Positions 1 to 64,000 of a stretch of 64,000 nt of DNA are shown in pieces. How positions within the stretch are numbered: position 1 is the stretch's first letter; each line of letters begins with the position of its first letter. Position numbers and translations under genes: made by a program. The notes below the pieces were generated by a model that worked only from the letters and a program-made list of their open reading frames with translations, searched no databases and had not been told where the DNA came from. This DNA comes from an uncultured Bacteroidota bacterium (GTDB taxonomy: Bacteria > Bacteroidota > Bacteroidia > Chitinophagales > Chitinophagaceae). The stretch covers positions 186,001 to 250,000 of the forward strand of contig CAIVKC010000043.1 in assembly GCA_903906365.1 (NCBI GenBank), in the 5' to 3' direction.

Positions 1-464
1 GCAAGCTGGAAAACAATGTGACGACTTTTGATATCAAGGAATTTTGCAATAAAATCACCGAGGATTTTATAAATAATCTCAAAAAAAATCAGACTATTGT
101 CTTTGAACATACGGGCAGAAATGCGGCCGTTAAATTGGACAAACAGCATTTGAGTCATATTTTGGTTAATCTGATTTCCAATGCCATAAAATATTCCGGG
201 GAGGGAAAACGGATATGGGTCAGTTCCTCTGTGACCAATAAGGCAGTTGAAATTACCATCAGGGATGAAGGTATCGGTATACCGGAGGATGACCAGCCGC
301 ACCTGTTTCAAACCTTTTTCAGGGCCAACAATACCAACGATATTCAGGGTACGGGGATGGGGCTGCATATTGTAAAGCGGTACCTCGAAGTAATGGGGGG
401 GACCATTGCCTATACCAGCAAGCTGGATGCAGGAACTACCTTTGTGGTCAGCTTTCCCCAATAA
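1..464 (+). CDS. Sensor histidine kinase, C-terminal ATPase part (5' end outside window)
   Basis: The frame is open to the left edge, so the GTG at 18 is not a convincing start; this is the end of a longer kinase. The visible part is a HATPase_c domain: an N-box with HILVNLISNAIKYS, a G1 box with DEGIGIPEDD, an F-box-like FQTFFRANN and a G2 box with GTGMGLHIVK. The DHp domain with the phospho-accepting His and any sensor domain lie outside. It would phosphorylate a response regulator. A REC-CRP fusion lies at 23797-24855, but nothing visible shows that the two are partners. Confidence 0.9.
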   Translation, partial: KLENNVTTFDIKEFCNKITEDFINNLKKNQTIVFEHTGRNAAVKLDKQHLSHILVNLISNAIKYSGEGKRIWVSSSVTNKAVEITIRDEGIGIPEDDQPHLFQTFFRANNTNDIQGTGMGLHIVKRYLEVMGGTIAYTSKLDAGTTFVVSFPQ

Positions 465-543
465 AGGGGGATTGAATGAAAACCAGATCTACTCCTTGTT
501 CCGCCCCGCCTACCTGGGGGGATTGATGCAGGGGGTCACTAGA

Positions 544-1188
544 TCAAAGTAATTTTTCTTCCAGGTTTATGTAATGAATATTACCTGTTTCCCTTTTATG
601 CGCTGCGGGATGTTCATCTCCATAACCCAATATAATTCCCAGCTGTATTTGTTCTGTTTGGGGGATGTTGAGATGTGGATACAGGCTGGTATGAGATACG
701 AATTTAGCCAATCCGATGGGACAACTCGCCAGGCCATAAGATTGGGCGGCCAGCATAATGTTTTGAGCGCACATACCGATGTCCAGGGCGGCCCATTCGT
801 TGTCAATGGGTGCCGCTATCAGGATCACAACGGGCGCGTGATGGAAAATCGGATCCGCGCCTTGGAACAGACCCAGGTCACGGGAAAATTGAAACAGGCT
901 AAGGGCAGCCTGTAGAAATTTATTGGGTTTTTTGGGGGAAAACTCGCTGGAAGATACTTTTGTGATGGCCTGGGAAACTTTCGCGATGGTTTTTGGATCA
1001 TGGAGGATATAGAATTTCCAGGGTTGCCTGTTCATGGCGGAGGGGGCCATGGTTCCCGCTGCTATGATTTCTTTGAGGACATTGGGATCAACCTCTTTTT
1101 TTGTGAATTTCCTTACTGCCCTCCGGCTGTAAATGGCCTGATGAACTGGATCTTTTGCCTGTACTTCAGGCTGTAGCGTGGTATTCAT
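544..1188 (-). CDS. Nitroreductase family protein (FMN-dependent)
   Basis: Predicted 214-aa FMN-dependent NAD(P)H oxidoreductase. It has the family N-terminus (SRRAVRKF, then NRQPWKFYIL) that binds FMN phosphate, and a C-terminal LGIILGYGDEHP segment. I chose the ATG at 1188 (MNTTLQPEV) because the extension to 1254 (MTGWIRRM...) looks unlike the family. It is transcribed away from ftsH. An 18-bp CRP-type palindrome lies about 260 bp upstream. Nitroreductases of this kind (Acg, Rv3131) are members of the mycobacterial DosR regulon. The substrate is unknown. Confidence 0.9.
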   Translation of the reverse strand: MNTTLQPEVQAKDPVHQAIYSRRAVRKFTKKEVDPNVLKEIIAAGTMAPSAMNRQPWKFYILHDPKTIAKVSQAITKVSSSEFSPKKPNKFLQAALSLFQFSRDLGLFQGADPIFHHAPVVILIAAPIDNEWAALDIGMCAQNIMLAAQSYGLASCPIGLAKFVSHTSLYPHLNIPQTEQIQLGIILGYGDEHPAAHKRETGNIHYINLEEKLL

Positions 1189-1415
1189 CGTAATTAGTTT
1201 ATGAAAGTGTATACAAACAGTTTTTGAAATCATCCGCCGGATCCATCCTGTCAATGCAAGGTTCCGATCCTGTTATGTAACAATGATTTTCCGCTGGCCA
1301 GCATAGACTGGCTGCCATTTCCTGCCTTCCGGCCTTCCGGTGTTTTAGGTCTGTAATGGAACCATACATGAAAAAATGGTAACTATCTATTACCCCCACA
1401 CCTATCTTTTAAGGC

Positions 1416-1459
1416 TAAATTAATCCGGACAATGGACCCTATCCAATGATATGTATCAT
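1416..1459 (-). promoter_or_regulatory. CRP-type site with weak -7 element, toward nitroreductase
   Basis: ATGAT-ATGT-ATCAT at 1446-1459 sits inside an 18-bp palindrome (1444-1461) whose arms match perfectly around a 2-bp centre. On the minus strand, TTAATTTA (1423-1416) ends 36.5 bp from the site centre but matches TAnnTTTG at only four of six fixed bases. The leader to the ATG would be over 200 nt, so assignment to the nitroreductase is uncertain. Confidence 0.55.
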
Positions 1460-1594
1460 TGATCGGGATGAGTTGAAGGAAACCAAGGGGGCAGTTGCAG
1501 CCAATAGACACTTATACCCGGCCTTGCTGAAACCGGGTTAATGGGACGGTGTAAGGACTGGACGGCATGCAATCGATGGTAATCAGAATGGATT

Positions 1595-1638
1595 ATGATC
1601 GGTGTCATTTTTCTTAGCCATATAATAATTTAATTTAA
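1595..1638 (+). promoter_or_regulatory. CRP-type site and -7-like element of ftsH
   Basis: ATGAT-CGGT-GTCAT at 1595-1608 is followed by TAATTTAA (1631-1638), which ends 36.5 bp from the site centre. That is the class II spacing also seen at 16850, 33409, 33581 and 46170. The -7 match is partial (TAnnTT). The implied leader is only a few nucleotides. Confidence 0.6.
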
Positions 1639-1645
1639 TTTTTAT

Positions 1646-3649
1646 ATGGAAAATAGGCCAGAAATCAGCAGGCAAAAGCCTGAGTTTAAAGAACCGCCAG
1701 GAGGCAGGGCTATTCGGGGATGGTGGCTCTACCTGTTTTTTCTGGCGATGCTGTTTGTGCCCGGATTGTTTTCCGGCTCCTCTGAGGGTAAGGAGATTAC
1801 CTGGCAGCAATTTGAAAAAGACGTGCTTCCCCGTAATGCAGTAGAAAAAATAGTTGTCCTGAACGGGGAGACCGCCGAAGTGTACCTGAAGCCTGAATTT
1901 TCTAAGGACCCGCAGTTTAAGGACCTTTATAAAAAGGGATGGACCCCTGAAAAGGAGCAGGAACCTCAATATTCATTCCCAATCGGTTCGGTGGAAACCT
2001 TTGACAGAAGGCTTGATGAGGACCAAAAAGGCCTGCCCCTGGGCAGCCGGATTGCGGTAAGCTATGCCAAGAAGACCAATTGGCTTAAGGATCTGTTTAC
2101 TTGGATATTCCCCCTGGTCATCCTTTTCATACTGTTTAATGTTCTTTTCAGAAGAACCATGGGAATGGGTTCGGGTTCCACCGGAGGAGGGCCTTCCATA
2201 TTCAATTTCGGTAAATCCAACGCTACCCTGGTGGAAAGGGAGAAAAGCAATGTCACATTTGGTGATGTTGCCGGTTTGGAAGAGGCCGGCCAGGAAGTGA
2301 AGGAAATCATTGATTTTTTAAAGAATCCCGATTCCTTTACCAAACTGGGGGCAAAGATACCCAAGGGGATCATTCTGGTAGGCCCCCCTGGTACCGGAAA
2401 GACCCTGCTGGCCAAGGCTGTGGCCGGAGAGGCCCAGGTTCCTTTCTTTTCCATATCAGGATCCGCATTTGTGGAAATGTTTGTGGGCGTGGGTGCCAGC
2501 AGGGTACGTGATTTATTTAACAAAGCCAAGGAAAAAGCTCCCTGCATCATATTTATTGACGAAATCGATGCCATTGGCAGGTCAAGGGGAAAGGGTGCGT
2601 TTTTAAGCGGAGCCAACGATGAAAGGGAAAGTACCCTCAATCAGCTGCTCACGGAAATGGACGGATTTGGTACCAACAGCGGAGTGATTGTACTGGCCGC
2701 TACAAACAGGGCCGATATGCTGGATCCAGCATTGCTTCGGCCGGGCAGGTTTGACCGGCATATTTTTCTGGAATTGCCAAACCTGAAGGAACGGGAGGCT
2801 ATTTTCAGGGTTCATTTAAAACCCCTGGTAACCGACGATTCCATTGATATTCATTTCCTGGCTTCCCAGACGCCCGGGTTCTCAGGCGCTGATATAGCCA
2901 ATATCTGTAATGAGGCGGCCCTGATCGCTGCCAGGCGGAAAAGTAATTGCGTAACCCGGATGGACTTTATGAATGCCATCGACCGTACAGTTGCCGGCCT
3001 GGAAAAGAAAAGTAAGATTATTTCAAAGGAAGAAAAGCGGATAATAGCCTATCATGAGGCGGGCCATGCGGTCATTAGCTGGTTATCCAGGCTCGTAGAC
3101 CCGCTCGTTAAGGTATCCATTATACCCCGCGGTAAATCCCTGGGAGCAGCCTGGTATTTACCCGAGGAGAAGCAATTAAAAAGCAAGGCGGCTTTTCAGG
3201 AGGAAATTTGTGCGACGCTGGGAGGAAGGGCAGCAGAGGAAATAGTTTTCGGGGAAGTGTCCTCAGGGGCCCTGGATGACCTGGAAAAAGTTACCAAGGA
3301 AGCCTACATGATGGTGGCCTATTATGGGTTTAGTGACAAAATTGGCAATATCAGTTTTTACGATTCTACCGGATCCCGGGAAAATGGATTTCAGAAACCC
3401 TACAGTGAAGAAACCGGAAGATTGATCGATGAGGAAGCCCGTCTGATTGTTGCCAATGCCTATGCATTGGCCAAGTCCATTTTGGAAAAGTATAAGGATT
3501 CCTTAACGGCCATTGCCGAACTGCTCTTACAAAAGGAGATTGTTTATAAAGAGGACCTTCAGCATATTTTAGGAGAAAGGCCCTTAGTAAAAGTAATGGA
3601 AAACCCGGCCGTTACCCCGCTGGGGGCCGTTGGTTTCACCGTGCTGTGA
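1646..3649 (+). CDS. ftsH: ATP-dependent zinc metalloprotease FtsH
   Basis: 667-aa membrane AAA+ protease that degrades misfolded or short-lived membrane and cytosolic proteins. Two transmembrane segments (about residues 25-42 and 151-168) flank a periplasmic domain. The AAA domain has Walker A GPPGTGKT (246-253) and Walker B IIFIDEID (about 300-307). The zinc site HEAGH is at 470-474, with a downstream acidic ligand region ([10 protein letters not shown]). The gene sits among stress genes behind a CRP-type site, which suggests a stress-specific paralogue rather than the housekeeping copy; that is inference, since the rest of the genome is not visible. Confidence 0.95.
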
Positions 3650-3658
3650 ACAGGCTCC

Positions 3659-3725
3659 ATGATCTTAATCAGTTATTTTTACCCGGTTGGTCATTTTTAT
3701 CGGAGGGGGTTTCGTGGTAGCTTTA
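3659..3725 (+). promoter_or_regulatory. CRP-type site and -7 element of hsp20-phosphorylase operon
   Basis: ATGAT-CTTA-ATCAG at 3659-3672. TAGCTTTA (3718-3725) matches TAnnTTTG except for the last base and ends 59.5 bp from the site centre, one base from the 58.5-bp spacing at 13228, 19095, 23071 and 32771. The site begins just after the ftsH stop. Confidence 0.65.
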
Positions 3726-3744
3726 AATGTAGGTAATTATTAAA

Positions 3745-4200
3745 ATGTATTTTATGCCAACACTGCGAACCCCGGAATCCAAGGCGGATATTTACCCCGG
3801 GCGGTATGTACCCCTGTTCACGGAGTATGAGGTCAAAAGGGAACTCGATCAAAGCAGTCTGCAAATACCGGCTTTGCCGCCCGTAAATATTGTGGAATTA
3901 ATCGATTCATACCGGATCGAGTTGGCCATACCCGGCATTGAACGGGAAGAGTTGGTAGCAGAGGCCTCTGAAAATATTTTGTCCATTAGCGTATTACATA
4001 AAAAAACAGCTGCTGGGGAACCGGGCCTGTTTAAAGTGCACGAATTTGAATATTCCTGCTTTGATAAGGAGATCGTGCTCCCCGAAAATGTGGATACCGA
4101 ATTTGTCAGTGCGGAATATCATGGCGGGGTACTTTCCATGCATGTCCCCAAAGCAAGGAGTAAATCCGGCAGTTTTCATTCGACGATAGTTGTTTATTAA
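3745..4200 (+). CDS. Small heat shock protein, Hsp20/alpha-crystallin family
   Basis: 151-aa ATP-independent holdase chaperone. The alpha-crystallin domain spans about residues 48-140 (PPVNIVELIDSYRIELAIPG through GGVLSMHVPKA), with the typical beta-strand pattern and a hydrophilic C-terminal tail. A second ATG at 3754 (MPTLRT) is an equally plausible start. It precedes the GT35 gene by 8 bp, so the two form an operon. It is divergent in sequence from the second Hsp20 at 23182, so the two are not a recent duplication. Confidence 0.9.
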   Translation: MYFMPTLRTPESKADIYPGRYVPLFTEYEVKRELDQSSLQIPALPPVNIVELIDSYRIELAIPGIEREELVAEASENILSISVLHKKTAAGEPGLFKVHEFEYSCFDKEIVLPENVDTEFVSAEYHGGVLSMHVPKARSKSGSFHSTIVVY

Positions 4201-4208
4201 TATTATTC

Positions 4209-5855
4209 ATGGGTTTTAATTTTTCTCATTTCCCCGATATTGATCCTTCCTTTCAAAAGAAGGTGGCCTATTTTTCCATGGAATTTGGCATTCACCAGCC
4301 CTTAAAGACGTATGCGGGGGGGCTGGGTTTTCTGGCGGGCTCCCATATGAGAAGCGCCTTTCAATTGCGGCAGCATGTCGTCGGCATCGGTATTCTGTGG
4401 AAATACGGATATTATGACCAGGTTAGAAAACAGGACCAGACCATGGACGTCTTATTTGAAGAGAAAAAGTATGGCTTTTTACAGGAAACCGGCATAAAAT
4501 TCACCATTACCGTTTCCCGGCATGAAGTCTGGGTTACTGCCCTGTATCTGGCTCCCGAAACATTCAATACGGCGCCGGTATTTTTTCTTACCACCGATCT
4601 TCCGGAAAATGATTACCTCGCTAAAACCATTTCCCATAAACTCTACGACGCAAACCCTGAAACCAAAATAGCTGCAGCCATACTGCTGGGGGAAGGCGGC
4701 GCCAAATTAATGGAGAAAATTAATTGGATACCGGATCTATACCATTTGAATGAATCACATGCCCTGCCGTTGGCCTTCTATTTGTATAATAAGTATAAAG
4801 ATATTGGAGAGGTAAAAAAACGGCTTGTTTTTACCAATCATACTCCGGAGGCCGCCGGAAACCAGCAAACCAATCTGGCATTGCTGGAAAAAATGAGCTT
4901 CTTCAGCGAAATTCCCCAGACAGAGGTAAAAGCCATCACGGGTACTGAGGGGGACCTACTGGACCATACCTTAACTGCCTTGCGGCTTTCGCGGATCGCA
5001 AATGGGGTTTCCAAAATGCATTTGCACACCCTGCAGCAAATGTGGAATGGCCGGGAAGGCATTTGCGACCTCATTTCCATCACCAACGGCCAGGACTTCC
5101 CCTATTGGCATGACCCGGAATTGTATGGGTCCTTACAGAATAATCATCCGGAGGCCATACCCGGAATTAAACGCAGGCGGAAGCTCGAATTATTTGAACT
5201 GATAGCGGATGAATGCGGGGAAATCTATGACCCGAATGTCTGTACGGTCGTATTTGCCAAAAGGTTTGCCGGGTATAAGCGACCGGATCTTTTCTTTCAT
5301 GATATGGATCGCTTTGAAAAATTAGTCACCAACCCCGACCGCCCCATTCAGATTATTTGGGCAGGCAAGCCCTATCCCATGGATTATGCCGATATTGGGG
5401 TCTTCGATAAAATTGTGGATATCTGTAAGAGGTATTCAAATTGTTCCATTCTTACCGGGTATGAACTGAAACTGTCCAAACTACTAAAGCGGGGGGCAGA
5501 TGTCTGGCTCAATGTTCCGCGCCTCACCCACGAAGCTTCCGGCACCAGTGGAATGTCGGCTGCCATGAATGGGGCAGTCAATCTGACTTTGCCGGATGGC
5601 TGGATACCTGAATTTGCCCGCGATAAAATCAATGCCTTTCTGGTGCCCGTCTGTGACATTTCCCTTGCCGATCACCAGCAGGATGATGCGGATGCCGCCA
5701 GCCTCTATGAACTCCTGGAATCCGAAGTGCTGACTATGTACTATGATTATCCGGGGCGCTGGCTGGAAATCATCAAAAATGCCATGACCGATGTTATTCC
5801 GGCCTTTGACAGTAAACGTATGGCAAAGGAATATTATGAGAAATTATATACTTAG
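4209..5855 (+). CDS. Alpha-glucan phosphorylase-like protein (GT35), PLP lysine replaced
   Basis: 548-aa member of the short bacterial GT35 group, which normally releases glucose-1-phosphate from alpha-glucans using pyridoxal phosphate. Family features are the N-terminal VAYFSMEFGIHQPLKTYAGGLGFLAG, the FTNHTPEAAGN segment, FAKRFAGYKRPDL, and the C-terminal THEASGTSGMSAAMNGAVNL region. In active members that last motif reads GTSGMK or GTSNMK, and its lysine holds PLP. Here residue 450 is Ser. The protein may be catalytically altered, glucan-binding, or from a subgroup with different chemistry. It is coupled to hsp20 upstream. Confidence 0.85.
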   Translation: MGFNFSHFPDIDPSFQKKVAYFSMEFGIHQPLKTYAGGLGFLAGSHMRSAFQLRQHVVGIGILWKYGYYDQVRKQDQTMDVLFEEKKYGFLQETGIKFTITVSRHEVWVTALYLAPETFNTAPVFFLTTDLPENDYLAKTISHKLYDANPETKIAAAILLGEGGAKLMEKINWIPDLYHLNESHALPLAFYLYNKYKDIGEVKKRLVFTNHTPEAAGNQQTNLALLEKMSFFSEIPQTEVKAITGTEGDLLDHTLTALRLSRIANGVSKMHLHTLQQMWNGREGICDLISITNGQDFPYWHDPELYGSLQNNHPEAIPGIKRRRKLELFELIADECGEIYDPNVCTVVFAKRFAGYKRPDLFFHDMDRFEKLVTNPDRPIQIIWAGKPYPMDYADIGVFDKIVDICKRYSNCSILTGYELKLSKLLKRGADVWLNVPRLTHEASGTSGMSAAMNGAVNLTLPDGWIPEFARDKINAFLVPVCDISLADHQQDDADAASLYELLESEVLTMYYDYPGRWLEIIKNAMTDVIPAFDSKRMAKEYYEKLYT

Positions 5856-6289
5856 TTTATAAGTCGGGCGTGGTTGTGTACCAGGTCGCGGTCTGTATGT
5901 TGCCAAATCACTAAGGAAGTTAGGATTTATGTTTACTGGGGAGGCGGTCCTGGACTCCCTGTTTGGTTTTGTTTTGCCCCGGGCGGCCTGCGGCTTACCA
6001 AATGGGGGTTATTGGATATTTTGTCCCTTACCACGGTTGAAATATGACCCATGATGCCGCCGGCCCGGTTGCCGGGTCCCCAGGTTTTATACCTGTTCAA
6101 TTTACTACAAAAAACAAATGACGATTTCGGCCATCTGTGAAGCCCTGTGAGCTTCAGCAGCCAGTAGCCCTATGATAGATAGATAATCACGTAGCTTTGG
6201 CTATTATTTGAGTGGGGTCAGGTAAATTGCCTCTATGGCTCTTGGGCAGGATTGGCCGTTTACCGGCATAGCCAAAGCGTAAAACTGGT
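5856..6289. other. Intergenic region upstream of phospholipase D gene
   Basis: No gene is visible. TAGCTTTG at 6192-6199 is a perfect TAnnTTTG element, about 90 bp before the next ATG. No CRP-type palindrome lies at the spacing used elsewhere; the nearest similarity is a direct TGTGA repeat at 6136-6150. Confidence 0.4.
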
Positions 6290-7468
6290 ATGTCAAAAAG
6301 AACAAAGATTACAAATGTCTATTCAAAATACAACCGGGTCCGACTCATCCGGGGTGGACAGGAGTATTTTCATGAAATACTGCGCCTGATTGGACTGGCC
6401 AAAAAAACCATTCATTTACAATCCTATATTTTTAAGGATGATGAAACCGGACGTCTGGTAATCGATGCCCTGAAACAAGCCGCCAGCCGTGGAGTGATGG
6501 TATATGTGGTGGCTGACGGATTCGCTTCGCAGGAATTGCCTAGCCGGTTCATTGAAGACATCAGGGAGGCCGGTATCCATTTTCGGTATTTTGCCCCTTT
6601 TTTCAAGAACAGGTATTTTTATTTCGGGAGACGAATGCATCATAAGGTATTTGTTTCTGATGCCAGGTATGCACTGGTAGGCGGGGTAAATATTGCCGAT
6701 CGCTATAATGACCTGCCTTCTTCACCAGCCTGGCTTGATTTTGCCCTGATGGTAGAAGGAGAGGTATCCCTACAGCTTTGTGATTTATGTCTGAGGGCCT
6801 GGCGAAACAAAGTCACCGGTGCCCCGGAAACTTCCTGCGGCGCGACCAGGGATGATTATACGCTGCCGGCCAACGAACTCAGCGAAGTCCGCATGCGGCG
6901 CAATGATTGGGTGAGAAACAAAAATGAGATTTCTGCCACTTATGTTGAAATGCTCCGCAATGCCCATTCCCAGGTGACTATTTTATGCAGTTATTTTCTT
7001 CCAGGTAAGGTCATCCGCGCTCAGATGACGCTCGCCAGAAAGCGGGGGGTGGCTATACGGGTAATTGCTGCTGGACCTTCCGATTTAATGCTGGCCAAAT
7101 TCGCCGAAAGGTGGCTATATGACTGGTTACTAAGGCAGGGCGTGCAATTATTTGAATATCAAAGAAATATATTGCACGGAAAACTCGCTGTCTGCGATGA
7201 CAGCTGGATGACCCTGGGCTCCTATAATGTAAATAATATCAGTGCGTATGCCAGTATTGAATTGAATCTGGATGTTAAAAATCCGGATTTTGCCAGAGAA
7301 GTCAGGATGACCCTGGATGAAATTATTTCCAGGGATTGTAAGGAGATCAGGGGTTCAGGAAGAATCACCCCTAAAAATATTTTCCGAAAATTCCTGCAAT
7401 GGCTGTCCTACCAGTTCATCCGGATGGTCATTTTTTTGTTTACCTTCTATTATCGCCGCAGAAGTTAA
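6290..7468 (+). CDS. Phospholipase D-family protein, cardiolipin synthase-like
   Basis: 392-aa protein with the two HKD motifs of the PLD superfamily: HHKVFVSD with GGVNIADRY around residues 118-140, and HGKLAVCDD with GSYNVNN around 297-318. The two-motif layout and length resemble ClsB-type cardiolipin synthases, which transfer phosphatidyl groups. Unlike ClsA it lacks an N-terminal membrane hairpin, but a hydrophobic C-terminal stretch (LSYQFIRMVIFLFTFYY) may bind the membrane. Its stop overlaps the convergent gene by 4 bp. The exact substrate is uncertain. Confidence 0.85.
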   Translation: MSKRTKITNVYSKYNRVRLIRGGQEYFHEILRLIGLAKKTIHLQSYIFKDDETGRLVIDALKQAASRGVMVYVVADGFASQELPSRFIEDIREAGIHFRYFAPFFKNRYFYFGRRMHHKVFVSDARYALVGGVNIADRYNDLPSSPAWLDFALMVEGEVSLQLCDLCLRAWRNKVTGAPETSCGATRDDYTLPANELSEVRMRRNDWVRNKNEISATYVEMLRNAHSQVTILCSYFLPGKVIRAQMTLARKRGVAIRVIAAGPSDLMLAKFAERWLYDWLLRQGVQLFEYQRNILHGKLAVCDDSWMTLGSYNVNNISAYASIELNLDVKNPDFAREVRMTLDEIISRDCKEIRGSGRITPKNIFRKFLQWLSYQFIRMVIFLFTFYYRRRS

Positions 7469-8475
7469 AGTCCGCTGATCCTTTTCAAATAATGCTTGAC
7501 CACTTCCCAGTCCCAGCCCGCAAAGCGTCCTCTTTGCACGACCAGTTTATTACTACCGGGATTTTCAAGCAGGTAATGAAATACGAATTTCCCCCTGGGA
7601 TTTTGCCATCCAATGATTTGCCCAAATCTCAAATCATTAAAAACCAGGGTATCATTCCATTTTTCGACCGTATAGAACTGCTGGGAGAATCGTATTAGTT
7701 TTTGCAGGTCCTCATGGTGGTTGACCGGCTCCAGCAGGGAGTCGTTCCTGGGAAAATACTGCCATTGGATAGGGCGTTGCCCGTCAAAAACAGAATGGAA
7801 ACCCACATAGTACCCCCTGTCATCTCCGGAGACCACATACCATAGCCAATTCTGCAAGGGAGCAGGAGTGGTGAAATAGCGGAGGGAAGGAATATGTTCG
7901 GCGGCCAATATTTTCCTGATCTGTCCGTCAACCTGTAATTTGTTGAAACTACAATACAGGAGATAGAGGACCGGCAGGTATAAGCCCAGCCGCCACCAAA
8001 AAGCCCTCTTCCTGCTGTAAGGACCCAGTATAAACAATGCAACCATGGCAATGCCCGGCCAGATGGAGAAAAAGGGATCCGCCACATATAGGGTATTGAA
8101 GGAAAATCGCGTATGGACAAAGGGTTCCAGCCAACCGATCCCATAATTATTAAATCCGTCAATGAACAGGTGGGTAAACACTTCTATGGCGAAAAAAAGG
8201 ATCCATTTTTTAAAACGAATATTATGGGGACGGTGAATCCGGTCTGCTGCCAGCGCAAAAGCCGGAACGATCAGGCAGGCAAAAGTGATTGAATGGGTAA
8301 ATCCCCGGTGGGCCAGCAGATCTTCTGCCGGAGTGGTCCACAGGGAGGCAAGAAAATCAATGTCAGGAATACTCTGGGCCAGCGCGCCCCACAACATGGC
8401 CTTTTTCCCAAATCCCTTTTCAAAGAAAGCTTCCCCGATACAGGCACCAAGCGCAATATGAGTGATGGAGTCCAT
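7465..8475 (-). CDS. Membrane-bound metal-dependent hydrolase (YdjM/DUF457-like)
   Basis: 336-aa integral membrane protein from ATG 8475 (MDSITHIALGACIGE); the extension to 8547 overlaps the upstream patatin gene and looks spurious. The N-terminus has DSITH, then PDIDFL and HRGFTHS, the His/Asp metal-binding pattern of the LexA-regulated YdjM family. Several transmembrane helices follow. The C-terminal third is soluble (residues about 205-330). The reaction is not established for the family; a role in membrane lipid metabolism is suggested by its PLD and patatin neighbours. Confidence 0.8.
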   Translation of the reverse strand: MDSITHIALGACIGEAFFEKGFGKKAMLWGALAQSIPDIDFLASLWTTPAEDLLAHRGFTHSITFACLIVPAFALAADRIHRPHNIRFKKWILFFAIEVFTHLFIDGFNNYGIGWLEPFVHTRFSFNTLYVADPFFSIWPGIAMVALFILGPYSRKRAFWWRLGLYLPVLYLLYCSFNKLQVDGQIRKILAAEHIPSLRYFTTPAPLQNWLWYVVSGDDRGYYVGFHSVFDGQRPIQWQYFPRNDSLLEPVNHHEDLQKLIRFSQQFYTVEKWNDTLVFNDLRFGQIIGWQNPRGKFVFHYLLENPGSNKLVVQRGRFAGWDWEVVKHYLKRISGL

Positions 8476-8531
8476 ATGGAATTGTTGGCTATTTTTTAAG
8501 TGGACCGGTACATAAACACAGAAAGCAGCGC

Positions 8532-9302
8532 TTACTGATCCAGGCATTTCAGGATCTCAGCTTTCTGCTTTAAGGCTGCTGAATATCCTATGTCAAATAT
8601 TTCATCGGCTTTTTTTTCATCATACATATCATAGGATTCAAGGGGCGGTTCTATGAAGACCTGGCATTTGCCGGCCTTGGAATAAACGGCCTGTGCCACG
8701 GCGAGGTGAAAACATCGTTCCAGGATGTAGACCGGATGCAGCACGGAGGAGGCCCTGAGATTGTTTTCCATCTTGTTAACATGCGATCCGATGATGAATT
8801 CACATTCCTGTTCCAGGGGTTCGGTGGGAAAATTGTTGAGCAAGCCGCCATCAACCAGGTAACTTTCTCCTATCAGGACGGGCTCGAAAATGACCGGTAT
8901 GGAAGCCGACGCTACGACTGCCTGAAATAGGGGCCCTTCCGAAAAGATTACGTATTTTCCGGAAGTTAAATCCGTAGAAGTTACAAAGAGTTTCATTCCC
9001 AGGGATGCAAAATCATCCCTGCCTATCCTTTCGGCCAGTAGCCGTCTCAGGGTATCCATGGAAAAAAAACCTGCCTTTTTCCAGGATAGATTGGACCATC
9101 CAAACAGGCTGTTCTTCTTCATCAGTGCCAGGATGTCAACGGGGGATATCCCGGCTGCATACAGCGAACCTACAATGGCGCCCGCGCTGGTTCCTGACAA
9201 AGCATGGGGTTTTATACCCAGTTCGTCCAGAAAGTGCAATATTCCCAGGTGGGCAAATCCCCTGGCTCCCCCGCCTGACAATACGTAACCAATTTTTTTC
9301 AT
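8532..9302 (-). CDS. Patatin-like phospholipase family protein
   Basis: 256-aa cytosolic lipid acyl hydrolase with a Ser-Asp dyad. The oxyanion loop is GGGARGFAHLGIL (about residues 10-22), the nucleophile elbow is GTSAG (about 38-42), and the catalytic Asp is in DGGLLNN (about 152-158). It matches the RssA-like short bacterial group. The downstream hydrolase gene follows closely on the same strand, so the two probably share a transcript. No regulatory palindrome was found in front. Confidence 0.9.
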   Translation of the reverse strand: MKKIGYVLSGGGARGFAHLGILHFLDELGIKPHALSGTSAGAIVGSLYAAGISPVDILALMKKNSLFGWSNLSWKKAGFFSMDTLRRLLAERIGRDDFASLGMKLFVTSTDLTSGKYVIFSEGPLFQAVVASASIPVIFEPVLIGESYLVDGGLLNNFPTEPLEQECEFIIGSHVNKMENNLRASSVLHPVYILERCFHLAVAQAVYSKAGKCQVFIEPPLESYDMYDEKKADEIFDIGYSAALKQKAEILKCLDQ

Positions 9303-9748
9303 TTTCGTTAAACTCCGGTTTGATGAACCTGGGAAATAAACCCAATCCTTTCGGCTGGGAGGCTTTTTATGGTTGTATCTTATCTAAAAAACAATTTACA
9401 TATAAATCCTGAGCACAAAATAGATATCGGGTTGTTTTTTGGCCAGGTACTTTTTGGCGGAACAACCGCATACCAGGAGCTGCTTTAAGGCTGAGGAAAA
9501 CATGGCGGGCCCTGCCGGCCCTTCTTATAAGAAACCATCCCAAAGAGAACCGTCCAATAAAAGGATAGGATGGGTAAGATCCGGCAATTATCTTCAGGAG
9601 CAGTTTACCGGGAGCATCTGTCTGGAATGACTTGCAGCAAAACCCCCATCCAACATATCTTATTGCCGCAAGTGGTCCAATGCGATACCGGCCTATGAGT
9701 ATGATCATTCAGTGCCCGCTGGCAGGGCTGCTATACCGAAGGCGTCTC
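9303..9748. other. Intergenic region between patatin and usp genes
   Basis: No convincing gene. A 113-codon minus-strand frame (9367-9708) is basic, has no recognisable domain and is probably noise. I saw no strong promoter or terminator. Confidence 0.4.
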
Positions 9749-10585
9749 TCAGGTATGGGCAATGAACAGCGGTAATCTTAGTTCCTTCATTATTATGTCT
9801 GCCATACTGGTCCTGAACCACCTGGATACCCTGCTTCTTCGGTAGGACCCTGACACTACCAGGGTATGGTCTGACTGACCCTTTAGATACCGGATGATTT
9901 CCTCCTCCGGTAATCCCTTTAATACCTGGTAGTTGGCACTGGGAAAATGTCTTTTGATAAATTCCTTGATAAGTTTATTATCCGGAACATGCAGGGACTC
10001 GTAGTTGTTTTTCACCGTAAGTACTTCGGTGTTCAGGTGTTTTAAAAAGGGGAACATATAACTAAACATCCGTATGGCGAATACGGAAGAAGGCTCACCA
10101 TCATAAAGCATAATGATGTTTTCAATCGGTTTATAACTGGAAGGGACCAACAAAACCGGGCATTGCACTTCGCTCAATAAATCACGGATAAATCGGGTGG
10201 GGGCAGGCTCTTCATAATGGGTCAGGGTTTCCCTTGCATCAATAATCAGCAGGTCTGCATAAATGCTTTCATGGATTAGCTCCTGGATCGCTATATCCTG
10301 ATCACGATGGATGTTGAACTGAAAACCGGCGGCCTGGCAGGTATGTTCAAATAATTCGACCGACTGTCTCCTGGTATTTTTGTCCTTTTCCTCAAGCAGG
10401 CCTACTTTGTATTCCGAAACCCCGTCCTTGGTAATCAGATCGGATATTTTATAGCTGGTATAGGTGAAATCTTCCAGGAAAACCCCTACCAAATGGGCAT
10501 GTGACATGTTTATGACTTGGGAGGCATAAGCCAGGGTGCTTTCGGAAAATTTTAAACCATCAAAGGCTGCAATGATCTTTTTCAT
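9749..10585 (-). CDS. Universal stress protein, tandem UspA domains (fourth gene of cluster)
   Basis: 278 aa with two Usp domains, about residues 1-145 and 150-278. The N-terminal strand KKIIAAFDGLKFSE is typical. The second-domain nucleotide loop, normally GxxGx9G(S/T), reads GSYRRSRVSRWFRTS: the second Gly is Arg and the third is not Gly. This is the most diverged of the four and probably does not bind ATP in the classical way. It is last in a same-strand run, 9 bp after the preceding usp gene. Tandem-domain Usps respond to hypoxia and energy stress in other bacteria. Confidence 0.9.
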   Translation of the reverse strand: MKKIIAAFDGLKFSESTLAYASQVINMSHAHLVGVFLEDFTYTSYKISDLITKDGVSEYKVGLLEEKDKNTRRQSVELFEHTCQAAGFQFNIHRDQDIAIQELIHESIYADLLIIDARETLTHYEEPAPTRFIRDLLSEVQCPVLLVPSSYKPIENIIMLYDGEPSSVFAIRMFSYMFPFLKHLNTEVLTVKNNYESLHVPDNKLIKEFIKRHFPSANYQVLKGLPEEEIIRYLKGQSDHTLVVSGSYRRSRVSRWFRTSMADIIMKELRLPLFIAHT

Positions 10586-10594
10586 AACCGGGTA

Positions 10595-11431
10595 TTAAGG
10601 GTGAGTGATAAAAACATATTCCAGTTGAGATAGGAGTATTTTGTCGGATTCGCTTTTGTGGAAAAAAGTGGATAATCTGCTGCGGCCATAGGCACCTAAA
10701 GTGACCAGGCTGCCCGGCCTGTTTTGTAAAAAATCCAGGATTTCAACAGAGGGTTCGCCGTTGCAAACAGCTAAATCCCAATTCTTGAAATGAGCACCCA
10801 AATATCCGGCAAGCAGTTTTTCTTCTGTTAGTTTACCGGTATTTTTTTCGTCTACGTATAGCACCGTTACTTTGGCGGGTTGTAATTTTTCCAATAACTG
10901 GGTGGCCTGCCGGATGGCGTACATGCTTGAGTAACTGCCATTATAGGTAAAGACAAATTCTTTGATCGCCGTTAATTGGGGGGGGATGATCAATACAGGA
11001 CACTGGGCGTTGTGCAGGACCGACTTTACGGAAATCTCCGTATCATGATGGAGGGAGGACCTATTTGAAATGGAAGAATCCAACAGCAACATATCTGCAA
11101 ACCGGCTTTCTTTGACCAGGTCTGCAACGGGGTCACCGGTTTCTTCCCGAAGCAATAGGTTCAAATGATGGGTTTCACAGGTACTGTGAAAGAGCTTCAT
11201 ACCAATGGCTATTTGTTTCTTTCTCTCTTCCAGACGCTGCCAGTCGATTTCCTCATTGAAAGCATACGCACCGTCCGGATAAGGTCTGGGAATCATTAAA
11301 ATATCGGATACCAGGTTTTCCAGGAATACAACGACCAGGTTGCCTCCGATTTGATTTGATACATTATTAAAATGGATCAGTTGTTCCGGGGAAAAATCAA
11401 TTGCATTTAAGCCTGCAATTATTTGTTTCAT
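10595..11431 (-). CDS. Universal stress protein, tandem UspA domains (third gene of cluster)
   Basis: 278 aa, two Usp domains. The start MKQIIAGLNAIDFS is in frame with the family N-terminal strand. The C-terminal nucleotide loop is GAYGRSRLSTFFHKSES: the first two glycines are kept but the G of the final G(S/T) is Lys. The first domain ends with CPVLIIPP, as is usual for the domain boundary. It lies 9 bp from both neighbouring usp genes, indicating one transcript. Confidence 0.9.
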   Translation of the reverse strand: MKQIIAGLNAIDFSPEQLIHFNNVSNQIGGNLVVVFLENLVSDILMIPRPYPDGAYAFNEEIDWQRLEERKKQIAIGMKLFHSTCETHHLNLLLREETGDPVADLVKESRFADMLLLDSSISNRSSLHHDTEISVKSVLHNAQCPVLIIPPQLTAIKEFVFTYNGSYSSMYAIRQATQLLEKLQPAKVTVLYVDEKNTGKLTEEKLLAGYLGAHFKNWDLAVCNGEPSVEILDFLQNRPGSLVTLGAYGRSRLSTFFHKSESDKILLSQLEYVFITHP

Positions 11432-11440
11432 GGATGTATT

Positions 11441-12280
11441 TTAAGGGTGTGTGATAAATAAGGGCAGGTTCGTGGTTTTCAACAATTTATCCGCAGTACT
11501 TTCTTTAAAGAGCCTGGAGAGTGCACCCCGCCCATAGGCACCCATGACAATCATGGCTTTCTTTTTTAGCAGCAAATGGGAGAAAATCTGGTCTCTGGCA
11601 TCACCATACAGAATTTCCGGCTGCAGGTTTACGTAGTGATGCCTGAACCAGGCACGCACCCTGTCCTGATAAGGCACCGATTCATCTCCGGGTTTATTGA
11701 CCTCCAGCAGGGTCACTTTTTTGTTGCTGAATTCCGGTAGCAGGTACTCAAATTGCTTGATAGCATAAAAGGATGACCTGCTTCCATCGTAGCAAAAAAT
11801 AAGCTCTTCGAGTTCATCAAAGGTTTCCGGTGCAATGATAACCGGGCACTCCGATAATTTGAGGATATCCCTGACAAATTCCATGTGATGCTCTTTGGAG
11901 GTTTCTCCGTATTCTGTGTCGGGATCAATGACCAGGAGGTCTGCAAAGCGGCTTTCAGCAATTAATTCGGCGGAGGGGACGCCAGAGTCCCTGTATACAT
12001 CGCAATTCACACCCCGGTTAGTACATGCTTCTTTGAATCTGGCAATATTGTTTTCGATGTCCTTCATTTTTTCCTGATAGGCAGGCGATTTGACATCGGG
12101 TTGCCAGTCCAGGTAGGTGGTTTGGTACATGGTTCTCAGGACCGGTTTCTTATCTGATTCGAGGTTTTCCAACAGGAGCCCGGTTATTTTGGACCTGGCA
12201 ATTCGGCCCAAATAACAGGCGAATTCCAGGGTGGTCATATTTATTTTGGTGCTGTCCAGAGCGACTAATATTTTTTGCAT
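11441..12280 (-). CDS. Universal stress protein, tandem UspA domains (second gene of cluster)
   Basis: 279 aa, two Usp domains, starting QKILVALDSTKIN. The C-terminal loop GAYGRGALSRLFKESTAD keeps GxxG but has Glu where the last Gly of the ATP motif should be. The first domain ends with ECPVIIAPE. It is separated from the first usp gene by 106 bp without an obvious terminator or CRP-type site, so it may be read from the 13.2-kb promoter or from its own weak one. Confidence 0.9.
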   Translation of the reverse strand: MQKILVALDSTKINMTTLEFACYLGRIARSKITGLLLENLESDKKPVLRTMYQTTYLDWQPDVKSPAYQEKMKDIENNIARFKEACTNRGVNCDVYRDSGVPSAELIAESRFADLLVIDPDTEYGETSKEHHMEFVRDILKLSECPVIIAPETFDELEELIFCYDGSRSSFYAIKQFEYLLPEFSNKKVTLLEVNKPGDESVPYQDRVRAWFRHHYVNLQPEILYGDARDQIFSHLLLKKKAMIVMGAYGRGALSRLFKESTADKLLKTTNLPLFITHP

Positions 12281-12386
12281 GGTGAGTTCAGTTTGCTTAA
12301 TAGCGGATTAACATAAAAAATTCAGTTGGCAGCAAGGATATAAGGATCTTGGTTTGGTAACCTACACTGTTTAATGGAGGATAGGG

Positions 12387-13214
12387 CTATGGGTGACTGA
12401 TGAAGGCCGGTATTTTGTGATCTTTGATAACGCCGGTTATAAAACTCTTCTTAAATAACGATGAAAAGGAGGACCGGCCATAAGAACCGCTTATCACCAT
12501 GGCGGATTTTTTGTCACTCAGCCACCGTGCAAAATATTTGGCCGGTTCCAGATTAAGCTTCATGATGGTAAGATTTGGAAAAGACCGGGAAACAAGTTCC
12601 TCAATATATATTTCATCCGGCATCTCTTTGTCTGAATGGTCTCTGGCATATACCAGCAGCGTATTGTTGGTCGTCATATCCGGGAATAGATAGGTGAATT
12701 GCTTTATCGCATATACGGATGCCTCACTTCCATCATAGGTGAGTATATTGCTCTGGGGAAATTCATATTTTTCCGGAACTACCACCACCGGGCATTCGGA
12801 AGAATGAAGGGCATCCTGTAAATATTCATTGGGTTCTTCGGTACCCAGGTTCTTGTAAAAGCTTTCACTCCCAATGACCAGTAAATGGGCAAATCTGGTT
12901 TCCTTTTTTAATTCCGGCATCGCGAAATTTTCAAAATCACGGTGTACCCTGAATTCTATTTGGTTTTTTATGCAAAAGGCTTCAAACCGGAGTATGTTCT
13001 TTTCGATCTCAGAAGAATCCGGCTTTTCCTCCACCGGAATGAATAGCGGACCGATCATGCCATCCGAATAGCTTCTGCGCAAATCCGCAAAATCCAGTTT
13101 AGGCAAAAAAACCCCGGTAACCAGGATCTTGGATATTTCGTTCCTATTTCTGATAAAATTCAAAGCGCCTTCCGAAAAATGTGTTCCGTCAAAAGCGACT
13201 AATATTTTATTCAT
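12387..13214 (-). CDS. Universal stress protein, tandem UspA domains (first gene of cluster)
   Basis: 275 aa, two Usp domains, starting NKILVAFDGTHFSEGAL. The C-terminal loop GSYGRSSFSSLFKKSF has GxxG but Lys in place of the last Gly. As first gene of the cluster it sits directly behind one of the best promoters in the window: a palindrome at 13280-13293 and a perfect TAAATTTG -7 element. The predicted leader is only about 10 nt. Confidence 0.9.
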   Translation of the reverse strand: MNKILVAFDGTHFSEGALNFIRNRNEISKILVTGVFLPKLDFADLRRSYSDGMIGPLFIPVEEKPDSSEIEKNILRFEAFCIKNQIEFRVHRDFENFAMPELKKETRFAHLLVIGSESFYKNLGTEEPNEYLQDALHSSECPVVVVPEKYEFPQSNILTYDGSEASVYAIKQFTYLFPDMTTNNTLLVYARDHSDKEMPDEIYIEELVSRSFPNLTIMKLNLEPAKYFARWLSDKKSAMVISGSYGRSSFSSLFKKSFITGVIKDHKIPAFISHP

Positions 13215-13227
13215 AAACTACTTTTTT

Positions 13228-13293
13228 CAAATTTATTCCTATAAGCAGTAGGTATATATGACCGGCATCAAAAAAATGGGTGATGATAATCAT
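13228..13293 (-). promoter_or_regulatory. CRP-type site and -7 element of usp cluster
   Basis: On the minus strand ATGAT-TATC-ATCAC (13293-13280) precedes a perfect TAAATTTG (13235-13228), with 58.5 bp from site centre to the last -7 base. No TTTG -33 box lies at normal spacing, which fits dependence on an activator bound near -62. Confidence 0.75.
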
Positions 13294-13467
13294 TTTTAAG
13301 GCAGGCATCGGTAAACCATAAATGTCCTCCCTTTTTTACCTGATGAACCTAAGTTCCCTCCCAGACAGGGTATGGGAAAATATGGTATTCATAATAGAGT
13401 ATGGGTGTTCTGTTCTACATGTAATCTTGACAGCCGGGAAGCGATGGTTAGATCCCGCATTTTGATA

Positions 13468-13497
13468 CCTGTCATTTTTGGTTATGACAGGGGTCAT
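13468..13497 (+). promoter_or_regulatory. Nested palindromes in front of ppsA
   Basis: ATGAC-AGGG-GTCAT (13484-13497) is a perfect CRP-type site. Its left half also pairs with an upstream arm: CCTGTCAT (13468-13475) and ATGACAGG (13484-13491) form an 8-bp perfect inverted repeat around an 8-bp spacer. The two palindromes share ATGAC and cannot both be filled by separate dimers. No good TAnnTTTG lies at 36.5 bp (AAAATTAC, 13520-13527); an alternative TTTG-N19-TAATAATG (13477-13507) would put the site inside the promoter. Confidence 0.65.
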
Positions 13498-13538
13498 TTT
13501 AATAATGCGATTAATGAAGAAAATTACAAGAAAAAAGT

Positions 13539-15932
13539 ATGAGCGAATATATCAAGAAGTTTATCAATATTCGGATGAATGATGTCAATACGGTAGGCGG
13601 CAAGAATGCCTCGCTGGGAGAGATGTATTCCCAACTGTCAGGAAAAGGAATTGAAGTGCCCAACGGATTTGCGGTTACCGCCAACGGGTTTTGGCTGTTT
13701 GTCGAGGAGAACCAATTACGCGGTCTCATCAAGGGTGAATTGGAAAAGCTAGACAGGGTCAGTTTCAGTAATTTGAAGGAGGTGGGAAGCAGCGTCCGTG
13801 AATTATTTTTGAAAGCCAGCATGCCCAAAGTACTATCTGAGGAAATCATGGCAGCCTACATGGATTTATGCCAGGGAGACTTGGTGGAAGTGGCCGTCAG
13901 GAGCAGCGCTACTGCGGAGGACCTTCCGCAGGCAAGTTTTGCTGGTCAGCACGAGTCATTTTTAAATGTCAAGGGCTATGGCGCGATCCTGAAGGGTGTC
14001 CAGGATTGCTATGCTTCTCTTTTTACCAACAGGGCGATCAAATACCGTGAGGATAATGGATTTGATCATTTAAAGATAGCCTTGTCCGTCGGAGTTCAGA
14101 AAATGGTACGTTCGGATAAAGGTTGTTCAGGAGTGGGATTTACCCTAGAGCCGGAATCGGGCTTTTCTGATATTATTCACATTTCCGGGGTTTGGGGCCT
14201 GGGTGAGAATATTGTACAGGGAACGGTAACCCCGGATGAATTCTTTGTTTTCAAACCGACTTTAAGGCTCCAAAAAAAGGCGGTCATTCAACGGAAACTT
14301 GGTGAAAAGGCCCTTACCATGATTTACTCCGAACAGGCCCCCAATAGTGCGTCAGTCATTAATGTGGAGACACCTTTGGAAAAAAGAGAGGCATTTGTAT
14401 TGGAGGAGCCCGAGGTCATTCAACTGGCAGAATGGTTTTCTATTATTGAGGATCATTATAAAAGGCACATGGATATAGAATGGGCCAAAGACGGTATTAC
14501 CAATAAATTATACATTGTCCAGGCAAGACCGGAAACGGTCCATTCCCAGAAAAACCCCTATCAGCTTAAGGAATACAAATTAATGGAAAAGGGAGTCTGT
14601 TTGACCCAGGGTAACGCAATAGGTTCCAAAGTTGCCACCGGCGTGGCCAGGATCCTGCAATCACCTGAGGAGAGTGATAAGGTGAATGTCGGTGACATAG
14701 TGGTTACCGACATGACGTCGCCGGACTGGGATCCTATATTGAAGAAATCAGGGGGAATAATTACCAACAAGGGCGGAAGAACCAGTCATGCTTCCATTGT
14801 GGCCAGAGAACTCGGCGTTCCGGCCGTTGTGGGTTGCAATGATGCCACCACGGTAATTCAGGACGGGGAAATGATTACCGTGAGTTGTAGTGAAGGGAAG
14901 ATCGGATTTGTATACCAGGGTAAAGTGGCTTTCAAAGAAACGGCATTGGATTTTTCCCATATTCACAAACCGGAGTCCACTGAAGTCATGCTGATCGTAG
15001 GAGATCCTGATAAGGCCTTTAAGCATTCCTTTTACCCCAATGATGGGGTGGGGTTAATGCGGATAGAATTTATCATAACGCATTTTATTCAGATTCACCC
15101 CATGGCCCTGGTAAAATTCAAGGAACTCAAGGATCCCGCCGCAGTAGAAAAAATTGAACGGCTGACCCATCACTATGCCAATAAGGAAAAATACTTTGTT
15201 GAAAAACTCGCTGAAGGAATTGCTACCATCGGGGCGGCATTTTATCCCAAGGATGTTATCGTCCGTATGAGTGATTTTAAAACCAATGAATATGCCAATC
15301 TGATTGGCGGAAAACAATTTGAACCCCATGAGGAAAATCCTATGCTGGGATTTCGCGGAGCTTCCCGGTATTATAATGAATTGTACAAGGAAGGCTTCCG
15401 GCTAGAATGTGAGGCCGTTAAATGGGTAAGGGAGGAGATGGGGCTCACCAATATTAAGGTGATGATACCTTTCTGTAGAACCGTGGAAGAGGGGAGAAAG
15501 GTTATAGAGGCACTGAAAATGAATGGGTTGGACAGGGACAAAGATGCGACTTTGGAAGTGTATGTAATGGCTGAAATACCCAGTAATGTGCTGTTGGCTG
15601 ATGAATTCGCCAAAATTTTTGACGGATTTTCCATTGGTTCCAATGATCTCACCCAGCTTACCCTTGGGGTGGACAGAGATTCCGAAATGGTCAGCGGGTT
15701 ATTCAGTGAGCAAAACGAGGCGGTCAGGATGATGATCTCCATGGTCATTAGTAAGGCTAAACAGGCAGGGGCCAAGATTGGCTTATGCGGGCAGGCCCCC
15801 AGCGATTTTCCGGAATTTGCCAGATTCCTGGTGCAGCATGGCATAGACAGTATTTCATTTAATCCGGATGCCGTGGTCAACGGAATTGAAAATATTAAGC
15901 AGGCCGAGGCCCAATTGCTAACCACTGCTTAG
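13539..15932 (+). CDS. ppsA: Phosphoenolpyruvate synthase (PEP-utilising enzyme family)
   Basis: 797-aa enzyme that converts pyruvate and ATP to PEP, AMP and phosphate, the entry to gluconeogenesis. Order of domains: N-terminal ATP-grasp PPDK_N (VGGKNASLGEM through RPETVHS, residues about 18-340), the phosphohistidine swivelling domain with GGRTSHASIVARELGVPAVVG (His about 418), and the C-terminal TIM barrel (GFRGASRYYN to GLCGQAPSDFPEFARFL, with Cys near the end). Length fits PpsA rather than PPDK (about 870-900). In a stress island it may reset carbon flow when glycolysis or respiration stalls. Confidence 0.93.
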   Translation: MSEYIKKFINIRMNDVNTVGGKNASLGEMYSQLSGKGIEVPNGFAVTANGFWLFVEENQLRGLIKGELEKLDRVSFSNLKEVGSSVRELFLKASMPKVLSEEIMAAYMDLCQGDLVEVAVRSSATAEDLPQASFAGQHESFLNVKGYGAILKGVQDCYASLFTNRAIKYREDNGFDHLKIALSVGVQKMVRSDKGCSGVGFTLEPESGFSDIIHISGVWGLGENIVQGTVTPDEFFVFKPTLRLQKKAVIQRKLGEKALTMIYSEQAPNSASVINVETPLEKREAFVLEEPEVIQLAEWFSIIEDHYKRHMDIEWAKDGITNKLYIVQARPETVHSQKNPYQLKEYKLMEKGVCLTQGNAIGSKVATGVARILQSPEESDKVNVGDIVVTDMTSPDWDPILKKSGGIITNKGGRTSHASIVARELGVPAVVGCNDATTVIQDGEMITVSCSEGKIGFVYQGKVAFKETALDFSHIHKPESTEVMLIVGDPDKAFKHSFYPNDGVGLMRIEFIITHFIQIHPMALVKFKELKDPAAVEKIERLTHHYANKEKYFVEKLAEGIATIGAAFYPKDVIVRMSDFKTNEYANLIGGKQFEPHEENPMLGFRGASRYYNELYKEGFRLECEAVKWVREEMGLTNIKVMIPFCRTVEEGRKVIEALKMNGLDRDKDATLEVYVMAEIPSNVLLADEFAKIFDGFSIGSNDLTQLTLGVDRDSEMVSGLFSEQNEAVRMMISMVISKAKQAGAKIGLCGQAPSDFPEFARFLVQHGIDSISFNPDAVVNGIENIKQAEAQLLTTA

Positions 15933-16280
15933 TTCTGTTTTAGGCTAAAATATGCTGTGGCAGCCTAAGGCTGCGGGTATGGGGAATGCATGTTCAACAT
16001 AAGGGTTGTTCCCTGTTGAATGGCAGTATGCTGATTTAGATAGGGGGGCGAAAAAGTTGAGTAATTGAACCCGGCAGTTTATGTTGTTTGGGTTGCCGAT
16101 TCAAAGGGGGATTCTTGTTTGATTTGGGTTGTTAATGGAATTCCCAATGACATAGGTTGTCATATTCCAGGCTGCTGTACCCAGGCTGAATGGCTGGATG
16201 ATTTGACTTGCGTGAAAGTGAGGTTGGGATAAAGCCTGTTATTTGGAAAAGGATAAAATGATTCAATAAGGAATACAGCC
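15933..16280. other. Intergenic region ppsA / PNPOx-like gene
   Basis: No gene. It contains a short GC-rich stem (GCAGCC-TAA-GGCTGC, 15960-15974) without a T tract, and the N7 inverted repeat at 16147-16163. Confidence 0.45.
16147..16163 (+). promoter_or_regulatory. ATGAC/GTCAT inverted repeat with 7-bp spacer
   Basis: ATGAC-ATAGGTT-GTCAT has the same half-sites as the CRP-type palindromes but a 7-bp rather than a 4-bp spacer, about 120 bp before the PNPOx-like gene. No TAnnTTTG lies at the usual spacing. It may be a variant site or coincidence. Confidence 0.35.
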
Positions 16281-16745
16281 ATGATAGGTTATTTAACGAA
16301 CGATCAGGTAATATCCGTTTTGCAGGATAATCATTTTGGACGGTTAGGCTGTAATGATGGATATAATTCTTATATATTTCCATTGAATTATATATTTAAC
16401 GGAAAACAAATTATATGTCAGTCACTGTGGGGAACAAAACTGATGATTATGCGTCAAAACAAGCGGGTTTGTTTGCAGGTGGATGTCATCGAGGGAATTA
16501 GCCGGTGGAAATCAGTGCTTGTTCTGGGAGAATATGAAGAACTCCTAAGCAAAAGAAACAGGGAGGCAGCCATGAAGGATTTTGTCCGCAATGGTATTGC
16601 GCTGAAAATCAGTGAAAATAATCTATCGGCCGGAAATGAGAAGGACCTGGCTGGTGGTTTGGCCGATAAGCCGGCATTGAAGCCCGTTATCTTTTGTATA
16701 CACATAGATGAGATGGTCGGACGCTGTGAATGGGAGGGAGTTTAA
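16281..16745 (+). CDS. Pyridoxamine 5'-phosphate oxidase-like FMN-binding protein
   Basis: 154 aa. The start MIGYLTNDQVISVLQDNHFGRLGCNDG, then YIFPLNYIFNGKQIICQS and the GISRWKSVLVLGEYEEL strand, match the split-barrel flavin-binding fold of the PNPOx/NimA-like group. These bind FMN or F420 and often reduce small molecules; true vitamin B6 oxidation is not implied. Similar proteins (for example Rv3129) belong to the mycobacterial DosR regulon. The C-terminal 35 residues are variable and contain a Cys (VIFCIH). Confidence 0.75.
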   Translation: MIGYLTNDQVISVLQDNHFGRLGCNDGYNSYIFPLNYIFNGKQIICQSLWGTKLMIMRQNKRVCLQVDVIEGISRWKSVLVLGEYEELLSKRNREAAMKDFVRNGIALKISENNLSAGNEKDLAGGLADKPALKPVIFCIHIDEMVGRCEWEGV

Positions 16746-16849
16746 ATCCAAGCAATAGAACGCTGCTATTATTAACGGCAGTGGAGTCGGGTGGTGTTCT
16801 GTGTTTTGGTGGCAATATGACCTGATGGGGAGAAAGGTCATGTCTTAGG

Positions 16850-16893
16850 GTGATAAAAGTCATTGACCCTTCTCGCAGGCTGGATTTATTTTG
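16850..16893 (+). promoter_or_regulatory. CRP-type site and -7 element of pfkB-like gene
   Basis: GTGAT-AAAA-GTCAT at 16850-16863. TTATTTTG (16886-16893) matches TAnnTTTG except for one base and ends 36.5 bp from the site centre. The implied leader is about 80 nt. Confidence 0.65.
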
Positions 16894-16977
16894 ATATTCG
16901 ATTTTCAAGGGATATACAACTAAAACGGAGCTGGATGTCTATCCGGCTCTCTTTATTTTCGTAACTTTTAATTTCTA

Positions 16978-17940
16978 ATGGAGTCCATGTCTAATATTAT
17001 CACTATTACATTAAGTCCCGCTGTGGATAAGAGTGCAACGGTTCCTGTGCTGATACCGGATAAAAAAATGAAGTGCTCCGATCCTGTCTTTGAGCCAGGC
17101 GGAGGGGGTATAAATGTGGCCAGGGCAATCCGAAAACTCGGCGGAAATGCCCTGGCGCTCTATTTGGCAGGTGGAAATACGGGCAGGTACCTCACCGGTA
17201 TGTTAAAAGATGAGGGCATAGATACGGCTCAAATTGAAACAGCCTCTGAAACCAGGGAAAATCTTTCCATCCTGGATTTGTCGTCGGGATTGCAGTATCG
17301 CTTTGGAATGCCTGGCGCCTTCATTGAGCCCGATGAATTGAAGCAGTTACTTGGTAGGGTAAGGGCAATGGGCAGCCTTGATTATATGGTCCTTAGCGGA
17401 AGCGTGCCACCCGGGGTTCCCAAGGACATATTTGCCAGGCTGGCTTCCATTGGAAAGGAAAAAGGCGCCAGGGTGGTATTGGATACCTCCGGTGAAGCCC
17501 TGCGTGAGGGCGCTCATGAGGGTGTTTATTTGTTAAAGCCGAACATGGCTGAAATCAGCGCCCTGATGGGAGAGGAAAAGATGAATGATATGGCTGTGGA
17601 AGACATGGCCTATGGTTTATTGGAAAGGGGAAATTGTGAGATTTTATTGCTTTCCATGGGGGCCGGGGGAGCACTTTTGCTGACCAGGGAGGAGACCATC
17701 CGCCTGAGTTCACCGGCTCTTAAGGTCAGGAGTACTGTTGGAGCGGGGGACAGCATGGTGGCTGGCATGGTATACAGTCTTTCCCTGGGAAAAACAGCCG
17801 AAGAGGCTGCAAAATATGCGGTAGCCTGCGGAGCGGCCGCTACCATGAATCCAGGCACCGAATTATGTAAGCGTACCGATGTGGACCGGTTAATTCACCG
17901 GGTGCATTGCCACCGGATTAGACAAAGGGTAAATCAATAG
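16978..17940 (+). CDS. PfkB-family sugar kinase, phosphofructokinase-like
   Basis: 320 aa (or 317 from ATG 16987, MSNIITITLS). N-terminal ITLSPAVDKS and GGGGINVARAIRKLGG are typical of the 1-phosphofructokinase/6-phosphofructokinase-2/tagatose-6-phosphate kinase subgroup. The C-terminal signature VGAGDSMVAGMVYS carries the catalytic base Asp258 and the anion hole. Without a PTS fructose transporter or aldolase nearby, the phosphorylated sugar is unclear; the mycobacterial DosR-regulon PfkB (Rv2029c) is a PFK-2 of this group. The substrate call is therefore inference. Confidence 0.85.
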   Translation: MESMSNIITITLSPAVDKSATVPVLIPDKKMKCSDPVFEPGGGGINVARAIRKLGGNALALYLAGGNTGRYLTGMLKDEGIDTAQIETASETRENLSILDLSSGLQYRFGMPGAFIEPDELKQLLGRVRAMGSLDYMVLSGSVPPGVPKDIFARLASIGKEKGARVVLDTSGEALREGAHEGVYLLKPNMAEISALMGEEKMNDMAVEDMAYGLLERGNCEILLLSMGAGGALLLTREETIRLSSPALKVRSTVGAGDSMVAGMVYSLSLGKTAEEAAKYAVACGAAATMNPGTELCKRTDVDRLIHRVHCHRIRQRVNQ

Positions 17941-18139
17941 GGTATTGATCAATGACAGACCCTCCGGGCTGGCAGACTATTGAGCTGACCTGTAGGGTGT
18001 TCGGATTTTTTTAAAGAGTATCTTTATCCTTGCTGAAACAGACCGCTTCTGATGATATTTGCATTGTTGGAATCCCGACATTATCAACCACTCTGAGATG
18101 GGAGGAGCCCTACCATCGATGCCAATAGGCTCCATTGTC

Positions 18140-18946
18140 ATGAAAAAAGAAGCAATTAAAAAACATTTAGGGTCATGTTTTCGGGCCATTAAATCCCTGC
18201 TTGTACAAATGCATCGCAAACCGGAAGTGGCTACAATTCACAAATTCCGGGTTGAAGTGAAGAAATTGCGCGCCTTTCTCAGGTTGATTTCAAACCAGGC
18301 GGATTCAAACAGCCATCATCCCTTACCACGGAAATTAAGGAAGATTTATTCCATCGCCGGCAGGCTGAGGGATATCCAGCTGCAGAAGCGAAGGATCAGA
18401 ACAGGTGCTAAAAACCTGGAGCCGGTTAGCGGATATAAGCGAATGCTTGAGAAGCTTGCTAAGGTTCAGAAAAGGAAATTAATGGATCAGCTGCATAAAT
18501 GCCGCTCTTTTGATTTTATGGGGGATTTGCAGGTAGACATTCCGTCCAAACTCAGTCTTGCCGGCTGGGAAAGGTTCGTTTCAGGACATGTGGGATCAAT
18601 TCAAGGCCTTGCAAACCATGCCAATATCTCCGGGTCACAGTTGCATTTGATCCGTAAGCAGATCAAAGACGTGATTTTTAATTTCAACCTATTGCGATCC
18701 AAACGAGAACTCCCCGGCAGCCTATGCAAAGAGCAGGGGAAAGAGGTAGAAAAAATGGCGCGGCTGGCCCATAAACTGGGCCAGTATTGCGACTGCACTA
18801 TAGCCTTACAGTTCACCGCTCCCATTTACCTAAATACATTAACCGGGATAGAAAGGGATTCCATGACGATAATGAAAAAGTCCTGGCTTGAAAAAAGAAG
18901 CAGGGTAAGGGCTGATATATTAATCATGTTAAGTGATTGGAAATGA
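18140..18946 (+). CDS. CHAD domain protein
   Basis: 268 aa from ATG 18140 (MKKEAIKKHLG); an earlier ATG at 18059 adds a Pro/Gly-rich stretch unlike the family. The conserved His-containing alpha-helical CHAD domain is visible: IHKFRVEVKKLRAFLRLI, then GRLRDIQLQKRRI and many Lys/Arg-rich helices. CHAD domains bind inorganic polyphosphate and localise to polyphosphate granules. It lies 200 bp after pfkB on the same strand. No CYTH triphosphatase domain is fused. It probably links to phosphate and energy storage. Confidence 0.82.
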   Translation: MKKEAIKKHLGSCFRAIKSLLVQMHRKPEVATIHKFRVEVKKLRAFLRLISNQADSNSHHPLPRKLRKIYSIAGRLRDIQLQKRRIRTGAKNLEPVSGYKRMLEKLAKVQKRKLMDQLHKCRSFDFMGDLQVDIPSKLSLAGWERFVSGHVGSIQGLANHANISGSQLHLIRKQIKDVIFNFNLLRSKRELPGSLCKEQGKEVEKMARLAHKLGQYCDCTIALQFTAPIYLNTLTGIERDSMTIMKKSWLEKRSRVRADILIMLSDWK

Positions 18947-19094
18947 GGGTTTCCCTTGGTGATCATTTAAATAGCCCGCTTTGTTTCCTGCTAATTCCCA
19001 GACCCTTCATGACTCATGAATGAGGAATGGATTTTTTATATTGTACCAGCCTGAGATTGTTCCTAGGATTTGCCGGTGAAGAGCCCATGGGATT

Positions 19095-19160
19095 CTGACG
19101 ATAATCATACTGCCTTTTGTCAAAAGTCATGGTATACCCTTCCTCAGTTGACTAAATTAC
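19095..19160 (+). promoter_or_regulatory. CRP-type site and -7-like element of small-protein operon
   Basis: CTGAC-GATA-ATCAT at 19095-19108. TAAATTAC (19153-19160) is a partial TAnnTTTG match that ends exactly 58.5 bp from the site centre. The implied leader is about 35 nt. Confidence 0.6.
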
Positions 19161-19199
19161 TGTTGTAATTATTTGCCTTAGACCTTAAAAATACAGGTT

Positions 19200-19445
19200 A
19201 TGAAAAACAACGAAAAAATATTGATTGCGCTGGGCTCCGGACTGGCAGTGGGCGGATTGCTCGGAGTCCTTTTTGCACCAGACAAAGGATGTGAAACAAG
19301 AAAGGACATAGCCGATGCGGGTAAGAAAATTTCTGACAATGTCAAAAAGGCAATCAGAGCAGGAAAGGAAAGGTGTGAAACATTTACGGAAGAATTGGGA
19401 AAACAGGTTTCCAGGGTTGGCGATAAAATGGAAGAATTGGTTTAA
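19200..19445 (+). CDS. YtxH domain small membrane protein
   Basis: 81 aa. A glycine-rich N-terminal hydrophobic segment (ALGSGLAVGGLLGVLFAP, residues about 11-28) is followed directly by the charged amphipathic helix typical of YtxH proteins (DKGCETRKDIADAGKKISD and on). YtxH proteins are associated with general stress responses, but their biochemical role is unknown. First gene of a four-gene small-protein set behind a CRP-type site. Confidence 0.8.
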   Translation: MKNNEKILIALGSGLAVGGLLGVLFAPDKGCETRKDIADAGKKISDNVKKAIRAGKERCETFTEELGKQVSRVGDKMEELV

Positions 19446-19483
19446 GCTAAGTGGACAATTTATTTTGATTTAAAGATCATCCA

Positions 19484-19855
19484 ATGGAAAGGGCTTTTAA
19501 TAAAGTGGAGGACATCATATCCCATCTGAAGGAGTATATAAATAACCGGATTGCTCAATTGAAAATTTCGGCAGCTGAATATAGTTCACGGATAATTGCC
19601 ACTTTTCTATCCAATCTGATCGGGGCTTTTTTCTTCCTGTGTTTTATTGTATTTGCCAGTATTGCATTAGCCTTATTGTTAGCCAAGTTTACTGGCGAAG
19701 AATATTGGGGCTTTCTGATTGTGGCCGCCCTATATTTGGTGTTGGGTGCTTTTTTTTGGAAGCTCCGCGGCAAATTAATTCGCAGGCCAATCAGGAATGC
19801 CTTATTACGTCAATTATTCAAAGAGGAGGAGGTTAATAACGATGAAAAGATGTAA
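19484..19855 (+). CDS. Two-TM membrane protein, phage holin superfamily III-like (DUF1469 type)
   Basis: 123 aa. An amphipathic N-terminus (about 1-45) leads to two transmembrane helices (FLSNLIGAFFFLCFIVFASIALALLLA and YWGFLIVAALYLVLGAFFW), then a basic tail. This layout is common beside YtxH genes in Bacteroidota and in the Actinobacterial Holin-X family. There is no lysin nearby, so phage lysis is unlikely; a role in envelope stress is inference. The next gene starts inside its last codons. Confidence 0.7.
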   Translation: MERAFNKVEDIISHLKEYINNRIAQLKISAAEYSSRIIATFLSNLIGAFFFLCFIVFASIALALLLAKFTGEEYWGFLIVAALYLVLGAFFWKLRGKLIRRPIRNALLRQLFKEEEVNNDEKM

Positions 19856-20126
19856 TAATATGCAGGAGCTGCATCAGGAGATGAAGCTGTTGAAAACGCG
19901 CCAGGCTGAATTGGAAAAGGCCATTCAATATGACTGGCGTGATCTGAAAGATAGTGCAAAGCCACGGCATATGGCTGATCAGGCCGTTACCACCCTGTTT
20001 CGTGGTACAAACACCCACCAGGGGAATTCATTGATTGTAAATAGTCTTTCAGATGTGGCCCAAACCTTCGCCAAGAAGGGGGTGGAGAAACTGGGAGAAT
20101 TGCTCAGGAAGCGTTTTGGAAAGTAA
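19842..20126 (+). CDS. Conserved hypothetical small protein
   Basis: 94 aa from ATG 19842, which overlaps the stop of the preceding gene by 14 bp and has GAGGAGG a short way upstream, one of the few Shine-Dalgarno-like sequences here. An N-terminal coiled-coil-like helix (MQELHQEMKLLKTRQAELEKAI) is followed by a C-terminal amphipathic segment (VEKLGELLRKRFGK). I do not recognise a family. Translational coupling places it with the YtxH/holin-like pair. Confidence 0.75.
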   Translation: MKRCNNMQELHQEMKLLKTRQAELEKAIQYDWRDLKDSAKPRHMADQAVTTLFRGTNTHQGNSLIVNSLSDVAQTFAKKGVEKLGELLRKRFGK

Positions 20127-20147
20127 ATAATTTAAAATTCATATTAT

Positions 20148-20414
20148 ATGGAGCCTAAATTGTTTTGCCAGAGTTGCACCATGCCCATAGATAATATGGC
20201 CTACCGCGGGACCGAAAAGGACGGCTCCAAAAGCAGCGATTACTGTAAATACTGTTATAAAGACGGTGCATTTACTGAACCCGATATAACCTTTGAGGGA
20301 ATGAAGAAGGAAATTCTGAAACAACTTCAGCAGATGAACCTTCCCAAGGGAATTATTGAGAAATCGCTGGAGAACCTGCCAAACCTCAAGCGCTGGAAAA
20401 AGGTAAAAGTATAG
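20148..20414 (+). CDS. Small zinc-ribbon protein
   Basis: 88 aa. Four cysteines form two knuckles, CQSC (residues 8-11) and CKYC (about 33-36), the pattern of the putative zinc-ribbon domain family (Zn_ribbon_2 type). A C-terminal helical tail follows (FEGMKKEILKQLQQMNLPKGIIEKSLENL). Function is unknown; related proteins occur in transcription and stress contexts. It starts 21 bp after the previous gene and precedes the P-type ATPase by 126 bp. Confidence 0.8.
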   Translation: MEPKLFCQSCTMPIDNMAYRGTEKDGSKSSDYCKYCYKDGAFTEPDITFEGMKKEILKQLQQMNLPKGIIEKSLENLPNLKRWKKVKV

Positions 20415-20540
20415 CCATTTCCGATCAGCCCGGTGCCTTTGCAGGCAATATAATTTGCCAAGGTTATAAGGACCGGTGTACGGGTAATTCTTCCATTTGT
20501 GTTAGCCATGTTTTGAGCCTGCCAATAAACTTATTTCCTG

Positions 20541-23042
20541 ATGCCTGAAAAAGTCATTTATTCCGGAAACCTGCTCGGACTCACTGAACAGGAGGTTCCG
20601 GGATTGCAGCAATTATACGGGAAGAACAATTTTACACTGGATAACCCCCGGGGGTTTTTTAAGAAACTGCTTGATACGATTGTTGAGCCCATGTTCCTAT
20701 TACTGGTTCTCGCCAGTCTTATTTATTTTGGACTGGGTAAATACAGTGAAGGATGGATGATGGTCACAGCCATGACCTTTGTGGTGGCCATTTCCCTTTA
20801 CCAGGATACAAAAAGTACCAATGCCCTGGAAGCACTCAAGGAATTCACGGATCCGGAAGTGCTGGTAATCCGGGGAGGTATTCAAAAAAGGATTCCGACC
20901 GCAGATCTCGTTCCCGGGGATTTAATGGTTCTGGAAGAAGGAGATAAAATCCCCGCTGATGCCCGGATAGTAATGGAAAATGATTTGTTCGTTAATGAGT
21001 CTGTTATCACCGGGGAGAGTTTGGCCGTGGAGAAAAGCGAGCAGGGCGAAAATAACGGCCTATTCCAGGGTAGCATAATTAGTTCGGGTAAATGTTACGC
21101 GATTGTCACCAGTACAGGCAGCCATACGGTACTGGGAAAACTGGGGAATTCGATAAGTGCCTACTCCCCGCCAAAGACGCTCCTTCAATTGCAAATCATC
21201 AAATTTGTCAAATATCTGGCACTCTTTGGGATTGCTGCCTTTATCCTGATCTGGCTGACTAATTATTTTGAAACCGGTAATCTGACCGTCAGCCTGCTAT
21301 TTGCCCTTACCCTTGCCATGGCTTCCATTCCGGAAGAAATACCGGTCGCATTCACCTCCTTTATGGCCCTGGGGGCCTATCGTATGAGTCAGTTGGGAGT
21401 CATTTCCCGGCAACCCCAAACCATAGAGAACCTGGGTGCTGTCAGTGTTATTTGCCTGGATAAGACCGGGACCATCACTGAAAACGAGATGGAGCTCAAA
21501 GCGGTGTATGATTTTACAGCCGATAAATACCTGGATTTTCCAATGGTCCATCCCAGCCGGGATTTAATGGTTTTGCAATATGCCTCCCTGGCCAGTGAAT
21601 TGGAGCCATTTGATAATATGGAAAAAGCCATCAGAAGGGCTTATCTGGACAATGCAACCACCAATATCTATAGTAATATCAGGTTGGTATATGAATACCC
21701 TTTAGAGGGTAAGCCACCGATGATGACGCATATATATGAATTCAACCAGGAATTATTGGTGGCAGCAAAAGGGGCTGCTGAGCGAATTCTTCAGGTTTGT
21801 AAGCTGACAGAACCCGAGCGGGACCGGGTGAACCAGTACGTAAATTCCATGGCCAAAAAGGGGTATAGGGTATTGGGGGTGGCAAGCGGCCAAAGGCAAG
21901 GCTTGTCGATGCCGGCCTCCCAGGATGCATTTGATTGGACATTGGTGGGCTTGCTGGCCCTGTATGATCCACCCAAGAAAAATATAATCAGAGTTTTTAA
22001 GAGACTCAAGGATGCCCATATTGAAATAAAGCTTTTAACGGGTGATTTTCCCCAAACAGCCATCAATATAGCCCAACAGGTTGGGCTACAAACCAACGAT
22101 CAGTGCATTACGGGGGAAGAGGTTTTAAAAATGAGCCTTTCCGAGCTGAAAAGCACACTGAATGAATGCAGGGTTTTTGCCAGGATGTTTCCGGAGGCCA
22201 AATTAAAAGTCATAGAGGCCCTAAAAGACAATGGGGAGATCGTTGCCATGACCGGAGATGGGGTGAACGATGCCCCTGCCTTAAAGGCAGCCCATGTAGG
22301 CATAGCCATGGGCAAACGGGGAACCGAAATGGCCAGACAGGCAGCTGACCTGATCCTGACGGATGATAACCTGGAAACGTTGCTTGATTCTATACAGGAA
22401 GGAAGAAAGATATTCAGCAATCTTAAGAAAGCGGTCAGGTATATCATTTCCATTCATATTCCGATCATCTTAACGGCTTCGCTTCCCCTTTTGTTTGGCT
22501 GGAAATTTCCCAACATTTTCAGCCCCATACATGTCATATTTCTTGAGCTTATCATGGGGCCTACCTGCTCCATATTCTTCGAAAGGGAGCCGGTTGAAAC
22601 TGAAATTATGTCCGCCAGGCCCCGGGACAGAGAGCATGGGCTGTTCAGTAAAGCTGAATTGCTGGTAAGTGTTATTCAGGGCTTGCTGATTGCCTTTGGC
22701 GTTTTGGGCATTTATTACCATTTTATGAAAGTCGGATATTCTTTGGATTCAATCCGAACCCTGGTATTTTCCTGTCTGATTCTGAGCAATATTTTCCTGA
22801 CTTTTGTTAACCGTTCCTTTACCGAAAATATGGTCAAGACCCTGCGTTATCAAAACAGCCTGGCTTTTCCCGTATTTTTTATCTCCCTTACTTTTCTGCT
22901 GGTTATCCTGCTGTTCCTGCCTGCCAGACGGATATTTGAGCTGGCTGGTACCAACTTCCACGATTTGGGAATTACCCTGGGTGTTTCCATTATCTCAGTG
23001 ATGTGGTTTGAAGTATATAAATCCATTTACAGAGGTTCTTAG
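20541..23042 (+). CDS. P-type cation-transporting ATPase, P2-like, specificity unknown
   Basis: 833-aa inner-membrane pump. Actuator loop TGES (about residue 159), M4 motif IPEEIPVAF, phosphorylation motif DKTGTITE (Asp307) and hinge MTGDGVNDAPALKAAHVGIAMG are all present. In M6, where calcium pumps have an N..TDG motif, the sequence is FLELIMGPTCSIFFEREP, as in a widespread uncharacterised subgroup. Ion and direction cannot be read from this. The DosR regulon of M. tuberculosis also carries a P2-type pump (CtpF). No separate CRP-type site was found, so it may belong to the 19.2-kb operon. Confidence 0.9.
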   Translation: MPEKVIYSGNLLGLTEQEVPGLQQLYGKNNFTLDNPRGFFKKLLDTIVEPMFLLLVLASLIYFGLGKYSEGWMMVTAMTFVVAISLYQDTKSTNALEALKEFTDPEVLVIRGGIQKRIPTADLVPGDLMVLEEGDKIPADARIVMENDLFVNESVITGESLAVEKSEQGENNGLFQGSIISSGKCYAIVTSTGSHTVLGKLGNSISAYSPPKTLLQLQIIKFVKYLALFGIAAFILIWLTNYFETGNLTVSLLFALTLAMASIPEEIPVAFTSFMALGAYRMSQLGVISRQPQTIENLGAVSVICLDKTGTITENEMELKAVYDFTADKYLDFPMVHPSRDLMVLQYASLASELEPFDNMEKAIRRAYLDNATTNIYSNIRLVYEYPLEGKPPMMTHIYEFNQELLVAAKGAAERILQVCKLTEPERDRVNQYVNSMAKKGYRVLGVASGQRQGLSMPASQDAFDWTLVGLLALYDPPKKNIIRVFKRLKDAHIEIKLLTGDFPQTAINIAQQVGLQTNDQCITGEEVLKMSLSELKSTLNECRVFARMFPEAKLKVIEALKDNGEIVAMTGDGVNDAPALKAAHVGIAMGKRGTEMARQAADLILTDDNLETLLDSIQEGRKIFSNLKKAVRYIISIHIPIILTASLPLLFGWKFPNIFSPIHVIFLELIMGPTCSIFFEREPVETEIMSARPRDREHGLFSKAELLVSVIQGLLIAFGVLGIYYHFMKVGYSLDSIRTLVFSCLILSNIFLTFVNRSFTENMVKTLRYQNSLAFPVFFISLTFLLVILLFLPARRIFELAGTNFHDLGITLGVSIISVMWFEVYKSIYRGS

Positions 23043-23070
23043 CTTTTCTGCGTCGGACAAAATTTCCGGG

Positions 23071-23136
23071 CTGACCACCCTCATTATTTTTAGTGACCGA
23101 AGTCTTTGATTCAGCCTGTGGACGTTTTTACCTTTG
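23071..23136 (+). promoter_or_regulatory. CRP-type site and -7 element of second hsp20 gene
   Basis: CTGAC-CACC-CTCAT at 23071-23084 deviates from consensus at one core base (C for R). TACCTTTG (23129-23136) is a perfect TAnnTTTG, ending 58.5 bp from the site centre, as at the usp promoter. Confidence 0.7.
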
Positions 23137-23181
23137 AATAGAAAATGTAATTAATCACCTTTTAAAAACAAGGAGGCTTTT

Positions 23182-23628
23182 ATGTCAACTAAATTATTAG
23201 GAAAAAGCGGTGAAACATTTCCTGCTTTATTTGATGATTTCTTCCGCCCATGGAACGAATGGTTTGACCAGGGGGGAATCATGGGCAAGACGATGAATGT
23301 TCCTGCCGTGAATATCGTTGAAAATAAGGATGACTATTTGGTTACTTTAGCAGTCCCGGGTATGAATAAGGACGATTTCAATATAGATGTAAATGGGACC
23401 ATGCTGACCATCAGCTGTGAAAAGGAAGAAAAAAAAGAGGAAAAGGACGCCAAATACAACCGGAAGGAGTATAATTATTCCTCCTTCAGCAGGAGTTTTA
23501 CCTTACCCGACGAAATCAACAAAGAGAAAATCGACGCCAGCTATGAAAACGGAATTCTGAAGATTAATTTACCCAAGAGGGAGGAAGCCAAAAAGCTCAT
23601 CAATAGCAAGCATATCGCAGTAAAGTGA
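23182..23628 (+). CDS. Small heat shock protein, Hsp20/alpha-crystallin family
   Basis: 148-aa holdase chaperone. The alpha-crystallin domain runs from VPAVNIVENKDDYLVTLAVPGMNKDDF to ENGILKINLPKREEAKK, with the usual GILKINLPK strand and an IAVK tail. It starts 5 bp after AGGAGG, a real Shine-Dalgarno and unusual in this phylum, suggesting strong translation. It is a single-gene transcript between a CRP-type promoter and a terminator. Confidence 0.95.
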   Translation: MSTKLLGKSGETFPALFDDFFRPWNEWFDQGGIMGKTMNVPAVNIVENKDDYLVTLAVPGMNKDDFNIDVNGTMLTISCEKEEKKEEKDAKYNRKEYNYSSFSRSFTLPDEINKEKIDASYENGILKINLPKREEAKKLINSKHIAVK

Positions 23629-23649
23629 TTGTACAATTCATGCCTGCTG

Positions 23650-23684
23650 AATTCCACTGACAACCTCAGTGGAATTTTTTTTAT
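23650..23684 (+). terminator. Rho-independent terminator after hsp20
   Basis: An 11-bp perfect stem (AATTCCACTGA at 23650-23660, TCAGTGGAATT at 23666-23676) with a 5-nt loop runs into a T tract. Confidence 0.85.
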
Positions 23685-23796
23685 CATGGGTAGATTTTTC
23701 CGTCAGGCCGCATAAATGTTTACCACGTGCTGATTGGAACAGTTCCAGGTCAGGCCGGGAAGGTTTTCTTTGATTTGCGGCCAGGATTTGGTCCAT

Positions 23797-24855
23797 TCAA
23801 TTGAGCAGATTCTCCAGTTTCTTGGCATTTAGAATGGTAATGGCGCCTTCTTTGATTTCTATCAATTTTTCCATCCTAAAATCACTCAGGGTTCTTATCA
23901 GGGATTCTGTTGCGGTGCCCGCGATGGTGGCCAGATTTTCACGGCTTATATCAATGGTATATTTGTCGATTTTGGAAGTGTTGTATTTTTTATTCAATAA
24001 AATCAGGGTATCCGCCACTTTTTTTCTCAAAGAATTATAGGCGAGCCCCAACAATTGCTCCTCTTTTTCGGAGATATTCCTGGCGAGCATTTGGATGAAT
24101 TTTCTGCTTACCTCCTTATTATTATTGATCAGTGATTCGAAATCTTCGCGCGGGATGATCGCTAATTCCGTTTCTTCCATGGTTTCAGCGGTTTCTTTGT
24201 AATTACTGTTTTCCAATAAGGCGATATGACCTAAAAAATCCCCTTCATTGTACAAACCAATAACCAGGTCCTTGCCGTCCTCGTTTGTCTTAAAGGTTTT
24301 TATTTTACCCTTTTTTATATAATACAAACAGGTAGGCCGGTTGCCTTCAGAAAAAATAAGCTGTTTTCTCTTATATTTATTGATATTTCGGTCACTGGTT
24401 AGCGCTGATAATACATCCTTACCGCTACTGGCCATGATCAGTTCCTGAACCCCCTGCATACCGCCGCTGAACTCCTCTTTCATCAGTGCCGTTTTGGCCA
24501 GCCTGCTTTCAACTGCGTTTAAGAGTTCCGTGCCGCTGAAGGGTTTTGTTATATAATCATCGGCCCCCAATTCCATTCCTTTTCGGAAGTCGGAGCGTTC
24601 AGTCTTTGCAGTCAGAAATATGAAGGGTATATTTTTTGTCGAGGGGTTCTTATGGAGCATGTGCAACACGCCATAGCCATCCAGAATGGGCATCATAATA
24701 TCGCATATTATAAGGTCCGGACATTCTTTCAAAGCCACTTCCACTCCTTCTTTTCCGTTTTTTGCCGAAAATACTTTGTAATTGGCCAATTCCAGGATTT
24801 CGGCGGTATTTCCAAGGATGGTTTCATTATCCTCAATCAGCAGAATTTTTTTCAT
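23797..24855 (-). CDS. Response regulator fused to CRP/FNR-type activator (REC-cNMP-HTH)
   Basis: 352 aa. An N-terminal receiver domain (residues 1-120; Asp52 in CDIMMP, Lys in FLTAKTE) is joined to a cyclic-nucleotide-binding-like beta-roll (about 150-265) and a Crp-type winged helix (about 280-350). The recognition helix TESLIRTLSDF keeps Glu317 and Arg321, the residues that read TGA in CRP and FNR. The cAMP-binding Arg-Ser pair is replaced (NYKETAE), and the FNR cysteines are absent, so the signal is probably phosphorylation. Best candidate regulator of the NTGAY-N4-RTCAN sites; that link is inference. Confidence 0.93.
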   Translation of the reverse strand: MKKILLIEDNETILGNTAEILELANYKVFSAKNGKEGVEVALKECPDLIICDIMMPILDGYGVLHMLHKNPSTKNIPFIFLTAKTERSDFRKGMELGADDYITKPFSGTELLNAVESRLAKTALMKEEFSGGMQGVQELIMASSGKDVLSALTSDRNINKYKRKQLIFSEGNRPTCLYYIKKGKIKTFKTNEDGKDLVIGLYNEGDFLGHIALLENSNYKETAETMEETELAIIPREDFESLINNNKEVSRKFIQMLARNISEKEEQLLGLAYNSLRKKVADTLILLNKKYNTSKIDKYTIDISRENLATIAGTATESLIRTLSDFRMEKLIEIKEGAITILNAKKLENLLN

Positions 24856-25139
24856 ACACTGGCATTTTTATCGTTTACATGTCTGGCCTGTTGAATCCAT
24901 CTCCCCCTGCAATTCTTTTTTTATCAGGCCATCCGATGATCCGTTATCTATTGCAGGGAAATGGAGTTCCTTGTTGTTCTATTTTTTGATGTGGTTTTTC
25001 AGCGGTCTGGAATCTGGACGGGTATTTCATCGGTATTTGCGGGATAGAGGGATTGACTTAACTACTGGTAGCCTGAAATCATATAATACTAAGTTATTAT
25101 ATTTTTTAAGCACCCATTTATTTCAATAAGTAAATAATG

Positions 25140-25173
25140 TATTTCATGTACTTAAATATATTTCATGTACTTA
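25140..25173. repeat. 15-bp direct repeat, two copies, 19-bp period
   Basis: TATTTCATGTACTTA occurs at 25140-25154 and again at 25159-25173, roughly two helical turns apart and so on one face of the DNA. This could be a binding site for another regulator of the REC-CRP gene. Confidence 0.6.
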
Positions 25174-25177
25174 TTTA

Positions 25178-25243
25178 TCAATTTATTGGATAATCAACCG
25201 GGATTGGCTGATATATATCTGGAAGGAGATTGATATTAATCAT
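25178..25243 (-). promoter_or_regulatory. CRP-type site upstream of REC-CRP regulator
   Basis: TTGAT-ATTA-ATCAT at 25230-25243 is a strict site. On the minus strand TAAATTGA (25185-25178) is a partial -7 match at 58.5 bp. The leader to the regulator's ATG would exceed 300 nt, so autoregulation is possible but not strongly supported. Confidence 0.45.
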
Positions 25244-25656
25244 TAATACTATTTGATAGGGTAAATGAAGAGGAGAGGCAACTCTTATGGTTATGGGTGA
25301 GGGGGGCATGTGGCTTTCTAAGTTCAGTTATGCCTGGATTACTTGCCTCCGTGAGCTTTAATTTGAAACCCGCTCACCAGGAGTATGACTAGTAATAGGA
25401 ACCTAATGATGGTGTATACATGAGAATGTTGATTGCCGCATCCTATCAGTTGAACTACTATCCAGGACATTGGGGCCTGGTTCCCCCACAGGGGTCAGGG
25501 AATCTTTGGAGAGCCTGATTGGATGGCTTATATCCCAAGGTCGGTTCGGATATAGCGTTTCTGATTGGGACGGTACCGGTAGTTTTTAGGCCAGGATCCC
25601 TGCAATTGGTTTTATTACTTATTCATACGCTATGCCAGGAAAAGAGAGTGGCTTGG

Positions 25657-26778
25657 TTAGCCTGACCTTTTTCGATAGTTCAGTATAGCCCATGTATTGA
25701 ATAGGGTGGTGAAGCCAAGAAGCGCCAAAATGTGGTAGCGGATATCATGGATTCCGCTCCCTTTTAGCATGACCATCCTCATTACTTCAATAAAATAAGA
25801 GACCGGATTGAATTTGGTAATGATTTGAGCCCAGACGGGCATACTTTCGATGGGGGTGTATAGCCCGCTTAATAAATTGAAAATCATCGTTATAAAAAAA
25901 GAAACCAGCATGGACTGCTGCTGTGTTTGGGCATAGGTGGATAACAGCAGACCCAATCCAAGGATGGCCAGCAGGTAGATCGAGGCGAATAAGTAGATGG
26001 TAAAATAACTACCCAGGGGAATTATATTATATACTATCCGGGCAATAAACATACCTATGGTCAAAACTACCATGGCCAATAACCAGAAGGGAATCAGTTT
26101 CCCCAGGATAAATTGAAACTTTTTAATGGGGCTTACATTGATTTGTTCAATGGTGCCCATTTCCTTTTCCCGTACAATATTATTAGCGGCAAAGGATGAG
26201 CCTATCATGGTCACCAGCATGACCAGGATGCCAGGTACCATAAATACCTTATAATTCATATGGGGATTGTACCAGTCACTACTGCTAATCTCAATGGTAG
26301 GCTGGGGATTGAAGGAGGGATGTCCAAGCCATTGCAACCGGATTTCCTGGTTGTAATCCGAAATGATGGATTGGATATAGGCGCTGCCCAGTCCCGCTTT
26401 AATCCCGTTGATGGCATTTACCGCCACAAAAAGGGTGGATTCATTTTCCGTCACCAGTTTTCTTTCAAACTGGGAAGGGATTTCCACAATCAAATCGGTC
26501 TTGTCCAATTCAACGGAATGCAACGCCGACTTAAAAGAGGTATTGTAATCCTTTAATTTAAAATATCCGGATGAGATCAGTTTATTGGTGAGTTTTCTGG
26601 AGTATTCGGAATGGTCATGATCCACAACGCCCAGGTTAATGTTTTTGATCTCATAATCGGCCGCCAGGGGCAATATCAGCAATTGTACCATCGGCATTAT
26701 GAACAGGATCCTGAAAATGGAGGGGTCCCGGGAAATTTGCTTTAGCTCTTTTTGAAGTAATAGCATTAATACCCTCAT
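25657..26778 (-). CDS. ABC-2 type transporter permease (YbhR/YhhJ-like)
   Basis: 373 aa. One N-terminal transmembrane helix after KELKQISRDPSIFRILFIMP, a large periplasmic domain (about 45-170), then five helices with the MVTMIGSSFAANNIVREKEMGTIEQINVSPIKK motif of the ABC-2 family. It overlaps the second permease by 4 bp, so the two are translationally coupled and probably dimerise. Last gene of an exporter operon running 31896 to 25657. Substrate unknown; relatives in Enterobacteria export drugs or cations. Confidence 0.9.
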   Translation of the reverse strand: MRVLMLLLQKELKQISRDPSIFRILFIMPMVQLLILPLAADYEIKNINLGVVDHDHSEYSRKLTNKLISSGYFKLKDYNTSFKSALHSVELDKTDLIVEIPSQFERKLVTENESTLFVAVNAINGIKAGLGSAYIQSIISDYNQEIRLQWLGHPSFNPQPTIEISSSDWYNPHMNYKVFMVPGILVMLVTMIGSSFAANNIVREKEMGTIEQINVSPIKKFQFILGKLIPFWLLAMVVLTIGMFIARIVYNIIPLGSYFTIYLFASIYLLAILGLGLLLSTYAQTQQQSMLVSFFITMIFNLLSGLYTPIESMPVWAQIITKFNPVSYFIEVMRMVMLKGSGIHDIRYHILALLGFTTLFNTWAILNYRKRSG

Positions 26779-27881
26779 GACAGCCTGATTTTAAATTGTT
26801 TTATACTAATAGCCAGTAATAGGAAAGTCATGAGCAGCAATACAGAGGTTTCCTTCCATACAGCCCCAAAACCCAGGCCCTTGATCATGACCTCCTTCAC
26901 TATGATATAGTACCATTTGGCAGGTACAATATTGGATATCACCTGAAGGGCATAAGGCATGTTTTCAACAGGAAACAGGAATCCACTAAACAAAAGGGTG
27001 GGCAAAAACAGGCTCATCATGGAAGTAAACATCGCAGCCTGCTGGGTTCTTACCGAATTGGAGATCAGGATTCCCAAAGAAAGGGAGGTAATGGTAAAGA
27101 GTATACTTTCTGCAATCAACAACCACAGGCTCCCGGCTATGGGGACATCCAGGACATAGACACCCAAAAGCAGGATGCAGGCAATATTGAGTACGGAGAC
27201 CAGTAAATATGGTATTGTTTTGGCTATGATAATGCGGAAGGGTTTGAGGGGAGAGACCAATATCACTTCCATGGTCCCCATTTCCTTTTCCCTTACGATG
27301 GCAATGGAGGTCATCATGGCGCAAACGATCATTAGCACCAGGGCCATGACGCCGGGCACAAAATTATAGGCACCTTTAAGTTCCGGATTGTAGAACATAC
27401 GGACTTCCGTCTTGATGGTATAGGGTAATTGTTCATTTTTTAATAAGGACTGCTGATAGTCATTGATGATGGCCGAAGCGTAATTGGTGAGCATATTGGC
27501 CGTATTGGGATCGGAGGCATCGGCTATGATCTGGATTTGTGCATGGTTTGTGTGTAAGAGGTCATTTTGAAAATTGACTGGGAAAGCAATCACCAGCCTG
27601 GTTTTACCCTCCCTGAAAGTAGCCGCAATATCCTTAAAGGAATATAATGTCTTTATCAGGTGAAAATACCGGCTGGCTGCAATTTCATTGGAAATAGCCA
27701 GGGTAGCCTGATCTTTGGACTGATCCAAAATGGCAATATTGGCATTCTTCACTTCATTGGTAAGGGCAAATCCATATAGTATTATTTGAACGACCGGCAT
27801 CCAGATAAGGATAAATAAGGTCCTTCTGTCCCGCCAGATATGAAGGCATTCTTTCTTAACAAATACCAGGAACTGGTTCAT
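26775..27881 (-). CDS. ABC-2 type transporter permease (YbhS-like)
   Basis: 368 aa with the same topology as the following permease (KKECLHIWRDRRTLFILIWMP; IVREKEMGTMEVILVSPLKPF). The pair resemble YbhS/YbhR. The two sequences are clearly paralogous but well diverged. It lies 64 bp after the second ATPase gene. Confidence 0.9.
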   Translation of the reverse strand: MNQFLVFVKKECLHIWRDRRTLFILIWMPVVQIILYGFALTNEVKNANIAILDQSKDQATLAISNEIAASRYFHLIKTLYSFKDIAATFREGKTRLVIAFPVNFQNDLLHTNHAQIQIIADASDPNTANMLTNYASAIINDYQQSLLKNEQLPYTIKTEVRMFYNPELKGAYNFVPGVMALVLMIVCAMMTSIAIVREKEMGTMEVILVSPLKPFRIIIAKTIPYLLVSVLNIACILLLGVYVLDVPIAGSLWLLIAESILFTITSLSLGILISNSVRTQQAAMFTSMMSLFLPTLLFSGFLFPVENMPYALQVISNIVPAKWYYIIVKEVMIKGLGFGAVWKETSVLLLMTFLLLAISIKQFKIRLS

Positions 27882-27945
27882 TTTTTTGATTTATCATTTT
27901 TGTTTTCAGACTTTTCATCACTTTATAACAGGGTTGGTAAACGGG

Positions 27946-28701
27946 TTAATCACCAGCCCTTACTGCTTTGCGGGCCAATTGGAGAAAAACCTCATCCATC
28001 GAACCAGCCTGGTGAATTTTCATGAGTGCGGCAGGGGTGTCCAATGCTTCAATGCGTCCATCCACCATGATAGACACCCTGTTGCAATATTCAGCTTCAT
28101 CCATATAATGGGTGGTGACAAAAATGGTGATTCCCCTGGCCGAAGCCTCATAAATCAGGCTCCAGAATTCCCGGCGTGTTATGGGGTCGACCCCGGCGGT
28201 CGGTTCATCCAAAAAAACAATGGCCGGATCATGAACAATGGCTATTGAAAAAGCTATTTTTTGTTTCCATCCCAGCGGCAGTTCCCTCACCAGGGTCTTT
28301 TCCTTTCCTTCCAGGTGAAGTTTTTCAACCAGCATCCGGGTTTTTTCCCTGATCTGGATATCGGATAATCCATAAATGCCGGCATAGAAGCGGATATTTT
28401 CCCTGATCGTTAAATCCTCATATAAGGAGAACCTTTGGCTCATATATCCTATTTTCCTTTTGATCCATTCATTTTCCCTGTATACATCATATCCGGCTAC
28501 GCGGGCTGTTCCTGAACTTGGCAGGGACAACCCGCAAAGCATTCTCATCGCGGTGGTCTTACCTGCCCCATTGGCTCCCAGGAAGCCGAATATTTCCCCT
28601 TTGTTGACATCAAAACTGATGTTATCAACAGCGGTGAAAAGCCCGAACTGTTTGCTCAGGTTTCTAACCGTGATTACCGGCTCTTTTTCCATAATCTTCA
28701 A
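27946..28701 (-). CDS. ABC transporter ATP-binding protein, degenerate signature (YbhF C-half-like)
   Basis: 251 aa. Walker A GANGAGKTT and Walker B VFLDEPTAGVD are intact, but the signature motif reads LPLGWKQ rather than LSGGQ, the same deviation seen in the second NBD of YbhF. The start may be 28701 or 28692. It overlaps the preceding ATPase gene by 4 bp. Together the two genes correspond to a YbhF split in two. Confidence 0.88.
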   Translation of the reverse strand: MKIMEKEPVITVRNLSKQFGLFTAVDNISFDVNKGEIFGFLGANGAGKTTAMRMLCGLSLPSSGTARVAGYDVYRENEWIKRKIGYMSQRFSLYEDLTIRENIRFYAGIYGLSDIQIREKTRMLVEKLHLEGKEKTLVRELPLGWKQKIAFSIAIVHDPAIVFLDEPTAGVDPITRREFWSLIYEASARGITIFVTTHYMDEAEYCNRVSIMVDGRIEALDTPAALMKIHQAGSMDEVFLQLARKAVRAGD

Positions 28702-29618
28702 TCTTTCATTAATGACATAAAGCAGTCCTCTATATTGGCTTCAATGGGATGGTATTCAACCTGCGTGTAGGTTCCCCGTTTAATGATGTCTTCCAAAATG
28801 GCCTGTTCACCTCCCCGGTTTTTAAAGGCGACATGGGTATATTGTCCAAATAGGTAGCAGCTTTCCACGGAGGGTTCTTTTAAAATGGCATTCATTAATT
28901 GGTACATCTCCACGGCCTTTACGGCCCAAAGCGGGTAAGCGTAGTTCTTAATGATTCCCTTGGGGGTGTTGATGGAAAGAATTCTTCCTTTTTGAAACAG
29001 GGCCACACGGTCGCATAGGCCTGCTTCATCCATATAAGGAGTTGAAATAAGGATGGTAATACCATCCCTTTTCAGGCGATGAAGCATTTCCCAGAGTTCC
29101 TTTCGTGAAACGGCATCCACGCCCGTTGTTGGCTCGTCAAGAAACAATACGGTTGGTTTATGAATCAGGGCACAACTCAGTGCCAGTTTTTGTTTCATTC
29201 CCCCGGACAACTGTCCTGATTTTCTTTTTTTGAAGGGCTCAATCTGGCTGTAAATGTCTTTGACCAGCCCGTAATTGGCCTCGATGGTGGTGTTAAAGAT
29301 CGTAGCAAAGAATTCCAGGTTTTCCTGTACGGTTAAATCTGAGTAAAGGGAGAATTTGCCGGGCATATAGCCAATGGATCTCCTGATTTCCTTATATTGT
29401 TTGACGACATCAAGACCCATCACGGTGGCTTTCCCGCTATCAGCCAACAGCAGGGTGGTGAGTATACGGAACAGGGAGGTCTTACCTGCGCCGTCCGGGC
29501 CTATTATACCGAATATTTCCCCTGCATCCACTGAAAATGAAATATCACTCAGGGCAGTGAAAGTTTCCTTTTTTATCTTGTAAGTTTTCTTAATATGTTC
29601 AACAACTACCTCTGCCAT
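28698..29618 (-). CDS. ABC transporter ATP-binding protein (YbhF N-half-like)
   Basis: 306 aa. Walker A GPDGAGKTS, signature LSGGMKQ, Walker B LFLDEPTTGVD and switch His region (LISTPYMDEA). A C-terminal extension of about 70 residues after the NBD is typical of this exporter family. Stop and start overlap by 4 bp with the second ATPase, and 3 bp separate it from the adaptor gene. Confidence 0.9.
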   Translation of the reverse strand: MAEVVVEHIKKTYKIKKETFTALSDISFSVDAGEIFGIIGPDGAGKTSLFRILTTLLLADSGKATVMGLDVVKQYKEIRRSIGYMPGKFSLYSDLTVQENLEFFATIFNTTIEANYGLVKDIYSQIEPFKKRKSGQLSGGMKQKLALSCALIHKPTVLFLDEPTTGVDAVSRKELWEMLHRLKRDGITILISTPYMDEAGLCDRVALFQKGRILSINTPKGIIKNYAYPLWAVKAVEMYQLMNAILKEPSVESCYLFGQYTHVAFKNRGGEQAILEDIIKRGTYTQVEYHPIEANIEDCFMSLMKD

Positions 29619-29621
29619 GAC

Positions 29622-30560
29622 TCAATTAAGTTTAACTTCCCCATACATGCCAATCTTCAGGAATCCATCGTTGCGCACATGAATTTTAACGGCATACACC
29701 AGGTTAGCCCGCTCATCTTTGGTCTGTATGGTTTTGGGCGTGAATTCGGCTTTATCTGATATCCAATATATTTTACCCTCATAGGTCCTGTATTTCTCCG
29801 GACCGTTGTCCACGAGCACTTTAACCATTTGATTCAGTTTTATTTGCGACAATTGGTTTCCCGTAAAATAGGATCTTAAGGTAATGGTGGACAGGTCAGC
29901 AATTTTATACAATGCCTTGCCCGGTGCAGTTACTTCGCCTGCCATCGCATATTTGGTCAATACCGTTCCACTGATGGGATTTACCACATTGGTTCTCTTT
30001 TCCTGGTCAATTATCTGCGCCACGGATTTGCGCAATGGCATATATTCACTTAGAACGGTCCGGTTTTGGGTTCCCGTCGCGACTTCCTGTACCTTAATTT
30101 GCTGCTCTGTAACTGCCAGCTGTTTTTGCAATACCTCGATTTGTGTATTGAGGTCATCTAATTGTTTGGTGGTGGCGGCATCTGCTTTTATGAGCCTTTC
30201 GGTACGTCCTTTCTCGTATAAGGCATTTGCCAATTGTACCTTGATCACTTCTATCTGGTCCTGCAGCAGATGCACCTGGGGTTTAACGTCAAGGGTCTTC
30301 TGGTGCAGGGTACCAATGGTGGCTTCCACCTGCTGCTTCTGCAGTATCAGCGGAACTGAATCTATGGTGGCAACAATGCTGTCTTTGGCAAGCATGCTTC
30401 CTTCCTCTATATTCAGGCTGGTAATTTTACCGCCGATTTCCGAGGAAACAATGACTTCGTCTGCTTCAAAGGACCCTTCCGCATCCGAGCCTTTATTTCC
30501 GAGGGAACATCCAGCCAGCAAACCGGCGATAGCCGCATATAATAACGATCTTGGTTTCAT
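29622..30560 (-). CDS. HlyD/EmrA-type periplasmic adaptor lipoprotein
   Basis: 312 aa. The lipobox LLAGC (Cys about 18) anchors it to a membrane. It has a split biotinyl-lipoyl domain (residues about 40-75 and 190-235), a long coiled-coil hairpin (about 75-185) and a beta-barrel end. It links the ABC-2 permeases to the TolC-like protein encoded just upstream. It resembles YbhG. Confidence 0.9.
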   Translation of the reverse strand: MKPRSLLYAAIAGLLAGCSLGNKGSDAEGSFEADEVIVSSEIGGKITSLNIEEGSMLAKDSIVATIDSVPLILQKQQVEATIGTLHQKTLDVKPQVHLLQDQIEVIKVQLANALYEKGRTERLIKADAATTKQLDDLNTQIEVLQKQLAVTEQQIKVQEVATGTQNRTVLSEYMPLRKSVAQIIDQEKRTNVVNPISGTVLTKYAMAGEVTAPGKALYKIADLSTITLRSYFTGNQLSQIKLNQMVKVLVDNGPEKYRTYEGKIYWISDKAEFTPKTIQTKDERANLVYAVKIHVRNDGFLKIGMYGEVKLN

Positions 30561-30585
30561 TGTTATTTATTTTAGTCTTGGGATA

Positions 30586-31896
30586 TTACTTTATTAAATT
30601 TCCCGTGCTTACCAGGTAATTATACTGAGCCAGTAATAATTGTATCTTATGCAGAATATACATGGACCTCGCCTGATCTTCTGCGTTCACCTCCGTAATG
30701 TAATCTCTGGCGGTTATTACGCCATTTTCAAGTTGGGCAAGTGCGGCCATTTTTACCGATCTGCGAAGGGAGATGATGGAATCATCGATCAATATCAGTT
30801 TCCTGGATTTTGAAATGTCTTCGGTTTGCTGGATATTGGAGAGGGAAACATTGAAAAGGAATGTCTGTTTTTCCGCATCCACTATTTTTCTGTTTAATGC
30901 ATTGATCTGCTTTTGGTTCTTTAGGGTATAGAGGTTTCCAAGATTCCAATTCAGGCGAATACCGCCCAGGTAGTACCAATCGAAATTATTACTGAGCATG
31001 TTTAAGCCCGGTCTGCCATATCCTCCCTGTACAAACAGGCTCACTTTGGGTCTTATTTGTGCCTCCAGAAAGTGATCCTGCAGGTCATAGGCTTTTATCT
31101 GGTAATTGTACAAAAGCAATTCCGGGCGGTTCACATCCTGGTTCAATATGGGTTCTGCGGGAAGTTCCAGCCTGGCAGCGGGTTCAAGGGTCCTGTTTAT
31201 AAAAAGACCGATCATTTCCATGGAGCTTCTTCTGGCAGAACCTAATTCCAGGCTGGATTGCATGGTTTGCAGTTGCTGTGCTTTCAATATATCAAGATTG
31301 CTTTTGAAAGCCTGGCCATTGGCCAGCAAAGCACTGGTTCTGTCAATGCCGTTTTGAATATCAGCGTTTACAATTTTATTGGAGTTCAATTGCTCATCCA
31401 GCAGGATCACACCAAAAAACAACTGGGTGATTCTGTCCGCCAGGGGGTATATGGCGACTTCCACATTTTGTTCGGAAATGGAATCATTGACTGCCGCCTG
31501 TTTTTTACCTGTTTTGATCAGTCCTCCATCGTAGAGCAATTGATCAATTTCCCCGTTTATTTTGTACTGGTCCTTGCTGTAATTAGGCAGGGTAAAGCCG
31601 GGAATGGGAATCTTGAATGGGAAACTGGTTACTGCGGATTGGTAAGTGGACTGCGCGTTTAAGCTGAACACCGGTAAATAGCCCCGGGCAAGGTTCTCAA
31701 CCGTGTAGCCGGAGGACTTTGATAAGAGGTCTTTTTGTCTGATCAGCGGATAGTTGACTTTTGCCATGGCATATAGGTCTGCCAGTGTAAGGGCTTTGAC
31801 AGGCTGTGCGTTCAGTGCCGGCTGCAGGAAGAGCATTAATGACACCGGTATACTTTTTTTCAGGATATGGATACATAACGTTTTATAGTAACACAT
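30586..31896 (-). CDS. TolC-family outer membrane efflux protein
   Basis: 436 aa, with signal peptide (SIPVSLMLFLQPALNAQ); ATG 31836 is a possible later start. Two OEP repeats with long alpha-helical hairpins. First gene of the six-gene exporter operon (TolC, adaptor, two ATPases, two permeases). No CRP-type site was found in front of it. Confidence 0.9.
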   Translation of the reverse strand: MCYYKTLCIHILKKSIPVSLMLFLQPALNAQPVKALTLADLYAMAKVNYPLIRQKDLLSKSSGYTVENLARGYLPVFSLNAQSTYQSAVTSFPFKIPIPGFTLPNYSKDQYKINGEIDQLLYDGGLIKTGKKQAAVNDSISEQNVEVAIYPLADRITQLFFGVILLDEQLNSNKIVNADIQNGIDRTSALLANGQAFKSNLDILKAQQLQTMQSSLELGSARRSSMEMIGLFINRTLEPAARLELPAEPILNQDVNRPELLLYNYQIKAYDLQDHFLEAQIRPKVSLFVQGGYGRPGLNMLSNNFDWYYLGGIRLNWNLGNLYTLKNQKQINALNRKIVDAEKQTFLFNVSLSNIQQTEDISKSRKLILIDDSIISLRRSVKMAALAQLENGVITARDYITEVNAEDQARSMYILHKIQLLLAQYNYLVSTGNLIK

Positions 31897-32257
31897 GGGG
31901 CATTGTTTAATGTCAAATAGGTAAAGGCGATGCCAATAGCTGTGTAGTATGTTTATTCAATGAGGTTAGATATTTTGGATAGGCCCTTATAAAGTCAATA
32001 TATCTGGTTAATTGCTTGGATGTTTTCAAGTCATTTGATTGAGCAGGGATCGGAATGGGTGTTATATTTTATCGGTTCAAAAAAATTCACAGGGATTATT
32101 GATCAGCTGACAGCTTCTGTGCCTGAAAAATCAAAGTGATTTTGCCCTTTCAGGAAAGGCGGTGCATAATTTAACAATATCCGGTTACATTCATCTGGTT
32201 TCCGGGTCCCCGCAGAGGCGCCCGGAAGCGTGCATGTTGAAATCAGCTTGCTAATAG
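31897..32257. other. Intergenic region
   Basis: 361 bp between the exporter operon start and the end of the DUF4440-like gene. Nothing recognisable apart from its position as upstream region of the exporter operon. Confidence 0.4.
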
Positions 32258-32764
32258 TCAGATATTACATAAAGAGCAATGGATATCCAGGTGTACCGTT
32301 TTTATTTTCCAAATACCTTTTATTTTTTGGAGATATATGATACACAACCCATATCCATGCTTTTGCCTAACCGAATTGGCGATGGCTGGATCTGTAAACT
32401 CAAAACTGGTGTTTAAACTGGCCGCAGTATGGTCATCGGAATATCGCAGAATGGCGGTTTCATTTCTGTCTATTTTGTGTTTTAAGGATACATGCACGGC
32501 AGAATCCAGCATGGTTTTGATGAAATTGTTTTTTCCAACAAAGTTTTCGTGCATCCATTGCAGGATGAAGTCTTCCGGCAGAAGGGCACTCAGGGTAGTG
32601 GTATCAGATTTGTTAAAATAGGTTCCAAAGCTGATGGCCGTACTCCAGATAAGGCTGTCATCCGAAGTAGAGGGGGTGTCCTGATGGGAATTATTTCCGG
32701 CTCCCTGTTGTGATAATCCCAGCAGGGGCATTAAAAACAAACTTATATGTAGTAATACTTTCAT
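32258..32764 (-). CDS. Exported DUF4440/SnoaL-like protein
   Basis: 168 aa from ATG 32764 (MKVLLHISLFLMPLLGLSQ, a good signal peptide); a longer frame to 32836 would run through the CRP-type site. The mature part (DSLIWSTAISFGTYFNKSDTTTLSALLPEDF ... GIWKIKTVHLD) fits the NTF2-like fold of DUF4440 proteins. The C-terminus has CSLC, possibly a disulfide or metal site. Function unknown. The site and -7 element in front are very close, giving an almost leaderless mRNA. Confidence 0.75.
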   Translation of the reverse strand: MKVLLHISLFLMPLLGLSQQGAGNNSHQDTPSTSDDSLIWSTAISFGTYFNKSDTTTLSALLPEDFILQWMHENFVGKNNFIKTMLDSAVHVSLKHKIDRNETAILRYSDDHTAASLNTSFEFTDPAIANSVRQKHGYGLCIIYLQKIKGIWKIKTVHLDIHCSLCNI

Positions 32765-32770
32765 AATAAA

Positions 32771-32836
32771 TAAATGTAGGAACCTGGAGCGGTGCCTGGG
32801 CTGATGGAATTCATTGGCTGATCTGACAATCGTCAT
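32771..32836 (-). promoter_or_regulatory. CRP-type site and -7 element of DUF4440-like gene
   Basis: CTGAC-AATC-GTCAT (plus-strand reading, 32823-32836). On the minus strand TACATTTA (32778-32771) matches TAnnTTTG except for the last base, 58.5 bp from the site centre. The ATG is only 6 bp past the -7 element. Confidence 0.68.
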
Positions 32837-32979
32837 TTAAAACAAAGCCTTAACAATGAATCTATTATGGTGATTTGTGCAGGAAAGCTGACCTGGATTC
32901 TATTTATTGGTTTGGTTGCCCGGCATGCCACTGGGCTATCCTGTAAATACCTGATAGCCAGGAGCCCGGCAACTGAAAA

Positions 32980-33222
32980 CTATTTTTTGCCAGAGAGTTT
33001 TTCATATTCTTTAATGGCATTCAGCACACTGTTGATTTTATCGGGTGGGGAGGAGAGCGGTGAAAATAAAGTGGGTTCGCCGTTTTTGAATTCCACAAAG
33101 AAAAATTCAAAAATATGGTTTTGAAAGACCGTTCCGTGGAATAAAAGCCCACTGGTTATGGGAGTCATTTCAAAATCCATCCGGTATTGTTTTCCATCCA
33201 TGGTGCAGGTTGTTGTTGGCAT
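32980..33222 (-). CDS. Conserved hypothetical small protein
   Basis: 80 aa. I do not recognise the family. It has an alternating hydrophobic N-terminal half (TTCTMDGKQYRMDFEMTP; IFEFFFVEF) suggesting a small beta-sheet, and a C-terminal helix (PDKINSVLNAIKEYEKLSG). It is cytosolic, with no signal peptide. It lies between genes with CRP-type sites and has one itself about 220 bp upstream. Confidence 0.6.
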   Translation of the reverse strand: MPTTTCTMDGKQYRMDFEMTPITSGLLFHGTVFQNHIFEFFFVEFKNGEPTLFSPLSSPPDKINSVLNAIKEYEKLSGKK

Positions 33223-33408
33223 GGTTGCTTGGTTTTGGGTTACTTCCTTGTTATCTGTTTGACGGGTTTGCTTTGCTACCGGGATAAATAATACGCTATT
33301 TTTCCGGCTCTTGCCCGCAGCTCAAGTGCAGCCAGCCGGATGTATGATTTATCCTGTACGGTCTCCCCTGTAATATGCTCCCGGTAAGGGCTCCTTATTG
33401 CATTTTGG

Positions 33409-33452
33409 CTAATGTATGGAGATTGAATACGGGTTCTGATGATTATACTCAT
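33409..33452 (-). promoter_or_regulatory. CRP-type site and -7 element toward 80-aa gene
   Basis: ATGAT-TATA-CTCAT at 33439-33452 (one core mismatch). Minus-strand TACATTAG (33416-33409) is one base off TAnnTTTG at 36.5 bp. The leader to the 33222 ATG would be about 180 nt. Confidence 0.55.
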
Positions 33453-33580
33453 CCATTGATATGATAATGTTTGGTTGTGTACCAGCTATTTTGGCCTTTC
33501 ATGGTCTTTATGATTGATGAAAGGGAGGCTCCTGCCTTTCCTGAGCTCGGTAGTAGCATGGTGGTAAATCATAATTTTAT

Positions 33581-33624
33581 TTGATTTATGTCATTTAGTA
33601 AGAGGTTTGCGTCCAATACATTTG
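33581..33624 (+). promoter_or_regulatory. CRP-type site and -7 element of PepSY-like gene
   Basis: TTGAT-TTAT-GTCAT at 33581-33594. TACATTTG (33617-33624) is a perfect TAnnTTTG, 36.5 bp from the site centre: the class II arrangement. Confidence 0.72.
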
Positions 33625-33755
33625 AATCAAATAATATTCTTGAATTTGGTTCGGGAAATTTGATTACACAAAACGGTTTTATCACATAGGTTTCCTGATC
33701 GGTTCACATGAATTATTATATTGGATTTCCTAATCACCACTTAAAATGTAAACGT

Positions 33756-34247
33756 ATGAAACCTCTATTTAAGATCGGCCTGGGAATGTTAATTGTTCAT
33801 TTTTCAGTTATTAATACAACCAGGGCCCAGGATACCAGTTTTAAGACTTTGCCCACTATCACCATTACGGCAGCTTCTAAAGTTAACAGGGAAGTATCCA
33901 ATGCCTTTAAGAATACCTTTCCGGAAGCTAAAGAGGCCGTTTGGACCAAGATGGATAAGAATTACCTGGTTAAATTTATTTCCAGAGATCAAAACAACCG
34001 CGCCCTTTTCACCAATAAGGGGCAACTGGTTTATCATATCAGGTACGGACAGGAACAAAATCTGCCTGATGATGTACGTAATCTGATAAAAAAGAATTAC
34101 GCCAATTATAATATTACAAATGTTATATATGTAAGCCAGGACGAAAGAAAAATATGGGTAGTAAATCTGGAGGACCAAAAGAAACTTATAGTAGCCAGGG
34201 TAGAAGAAGGGGAATTGGAGCAGGTAGATTCCTACAATAAGTCCTAA
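33756..34247 (+). CDS. Exported PepSY-like protein
   Basis: 163 aa from ATG 33756 (MKPLFKIGLGMLIVHFSVINTTRAQ, a signal peptide); the longer frame from 33708 puts residues before the signal and is unlikely. The mature region has FKNTFPEAKEAVWTKMDKNYLVKF and a second similar unit (LIKKNYANYNITNVIYVSQDERKIWVV), the two-lobed pattern of Bacteroidota PepSY-like (DUF2874) periplasmic proteins. Function unknown. Monocistronic, ending at a terminator. Confidence 0.8.
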   Translation: MKPLFKIGLGMLIVHFSVINTTRAQDTSFKTLPTITITAASKVNREVSNAFKNTFPEAKEAVWTKMDKNYLVKFISRDQNNRALFTNKGQLVYHIRYGQEQNLPDDVRNLIKKNYANYNITNVIYVSQDERKIWVVNLEDQKKLIVARVEEGELEQVDSYNKS

Positions 34248-34783
34248 GTTCTAACAAGTTCGGCATTGATTGAAAAGATCTCCAGGCATGGAGGTCTTTT
34301 TTATTGGGTGGATACCTGTCTGAACCAGGCCAACTTTTCCTCTGAGGCAGTTTAATTCCTGGTAGCCAGGGATTGCCCATTTTTTTGTCTGCTCATGGAG
34401 GGAAGGGCCAGCCCGTTGGGATGGTTTAGCCATTGGGGTTTTCAGCCAGGAGGATACCGGGAAGGAATAATACAGGAGTTTTGATGATTTAAGGCCGCCA
34501 TCAGCTTAAAAGAAGGGCAATGATTATATGGGTATCAATCCAATGAGGTTGAAAATGGGTTGTTATAGCAACTGCCGGGCGTGCCAGCAGGATAGGTTTT
34601 TGGGCTTGGCTTGATGAATGGAAGCGCCGGAAAGACGACCTGTATGCCTGATGTTAACAGGGTGCCTGTTGCAGCCGGCAGGATTTAATTCAGGGTAATG
34701 AACGGCTGTTGTTAACCCCTGCCCCTGACAGGCCGGTATTTTTTAAGGGAATCGGACTACAATTGATTGGCAGCAGAGGTCAT
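34248..34783. other. Convergent intergenic region
   Basis: 536 bp between the PepSY-like gene and the convergent mlaD. Apart from the terminator at 34273-34302 I see no feature. Confidence 0.45.
34273..34302 (+). terminator. Rho-independent terminator
   Basis: Stem AAAAGATCTCC / GGAGGTCTTTT with one mismatch, a 6-7 nt loop and a T tract, 26 bp after the PepSY-like stop. Confidence 0.8.
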
Positions 34784-35773
34784 TTATTTAGGCTGGGATA
34801 GGTTGTTTGGTTTTTCCTTGGCCTGTTTTTTGAAATAGCCCCGGAACAAAAAATTGTGTTGAAGGGCCTTTAGATCCTGGTCCAGTTTTTCGCTGCTGGT
34901 GCTCAGGTTCCGGGTTAATACCCTCAGATCATTGGCCACCTGCTGGTCGTGTAAGATCGTACCGGCCGGGTTATCGGTCCTGTTCAAGGCAAGGCTGGCT
35001 TGTTTGATGTTGGATGAAAATTCTGATATACTCTGTGAGGCATCCTTTAATTGGGCGACTGTTTTTTGAATATTACTATAAACCAGGGTATCATGGATCA
35101 GTTCGCTGGGTAAAGTACCCTCTTTATTTAAGCCGGTAACAAAGTCATTTATTTTTGCAATGACCGATTCGGCATTTTGTGAGGCAGCTTTAAAATGCTT
35201 CACCGAGGAGCTGAGCCCGTTTGCCACAGTGGGGTCATTAATGAGCCCGCCAACAGTTCCCTCCCCGTCTTTAATACGCTGGCTGATGACTTTAAGATTC
35301 CCTGTTATTCCCAGAAGATTCTTGTTATTTTCCTGCAGGGTGGTCATCATTTCATCGGTACTGACGGATTTTTCACTTCTGAGAAAATCCCCGTCCCGGA
35401 TAGTTCCTGCACCCGGGCTTCCGCCGAATATGATGACAATACGATTTCCAATAAAACCATCGGAAGATATTTTGGCCCTGGAATCCCTGTTTATATGGGG
35501 TTGGGCATCACGGTCTATATTCATCTGGATTTCCACATCGGCATTGCCCTTGAAATCCATTTTCTTCACGGTTCCTATTTTCACTCCCGACAGCCAGACA
35601 TTGTTTCCCGGTTGAAGTCCACTGACGTCATCGAAAACAACTTTGACCGAAAGCGTCTTGGAAAAGGTCTTTCGCTGGCTTCCAATGGTAAATACGGCTG
35701 CTACGAATATGGCTATTCCAAAAAAGAGGAATGCTCCCACCACTATTCCTTTGTTTATGGTTATGTTTTTCAT
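34784..35773 (-). CDS. MCE-family lipid transport protein (MlaD-like)
   Basis: 329 aa. One N-terminal transmembrane helix (GIVVGAFLFFGIAIFVAAVFTIG, about 10-32), one MCE domain (about 40-120: VKVVFDDVSGLQPGNNVWLSGVKIGTVKKMDF) and a long alpha-helical C-terminal region. It binds phospholipid and passes it between inner membrane permease and periplasm. Its start overlaps the ATPase gene by 4 bp. Longer than E. coli MlaD (183 aa), as usual in this phylum. Confidence 0.92.
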   Translation of the reverse strand: MKNITINKGIVVGAFLFFGIAIFVAAVFTIGSQRKTFSKTLSVKVVFDDVSGLQPGNNVWLSGVKIGTVKKMDFKGNADVEIQMNIDRDAQPHINRDSRAKISSDGFIGNRIVIIFGGSPGAGTIRDGDFLRSEKSVSTDEMMTTLQENNKNLLGITGNLKVISQRIKDGEGTVGGLINDPTVANGLSSSVKHFKAASQNAESVIAKINDFVTGLNKEGTLPSELIHDTLVYSNIQKTVAQLKDASQSISEFSSNIKQASLALNRTDNPAGTILHDQQVANDLRVLTRNLSTSSEKLDQDLKALQHNFLFRGYFKKQAKEKPNNLSQPK

Positions 35774-36549
35774 GGATTGGTGATAAAATTGTAATTATAA
35801 AATCCCCTTATTTTCATGTCCTCTGTGTTAAAAACATCCTCAAAGCTCCCCTGCCTGGATATTTCGCCGTCCACCAGCATGGCCACCCGGTTACCGGTCA
35901 TTTTAGCACAGGTGAGGTCATGGGTTATGATAATAGAACTGGTATTGTATTGCTTCTGGACCTTATTGATCAGGTGGTTTATTTCGACACAGGTGATGGG
36001 ATCAATACCTCCGGTGGGTTCATCATAGAGCATGATTTCAGGGTTCAGGATCAGTGTTCTGGCGATTCCAATTCTCTTTTTTTGCCCCCCCGATAGTTCT
36101 GCAGGCATTTGGTGGATGGTTTGGATTAACCCGACATCGTTTAGTACCTGTTCAACCGCAGTATCAACCTGTTTGCGGGTTAGTTTTCGCTGGCTTCGGA
36201 CCAGGGGAAATTCCAGGTTTTCCCGGACTGTCATCCCATCGTATAATGCACTGCTTTGGAAGGAAAATCCTATCCGTAAGCGCAGGCTTTGCAATTCTTT
36301 GCTGCTTAACTGATCCAGCTGCTTGTCAAGCAAAATTACCTTTCCGGCATCCTGTTTGAGCAGACCGGCAATTATTTTTATCAGCACTGATTTTCCGCTG
36401 CCGGACCGACCGAGGACCACTACATTTTCCCCTTTTCGCACTTCCAGGTTTATGCCCCGGAGGACAGCGTTGCCGCTGAACGATTTGAAAAGCCCCGTGA
36501 CCGAGATGACATTTTTAGCGTTGTTGATATTTTCGGGCGTATCGGGCAT
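35770..36549 (-). CDS. Mla-type ABC transporter ATP-binding protein (MlaF-like)
   Basis: 259 aa from ATG 36549 (MPDTPENINN); the longer frame to 36591 overlaps the permease gene. Walker A GRSGSGKS, signature LSGGQKKRIGIAR, Walker B IMLYDEPTGGID, with the GID variant typical of MlaF. It energises lipid movement by MlaE. Confidence 0.92.
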   Translation of the reverse strand: MPDTPENINNAKNVISVTGLFKSFSGNAVLRGINLEVRKGENVVVLGRSGSGKSVLIKIIAGLLKQDAGKVILLDKQLDQLSSKELQSLRLRIGFSFQSSALYDGMTVRENLEFPLVRSQRKLTRKQVDTAVEQVLNDVGLIQTIHQMPAELSGGQKKRIGIARTLILNPEIMLYDEPTGGIDPITCVEINHLINKVQKQYNTSSIIITHDLTCAKMTGNRVAMLVDGEISRQGSFEDVFNTEDMKIRGFYNYNFITNP

Positions 36550-36562
36550 TGGGGAAATTATT

Positions 36563-37369
36563 TTACCGGATTGAATTAACGATTTGAACAATGATCATTT
36601 CCTCAATGAATATCAGGAACATGGAAATAACCACAGCGGAGTTGGCGGCCCGTCCCACACCTACGGTACCCTGCCTTGCCTGGTAACCCAGAAAGGAGCC
36701 GGTTATGCCGATGGTAAAACCATATACTATGGATTTTATGACAGAGGCGAAAATATCCAGGAAGGTTATTTTTACAAATGCATCGTGAAAAAAGGAGGTG
36801 AAACTGGTTAGTTCATTGTTATTGACATTGAGAAAGGCGCCCAGTAAGCCAATAAAACCGGCGTAACACATCAGTACCGGCAGCATGCAGGTAGTGGCAA
36901 GTACCCGGCTTACCACCAGAAACTTGAATGGATTGGTTCCGGAAACCTCCATCGCGTCAATTTGTTCAGTCACATTCATGGATCCAAGCTCAGCGCCAAT
37001 ATTGGAGCCTATTTTACCTGCGGCGATCAGTGCGGTTATCAGCGGGGCCAGGGCCCTTATCAATGCCAGTGAAATGAGGGAGGGTAGCCATGATGTGGCA
37101 CCAAATTCGGAGAGCGGCTGTCGGGATTGTTTGGTAAACACGATCCCGGTGATGAAACCCGTCAGGGTTATGATGGCCAGGGATCTGTAACCTATTATGT
37201 AGCATTGCCGGATTATCTCTTTAAATTCAAAAGGCGGGGTAAAGGCCTCCTTAAAGAATCTTAATATAAAACGGGATATATTGTAAAGATTGCCAAAGAA
37301 CTGGAACACTTTTTCCGGAAATGACAGTTTAATTTCCTGCGATTGTATCGTTTCTGATTCATTTTCCAT
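36563..37369 (-). CDS. Mla-type ABC transporter permease (MlaE-like)
   Basis: 268 aa from ATG 37369 (MENESETIQS). The DUF140/MlaE permease signature is clear: IGYRSLAIITLTGFITGIVFT, then IGSNIGAELGSMNVTEQIDAMEVSGTNPFKFLVVSRVLAT. Five or so membrane segments. First gene of mlaEFD. A perfect CRP-type site sits 70 bp upstream, inside the frame extension to 37453, which supports the later start. Confidence 0.9.
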   Translation of the reverse strand: MENESETIQSQEIKLSFPEKVFQFFGNLYNISRFILRFFKEAFTPPFEFKEIIRQCYIIGYRSLAIITLTGFITGIVFTKQSRQPLSEFGATSWLPSLISLALIRALAPLITALIAAGKIGSNIGAELGSMNVTEQIDAMEVSGTNPFKFLVVSRVLATTCMLPVLMCYAGFIGLLGAFLNVNNNELTSFTSFFHDAFVKITFLDIFASVIKSIVYGFTIGITGSFLGYQARQGTVGVGRAANSAVVISMFLIFIEEMIIVQIVNSIR

Positions 37370-37387
37370 TGCCGGAAGTGTATAATG

Positions 37388-37453
37388 GCAAAGTATTGGG
37401 AAATAGAAAGGGGTTACATGACTCTTATTATTCTCCCGGATGATTTTGATCAT
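37388..37453 (-). promoter_or_regulatory. CRP-type site upstream of mlaEFD
   Basis: ATGAT-TTTG-ATCAT at 37440-37453 is a perfect palindromic site. On the minus strand TACTTTG (37395-37389) is a TAnnTTTG variant lacking one spacer base, about 57.5-58.5 bp from the centre. Confidence 0.62.
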
Positions 37454-37549
37454 TTATCTCACAAAATGACAAGCGGTATTTTATCACATCGGGGCAGGAG
37501 CTATGTCATGATGGAACACCCGTCAAAGGGTGGTGTTCCCATAGGGTTT

Positions 37550-39355
37550 TTAATCAAACTGTGCTGAATATAATTGATAATATCTTCCTTTTAGCTGCAG
37601 TAGAAATTCATGGTTCCCCCTTTCAATGATTTGCCCGTGTTCCAGGACAATGATTTCATCTGCATTTCTGACGGTGGAAAGGCGGTGGGCTATGACAAAA
37701 CTTGTCCTGTTTTTCATGAGCTGGTCTATCCCTTTTTGAATGATGATTTCCGTTCTTGTATCTATGGAACTGGTCGCCTCGTCCAGAATCAGAATGGATG
37801 GCCGGGCTATTGTAGCCCGGGCGATATTCAGTAACTGCCGCTGGCCCTGGCTCAGGTTTCCCCCATCACTTTCCAGTATCGTCAGATAGCCTTTCGGGAG
37901 TCGCTTTATGAAAGAATCGGCGCCGGATAATTGGGCGGCCGATATCACTTCCTGGTCCGTTGCCTCCAGCCGGCCGTACCGGATATTTTCCATTACGGTG
38001 CTGGTAAAAAGATGCGTGTCCTGGAAGACGACGGCTATCGATTTTCGAAGATCATCCCGCTTTATATTGACTATGTTGATACCGTCAATAAAGATCTGAC
38101 CTTCAGAAATATCGTAAAACCTGGGCAGCAGGTTCATAATGGTGGTCTTGCCCGCCCCGGTGGAACCGACAATGGCGATTTTTTGACCAGCTTTTGCCAT
38201 GACTGAAATTTTTTTTAAGACCGGATTGGCCGGTGAGTAGCCAAAACTTACCTGGCGGAACTCCACATCCCCGTTAATCTTTTGGAGACTTTCAGCCTGT
38301 GGCTCATCCGGCTTTTCGGGGATTTCATCCATAATCTGAAAAATCCGTTCTGCGCCTGCCAGGGCTGCCTGCAGGCTGTTGTATTGATTGGAGATTTCAT
38401 TTACCGGCCTTCCGAATTGGCGGGAGTACTGCAAAAAGGCAGCGAGGCCGCCTATATCCAGGCCTTTCACAATGGCAATGATTCCGCCAACAGCGGCGGT
38501 TAAGGCGAAATTTATGGTATTCAAATTTTGTATGACAGGCATCATGACCCCTGAATACAACTGGGCATGGGTGGCTTTGTCTCTCAGATCTTTGTTGAGG
38601 ACCTCAAAATCATCCAGTGCATTTTTTTCATAACAGAATACCTTCACCACTTTTTGACCCCGGATCATTTCTTCCACATAACCATCAAGGGCTCCCAGGG
38701 CTCCCTGTTGGGCGCTGAAATAGGTCTTGCTTTTGTTGATAATCCTGCCGGCCACCCATAGCATAAAGGGCACTATGACCAGGGTGACAATGGTCAGCAG
38801 GGGACTGATATACAACATCATGAATAAAATCCCTGTAAGGGTAAGAAAACTGGAAAGAATTTGTGTGATGCCGGTATTGAGGGAATCGCTCAGGTTATCA
38901 AGGTCATTGGTAAACCGGCTCATGAGTTCACCGTGACTATGTGAGTCGAAAAACTGGAGCGGAAGCGACTGGATCCTGCAGAAAAGGTCTGTACGGATTT
39001 TGTGTATGGTCCTCTGGGCAACCGTAATCATCATTCGGTTTTGAATCATGGAAGCGACAGAACCCATAATATACAGCGCTAGCAGGACCGCAATCATGTT
39101 AATCAATCCAGCTATATCATGGGGAATAATGTATTTATTTATAGTGGGGCGCAGCAGATAAGAACCGCTTAGTGTGGCCAGGGTGTTCACAAGGAGCAGC
39201 AATATGATGACAAACATCGATAGCTTCTGATCGCCAAGGTATGTAAAAATACGTCCAAAGACCCGAAGGGCATTACCGGGCTTTTCTGAGCTAATTTTTC
39301 CCCTTCTCCCCGGAAGCCCAGCCGGTGTCAATTTTCTGTTTATCGTCTCTGCCAT
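37550..39355 (-). CDS. ABC exporter half-transporter with canonical ATP site
   Basis: 601 aa. Six-helix type IV membrane domain (residues about 45-340) and NBD: Walker A GSTGAGKTT, signature LSQGQRQ, Walker B ILILDEATSSID with catalytic Glu, switch His in VIAHRLST. It is coupled by 11 bp to a partner with a degenerate site, so the two form a heterodimeric BmrCD/TM287-288-like multidrug or lipid exporter. Substrate unknown. Confidence 0.92.
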   Translation of the reverse strand: MAETINRKLTPAGLPGRRGKISSEKPGNALRVFGRIFTYLGDQKLSMFVIILLLLVNTLATLSGSYLLRPTINKYIIPHDIAGLINMIAVLLALYIMGSVASMIQNRMMITVAQRTIHKIRTDLFCRIQSLPLQFFDSHSHGELMSRFTNDLDNLSDSLNTGITQILSSFLTLTGILFMMLYISPLLTIVTLVIVPFMLWVAGRIINKSKTYFSAQQGALGALDGYVEEMIRGQKVVKVFCYEKNALDDFEVLNKDLRDKATHAQLYSGVMMPVIQNLNTINFALTAAVGGIIAIVKGLDIGGLAAFLQYSRQFGRPVNEISNQYNSLQAALAGAERIFQIMDEIPEKPDEPQAESLQKINGDVEFRQVSFGYSPANPVLKKISVMAKAGQKIAIVGSTGAGKTTIMNLLPRFYDISEGQIFIDGINIVNIKRDDLRKSIAVVFQDTHLFTSTVMENIRYGRLEATDQEVISAAQLSGADSFIKRLPKGYLTILESDGGNLSQGQRQLLNIARATIARPSILILDEATSSIDTRTEIIIQKGIDQLMKNRTSFVIAHRLSTVRNADEIIVLEHGQIIERGNHEFLLQLKGRYYQLYSAQFD

Positions 39356-39366
39356 ATTGGGGGAGT

Positions 39367-41091
39367 TTAAACCAATTGTTGGGAATGATATATTTCCTGG
39401 TAAATTTTATTTCCGTGTATTAGTTCCTCATGGGTTCCTATCCCGTTTATTTCACCATTTTCGAGCAACAATATCCTGTCTGCCGACCGGATGGAACTGA
39501 TTCTTTGTGCTATTATCAGCATGGTGGGTGGGTTGCTGTTGCTTTTAAGGGCTGCCCTTACATTCGCTTCCGTTTGAATGTCCAGGGCACTGGTGCTGTC
39601 ATCAAGGATAAGAATTAGCGGGTTCTTGAGCAGGGACCTGGCAATGCACAGTCTTTGCTTCTGGCCCCCCGAAACATTCACCCCGTTTTGTCCCAGTACC
39701 GATTCGTATTTTTCGGGCAGTGACATTATGAATTCATGGGCCTGGGCAATTTTTGCAGCTGTCATGATTTGCTCCTGGGTGGCCTGGGGGTTTCCCCAGC
39801 GCAGATTTTGCGCAATAGTACCGGAGAACAGCTCGTTTTTTTGTAGGACCAGGGCGACCCGGTTTCGGAGGTTTTCGAGCGTGTATTCCCTGATATCCGC
39901 CCCATCTATCAATATCTGACCCCCGGTAACTTCATAAAGCCTTGGAATTAATTGAACCAGGGTGCTTTTGGATGAACCGGTCGACCCTATAATGGCGATG
40001 GTTTCCCCCGGAGAGGCTGTAAAGCTGATATCCTTGAGAACAAATTCCGGACTTTGTTCCTGGTATTTAAAATACACTTTTCTAAACTCAATTTTACCCT
40101 TTTGGGGTTGCCTGTTCTTCAGGATTGCCTCATCAGAATCCAGGATGTCCGGCTGCTGGTTGAGAACCTCCAGAATCCGCTTGGAGGAGGCTCCGGCCCT
40201 GGAAAAAGTCATAATGGACATAGCGAGCATCATCAGGGACATCAGAATCTGGGTTATATAGGTAATGAAGGACATCAGTTGGCCCACCTGAAAGTGACCT
40301 GATATGATTTCAACGCCTCCAAACCATATAATTGCCACAATTGATATGTTCATTACCAATTGCATGACTGGCATGATCAGAACCACTATACCGGAGGCTT
40401 TTACAGCCATGGCCCTGAGGTCACCGCTTGCCAAGTCGAATTGTTTGTTTTCATAATTTTCCCGCACAAACGATTTTACGACCCGAACATTGATCAGATT
40501 CTCCTGGATCACCCGGGTTACAATATCGAGTTTTGCCTGCATTTTTTCAAAGTAGGGAAGGCCCCTGTGCAACAGGAAATAAATACTTAAAGAGAGCAGT
40601 GGTATAGCTATGGCTATAATAATGGCCAGACCGGCATTTATACGGATGGCAAAGAAGACCGCGAACAGGAGCATGAGCGGTGCCCGTATCAGCAGGCGTA
40701 GCATCATCATGACCAGGTCCTGCAAAATATTTACATCATTGGTAAGCCTGGTAACCAGGGATGCGGAGCCAAACTTGTCGAGGTTCGAAAATGAAAAAGT
40801 CTGAATTTTAGTGAATATTCCTTTTCGTAATTCCGCGGCAAATCCAACCGATGTCCGGGAGGAAAAATAGACATTTCCCACATTGGCAGCTATAGCTATC
40901 AGCGAAAGAATCAACATGATCATGCCAATATGCAAAATATAGGGAAGGCTCTTTTGTTTTACTCCTACATCCACAATTTTGGACATGAGTTCCGGCTGAA
41001 CTATTTCGCAGATAACATCTACAATTACAAGCAGCGGGGCCAGATAAATTGCCTTGCGGTAATTGGACAGAAATGGGAAATACGATTTCAT
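39367..41091 (-). CDS. ABC exporter half-transporter with degenerate ATP site
   Basis: 574 aa, six-helix domain (about 15-310) plus NBD. Two departures from consensus: Walker A is GSTGSSKST (Ser for the last Gly) and Walker B ends ILDDSTSALD, with Asp replacing the catalytic Glu; the switch His is Gln (IIAQRIS). Such substitutions mark the non-hydrolytic site of heterodimeric exporters. The signature VSGGQKQ is intact, completing the active site of its partner. Confidence 0.92.
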   Translation of the reverse strand: MKSYFPFLSNYRKAIYLAPLLVIVDVICEIVQPELMSKIVDVGVKQKSLPYILHIGMIMLILSLIAIAANVGNVYFSSRTSVGFAAELRKGIFTKIQTFSFSNLDKFGSASLVTRLTNDVNILQDLVMMMLRLLIRAPLMLLFAVFFAIRINAGLAIIIAIAIPLLSLSIYFLLHRGLPYFEKMQAKLDIVTRVIQENLINVRVVKSFVRENYENKQFDLASGDLRAMAVKASGIVVLIMPVMQLVMNISIVAIIWFGGVEIISGHFQVGQLMSFITYITQILMSLMMLAMSIMTFSRAGASSKRILEVLNQQPDILDSDEAILKNRQPQKGKIEFRKVYFKYQEQSPEFVLKDISFTASPGETIAIIGSTGSSKSTLVQLIPRLYEVTGGQILIDGADIREYTLENLRNRVALVLQKNELFSGTIAQNLRWGNPQATQEQIMTAAKIAQAHEFIMSLPEKYESVLGQNGVNVSGGQKQRLCIARSLLKNPLILILDDSTSALDIQTEANVRAALKSNSNPPTMLIIAQRISSIRSADRILLLENGEINGIGTHEELIHGNKIYQEIYHSQQLV

Positions 41092-41478
41092 TTTTTATTT
41101 CGGTTTCCCGTACATTTTTCAACATATTATGAATTTATTTCCATCTATGAACACCCATGTTCTTATTTTTCATGTTTACCATTGGGGGGCGAGGGTCCCT
41201 GGTTGATTTGAACTTTCTATTCAATCCAGCATGGACCATCCCGTCCTGCGATGGAGACTGACTTTCCTACGCCGCAAACCCGGGGGAAATCGAGGGTGAC
41301 CGGCCCTGACAGAACGATATTTGCTGAATTATAGGGAAAACAGCCGCTTTTTTTTGGGGCCTTGGATATACACAAACGTTCTCATATTTTAAATTGTATT
41401 CATATAATCAAGCAGGCCGGATAGGTCAATTGACTGTCCGGATTTTGTTCTTTATTTACAAAGGAAGTGCTGGCATTC
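41092..41478. other. Intergenic region
   Basis: No gene. It contains an imperfect 25-bp inverted repeat (41417-41441) centred on GTCAATTGAC, without a T tract. No CRP-type site was found in front of the ABC exporter pair. Confidence 0.4.
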
Positions 41479-42702
41479 TCATTCGTAACGCAGGGCTTCG
41501 ATGGGATCGAGTTTAGAGGCTTTCAGGGCGGGGTAGTAGCCAAAGAATATGCCCGTTATCACACATACCAGAAAGGATAGGAGGATCGATGATTCCAGGA
41601 TCAGCGTCGGCCAGGATAGGAAATAGGTAACCATCCGGGTGGCAGTAATTCCTAAGGTTACCCCGAGCAATCCCCCGGTAATACTTATTAAAATGGCTTC
41701 TGTCAGAAATTGAAATAATATATCCCTTCCTTTGGCTCCAAGAGACATCCTCAGTCCGATTTCACGGGTTCTTTCGGTCACCGAAACATACATAATGTTC
41801 ATAATGCCTATTCCGCCGACCACCAGGGAAATACTTGCAATAACGGCCAGCAGGATGGTCAGCAGCTGACTGGTTGAACTAAATGTCTTTATCAGCTCCT
41901 GCATGGTCCTTACCGCAAAATCATCTTCGTCCGAAGGCTTGAGTCTGTGTGATGTTCGGATGATGGAGGATATTTCTGCGGAAGCCGCTTCGGTGGTATT
42001 CTCATCCAGGGCTGAGGCATAGATATTCTGGAAGTAAATGGTGGAAAGAATTCTCTTTTGCACACTGGTATAGGGCGCGATGATGATATCATCCTGATCC
42101 TGGCCGAACGCATTTTCACCCTTTACCGAGAGGATACCAATGACCAGGAAGGGTATCTTAGCGAATCTGACGTATTTGCCGACAGGTTCCTCTCCATGCT
42201 GGAACAGGTTATTAACCACCGTTTGGCCAAGCAGGCATACTTTGGCCTCCGTATTGATGTCTTTTTCTGAAAAATTGGCGCCTGCTGAGAGTTTCCATTC
42301 CCGGATGATATCCAGGTATTGTGTATTTACTCCCTGGATACTGGTTGGCCAGTTATTGTTTCCGTAAATCACCTGCCCCCGGGCACTGGCTGAAGGAGAT
42401 ACCGCACTTAGAAAGGTCCCTTTTTTCTGCAGCGCTTTTACATCTTCCAGGGTCAGTGTCTGTACGCTGGTGGCATCCAGCCTTGCGCCTGCCTGCAGAT
42501 TGCTGTTTGGCCGAATCACAATCATATTGGATCCCATGGCCGATAGCTGCCCCTGGATGCTTTGTTTGGAGCCCTGGCCAATGGCCAGCATGGCTATCAC
42601 AGATGCGACCCCGATAATAATGCCCAGCATGGTCAGAAACGCCCTCAGCTTGTTTCTCCGGAGCGCTTTGAGGGCTATTTTGAGCAGGTTGGCCAGATTC
42701 AT
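41479..42702 (-). CDS. MacB-type ABC transporter permease (FtsX family)
   Basis: 407 aa. N-terminal helix (NKLRAFLTMLGIIIGVASVIAML), a MacB_PCD periplasmic domain (about 50-240), then three C-terminal helices with the FtsX pattern (MNIMYVSVTERTREIGLRMSLGAKGRDIL). In this operon the permease and ATPase are separate genes, unlike E. coli MacB, which is one chain. It transmits mechanical force to MacA/TolC to expel substrates from the periplasm. Confidence 0.92.
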   Translation of the reverse strand: MNLANLLKIALKALRRNKLRAFLTMLGIIIGVASVIAMLAIGQGSKQSIQGQLSAMGSNMIVIRPNSNLQAGARLDATSVQTLTLEDVKALQKKGTFLSAVSPSASARGQVIYGNNNWPTSIQGVNTQYLDIIREWKLSAGANFSEKDINTEAKVCLLGQTVVNNLFQHGEEPVGKYVRFAKIPFLVIGILSVKGENAFGQDQDDIIIAPYTSVQKRILSTIYFQNIYASALDENTTEAASAEISSIIRTSHRLKPSDEDDFAVRTMQELIKTFSSTSQLLTILLAVIASISLVVGGIGIMNIMYVSVTERTREIGLRMSLGAKGRDILFQFLTEAILISITGGLLGVTLGITATRMVTYFLSWPTLILESSILLSFLVCVITGIFFGYYPALKASKLDPIEALRYE

Positions 42703-42713
42703 AATGGTGGTTT

Positions 42714-43463
42714 TTAGGCTTCCTCCGCTTTTGGCAGGGCCGCAATGACTTCGGTGGCAGACCTCCGGTTTTCATTGATATGGTCCCTGAGCAATTTGCC
42801 GTCCTTTAATACGATGGTTCGATTACTGAATGAGGCGATATCAGGTTCATGGGTGACAAATACGATGGTTCGCTTTTGCCGCTGGTTAAGATCCTGGAGC
42901 AAGGCCATGATGCTGTAAGAGGTTCTGGAATCAAGATTTCCGGTGGCTTCGTCGGCCAGTATCATGACCGGTTGGTTGATCATGGCCCGCGCGATGGCTA
43001 CCCGCTGCTGTTGTCCTCCGGATAGCTGGTTGGGCATGTGATACATTCGGTCGGAGAGGCCTACCGCCTCCAGGGCCTCCATGGCCCTCTGGCGGCGTTC
43101 CCTGCCCGATACGGCGCGGTTGTACATCAGGGGTAACTCCACGTTTTCTATCGCGGAAGTCCTGGGCAACAGATTATAGGTCTGGAAAACAAAGCCAATC
43201 TTGGAGTTCCTGATAATGGCCAGTTCATTTCTTGATAATTTACTGACATCAATGCCATCAAGCAGGTAGCTGCCTTCAGAAGGTTTATCCAGGCATCCCA
43301 GGATATTGAGCAGCGTAGTCTTGCCTGAGCCGCTGCTTCCCATGATGGTCAAAAATTCACCGGAAGCTACGTTAAATGAAATACCCTTTAAGGCATGGAC
43401 CGTTTCGGATCCCATGATGAAATCCCTCTTAATCTCGTTTAATTGTAAAATATTTTGATTCAT
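42714..43463 (-). CDS. MacB-type ABC transporter ATP-binding protein
   Basis: 249 aa from ATG 43463 ([15 protein letters not shown]). Walker [10 protein letters not shown], signature [14 protein letters not shown], Walker [13 protein letters not shown], and the [24 protein letters not shown] stretch typical of the LolD/MacB group. 11 bp separate it from the permease gene. Confidence 0.93.
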
Positions 43464-43518
43464 CTGCTTCAGGGCTTTAGGCCGGTCTAAGAACGGCAAC
43501 AACCGTTCAGTTGATTTT

Positions 43519-44817
43519 TCAACGATTGGCAGCAGGGCGACTGGTTGCAGCCGGCCTCCTGGTTGGCATAAATGGACTTCTGGCAGGGGAAGCGGGGCTT
43601 TTTACCGGAGTCATATCCGCACCCTGGGAAATAACCAGATCATCTTCCGGGCTCAACCCGCTGATTACCTGCACATGCATATCATCATTGAGCCCCGTAT
43701 ATATCTCCTTTTTAAGCAGGCTGTCCCCTGATTTTATCCATACAGTGGACTGCTGGATAAGTGTCCCGCTGCTGTCTGTATATCCGGCGTTTCCGCCTGT
43801 GGGGGTATTTGACAGATTCTTCTTCCTGTTATCGGGCTGCGCGGCTGGGGGGGCGGCCTGCTTTTCCCCGGCCCGGACCCTGAATTGTCCGAGCACCTGC
43901 GGGCTGGGGTTGTATTTAAGCGCTTTTACGGGAATCAGCAATGCATTTGAATCCTCATGGGTATACACGAAAATATTGGCTGTCATACCCGGCTTCAATT
44001 TCAGATCCTCGTTGGGTGCGTCAATGATGGTGGTATAAGTGACGACATTGGCGGAAACCTGTGGTTTGAGCCTGATCTGGGAAACCTTTCCATAAAAATT
44101 GATGCTGGGGTAGGCATCCACGGTAAAGACCGCCCGCTGTCCCACCGTTACATTTCCGATGTCCGCTTCATCCACAGCCGCCTGGACCTGCATTTTTTTA
44201 ATGTCCTTGGCGATGATAAACAAAGTGGGGGTACTGAAACTGGCGGCCACGGTCTGTCCTATGGAAATGTTTCTGGACAGCACGACCCCGTTCACGGGAG
44301 AATAGATGGTAGCATAGGAGAGGTTCTTTTGAGCGCCTTCCAGCTGGGCCTCCACGCTTTTGACGGTGGCTTTGGCCGTTTCATGGAGGTTTTCGGCATT
44401 ATCATAATCGGCCCGGCTGATTCCGCCGGCCTGGTAGAGTTGGGACTGGCGGGAAAAATTGTTTTCCTGGTAAGTCAGGTTGCTTTTTGCCAGTTCAAGA
44501 TTGGCCTTATATTGGTTGACGGTAGCCTCAAAGAGCGATTTATCCAACTCGGCAATAACTTCCCCCTTTCTAACAACGTCATTAAAATCTGCATAGATGT
44601 ATTTAATAGTCCCCGAAACCTGGGAACCTACCGTTACCGTATCGACGGGCTCAATGGTGCCGGTGGCCGTTACCGACTTAGAGATATACCCGTACTGGGG
44701 CTTTTCGGTATCCAGCTGGATGGGTTTTGTTTTATTGCGGATGCCAAAGTACCACCACGCGCCGGCTCCTGCTGCGAGCGTTAGTACAATAATAATTAGG
44801 GTTAATTTCTTTTTCAT
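43519..44817 (-). CDS. MacA-like periplasmic adaptor protein
   Basis: 432 aa. N-terminal membrane anchor (KLTLIIIVLTLAAGAGAWWYFG), lipoyl halves (SVTATGTIEPVDTVTVGSQVSG; YSPVNGVVLSRNISIGQTV), an alpha-hairpin (about 85-165) and a beta-barrel. A Pro/Arg/Ala-rich C-terminal tail (SPASPARSPFMPTRRPAATS) is unusual. It connects MacB to the TolC protein encoded just upstream. Confidence 0.92.
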   Translation of the reverse strand: MKKKLTLIIIVLTLAAGAGAWWYFGIRNKTKPIQLDTEKPQYGYISKSVTATGTIEPVDTVTVGSQVSGTIKYIYADFNDVVRKGEVIAELDKSLFEATVNQYKANLELAKSNLTYQENNFSRQSQLYQAGGISRADYDNAENLHETAKATVKSVEAQLEGAQKNLSYATIYSPVNGVVLSRNISIGQTVAASFSTPTLFIIAKDIKKMQVQAAVDEADIGNVTVGQRAVFTVDAYPSINFYGKVSQIRLKPQVSANVVTYTTIIDAPNEDLKLKPGMTANIFVYTHEDSNALLIPVKALKYNPSPQVLGQFRVRAGEKQAAPPAAQPDNRKKNLSNTPTGGNAGYTDSSGTLIQQSTVWIKSGDSLLKKEIYTGLNDDMHVQVISGLSPEDDLVISQGADMTPVKSPASPARSPFMPTRRPAATSRPAANR

Positions 44818-44829
44818 GCCAACTGGTTA

Positions 44830-46143
44830 TTACTGGATGGGTATTCCATGGTAAAATTTGTAAATCTTGATATTGAGTATTGCACTGTACTTTGCCTGAA
44901 TGTATTGTTGCATGGCCTGGACAAAAAGTGTTTTCTGCTGCAGGTATTCCACCGTATTTGCAGCTCCAATCCTCAGTTGCTCTGCGGCGATGCGGTAACT
45001 CTCTGTGGTAGCTGTCAGTTCCTCGACGGCAGCCTCGAACTGGGACTGTGCGTTTAATACAGCGATATAGGATTGTTCTATGGATTGCAGCAGGACGGTT
45101 TTTGCGTTGGTTTCATCCAAACCTGCCTGGGCGATGCCTATTTTTGATTTTTCAACGTTAACATCGTTTATTTTCTTACTGAAAATGGGTATGCTTAACA
45201 GGACCCCCACCTGCTGGTAGAAATTGTTTTCCAGGGTTTTGGAGTATACCTGGGAGGGAATGCCCGGGTAGTTGCTGAATAAGTTTCCGCTGGCGGTGAT
45301 GAACGGCTTATATCCTGACCGGGCTTTTGCCAGCTCAAGCTGGGCAACCTTCACTCCAATGGCGGCATTTCTTATTTCAGGCCTGTTTTGCAATGCGAAA
45401 TCTTCCACCGTTTGGAGGCTGGCTGCCGGCGCACCAATGGCCATGGTATCGGGTTCTGCAACATCGAGCTGGCTCACTACCGGTAAGAGCAGCAATTGCT
45501 TTAAGTTGAGCAGGTAATACCGTTTTAGGTTCTGGGCATTGACGAGGCTGTATTTGTCGGCTGCCAGCTGCGCCTGCAGTATGGCGAGGTCCTTTTTGGC
45601 CAGGGTACCGGCTTGGTACTGCTGTTCCCCCAGTTTCAGCTGGGCCTGGGAGGTTGATAGCAATTCGGTGAGGTAGATGATATTTTCCTTTGACAATAAT
45701 ATACTCAGGTATTCCTGCACGATTTGCAGGGTAAGATTATTTTCCTGTTCCTGTACATTGAGTCCGTAGGAGTCTACCAATAATTTCTTCTGCCGGATAT
45801 CATTTTTCAGCAGGCCCCCGCTATACAGGGTCAAGGATCCGTTAATACCGTAACTGCCTTGCGGCGCAGTCTGGCTCGGGTAGTGGGTCAAGGCATGGGA
45901 AAGCTGCGCCGATACGAGGGGCCATTGAGCGTATTTGGATAGAAAATAATCCTGGCTTCCCGACTGCTGGCTAAGCCGTAGTTTATTGAGCTGGATATTG
46001 TTCTTCCGTGCATAGTCCAGGCATTTGGAGAGGTCCCATACAAAAGACGAATCCCCGGAAGGCGCGGTTTGGGCCCGGGATCCATACGGTATACCCAATG
46101 TAAAACCCCATAGGCCCAGAAAACTGATTTTCAGGAATTGCAT
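44830..46143 (-). CDS. TolC-family outer membrane efflux protein
   Basis: 437 aa with signal peptide (LKISFLGLWGFTLGIPYGSRAQ). Two OEP repeats with long helices (TETAILRE-type hairpins). First gene of the TolC-MacA-MacB operon and directly behind one of the best CRP-type promoters in the window; the leader is about 20 nt. Confidence 0.92.
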   Translation of the reverse strand: MQFLKISFLGLWGFTLGIPYGSRAQTAPSGDSSFVWDLSKCLDYARKNNIQLNKLRLSQQSGSQDYFLSKYAQWPLVSAQLSHALTHYPSQTAPQGSYGINGSLTLYSGGLLKNDIRQKKLLVDSYGLNVQEQENNLTLQIVQEYLSILLSKENIIYLTELLSTSQAQLKLGEQQYQAGTLAKKDLAILQAQLAADKYSLVNAQNLKRYYLLNLKQLLLLPVVSQLDVAEPDTMAIGAPAASLQTVEDFALQNRPEIRNAAIGVKVAQLELAKARSGYKPFITASGNLFSNYPGIPSQVYSKTLENNFYQQVGVLLSIPIFSKKINDVNVEKSKIGIAQAGLDETNAKTVLLQSIEQSYIAVLNAQSQFEAAVEELTATTESYRIAAEQLRIGAANTVEYLQQKTLFVQAMQQYIQAKYSAILNIKIYKFYHGIPIQ

Positions 46144-46447
46144 ATAACTGTTTCATGCATGTTAATGGGCAAAACTAAGGCTGTGGCAGGCCCGGCATCA
46201 TGACCATGCTCATGGCCCGAAGTGATTTTGTGTACTCCGGCCCTGTGGGAAAAAATGGCCCCCGCCACGCCAAAAGTCCGGCGACAGGGCCTTGTGCCGG
46301 TTTTATCCCTGCCGGCCTGTCAGCAGGGTTTGCGGATCAATGCGGCCTGCTTCAAGCATTACACAGGAGCATCGGCACCTGCGTTATATAACCGCCGATT
46401 TAGTAAGGATTATTCATATTAAAAAATCCGGACTCTGCTGAGAAACC
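46144..46447. other. Intergenic region with MacAB-TolC promoter
   Basis: 304 bp, no gene. Apart from the CRP-type promoter at 46170-46213 nothing stands out. Confidence 0.5.
46170..46213 (-). promoter_or_regulatory. CRP-type site and -7 element of MacAB-TolC operon
   Basis: ATGAC-CATG-CTCAT (plus-strand reading, 46200-46213; one core mismatch). Minus-strand TAGTTTTG (46177-46170) is a perfect TAnnTTTG, exactly 36.5 bp from the site centre. Confidence 0.7.
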
Positions 46448-49342
46448 CTAGTTCCGGTTGTTGAGGTTGATCAGGTAATCAAACAGGTTGACCTCAGAGG
46501 AAATGCCCAGTTTCTTGCGCAGACGGTATCGGCTGATTTCAACACCCCTTACGGAAATGCTCATGAGTTGGGCGATTTCTTTGGTGGCCAGATTCATCCG
46601 CAGGTAGGTACAAAGTTTGAGTTCGTTGCCGGTAATGGTCGGGTGCTTTTCTTTGAGGATCATGACAAAATCGCTGTTGACCTTGTCAAAGTGTTTGGCG
46701 AAATTTTCCCATTCCTTGTCAATATTATCATCCTCTCCCAGGGTCTTTACCATTTTTTTGAGTTCGGCGATGGCCTGCTCGTCTTTAAGTTTTTTCATGA
46801 CCAGGGTCAGTTCCGCCTTGATTTTTGCCAGTAATTCCCCTTTTTTGACCAGGTGCATGGCCGAAGAAGCCATTTCCGAATTCTTGTAGTTGATTTCTGC
46901 TTCCAGTTTTTCATTGCGCAGGGCTACCAGTTCATTTTCGGTTTTGCTGCGTTCCAGTTCATGTATATAGAGGATTTTCTGCTGTTCTTCTTCAAAGAGC
47001 TGCTGCTGCTGCAGGAATTTTTTTCTCTGCCATCTGTAAAGGCCGAGAAGAGCCAGGCAGAAAAGCAACAGGTAGATTAGTTTGGCCAGCGCCGTCTGGT
47101 ACCAGGGAGGTAATATCCTGAAGGAATATCCGGAAACCGGAGACTCATTACCGAGATTATTCCTGACTTTGACCTCGAAGGTATAGCCGCCCGCAGGCAG
47201 GTTGGTATACTCTTTTTCGTTTCTCTTGGTCCATGCCGACCAGCCCTCATCAAATCCTTTCAGGCGGTAGCTGTATTCCAGGCTTGCCTGGTAGGCAAAG
47301 AGGCTGGAGGAGAATTCAAAATGGATGGATTTCCAGTCATAGGCAATCCCGGGAATATTCTTTTCGTCCTGCACCTGTTTTTCGTTGACATCCCGGAAAT
47401 AGCCTCCAAACAGCAGGCTGTCGCGATCATTGATGATCCGCACCGCCCGGACCTGTACCTTCAGGTCAGGCAGGTTCCTTTTATATTTTTCATAATTAAT
47501 ATGATAGAATCCCTTTTCTCCACCCAAAAAGACATTGTTTTCGTCCACCGAATAAATAAACTCAAAACCGGAGAGCATTTTATTATTGAGTTCAGGCATA
47601 TAAATCACCACCGGCTCCCGGCCCGTCATATCAATGACCCCCAGGGTCTTTTCATGGATGAACCAGATATTGCCGGCGACATCCTCCTTTAGGTAACGGA
47701 TGCTCTGGTCCCCCAGGATCTTCCGGTAAAACTTGGAAGGTTCAAACAGGTCGGAGCCGGCATTGTAGGCATATACCCCCTTTTGGGTTGCGATCACTAC
47801 CTCATTGCGTATTTTATACACATGGTTGTTCAGTGTGGACGGCAGTCCTTTCTTATTATTATAACTATAGGAAATGCAGGAATCCTTTTCGGTCCTGATT
47901 ATTTTATACACCCCGTGGTAGGGATGGGATACCCAGATATTATCCAGCTGGTCTATAGCCACAAAACGCGATGATTCGGTAAAACCCGGCAGTTGCCTGA
48001 CCGGCACAAATTGGTTATTGCGGAAGTCGAACATCGTCAGCCCGTTATAATTGCCTGCCACCATGCGTGCCGCCGGCAAGGTGGAGGTAATGGGAGTAAA
48101 ATTCCAGAATCCGGGCAGCGAGGACAGCGGATGAACCCTGCTGCCCTGCACCTGGAAGGCCCCCTCGTGATGTCCCAGCAGCAACTGGTTATTGATTTCA
48201 GCCAGGCTCCAGTTCTGCCCTTGGGCACCATCTACCGGGGTGAAGCTCCCGCGGCTGAAACTTAAATCCTTCACCGGCTGGAGCGCTGCGGTGTAGAGTC
48301 CGCTGGAAGTACCCAAATAGAGATCCTTATCGTGGATGATGGCCGCATATCCGGAACCGTCCTGCATCATGGGCATAATATGCTTGATGGCGCTGTTATA
48401 GGCAATAAAATCTATTCCGTTATCCAGGCCCAGCCAAAGATTCTGTTGGTTGTCCAGGAAAATACTCAGCACATTGTTGTTTTGAAGTCCTTCGGTCCTG
48501 GAAAAACGCTGTATCAGGTTTTCATGCAGGTCAACGATATAAATCCCGCCATTGTTGGTTGCCAGGGCGATCCAGTTGCTGTTGATGAGTGTGGCCGCAT
48601 AAATCCTTTCATTTTCAAGTACCTGTGAGTTGGGGGATTGGATTTTGGCGATTTTTTCAAAACTGAGTTGAAACAGGCCGTTTTTCAGCGTAGTGACAAC
48701 GGCCTTGTCCCCGGGGGCCGGTAAAATAGCCGTAACCGGTTCATTTACAGGCAGTTCGCTTACAATACCCAGCGGGTGCCATGCCTGGTTATCAAAACCC
48801 ATCAGGCCCAGGCGGTAGTCCTGGGCGTAGAGCCTTCCGTTACAGGTGCCAAGAAAGGCCCATTCCGAAGGGGCTGCAAAAACGGCTACGGATTCGTTGA
48901 CAAACCGAAAGATTTTGCTGGCAGTCCGGAAATAAATGTCCTTTTTATAAGTCACTATGTCCCAGACGTCCCCGAAGGACTTGTGTTTTTCCGGAATGAA
49001 TGGGGTCAGGGAATGGTATTCCAGTCGGCCATTGTGACCAGGGGTAAAATAGCCCAGTTCATCCTGGCCTCCTACAAAGATGCGGTTGTCGGCACCAATT
49101 TCCACCGAACGGACGATGGTCTTATTGGGCAAGGGGTACAAATTCCAGAACCTGCCGTCGAAACTGAGCAGCCCTTCATTGTTGGCAAAATACATGATCC
49201 CGTTCTTATCCTGCCGGATATCCCAGTTCTGGAGGCCCCCCCGGTAGGCCTGGTTGGAATAATTGATCACTTCCGGAAAGCCGATCGTATTCTGTCCGAA
49301 TACCGAAAAGGGAATCCATAACAGGAAAATGAATTTTCTCAT
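46448..49342 (-). CDS. Reg_prop/Y_Y_Y sensor with cytosolic LuxR-type HTH
   Basis: 964 aa from ATG 49342 (MRKFIFLLWIPFSVFGQ, a signal peptide). The periplasmic part is beta-propeller repeats (about 30-640) plus a Y_Y_Y domain (YSYRLKGFDEGWSAWT ... NLPAGGYTFEVKVRN). A single transmembrane helix (LAKLIYLLLFCLALLGLY) leads to a coiled coil (about 780-860) and a LuxR-type HTH (ELKLCTYLRMNLATKEIAQLMSISVRGVEISRYRLRKKLG). There is no kinase or receiver domain, so it senses glycan outside and binds DNA directly. It is divergent from susC and probably regulates the locus. Confidence 0.88.
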   Translation of the reverse strand: MRKFIFLLWIPFSVFGQNTIGFPEVINYSNQAYRGGLQNWDIRQDKNGIMYFANNEGLLSFDGRFWNLYPLPNKTIVRSVEIGADNRIFVGGQDELGYFTPGHNGRLEYHSLTPFIPEKHKSFGDVWDIVTYKKDIYFRTASKIFRFVNESVAVFAAPSEWAFLGTCNGRLYAQDYRLGLMGFDNQAWHPLGIVSELPVNEPVTAILPAPGDKAVVTTLKNGLFQLSFEKIAKIQSPNSQVLENERIYAATLINSNWIALATNNGGIYIVDLHENLIQRFSRTEGLQNNNVLSIFLDNQQNLWLGLDNGIDFIAYNSAIKHIMPMMQDGSGYAAIIHDKDLYLGTSSGLYTAALQPVKDLSFSRGSFTPVDGAQGQNWSLAEINNQLLLGHHEGAFQVQGSRVHPLSSLPGFWNFTPITSTLPAARMVAGNYNGLTMFDFRNNQFVPVRQLPGFTESSRFVAIDQLDNIWVSHPYHGVYKIIRTEKDSCISYSYNNKKGLPSTLNNHVYKIRNEVVIATQKGVYAYNAGSDLFEPSKFYRKILGDQSIRYLKEDVAGNIWFIHEKTLGVIDMTGREPVVIYMPELNNKMLSGFEFIYSVDENNVFLGGEKGFYHINYEKYKRNLPDLKVQVRAVRIINDRDSLLFGGYFRDVNEKQVQDEKNIPGIAYDWKSIHFEFSSSLFAYQASLEYSYRLKGFDEGWSAWTKRNEKEYTNLPAGGYTFEVKVRNNLGNESPVSGYSFRILPPWYQTALAKLIYLLLFCLALLGLYRWQRKKFLQQQQLFEEEQQKILYIHELERSKTENELVALRNEKLEAEINYKNSEMASSAMHLVKKGELLAKIKAELTLVMKKLKDEQAIAELKKMVKTLGEDDNIDKEWENFAKHFDKVNSDFVMILKEKHPTITGNELKLCTYLRMNLATKEIAQLMSISVRGVEISRYRLRKKLGISSEVNLFDYLINLNNRN

Positions 49343-49383
49343 ATTGGCCGGCCAATTTGTACTGTGAATATAGAAAAAATTCA

Positions 49384-49454
49384 TTGATGTAGTAATGTAG
49401 TAGTGTAACTACCCTTTAAATCAATATTTTATATTTTTTGATGTAGTAATGTAG
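49384..49454. repeat. 17-bp direct repeat in the regulator-susC intergenic region
   Basis: TTGATGTAGTAATGTAG occurs at 49384-49400 and 49438-49454, 54 bp apart. The first copy runs into GTAGT-GTA-ACTAC (49400-49412), a small inverted repeat. Likely binding sites for the LuxR-type regulator encoded next door; this is inference from position. Confidence 0.65.
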
Positions 49455-49538
49455 GGGGTAATTGTTTTGAAACTGATGTATCCCGGTTTATTTTTAACTC
49501 CTACTTTTTTTCATTTCTTTCACCAAAACGAATGCCAT

Positions 49539-52500
49539 ATGATTTTAAAACTCAAAAGTGTTCTGGGCATTATCTGTCTGCTGTTCCTTATGGCAGACGC
49601 GGCAGCCCAAAACATCCGTTTATCCGGAAAAGTGATAAACAAGGCTTCAGGCGCTCCTTTAGTTAAGGCTACCGTTTCCGTCAAGGGAACCAAGATTGCC
49701 ACCAGCACCGACCAGGCAGGCAGGTTTTCCATTACCGTCCCCTCCGGGCAGGTAACCCTGGTAGCTTCCTATATTTCCATGGCCAGTCAGGAAAAACCGG
49801 TGGATGGTACCGGGGAAATTCTCTTTGCACTGGAAGAAAACCAGTCCAGCACCCTCAATGACGTAGTGGTGATTGGTTATGGCACCCAGAAAATTACCAA
49901 GGTTTCCGGCGCTATTTCCACCATCAAGGCGGCAGATATTGAAAAGGTAAACGCCGTCCGGGTGGAGGACGCAATACAAGGCCGGGCTTCCGGGGTAAAC
50001 GTCATTCAGAGCGGATCACCAGGGACAACCCCCACCGTGCTGATCAGGGGTATCCCTTCCTATGCCGGTTCGGATCCGCTGGTAGTAATCGACGGTGTTC
50101 AGCAGTCCCTGATAGATTTCAATTCCATCAGCCCTTCCGACGTGGAAAGCATCAGTGTGCTCAAAGATGCGGCAACCACTTCCATCTACGGAGTCAAAGG
50201 CGGTAACGGTGTAATTGTGATTACCACCAAATCGGGCCGCAAAAACCAAAAAACCCAAATCAGCCTGAACAGCAGCTATGGGGTTCAGGAAGTAGCCCAT
50301 AAAATCGGCGTGCTGAACGCCACCGAATATGGAGCCATGGTAAATGAGGGCAGCACCACTTCAGGTGGCGGAGTCATCTTCCCCAATTTGAGCGTTTTGG
50401 GTGTGGGGACCAATTGGCAGGACCAGGTGTTCAAACAGGCTCCCATCCAGTCACATTCCCTCAGTGCCACAGGGGGCAGCGATAAAATGTCCTATTTTCT
50501 GTCTGCCGGATATACGGACCAGGCAGGTATTGTGGCCGGAAGGGATAAATCTGATTATTCCCGGGGAAATTTTACGGCAAACCTGAATTTTCAGCTGGCC
50601 CCGCGGGTGAAATTCATCGTCAATGCGACGGAAGTGCTGCTGAATTCAAAGGGGGTGGCCGAAAACTCCTTTAACAGCATCATCGGCGAGGCACTCAACT
50701 ATGACCCTACCGTACCGGTCCTCAATAAGGTGGCGGGTACCGTGGGCAACTATGGTTTCAGCAATTTATTGCTGGCCGAAGTACATAACCCGCTGACCGA
50801 GCTGCAGAATACTTATAATAAGAACAGCGGCAACAAACTCTATGGCAAATTCGAGCTGCAGTATGATGTAATCAAAAACCTCAAACTCACCTCCCGTTTC
50901 GGATACACTAAATATGATGACAACGTAAAGGCCTTTTATCCCCTGGTTTTCTACGGAGTCAATAATGTGGATAACTCAATGAATGCGGACGGAACGACAG
51001 TCCTGGGTAAACACAATTCTGTTACTTCCACCCGGAACAGCAACTTCAATTACCGCTGGGAAAGCTATGCCAACTATGATTTCAGGATCAGGCAGGACCA
51101 TCATTTTGAAACCGTGGCCGGAATTACCTTCCTGAGAAATTATGGTAACCAGATCGGGGCCTACAAACAGGATGTTCCCTTTAATTCCTGGACCTTTGCG
51201 GATGTGTCTGCTGCCACCGGCGTAAACACCTCAGCAAACCCCAGTGCCAACTCCGGTTACTATTATGAATATGTAGGCAAGAATATCTCCTATTTTGGCC
51301 GTATCAACTATGATTATCAGGACAAATACCTCGCTTCCTTCAGCGCGCGCAGGGATGGTTCCTATGCCTTTGGCGTCAATAACCAGTTTGGAAACTTCTA
51401 TTCCGGTTCACTTGGCTGGGTCGTATCCAGGGAAAATTTCTTTCATTCCAATTTCATCAATTTCCTGAAGATCCGCGGCTCCTACGGTACGACCGGTAAT
51501 GACGCCAATACCAGCCCGCAGAGTACCAATATCGTTACGGGCGGCCCCTATAATAATATTGGAAACAGCAATGGCTATAATTTTGGCGGGGTCTTTTACT
51601 CCGGGTCCTCCATTGGATCACAGCTGAACCCCAAACTCGGCTGGGAAAAACAGACCCAGTCCAATGCAGGGTTTGATATGACGTTTTTCAAGAACAAATT
51701 CTCTTTGACAGCCGATTATTTCCAGAAGAACGTAAACGGCCTGCTGTTCACCCCATCACAGTCCCTTTACCTGGGCACCGTTCCTGCGCCGCTGGCCAAT
51801 ATTGGAACTACCAGCAGCAAGGGAATCGATGCCATGCTGAGTTATCATGAAAATATCGGCAAGGACTTCAGGTTAAATACTTCGCTTACTTTTACCACTT
51901 CCACCAACAAAGTAACTTCCACTAATTTTGACAATACCGCCAAAATAACCGGCGGATACTATTTCAATGGCCAGTCCCAGTCTGTAACCGTTTTCGAAAA
52001 GGGCCAGACACCTGGTTACTTTTATGGCTATAAAACAGCCGGCCTTTTCCAGACCGCGGCAGAGATTGCCAAATCACCCGTCCAGAACAATGCCCAGCCG
52101 GGGGATATCAAATACGTAGATATCAACCATGACGGCGTCATTGACAGCAAGGACCAGACCAAAATAGGAAACCCCTTTCCCAAATTCACCATGGGCTGGA
52201 ATCTGGGCATCGACTTCAAGAACTTTGACTTTACGGCCTTTCTCTATGCTTCAGTGGGCAATGACATCTACCGGGCCTACGAAAGGAATGCCAATTATAC
52301 CAATAAGTTCAGGAGTATCCTGGCCAGATGGACAGGACCCAATTCTACCAATGACGCCCGTTATCCCAGGTATTCCTTTACGGATGCCAATGACAATGCG
52401 CGGGTTTCTGACCGCTACGTGGAGGACGGTTCCTTCCTAAAGATTAAGAACCTGCAACTTGGTTACACCCTGCCGGGTTCCATAACCAAGAATGCCCTGA

Positions 52501-52661
52501 CCAAACTGAGGGTGTATGTTCAGGTAAAAAATGCCTACACATTTACCAAATACACCGGTTTTGATCCGGAAATTTCAGGCGGTATCCTAAACACGGGCGT
52601 TGACCTGGGTGCTTACCCACAGGCAAGGACCTACCTGGTGGGACTGGATGTAAAATTCTAA
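49539..52661 (+). CDS. SusC-like TonB-dependent outer membrane transporter
   Basis: 1040 aa from ATG 49539 (MILKLKSVLGIICLLFLMADAAAQ, a signal peptide). A CarboxypepD_reg-like domain (about 25-100, IRLSGKVINKASGAPL), a TonB plug (about 110-225, with VLKDAATTSIYGVKGGNGVIVITTK) and a 22-strand beta-barrel ending in LVGLDVKF. It imports oligosaccharides together with SusD. The earlier ATG at 49467 precedes the signal peptide and overlaps the regulatory region. Confidence 0.95.
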   Translation: MILKLKSVLGIICLLFLMADAAAQNIRLSGKVINKASGAPLVKATVSVKGTKIATSTDQAGRFSITVPSGQVTLVASYISMASQEKPVDGTGEILFALEENQSSTLNDVVVIGYGTQKITKVSGAISTIKAADIEKVNAVRVEDAIQGRASGVNVIQSGSPGTTPTVLIRGIPSYAGSDPLVVIDGVQQSLIDFNSISPSDVESISVLKDAATTSIYGVKGGNGVIVITTKSGRKNQKTQISLNSSYGVQEVAHKIGVLNATEYGAMVNEGSTTSGGGVIFPNLSVLGVGTNWQDQVFKQAPIQSHSLSATGGSDKMSYFLSAGYTDQAGIVAGRDKSDYSRGNFTANLNFQLAPRVKFIVNATEVLLNSKGVAENSFNSIIGEALNYDPTVPVLNKVAGTVGNYGFSNLLLAEVHNPLTELQNTYNKNSGNKLYGKFELQYDVIKNLKLTSRFGYTKYDDNVKAFYPLVFYGVNNVDNSMNADGTTVLGKHNSVTSTRNSNFNYRWESYANYDFRIRQDHHFETVAGITFLRNYGNQIGAYKQDVPFNSWTFADVSAATGVNTSANPSANSGYYYEYVGKNISYFGRINYDYQDKYLASFSARRDGSYAFGVNNQFGNFYSGSLGWVVSRENFFHSNFINFLKIRGSYGTTGNDANTSPQSTNIVTGGPYNNIGNSNGYNFGGVFYSGSSIGSQLNPKLGWEKQTQSNAGFDMTFFKNKFSLTADYFQKNVNGLLFTPSQSLYLGTVPAPLANIGTTSSKGIDAMLSYHENIGKDFRLNTSLTFTTSTNKVTSTNFDNTAKITGGYYFNGQSQSVTVFEKGQTPGYFYGYKTAGLFQTAAEIAKSPVQNNAQPGDIKYVDINHDGVIDSKDQTKIGNPFPKFTMGWNLGIDFKNFDFTAFLYASVGNDIYRAYERNANYTNKFRSILARWTGPNSTNDARYPRYSFTDANDNARVSDRYVEDGSFLKIKNLQLGYTLPGSITKNALTKLRVYVQVKNAYTFTKYTGFDPEISGGILNTGVDLGAYPQARTYLVGLDVKF

Positions 52662-52669
52662 TCATTTAA

Positions 52670-54193
52670 ATGAATACTGAAATGAAAACATACATAAAGC
52701 TGGCAGGTATCCTCACTTTGGTTTCGGTACTTGCTTCCTGTAAAAAATACATTGCCTACAACCCCCATGATTCCTACCAGGTAACTGCCCTGGATTACCT
52801 TAAATCGGCTTCTGATTACCAGACCATGGAAATCAGCGTATATACTCCGCTGCAGTGGATCAACCAGGTGGTGCCCATTGGTGACATCGCCTCCGATAAT
52901 GCGGTCTCAGGCGGTGAAAGTGCTTCTGACGTTTTGGATTTGCAGCAGATAGATGATTATACGCTGACACCGGTAAACGGAACACTGGCCAATATCTGGC
53001 AATATTCCTATGAAGGGGTGAACCGGGCCAATTACCTGATTCAATATAAAAACACCAACCCCGGGGGACAGTCGGTCAATTTTGCCGGTAAGGAATCCCT
53101 GTATGGTGAGATCTATTTTCTAAGAGCCTATTATTATTTCACCCTCACCAAAATGTTTGGGGATGTACCCCTGTTTACCGACAAGCGGCTGGATCTCTCC
53201 AACTCAGGAACCCTCAAACGCGCTCCAAGGGCCAGCGTATACCAGCAGATAGAAACTGACCTGAAGAATGCCATGGCCGTTTTGCCCATCAGCCAGGCCG
53301 AACAGGGCCGCATAACCAAATATGCGGCAGCCTCCCTGCTGGGTAAGGTATACCTGTACCAGAATAAATTTGATTCTGCCGCCAACGTATTGCAGGAAGT
53401 CATCAGTTCAAATACCTATTCCCTGGTCAGTGATTATTCCTCCATCTGGCTGCCCTCCGGGGAGAACGGACCCGAGTCGGTCTTTGAGATACAGTACACC
53501 AATGCTTCGCCCTATTACCAATGGTCCAATGAATTGCAGGGGCAGGGCAATTATGCCATACAGCAATGTGGTATCCGGGGATTGAACGGAACAGCGGAAA
53601 TGCCCTATGCACCGGGATGGAGCACCAACCTGCCTACCCAGGACCTGGCTGCTGCTTACAGTGCAGGGGACCAGCGCAAGGATGTGACCGTTTTGGATAT
53701 AGAGGCATACAAGGCCGCCAATCCTTCCTTTAATATTACCTACCAGGTGGCCCCATATAAAAATACCGGGCTCTACAACCAGAAATATCTGCCCAGAAAA
53801 GGACAGACCTCCGGTCAGCCTGAATTGAATTACTCCAATAATTTCCGGATCATCCGCTATGCGGACGTGCTGCTCATGGCTGCTGAGGCCCTCAATAAAA
53901 GCGCCACGCCCAATGACGGACTGGCCCAAAATTACCTCAACATGGTCAGGCGCCGGGCCTTTGGAGACCAGCTCCATGATGTAACTGCCACAGGCAGCTC
54001 CCTGTACACGGCGATCCTGCTGGAAAGAAGGCTGGAACTGGGGATGGAAGGCGATCGCTTCTTTGACCTGGTCCGGACCGGGCAGGCAGCCTCCGTGCTT
54101 GGCCCCAAGTTCAAGACAGGAAAAAATGAATTGTTCCCGATACCTCAGCAGGAGATCACCGTCTCCGGACTGACCCAAAATCCGGGATATTAG
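52670..54193 (+). CDS. SusD-like surface glycan-binding lipoprotein (RagB/SusD)
   Basis: 507 aa (503 from ATG 52682). The lipobox LASC is followed by KKYIAY. N-terminal SusD-like TPR helices (YLIQYKNTNPGG ... GEIYFLRAYYYFTLTKMFGDVPLFTDK) and the C-terminal RagB region (RIIRYADVLLMAAEALN; LLERRLELGMEGDRFFDLVRTG). It caps the SusC barrel and captures the glycan. 8 bp after susC. Confidence 0.95.
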   Translation: MNTEMKTYIKLAGILTLVSVLASCKKYIAYNPHDSYQVTALDYLKSASDYQTMEISVYTPLQWINQVVPIGDIASDNAVSGGESASDVLDLQQIDDYTLTPVNGTLANIWQYSYEGVNRANYLIQYKNTNPGGQSVNFAGKESLYGEIYFLRAYYYFTLTKMFGDVPLFTDKRLDLSNSGTLKRAPRASVYQQIETDLKNAMAVLPISQAEQGRITKYAAASLLGKVYLYQNKFDSAANVLQEVISSNTYSLVSDYSSIWLPSGENGPESVFEIQYTNASPYYQWSNELQGQGNYAIQQCGIRGLNGTAEMPYAPGWSTNLPTQDLAAAYSAGDQRKDVTVLDIEAYKAANPSFNITYQVAPYKNTGLYNQKYLPRKGQTSGQPELNYSNNFRIIRYADVLLMAAEALNKSATPNDGLAQNYLNMVRRRAFGDQLHDVTATGSSLYTAILLERRLELGMEGDRFFDLVRTGQAASVLGPKFKTGKNELFPIPQQEITVSGLTQNPGY

Positions 54194-54210
54194 AAATAAT
54201 TTAAAAAACT

Positions 54211-56313
54211 ATGAATATGAAATTATCAAAGAATATTTTCATTTTTTCAATTCTGTTTTGTGCGGCAACGGCCTGTACCAAAGAATTGTTAACGGATACT
54301 TCATTTGTGTCCGCGGCGTCCTCTTCCAGCAAACTGGGTGTGATGTTTGATATCACCCAGGACAACACCGGGCTGGTTACCATAACGCCCAGCGGACAGG
54401 GCGCGGTTTCCTATGACATCCAGTTTGGGGATGGCTCAACCACCGGTGCCAGTGTGCTTCCGGGTAAATCGGCCAGGCATAATTATGCGGAAGGAGCCTA
54501 TACGGTAACGATCGTCGCCCACGACATCAAGGGCGGGACGACCTCCTTTACCCAGCCGCTGACGGTTTCCTTTATTGCCCCGCAGAACCTGAAGGTTACA
54601 CTCACTGCCTCCAACCTGTCGGTAGCCGTATCGGCAACGGCCAAATTTGCCACTTTCTTTAAGATATATTTTGGCGATTCCACCGCAGGGGTGCCCAACG
54701 GGCCCACCTCGGCCCTGGCCAGCCAGGTGATCAACCATACCTATGCCGCTGCAGGGACCTATATTGTAAAAGTAGTAGCCTTGAGCGGGGGAGCGGAAAC
54801 CACCCAGTACCTGGATACCATCCATGTAGCCAACCAGATCAACCTGCCTGTTACCTTTGATGATCCCAATACTGATTATACCATGTCTGATTTCGGGGGA
54901 AATGCCTCCGTGCTTTCGGTGGATCCTGCCAATGCGGCCAATCATGTGATGAAATCAGTGAAGACGCCCGGTGCCCAGGTCTGGGCCGGCACCACCATCG
55001 GGACCGCCCTTGGATTTTCCTCTCCCATTCCACTTACGGCCACTTCCACCAAAATGAGCGTAATGGTCTATGTTCCGGCTGCGGGCCTTGATATCAAATT
55101 AAAAGTCGAAGATCACAACGATGCCACCCATTCGGTGGAAACGGATGTAAAATCCACCCTGTCCAATCAGTGGGAAACCCTCACTTTTGATTTCAGCCAG
55201 CAGGCTCCCGGAACGGCAGCCTTCAATACGGGGTATACCTATGACAAAGCTTCCATCTTCTTCGATTTTGGAAATGCCGGATCGGGAAGTGTATTTTATT
55301 TTGACAACGTGAAGGTGCTGCCTCCGCCGCTGGCACAGATCAAACTGCCGGTTACCTTTGAGGATCCTTCTATTGATTATACGGTGACTGATTTTGGTGG
55401 CAATGCCTCCGTATTGACCCAGGATCCAGCCAATGCATCCAACCATGTCATGCAATCCACAAAGACCGCCGGCGCGCAGGTTTGGGCAGGAACAACCATC
55501 GGAACACCCAGTGGTTTTGCCAGCAAAATTCCTTTGACCGCCGCGGCCACCAAAATGACCGTTAGGGTCTATTCACCGGCAGTAGGCCTGGACGTAAAGC
55601 TCAAGGTCGAGGATCATACCAACGGAGCCAACTCGGTAGAAACCGATGTCAAGACCACCATTGCCAACCAATGGGAGACCCTGACTTTTGATTTTAGTCA
55701 GCAGGCCTCCGGTACGCCGGCCTGGAATGCCTCCTTCAATTATGATAAGGCTTCTATATTCTTTGATTTCGGCAATGCGGGAACGGGTTCGGTCTTCTAC
55801 TGGGATGAGGTCCATTTCCTGGCTCAGGTGAATTTACCGGTAACCTTTGACAATCCCGATATAGACAATACCGTATCCGATTTTGGAAATAACGCCTCCG
55901 TGCTGGCAGCAGATCCGACCAATGCGGCCAATAATGTCATGCAGACCACCAAGCCCTCCGGGGCCCAGACCTGGTCAGGCACCACCATCGGAACGGCCGC
56001 CGGCTGCGCCAGCCCTGTTCCCTTGAGTTCCTCCCGCACGAAAATGACCGTGATGGTCTATTCACCGGCAGCGGGCCTGGATGTGAAGCTCAAAGTGGAG
56101 GACCATACCAATGGAGCCAACTCGGTGGAAACGGATGTTAAAACAACGGTCGCCAACCAGTGGGAGACCCTGACATTTGATTTCAGCCAGCCGGCTTCCG
56201 GAACGCCTGCTTTCAATCCGTCGTTTACCTATGACAAGATTTCCATTTTCTTTGATTTTGGCAACGCCGGAACCGGAAAGGTATTCTACTGGGATAATGT
56301 CATCATTCTTTAA
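54211..56313 (+). CDS. Surface lipoprotein with PKD domains and three tandem binding-type repeats
   Basis: 700 aa (698 from ATG 54217). Lipobox ATAC, two PKD-like domains (about 35-115 and 118-205; YDIQFGDGST, FKIYFGDSTA), then three repeats of about 163-167 aa starting at 54844, 55345 and 55834. Each begins LPVTFDDP-like, carries WAGTTIG, DVKLKVEDH and NQWETLTFDFSQ, and ends YDKASIFFDFGNAG...FYxD. I do not recognise a CAZy module by name; the beta-sandwich pattern and position argue for glycan binding at the cell surface. Confidence 0.85.
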   Translation: MNMKLSKNIFIFSILFCAATACTKELLTDTSFVSAASSSSKLGVMFDITQDNTGLVTITPSGQGAVSYDIQFGDGSTTGASVLPGKSARHNYAEGAYTVTIVAHDIKGGTTSFTQPLTVSFIAPQNLKVTLTASNLSVAVSATAKFATFFKIYFGDSTAGVPNGPTSALASQVINHTYAAAGTYIVKVVALSGGAETTQYLDTIHVANQINLPVTFDDPNTDYTMSDFGGNASVLSVDPANAANHVMKSVKTPGAQVWAGTTIGTALGFSSPIPLTATSTKMSVMVYVPAAGLDIKLKVEDHNDATHSVETDVKSTLSNQWETLTFDFSQQAPGTAAFNTGYTYDKASIFFDFGNAGSGSVFYFDNVKVLPPPLAQIKLPVTFEDPSIDYTVTDFGGNASVLTQDPANASNHVMQSTKTAGAQVWAGTTIGTPSGFASKIPLTAAATKMTVRVYSPAVGLDVKLKVEDHTNGANSVETDVKTTIANQWETLTFDFSQQASGTPAWNASFNYDKASIFFDFGNAGTGSVFYWDEVHFLAQVNLPVTFDNPDIDNTVSDFGNNASVLAADPTNAANNVMQTTKPSGAQTWSGTTIGTAAGCASPVPLSSSRTKMTVMVYSPAAGLDVKLKVEDHTNGANSVETDVKTTVANQWETLTFDFSQPASGTPAFNPSFTYDKISIFFDFGNAGTGKVFYWDNVIIL
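54844..56310 (+). repeat. Three tandem in-frame repeats (period 501 and 489 bp)
   Basis: Units at 54844-55344, 55345-55833 and 55834-56310 encode closely similar modules; units 2 and 3 share long identical protein stretches such as VEDHTNGANSVETDVKTT. Recent intragenic duplication is likely. Confidence 0.85.
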
Positions 56314-56328
56314 TTCATTCAAATTTTC

Positions 56329-57231
56329 ATGAACATGGAAAAGAACCTAAAATATATCCTGCTGCTTGGTTTCACCGCATGGTTGGCTGTTTCAGGCTGC
56401 AAGAAGACCGAATATAGTTTCGGTAAAATCAAAACACCCTCGGACCTCTCCATCAGCGTGGCCATCCAGGGGATGGATAATACCCACCCCGCCGGGGACG
56501 GATCCGGCAATGTGACCATCACTGTCAAAGCCAATGATGCCCTGGTCTATAAGATCTATTTCGGCAACGGGGATTCCCTGTTGACCAGTTCGGGCATAGC
56601 CACCTACAAATACACCCTGCTGGATACGAACAACTATACCATCAGTGTGAATGCCATTGGTACGGCAGGGGTGATGAGTACCCTCAGCCAGCAAATCAGG
56701 GTACTTTATCTGTTTCAAATTCCCGATGATATAATCGCAAATTTGACAGGCGGCAGTGCAAAGAAATGGATGATTTACCATGATACAACCGGGCATTTCG
56801 GAGTGGGGCCTACCAATACTTTTTCACCCGATTATTACTCGGCAACACCCAATTCAAGATCTGCCTGCTCCTATGATGATGAAATTACCTTTACCAAATC
56901 GGGGGCCAACAGTATTACCATGAACGTGGACAATAAGGGCGAATCCTTTTTGACTGGCGCTTCCACCGGTTTTTACGGGGTCTCCGGCGGGGACGGCTGT
57001 TATGCCATCTCCACGGGAGGGGACAAGATATTGGGATTCGGGGCTGCCTCCAGCGGTTCCAACGCCTCTAACTCCACCGGAATACAGTTCAATGTGCCCG
57101 GAAATGGCATCGTTGATTTCGGCACGGGCGGAAGTACCTACGAAATACTTTATATTTCACCGACGGTTATCAGTCTGAGAAATATTGGTATTGAAGGACT
57201 GGCCTGGTACCAGATATTAAAAGCTGAATAG
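56329..57231 (+). CDS. Surface glycan-binding-type lipoprotein, PKD-like
   Basis: 300 aa (298 from ATG 56335). Lipobox VSGC. A PKD-like domain (about 35-130, LVYKIYFGNGDSLLTSSGIATYKYTLLDTNNYTISV) and a C-terminal beta-rich domain (about 140-300) with many Gly/Ser/Asn and aromatic residues. It occupies the SusE/F-like slot of the locus. The C-terminal domain is not one I can name; a role in glycan binding is inference. Confidence 0.8.
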   Translation: MNMEKNLKYILLLGFTAWLAVSGCKKTEYSFGKIKTPSDLSISVAIQGMDNTHPAGDGSGNVTITVKANDALVYKIYFGNGDSLLTSSGIATYKYTLLDTNNYTISVNAIGTAGVMSTLSQQIRVLYLFQIPDDIIANLTGGSAKKWMIYHDTTGHFGVGPTNTFSPDYYSATPNSRSACSYDDEITFTKSGANSITMNVDNKGESFLTGASTGFYGVSGGDGCYAISTGGDKILGFGAASSGSNASNSTGIQFNVPGNGIVDFGTGGSTYEILYISPTVISLRNIGIEGLAWYQILKAE

Positions 57232-57244
57232 CAATCCTGTTTAT

Positions 57245-57273
57245 GGCACCGGTGTCCAAACGGCACCGGTGCC
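57245..57273 (+). promoter_or_regulatory. Intercistronic stem-loop before GH16 gene
   Basis: A perfect 10-bp GC-rich stem (GGCACCGGTG at 57245-57254, CACCGGTGCC at 57264-57273) with a 9-nt loop. No T tract follows, so it is more likely an mRNA processing or stability element than a full terminator. Confidence 0.6.
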
Positions 57274-57288
57274 TATTACCCATAAATA

Positions 57289-58314
57289 TTGGATATGAAA
57301 CGCCTTCTGTTGACTTTGATTTCCGTGTGTATGCTAGCGGCAGCCTGCAAAAAAAGCAGTACAGGATCCACTCCTGATGCCGGCCCTTCCAATTTAAACA
57401 TTTCGGCCGTCGTCAATCCGGACAGCAGCGGTAACGTCAGTTTTACCGCCACAGCCACCAATGCGGTCAGTTTTGATTTTGATTTCGGGGACGGCAATTT
57501 TCAGACCGTGCCTTCAGGGGTTGTTACCTATAAGTACCTGACTTCAGGCAATTACACCGTGAACGTAACTGCCAAAAGCGCCGGCGGACAGACGATTTCG
57601 CAATCCGTTCCGGTAGCGGTGGTGATCAAGACCTCCCTGGTATGGTCGGATGAATTTGATACCCCCGGCAGTCCGGATGCCACCAAATGGGGCTTTGACA
57701 CCGGCGCCGGCGGATGGGGCAACAATGAACTGGAGTACTATACCAGCCGGACAGACAATGCCATTGTTTCCAATGGTACCCTAAAGATCATAGCCAAGGC
57801 GGAAAGTTATAATGGTAGTGCCTATACCTCGGCGAGGCTACTGACCAAGGACAAGTACTCTTTCAAATACGGTAAAATCGAAGTGAGGGCCAAACTGCCT
57901 GCGCCGGCTGGCTCCTGGCCGGCCATCTGGATGCTGGGAAATAATTTTGCCACCGCCGGCTGGCCCGCCTGTGGGGAAATTGACATCATGGAATCCAGGG
58001 GCAACGAACCCGATAAGATATATGGCACTACGCATGATCCCAGTTCCGGAGGGGTCGGCAATGGCGGCACCACGGTTACTGCGGGTTCAACCACTGATTT
58101 TCACCGCTATGCCGTTGAATGGTCTGCGGCTTCGGTTAAGTTCATGGTAGACGATGTGGTTTATTATACTTTTCCCAATACCGGGAGTTCTCCTTTCAAT
58201 CAGAACTTCTTTATTATCCTCAATCTGGCCATCGGAGGCAATTTTGGGGGTAATGTAGACCCGGCCTTCACCAGTGCCGTCATGGAGGTGGATTATGTCA
58301 GGGTCTACCAATAG
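57289..58314 (+). CDS. GH16 endo-beta-glucanase lipoprotein with PKD domain
   Basis: 341 aa (339 from ATG 57295). Lipobox AAAC, one PKD-like domain (about 35-115, FDFDFGDGNF), then GH16 (about 118-341). The catalytic signature E-I-D-I-M-E is present (nucleophile Glu230, Asp232, acid/base Glu235), and the WGNNELEYYT and WPAIWML motifs are typical of laminarinases (beta-1,3- or 1,3/1,4-glucanases). Surface-anchored, it would make the first cuts in the polymer. Confidence 0.92.
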   Translation: MDMKRLLLTLISVCMLAAACKKSSTGSTPDAGPSNLNISAVVNPDSSGNVSFTATATNAVSFDFDFGDGNFQTVPSGVVTYKYLTSGNYTVNVTAKSAGGQTISQSVPVAVVIKTSLVWSDEFDTPGSPDATKWGFDTGAGGWGNNELEYYTSRTDNAIVSNGTLKIIAKAESYNGSAYTSARLLTKDKYSFKYGKIEVRAKLPAPAGSWPAIWMLGNNFATAGWPACGEIDIMESRGNEPDKIYGTTHDPSSGGVGNGGTTVTAGSTTDFHRYAVEWSAASVKFMVDDVVYYTFPNTGSSPFNQNFFIILNLAIGGNFGGNVDPAFTSAVMEVDYVRVYQ

Positions 58315-58494
58315 GGGCCAAATAACCATCTGTTGTGAACGGGCCGCTGCTTTTAAGCAGGGACCCCGGGTGAATGGGTGCAATCAGCAGGTGTCCCACT
58401 GATTAGACCGCTTCATTTCCACCGGTATTGCCAAAAGTTGCCTGGTGGTAAAAATCACGGTACGAAATAATTTATTCCATCTCAATAAAATGGT

Positions 58495-59313
58495 ATGATG
58501 ATTCAAAGAACTTATATAAAACCGGTATGTATGCTGGTGATGCTTGTCCTGATGCAATATGCAGGAGATGCGCAGGGATTGTTTAAAAAGCTGGTCTGGT
58601 CCGATGAATTCAGCAAACCGGGCCTGCCTGACAGCACAAAATGGGGCTATGACAGGGGCAACGGTTGCCCTGATAACTGCGGATGGGGCAATAACGAACT
58701 GGAAGTATATACGGAGAAAAGACCTGAAAATGCCCGGGTGGAAGACGGGAAACTGATTCTCGAAGTCAGGAAGGAATCCTTTCAGGGGGCCCATTATACC
58801 TCAGCCAGGATGGTATCCAAAAATAAGGGTACCTGGAAATACGGCCGTTTTGAAATCAGGGCCAAACTTCCGGCAGGAAGGGGTTTATGGCCTGCGGTCT
58901 GGATGTTGCCCACCAATTGGCACTATGGCGGCTGGCCAAAGAGCGGCGAAATTGATATCATGGAAAATGTAGGCTACTGGCCTGATTCCGTGCTGGGTAC
59001 CATTCACACCGGTGCCTATAACGGTATGCTGGGCACCCAGAAAACCAACGGACTTCATTTTACCGATCTTTCCAAAGCCTTTCATGTGTATGCCATCGAA
59101 TGGAATACGGACACCATTTCATTTTTTGTGGATGATGTCAAATACCAGGTATTTGGTAACCAGCACAAAGGCGCTGAGACCTGGCCCTTTGACCAGGAAT
59201 TCCACCTCCTGCTTAATATTGCGGTGGGCGGAAACTGGGGGGGCAAATTCGGTGTGGATGATGAGATCTTTCCCCAGCACATGGAAATCGATTATGTCCG
59301 TGTATACCAGTAG
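58495..59313 (+). CDS. GH16 endo-beta-glucanase, exported
   Basis: 272 aa. The signal peptide (YIKPVCMLVMLVLMQYAGDAQG) has no lipobox Cys, so it is periplasmic or secreted. GH16 domain with E-I-D-I-M-E (Glu152, Asp154, Glu157), GWGNNELEVYT and WPAVWMLP. It has an extra Cys pair near GCPDNCGWGNN. Lacking the PKD anchor, it probably finishes degradation of imported oligosaccharides. 180 bp after the first GH16 gene. Confidence 0.92.
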   Translation: MMIQRTYIKPVCMLVMLVLMQYAGDAQGLFKKLVWSDEFSKPGLPDSTKWGYDRGNGCPDNCGWGNNELEVYTEKRPENARVEDGKLILEVRKESFQGAHYTSARMVSKNKGTWKYGRFEIRAKLPAGRGLWPAVWMLPTNWHYGGWPKSGEIDIMENVGYWPDSVLGTIHTGAYNGMLGTQKTNGLHFTDLSKAFHVYAIEWNTDTISFFVDDVKYQVFGNQHKGAETWPFDQEFHLLLNIAVGGNWGGKFGVDDEIFPQHMEIDYVRVYQ

Positions 59314-59645
59314 GGTCAGCCTCCAGACCAACAAATAACAGAAACCTTTGCCTTATTTTATACCATAAAGGCCTGGGAAATAAAAGCAGTAAACCCTCCG
59401 ATCGGAGGGTTTACTGCTTTTAGGGGATTATCTATTTTAATACTATTGATGGCCTTCAATTGTTTTTTTCGATCATCCTTATCTCTCATAGGTCAAAATG
59501 GGCGCCAGTTCTTTTTTGCTTTGATAATCAAAGGTTTAATCATTTGCATGGTATGAATGATTTCCAAAAACAGGAATATCTTTCCCAGGATATGGGGCTC
59601 CGGTGGGTTAGGAGCTTGCCCTCTCTGGGGGGCGGCAGCGGCCGC
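59314..59645. other. Convergent intergenic region
   Basis: 332 bp containing the perfect palindrome at 59382-59421; otherwise nothing is visible. Confidence 0.5.
59382..59421. terminator. Perfect 40-bp palindrome, bidirectional terminator
   Basis: 20-bp arms with no spacer; the core is CCCTCCGATCGGAGGG and the ends are AAAA/TTTT. The A and T ends give a T tract on both strands, fitting termination of the GH16 gene on one side and the RND operon on the other. Confidence 0.88.
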
Positions 59646-59957
59646 TTAGTCCATACTGGTTGACTCTACCGGCAGTACAAATCCCCGAATGGGGAATGGG
59701 TTATTTTTGGCTGCCTGGCGGCTTCGGATCATCCCAATGGCCCGGGCCGCTTTTTCATCGGAGGTGAAACTGAAAAAGTACCATGACCTTGTGCCTTCCG
59801 GACCACTTCCAAACCATTCATCCGGAAGGTAGTCTTCGGTCCCGGTCTTATATCCGGTGGTTTCCGATACACTGAATATGGGTATCTCTGCCTGTTCAAA
59901 GATCCGGGTAACCTGTTCCATATCCTCCCGGATGCTGGTTACAACAATCATTTTCAT
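59646..59957 (-). CDS. PII/CutA-like small protein linked to RND pump
   Basis: 103 aa, no signal peptide. A beta-alpha-beta start (MKMIVVTSIREDMEQVTRIFEQAEIPIFSVSETTGYK) resembles PII/CutA-fold proteins such as those next to heavy-metal RND pumps. A WF...WYFFSFTSDEKAARAI segment follows. The usual PII T-loop Tyr/Arg pattern is absent. It starts 6 bp after the pump gene, so it is co-translated and may regulate it. Confidence in the fold is moderate. Confidence 0.65.
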   Translation of the reverse strand: MKMIVVTSIREDMEQVTRIFEQAEIPIFSVSETTGYKTGTEDYLPDEWFGSGPEGTRSWYFFSFTSDEKAARAIGMIRSRQAAKNNPFPIRGFVLPVESTSMD

Positions 59958-59963
59958 GCTATT

Positions 59964-62900
59964 TTATTTTTTGGTTGCATATTTTTTCCTGAGCAGCCGG
60001 TAATATATCAATGGTACCACCAGCAGGGTCAGGAAGGTGGAAGTGATCGTACCCCCCATCAGGGAAATGGCAAGCCCCTGGAAAATGGGGTCAAACAATA
60101 TGATGACTGCCCCGAGCACCACCGCGCCTGCCGTGAGCAGAATGGGAGTGGTTCTCACTGCACCCGCCTCGATCACCGCCTGGCTGAGGGATACCCCATC
60201 TTTGAGTCTGATGTCTATAAAATCGATCAGCAGCACCGAATTGCGAACCATTACCCCTGCCAGGGCAATAAATCCAATCATGGAAGTCGCCGTGAAATAG
60301 GCGCCCATCATCCAGTGACCCAGGATAATACCAATGAGAGATAGGGGGATGGCAGCCAGCATCACCAGTGGTGTGATAAAATGCTGGAACCAGCCTACGA
60401 TAAGCATATAAATGATGATGATGGCTACGGCAAAGGCTATGCCCAGATCACGGAAAACCTCAAAAGTGATCTGCCATTCTCCATCCCACTTGACCGTATA
60501 ATCATCTTCATTTTCCGGCTGGTGGGTATATTCTTCCTTTAGGTGATAGCCGGCTGGAAGGTTTATTTTTTTCAGGCTGTCTGACAGAGCCGATATGGCG
60601 TAATATGGACTTTCCAGCATGCCGGCCATATCAGCGGTGACATAAACCACCCTTTTTTGGTTCTTGCGGTAGATGCTTTTCTCCTTTACGGTTTTCGTTA
60701 TGGTAACGAGGTCCCCCACCGACAGGGAATTACCCTGCCCTCCCATCACTTTGAGATTCTTTAGTTCCTCCAAACTGGATTTATCCCCGTCGGTGAGCTG
60801 CAGATTGATGGGAACCGGGCTGTAAGCCGAGGGATCATGCAATAAACCCACCGTCTGTCCGGAGAGGGCGGCATTCAAATCAGCTGCCACCAGCCCGGGT
60901 GATATTCCATTACGCATGGCCTTATCGCGGTTAACCTCAAAATGATACTGCCACTGGTCATCTTCCATATAGGAATCAATGTCGACCACGTCCGGGGTGG
61001 CCCCCAAGAGTTGTTTCATTTGCCGGCCAATCTGCATCTGCCTGTCATAATCGGGGCCATAGATTTCCGCTACCAGGGTAGAGAGTACAGGCGGGCCGGG
61101 AGGTATTTCCACCAGTTTGGCATTGGCATGGTATTTTCGGGCTATCGACTGAACGGCCGAACGCATGGATTTTACTATCTGATGACTTTGAATCGTTCGG
61201 TCTTTCTTATCTATCAGATTGACCTGAACATCTGCCACATTATTTCCCAGGCGGATATCATAGTGCCTGACCAGTCCGTTAAAACTGATGGGGGCCGAAG
61301 TGCCCGCATAAACCTGGTAACTTTTTACCATAGGTTCCGTTGCTACGTAGCTGGCTATTTCCATGGCCACAGCCTGGGTTTTCTCCAGGGTAGTTCCTTC
61401 CGGCATATCTACAATGACCTGAAATTCATTCTTGTTGTCAAAAGGAAGCATCTTAACTGCCACCGACCGTGTATAAAACAGCGCAAGGGAACCCAGCAGC
61501 ACGACCAGGGTGCCTATGACAAATGCCCATCTCTTCCACCTGGTCTCCATCAACGGAAGGATTAAGGAACGGTACATCCGGTAAATCCCTGATTGTTCCA
61601 GGGTCGGGGCGGCTTTTTGTTTGGCTTCATTTTCATGTCCGCGCAGGAATATATATCCCAGGTAGGGGGTAAGGGTCAGGGCCACCAGCAGCGAAAGCAT
61701 CATGGCAATGGACGCGCCGATGGGCATTGGACCCATATAGGGCCCCATCAGTCCCGAAACAAAGGCCATGGGCAGAACTGCCGCGATGACCGTGAAGGTC
61801 GCCAGAATGGTTGGGTTACCCACTTCATTGATGGCATAGATGGCCGCCTGTGTGACAGGCAGGCGTTTCATTTTGAAATGCCGGTGCATATTTTCTGCAA
61901 TGATGATGGAATCATCCACTACGATACCCGTAATGAACACCAGGGCAAACAAGGTGATACGGTTTAGGGTATAATGCATGAAATAATAAGCAAACAGGGT
62001 AAGGGCAAAGGTGACCGGGACTGAGAGGAAGACCACCAGTCCGCCGCGCCACCCCATTGCCAGCATCACAAAGAGGGTCACCGCCACGATGGATATGAAA
62101 AGGTGCAACAGCAGTTCAGAGACTTTGTCAGAAGCTGTTTCCCCGTAATTCCTGGTTACACTCATTTGTACATCGGAGGGCAAGAGATCTTTTTTGTGAT
62201 GTTCGGCCGCAGAGAGGATTTTCTCAGAGAGCTTCATGGCATCCGCTCCCTTCTTCTTAGCCACAGCCAGGGTAACCGCAGGGTAGGAGGACCTGTACCG
62301 GCCCTTCCAAGCGGTATCTGCCTTGCCATAACCAAAGCTCACATACTGGCTCGGGGTTTGCGGACCCTCGCTGATCCGGGCCACCTGGCCCAGGTAGACC
62401 GGCTGGCCCCCATTGGTTCCCACAATCAGCCGGGAAACATCATCGGCCGTTGACAGGAAACTCCCGGTTTCCACGGCATAGGCTGTATCATGGCTGAGCA
62501 GGGGGGAACCGCTCATCTGTACATTTCCCATGCGAATGTATTCACCCACGGTATTAAAATCGAGGTGGTTCTGGGCCATTTTGTCTTTATCCAGAATTAC
62601 TTTTATCTCCCGTCTCCTTCCCCCAATGACGGTTACGTCGGCTACATCAGCGATTTTTTTAATTTCGTTGGACAGGGCATCTCCCAATTGTTTGAGTTCG
62701 TAATCGCTGTGGTTTTCACTCCACAGGGTCAGCCCTAAAACAGGTACATCATCAATGGCCCTTGTTTTGATCAGTGGCATGGATACCCCCTGGGGCATCT
62801 TGTCCATATTCTTTAAGAGTTCATCATAGAGCTTCACCATGGACCTTTCCACATCCTCCCCCACATAGAATTGCACCACCAGCATCGCCTGTCCCTGCAT

Positions 62901-63167
62901 GGAAGTGGAATAGACGTATTCCACCCCCTTTACATTGGATACGATTTTTTCCAGCGGGGCGGCCAGCCTGCTTTCAACCTCCCGGGGTTCTGCTCCCGGG
63001 AAGGAAACCATAATATCTGCTATGGGCACATCAATCTGGGGTTCTTCCTCCCGGGGTATAAGCAGGGTGGAATAGCTGCCCATCAACAGGAAGGCTGCCA
63101 TCAGCAGGATGGTCAGCTTGGAATGGAGGAATGCCTTGGCTATATTACCTGAGAAACCTTCTTTCAT
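59964..63167 (-). CDS. RND-family efflux transporter permease
   Basis: 1067-aa inner-membrane proton-driven pump. N-terminal helix (FLHSKLTILLMAAFLLMGSYSTL), two large periplasmic loops and 12 helices. The TM4 proton-relay acidic pair is in VDDSIIIAENMHRHF. The sequence VSFPGAEPREVESRLAAPLEKIVSNVKGVEYVYS is typical of AcrB-related pumps of unassigned substrate. It partners with the adaptor gene 50 bp upstream; an outer membrane channel gene is not in the window. Confidence 0.93.
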   Translation of the reverse strand: MKEGFSGNIAKAFLHSKLTILLMAAFLLMGSYSTLLIPREEEPQIDVPIADIMVSFPGAEPREVESRLAAPLEKIVSNVKGVEYVYSTSMQGQAMLVVQFYVGEDVERSMVKLYDELLKNMDKMPQGVSMPLIKTRAIDDVPVLGLTLWSENHSDYELKQLGDALSNEIKKIADVADVTVIGGRRREIKVILDKDKMAQNHLDFNTVGEYIRMGNVQMSGSPLLSHDTAYAVETGSFLSTADDVSRLIVGTNGGQPVYLGQVARISEGPQTPSQYVSFGYGKADTAWKGRYRSSYPAVTLAVAKKKGADAMKLSEKILSAAEHHKKDLLPSDVQMSVTRNYGETASDKVSELLLHLFISIVAVTLFVMLAMGWRGGLVVFLSVPVTFALTLFAYYFMHYTLNRITLFALVFITGIVVDDSIIIAENMHRHFKMKRLPVTQAAIYAINEVGNPTILATFTVIAAVLPMAFVSGLMGPYMGPMPIGASIAMMLSLLVALTLTPYLGYIFLRGHENEAKQKAAPTLEQSGIYRMYRSLILPLMETRWKRWAFVIGTLVVLLGSLALFYTRSVAVKMLPFDNKNEFQVIVDMPEGTTLEKTQAVAMEIASYVATEPMVKSYQVYAGTSAPISFNGLVRHYDIRLGNNVADVQVNLIDKKDRTIQSHQIVKSMRSAVQSIARKYHANAKLVEIPPGPPVLSTLVAEIYGPDYDRQMQIGRQMKQLLGATPDVVDIDSYMEDDQWQYHFEVNRDKAMRNGISPGLVAADLNAALSGQTVGLLHDPSAYSPVPINLQLTDGDKSSLEELKNLKVMGGQGNSLSVGDLVTITKTVKEKSIYRKNQKRVVYVTADMAGMLESPYYAISALSDSLKKINLPAGYHLKEEYTHQPENEDDYTVKWDGEWQITFEVFRDLGIAFAVAIIIIYMLIVGWFQHFITPLVMLAAIPLSLIGIILGHWMMGAYFTATSMIGFIALAGVMVRNSVLLIDFIDIRLKDGVSLSQAVIEAGAVRTTPILLTAGAVVLGAVIILFDPIFQGLAISLMGGTITSTFLTLLVVPLIYYRLLRKKYATKK

Positions 63168-63217
63168 ATACTTCTTTTCTAATTTGTTATTTATCCGTTG
63201 GCTGCCGCCCGGCCTGT

Positions 63218-64000
63218 TTAGGATGGATTCCTGACCTGCACCGGTGCGCCATTATACAATTTGCCCTGCGCTTCCAAAATATACTGTTCACCACTGGAAA
63301 GTCCCGAAATGACTTCAGCCTGGTTGCCGTGGACCTTCCCCAGCCGGATCCATCTGAGCAGGGCCCTGTTGCCGTTGCCAACCGTAAATAGCCCTGTCAG
63401 ACCATCCCGGTAAATCAAAGCAGACAGGGGCACCAGGACCATCCCTTCAGCCACGGAGGCTGCCGGTGTCTTCAGCGGAATCTGCACGCTGGCAAACATG
63501 CCTGGGTAAAGTTCTTTTTGTTCCAGTGCGGGGAGGCTGATTTTTACGATATACTGCCCTCCGGTAAACTGGGAAGAGGGATTGATCTGAAGGATCCTTC
63601 CCTGCATCGGCCGGCCGGTTGATTTGATTAGGATGTCTGCCTCCTGCCCGGTCCTGATAAGGCTGATATCTGACTCAGCCACTGCCGCGGAAACCTCCAG
63701 GATGCCATTTTCCTCCAGCGTCAGCAATGGCATGCCCGGGCTGGCCATACTGCCTTCTTCAGCCAGCTTCTGAGAAATGACTCCCGGGAAGGGGGCCCTG
63801 ATACTGCAATAGGCCAGAGAGGCGTCTACTTCGTTTCGCATTTGCTGGGCAGCATCCAGCCTTGCTTTGGCTGCCTTGTTTTGTTGCAGGGCATCCTCAA
63901 GTTCCTTCTGGGTGGCACTCTGCTGCTGGTAGAGATTACTGAACCGGGTGAAATTCTTTTGGGTACTTTCAGCCGCCGCTTCAGCTTCCCGGATCATGGC
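63218..64000 (-). CDS. RND efflux periplasmic adaptor, partial (5' end outside window)
   Basis: The frame is open at the right edge; at least 260 residues are visible. Coiled-coil hairpin (TRFSNLYQQQSATQKELEDALQQ), lipoyl half (CSIRAPFPGVISQKLAEEGSMASPG), beta-barrel (AAVAESDISLIRTGQEADI) and membrane-proximal domain (LVPLSALIYRDG). It would join the RND pump to an outer membrane channel. Confidence 0.9.
   Translation of the reverse strand, partial: AMIREAEAAAESTQKNFTRFSNLYQQQSATQKELEDALQQNKAAKARLDAAQQMRNEVDASLAYCSIRAPFPGVISQKLAEEGSMASPGMPLLTLEENGILEVSAAVAESDISLIRTGQEADILIKSTGRPMQGRILQINPSSQFTGGQYIVKISLPALEQKELYPGMFASVQIPLKTPAASVAEGMVLVPLSALIYRDGLTGLFTVGNGNRALLRWIRLGKVHGNQAEVISGLSSGEQYILEAQGKLYNGAPVQVRNPS

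Follow-up and report, generated by a model that had tools for sequence, protein, structure and literature searches.

A putative low-oxygen and stress gene set of a Bacteroidota bacterium appears to share a predicted double operator, often at one exact promoter distance, which related bacteria may use with two kinds of oxygen sensor

In the FixL-FixJ-FixK system of rhizobia, the binding box is TGAT-N4-ATCA-like and resembles the palindrome described here. The likeness extends to a PAS kinase, which here is closest to solved FixL and DosP, to a CRP/FNR-type output, and to targets that include the cbb3 oxidase (fixNOQP) and a Cu-ATPase (fixI-like). FixK is a separate, FixJ-activated CRP/FNR protein with no receiver, whereas here receiver and CRP/FNR parts are fused, the operators are tandem at 22 bp, and the promoter has a Bacteroidota −7 box. 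Two E. coli CRP dimers on one DNA face can cooperate at tandem class I/II promoters, but here a single spacing prevails across loci from many genera, and the contact with cAMP has been lost. DosR, of the mycobacterial DosS/T-DosR system, is a LuxR-type response regulator that binds its own 20-bp box, and a cation ATPase is among its targets; the regulator here is CRP-type and unrelated, the genes are not a DosR regulon, and the likeness is at most convergent. It lies in the use of a two-component system and in overlapping targets, those of DosR including HSP20 (alpha-crystallin), universal stress proteins, PfkB, and nitroreductase (PMC5309233). [4Fe-4S] FNR has a similar site core, and where relatives lack the fusion its cysteine pattern recurs in a regulator near cbb3 genes; one characterised Fnr class II site has its centre at −42 (PMC5934665), near the −41.5 position predicted here for the proximal palindrome. 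Unlike FNR, the fusion protein lacks these cysteines, and the operator is double at one spacing.

The palindrome TGAYN4RTCA is genuine and enriched in the window (the whole 64-kb stretch of DNA analyzed), with 18 strict copies versus 4.07 expected from shuffles. As 4.07 per 64 kb equals about 0.32 per 5 kb, the estimate of ~0.3 chance copies per 5 kb in a preliminary description of this DNA was correct. All 14 sites listed there are present with the mismatches given, but the strict total of 11 was too low: the list lacked 13259 and 13463, the tandem partners of 13281 and 13485, as well as five strict matches inside coding DNA (23853, 38533, 38785, 46798, and 55689). The listed sites mostly do lie between genes, the exceptions being 32824 and 37441, which overlap the first codons of open reading frames (ORFs) called by a simple longest-ORF rule; the real starts of these ORFs may be farther downstream.

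The palindromes occur as tandem pairs, 22 bp from centre to centre (Table 1). Near-perfect tandems (at most one mismatch) number 7 in the window, whereas 200 dinucleotide shuffles averaged 0.015 and never gave more than 1. Genome-wide they number 26, compared to 0 for a reversed control pattern. Exact pairs at any gap from 0 to 30 number 7 versus 0 in the control, and five of the seven have an N10 gap. Shuffles and reversed-pattern controls thus rule out chance or composition as the source of palindromes and tandems. In 80 loci of relatives that carry the fusion regulator, 136 pairs stand at 22 bp, compared to a mean of 2.0 at each other spacing, and 128 of 134 tandems are intergenic. No ORF of at least 100 amino acids (aa) contains any of the genome's 26 near-perfect tandems in its body, which rules out a coding artefact; L028:19137 and L030:13753 fall within short called ORFs (81 and 82 aa), and several tandems overlap called ORF starts. 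Since 22 bp is about two helical turns, both palindromes would lie on one face of the DNA.

Table 1. Candidate operators and candidate regulator gene in the window.
Feature	Position	Strand	Remarks
Single strict palindrome, nitroreductase/ftsH intergenic region	1447..1458	.	No good partner
Candidate tandem operator (1 mismatch) before ftsH (1646-3649)	1574..1607	+	−7 box TAATTTAA, 2 mismatches
Single strict palindrome before HSP20 (3745-4200)	3660..3671	+	No good partner
Perfect tandem operator (candidate) before gene 12387-13214	13259..13292	-	Perfect −7 TAAATTTG, 36.5 bp from proximal centre
Perfect tandem operator (candidate) before PEP-synthase/PPDK-like gene 13539-15932	13463..13496	+	3 mismatches to −7 box at 36.5
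Candidate tandem operator (2 mismatches) before pfkB-type kinase 16978-17940	16829..16862	+	−7 TTATTTTG, 1 mismatch, at 36.5
Candidate tandem operator (1 mismatch) before YtxH-like/holin-like genes at 19200	19096..19129	+	−7 TAAATTAC, 2 mismatches
Candidate tandem operator (2 mismatches) before HSP20 23182-23628	23072..23105	+	Perfect −7 TACCTTTG
REC-cNMP_binding-HTH_Crp_2 fusion regulator P0001, candidate binder	23797..24855	-	Pfam
Candidate tandem operator (1 mismatch), 354 bp upstream of REC-CRP gene	25209..25242	-	−7 (-) TAAATTGA, 2 mismatches
Candidate tandem operator (1 mismatch), overlaps called start of ORF 32258-32836	32802..32835	-	−7 TACATTTA, 1 mismatch, at 36.5
One-mismatch palindrome, poor partner	33440..33451	-	−7 (1 mismatch) at 36.5
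Strict palindrome, weak partner at 33560 (3 mismatches)	33582..33593	+	Perfect −7 TACATTTG at 36.5
Candidate tandem operator (1 mismatch), overlaps called start of MlaE-type permease ORF 36563-37453	37419..37452	-	−7, 2 mismatches
One-mismatch palindrome, poor partner, before outer-membrane efflux gene 44830-46143	46201..46212	-	Perfect −7 TAGTTTTG at 36.5

The distances from site centre to a TAnnTTTG element (36.5 and 58.5 bp) given in the preliminary description hold at all nine sites, as do the perfect elements at four of them (0 mismatches for 13281, 23072, 33582, and 46201); the others have 1 mismatch (16851, 33440, and 32824) or 2 (1596 and 19096). A fixed geometry relative to the Bacteroidota −7 box is also found in the relatives' 80 loci, where the element (at most one mismatch) ends at a distance of 36.5 bp from the proximal centre in 108 of 134 tandems (on both sides in 13 of the 108); any other offset accounts for a mean of 2.5 and at most 9 tandems. 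Within the genome itself, the same box is at 36.5 in only 9 of 26 near-perfect tandems, and the perfect tandems 13463 and L026:12714 lack it there. The −7 box of F. psychrophilum spans −12 to −5 (PMC9723704), which would place the tandem sites at −41.5 and −63.5 and the proximal one at the class II position proposed earlier. A search of these promoter sequences for a conserved −33 TTG found none, and the tentative class II assignment is read from this absence and from the −7-box geometry.

Genes at tandems encode cbb3 oxidase, Cu-ATPase, Usp, HSP20, hemA, and kinases, in a Pfam tally of 81 of 104 downstream proteins in which most cbb3 copies were among those left out. The predicted targets within the window belong to the general stress genes (HSP20, Usp, FtsH, and PfkB). 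Gene 12387-13214 has no Pfam match and stands first in a series of genes of similar size, one of which (9749-10585) matches Usp. In a flavobacterium, genes for cbb3 oxidase and heme are reported to be induced when oxygen is limiting, apparently with no regulator named for the response (PMC9723704).

The protein at 23797 to 24855, proposed earlier as the likely binder of a CRP/FNR-type regulon, is by Pfam a receiver-cNMP-HTH_Crp fusion (REC-CRP), which strengthens that proposal. It belongs to the CRP/FNR superfamily (PF00027 and PF13545 above cut-off) and to the response regulators, with D9, D52, and K104 in 82/82 aligned rows and position 82 T in 78 and S in 4. REC-CRPs form one clade, single both in an earlier tree (29 REC rows) and in the final one (22 REC rows, with several other proteins of the same genome and L155, L164, and L165 left out). 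Autoregulation of the gene through its upstream tandem is possible. A paralogue lies at the cbb3-oxidase cluster (C13) together with a FixL-like PAS kinase, and a kinase is found within 200 bp of 77 of 80 relatives' REC-CRP ORFs; no kinase gene adjoins P0001 in the window. The PAS domain of the C13 kinase matches FixL and DosP, with the heme His of FixL aligned, and 69 of the 73 kinases in the alignment retain this His. A heme may be bound, although a proximal His of the FixL type is not unique to heme PAS domains. The residue at the FixL O2-contact Arg position varies (M in 31, R in 18, and L in 12 of 73 kinases). The contact residues of cAMP-CRP are E72, R82, and S83; the E72 position is Y, H, or F in 82/82 REC-CRPs, and this loss of the cAMP contact rules out cAMP-CRP as the operator binder. 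Nor do REC-CRPs have the iron-sulphur FNR pattern, as only Cys51 is conserved (82/82, adjoining the phospho-acceptor) and the internal FNR Cys position is C in 9/82. Near-perfect tandems occur in 60 of 80 REC-CRP loci and are absent from 20. A literature search that covered few subscription papers found none naming such a receiver-CRP fusion, which is not proof that it is undescribed, and nothing on tandem FNR sites in Bacteroidota. Homologues from one Flavobacteriales and one Saprospiraceae genome have been discussed as MalR-like in a paper whose main text has 0 occurrences of "tandem" and "receiver" (PMC8510549).

REC-CRP as the only binder failed, as at least three tandems occur in 24 of 66 genomes without REC-CRP, and FNR-like proteins were therefore examined. 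An FNR-like protein with four cysteines, accompanied by the same tandem, is encoded at the cbb3 or Cu-ATPase genes of 13 relatives that have no REC-CRP. FNR loci hold 31 pairs at 22 bp versus a mean of 0.27 at other spacings, with a −7 box at 36.5 in 24 of the 31. The four-cysteine pattern, which may hold a cluster, occurs in 32 of 48 FNR-like proteins in these loci, and 6 of 9 FNRs read have a TATES/T-x-IR recognition helix, as in REC-CRP. A near-perfect tandem is absent from 28 of 47 FNR loci, and of the 46 loci that have an FNR-like protein, only 17 show ccoNO or Cu-ATPase. Tandem number is linked to regulator presence: 511 versus 30 in the control for 83 genomes with REC-CRP (428 versus 26 for the 70 with no FNR match), 112 versus 9 for 33 FNR-only genomes, and 30 versus 12 for 33 genomes with neither, counting genomes regardless of relatedness and not independent events. 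FNR labels come from protein-search matches with cysteines checked in part (matches in genomes G000, G101, G030, and G126 were excluded as REC-CRPs or P0004-like), and the search scored no more than 13 candidates per genome, so that a REC-CRP may have been missed in some genomes labelled as lacking it. Several tandems also occur in some genomes with neither regulator (8 versus 2 in the control in G065), and 15 of the 83 REC-CRP genomes have at most one.

We consider it likely (roughly 80%) that these genes form a low-oxygen and stress regulon with a tandem operator and class II activation, served by REC-CRP through a FixL/DosP-related PAS kinase and, in relatives, by an FNR-like protein. Two CRP/FNR-family activator dimers would bind side by side on the tandem, and class II activation would come from the proximal one, at a promoter with a TAnnTTTG −7 box and without a conserved −33 TTG. 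The best candidate binder in the genome itself is most likely the REC-CRP fusion, of which one copy lies in the window and a paralogue at the cbb3 cluster; a PAS histidine kinase akin to FixL and DosP would phosphorylate and thereby switch it. The circuit would then be that of FixL to FixJ to FixK, except that a single fused protein would stand for both FixJ and FixK. Where relatives lack this fusion, the same operator would be used by an FNR-like protein bearing the four cluster cysteines.

The two spacings were initially taken as alternative promoter classes, with single CRP-type sites at −41.5 (class II) or −63.5 (class I), a reading that is now very improbable: they are one composite of which each half had been noticed separately. 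Every "58.5" site (4/4) has a second palindrome 22 bp promoter-proximal, at 36.5 (13259 with 0 mismatches; 19118, 23094, and 32802 with 1 each). Among strict −63.5 sites with a −7 box in the relatives' loci, 116 of 130 (counting both orientations, whereas 108 of 134 is a recount of distinct tandems) have a partner with at most 2 mismatches at −41.5, so that the "58.5" positions are upstream tandem halves and solitary class I sites are rare. Separate classes would accommodate the −41.5 sites with poor upstream partners, namely 33582, 33440, and 46201 (3 mismatches each) and 29 of 107 strict sites in the relatives' loci (at least 4 mismatches, both orientations counted). The other two of the five "36.5" sites in the window have good upstream partners (1574, 1 mismatch, and 16829, 2 mismatches).

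The identity of the binder and its signal can be read in other ways. Tandems in FNR-only genomes, together with the cysteine-free CRP P0004 adjoining a tandem of its own, would fit a standalone CRP/FNR protein (P0004 or another of the 8 other HTH_Crp_2 matches in the genome) as the binder, with REC-CRP a bystander or partial binder. We regard this as improbable given the tandem excess in REC-CRP genomes without an FNR match, the tandem-rich REC-CRP loci, the 14 of 104 oriented promoters that are followed by a kinase gene, and the different recognition helix of P0004 (TVRENVVR). The same operator might also answer to NO, redox, or starvation instead of oxygen, which is unlikely but has a real chance of being right. 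The general stress genes of the window, the poorly conserved O2-contact Arg, and the invariant Cys51 beside the phospho-acceptor are in keeping with such a signal, whereas the recurrent association with heme genes and with cbb3 oxidase and its Cu-ATPase, and the FNR-like protein with cluster cysteines that adjoins the same operator elsewhere, argue for oxygen.

Under the low-oxygen reading, the operator has most likely outlived a change of sensor in this regulon. More tentatively, and at somewhat less than even odds, the double operator would be the stable part of the Bacteroidia low-oxygen response, with the sensor exchanged between an iron-sulphur FNR and a heme-PAS-driven FixJ-FixK fusion and with the 22-bp pairing reflecting a cooperative dimer of dimers, perhaps by means of receiver-receiver contacts. 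The analysis names a candidate regulator for a low-oxygen gene set, and the 34-bp operator with its −7 box can be searched for exactly, which may yield a regulon map across many Bacteroidia. It also presents a case of apparently conserved cis-sites served by differing sensor proteins.

The window has 18 copies of the palindrome TGAYN4RTCA, compared to 4.07 (standard deviation, 2.18) in dinucleotide shuffles. All 14 sites listed in the preliminary description are present, though two strict partners had been overlooked, and five strict matches fall in coding DNA. Distances to the −7 box (TAnnTTTG, a Bacteroidota promoter element) are as previously given, with two boxes carrying two mismatches. 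Distances between palindromes, counting one strict copy and another with at most one mismatch, have a single peak at 22 bp center to center (seven distinct pairs); any other distance up to 60 bp has at most two pairs. Each of the four sites placed at 58.5 bp from the −7 box is paired with another that lies 36.5 bp from it; the promoter spacings initially proposed are therefore two halves of one element. As read from the sequence, this composite element is TGAYN4RTCA-N10-TGAYN4RTCA-N23-TAnnTTTG. Window genes behind these operators, and predicted as targets, encode FtsH, a Usp run, PEP-synthase-like, PfkB, YtxH-like, and HSP20 proteins, and an MlaE-type permease.

Across the genome (69 contigs; 4,657,888 bases), a total of 26 near-perfect tandems (at most one mismatch) were found, versus 0 with the reversed pattern used as a control; allowing up to three mismatches gave 246 versus 81. 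Exact palindrome pairs with any gap of 0 to 30 numbered 7 versus 0, with N10 as the gap in five of the seven. Coding DNA is not the source of this enrichment: none of the 26 lies within the body of an ORF of at least 100 aa, and two lie in called ORFs of 81 to 82 aa. A −7 box (at most one mismatch) stands at 36.5 bp in only 9 of the 26. The window (C43:186001-250000) is part of a contig that holds 11 of the tandems (seven in the window and four just before it), with BON and Usp genes as neighbors. Five are on C13, near ccoNO, FixI-like Cu-ATPase, Usp, and PNPOx-like genes, and the remainder are spread over C4, C11, C22 (near ferrochelatase and hemA-type genes), C29, C39, C45, and C52.

Coordinates of features in the window and in fetched loci (L numbers)
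Feature	Location	Observation
Strict partner palindromes	Window 13259 and 13463	
REC-CRP protein	Window 23797-24855	Receiver, cNMP_binding, and HTH_Crp_2 domains
Apparent polysaccharide-utilisation locus	Window 46448-59313	Y_Y_Y sensor-like protein, SusC/SusD pair, and GH16 enzyme; no near-perfect tandem in this region
Near-perfect tandem	L029:1494	Precedes the genes in the next row
CheB gene and CheR-PAS-HisKA-HATPase protein	L029:1678-6099, continuing into window 18-464	Includes a second sensor kinase possibly controlled from the L029:1494 tandem
P0004, cysteine-free standalone CRP	L032:4070-4777 and 4805	Has one tandem in common with the GcvH-like gene
GcvH-like gene	L032	Divergent from P0004; perfect −7 box on this side
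Three strict palindromes in a row	L026:17138-17195	22 then 24 bp apart, between Usp and PNPOx-like genes

The candidate binder is the receiver-CRP fusion REC-CRP, one of 10 HTH_Crp_2 matches in the genome; its C13 paralogue lies behind a PAS kinase and beside a cbb3 cluster. We examined 80 loci around its relatives, many from named Chitinophagaceae and others from Adhaeribacter, Pontibacter, Rufibacter, Emticicia, and Fluviicola. Pairs at 22 bp numbered 136, whereas each of the other spacings had 2.0 on average, and 60 of the 80 loci have a near-perfect tandem, including the named outliers L106, L108, L112, and L114 but not L104, L109, or L117. In 108 of 134 tandems (on both sides in 13 of the 108), the last base of a −7 box with at most one mismatch is precisely 36.5 bp from the center of the nearer palindrome; other offsets average 2.5 tandems and none exceeds 9. 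Exact boxes numbered 60 versus a mean of 0.79, both orientations counted. In Flavobacterium psychrophilum, the box spans −12 to −5 (PMC9723704), and the palindromes would therefore be centered at −63.5 and −41.5. No −33 TTG is conserved at these tandem promoters. A partner with at most two mismatches accompanies 116 of 130 strict −63.5 sites with a −7 box, versus only 71 of 107 strict −41.5 sites.

Within the order (149 genomes), near-perfect tandems numbered 653 versus 51 in the control. Genomes with REC-CRP only (n = 70) had 428 versus 26, those with REC-CRP plus an FNR-like protein (n = 13) had 83 versus 4, those with FNR only (n = 33) had 112 versus 9, and those with neither (n = 33) had 30 versus 12. 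In a phylum-scale set of 148 genomes, the signal was strong in 28 genomes from other orders of the class (97 versus 5) and weak in 111 from other classes (82 versus 18), with controls summed by eye. The top count in both scans was in G241, a genome from another order of the class (37 versus 0).

REC-CRPs form one clade (97/100 and 100/99) with a TATESLIR-type recognition helix; the phospho-site is retained in 82/82, and position 72 no longer provides the cAMP contact. Their sole common cysteine, Cys51 (82/82), directly precedes the phospho-acceptor Asp52, and a redox role is possible. A cysteine at this position is found in other receivers too. A kinase lies within 200 bp of 77 of the 80 REC-CRP ORFs in these loci, unlike in the window, where no kinase gene is adjacent. 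The best solved relatives of the C13 kinase PAS domain are FixL and DosP, with the FixL heme His aligned. Among 73 aligned kinases, including nonadjacent ones, this His is retained in 69 and the O2-contact Arg in only 18.

FNR-like proteins with C-x2-C-x(8-10)-C plus an internal Cys were found among tandem-bearing genomes that lack REC-CRP. In 47 fetched FNR loci, 31 pairs were at 22 bp (mean, 0.27 otherwise), with a −7 box at 36.5 bp in 24 of the 31; 19 loci had a tandem and 28 did not. The four-cysteine protein, ccoNO or a Cu-ATPase, and a tandem occur together in 13 loci of REC-CRP-free genomes; ccoNO or a Cu-ATPase was visible in 17 of the 46 loci with an FNR-like protein (some contigs are short). 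The FNR recognition helices read (n = 9) were TATES/T-x-IR in six and TVKETAIR in three and resemble that of REC-CRP. Of the 10 loci with another FNR type (C-x2-C-x10-C, adjoining a Usp-like gene, without cbb3; L146, L147, L150-L153, L156, L158, L159, and L163), one had a near-perfect tandem; the operator of this type may differ.

The REC-CRP relatives' loci contain 121 oriented promoters, 104 with a gene within 250 bp: ccoNO (18), kinase (14), Usp (14), Cu-ATPase (7), HSP20 (3), three singles, and 45 others. Pfam searches of 81 of the 104 downstream proteins added DoxX (5), hemA-type (2), and hemerythrin (2). The regulator of the DosR dormancy regulon is unrelated to the one proposed here. 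HSP20, Usp, PfkB, and nitroreductase are target types common to both (PMC5309233).

At the level of sequence, the tandem, its spacing, promoter distance, and placement, the domain architecture, the gene targets, and the co-occurrence are established; the newness of the system is judged against open-access papers alone. We propose that two regulator dimers would sit on one DNA face, with the proximal dimer providing class II activation and the distal dimer assisting, and that a heme-PAS kinase would phosphorylate REC-CRP under low oxygen. The trees did not resolve the order in which the two sensors appeared. Sensors may have been exchanged above a conserved operator.
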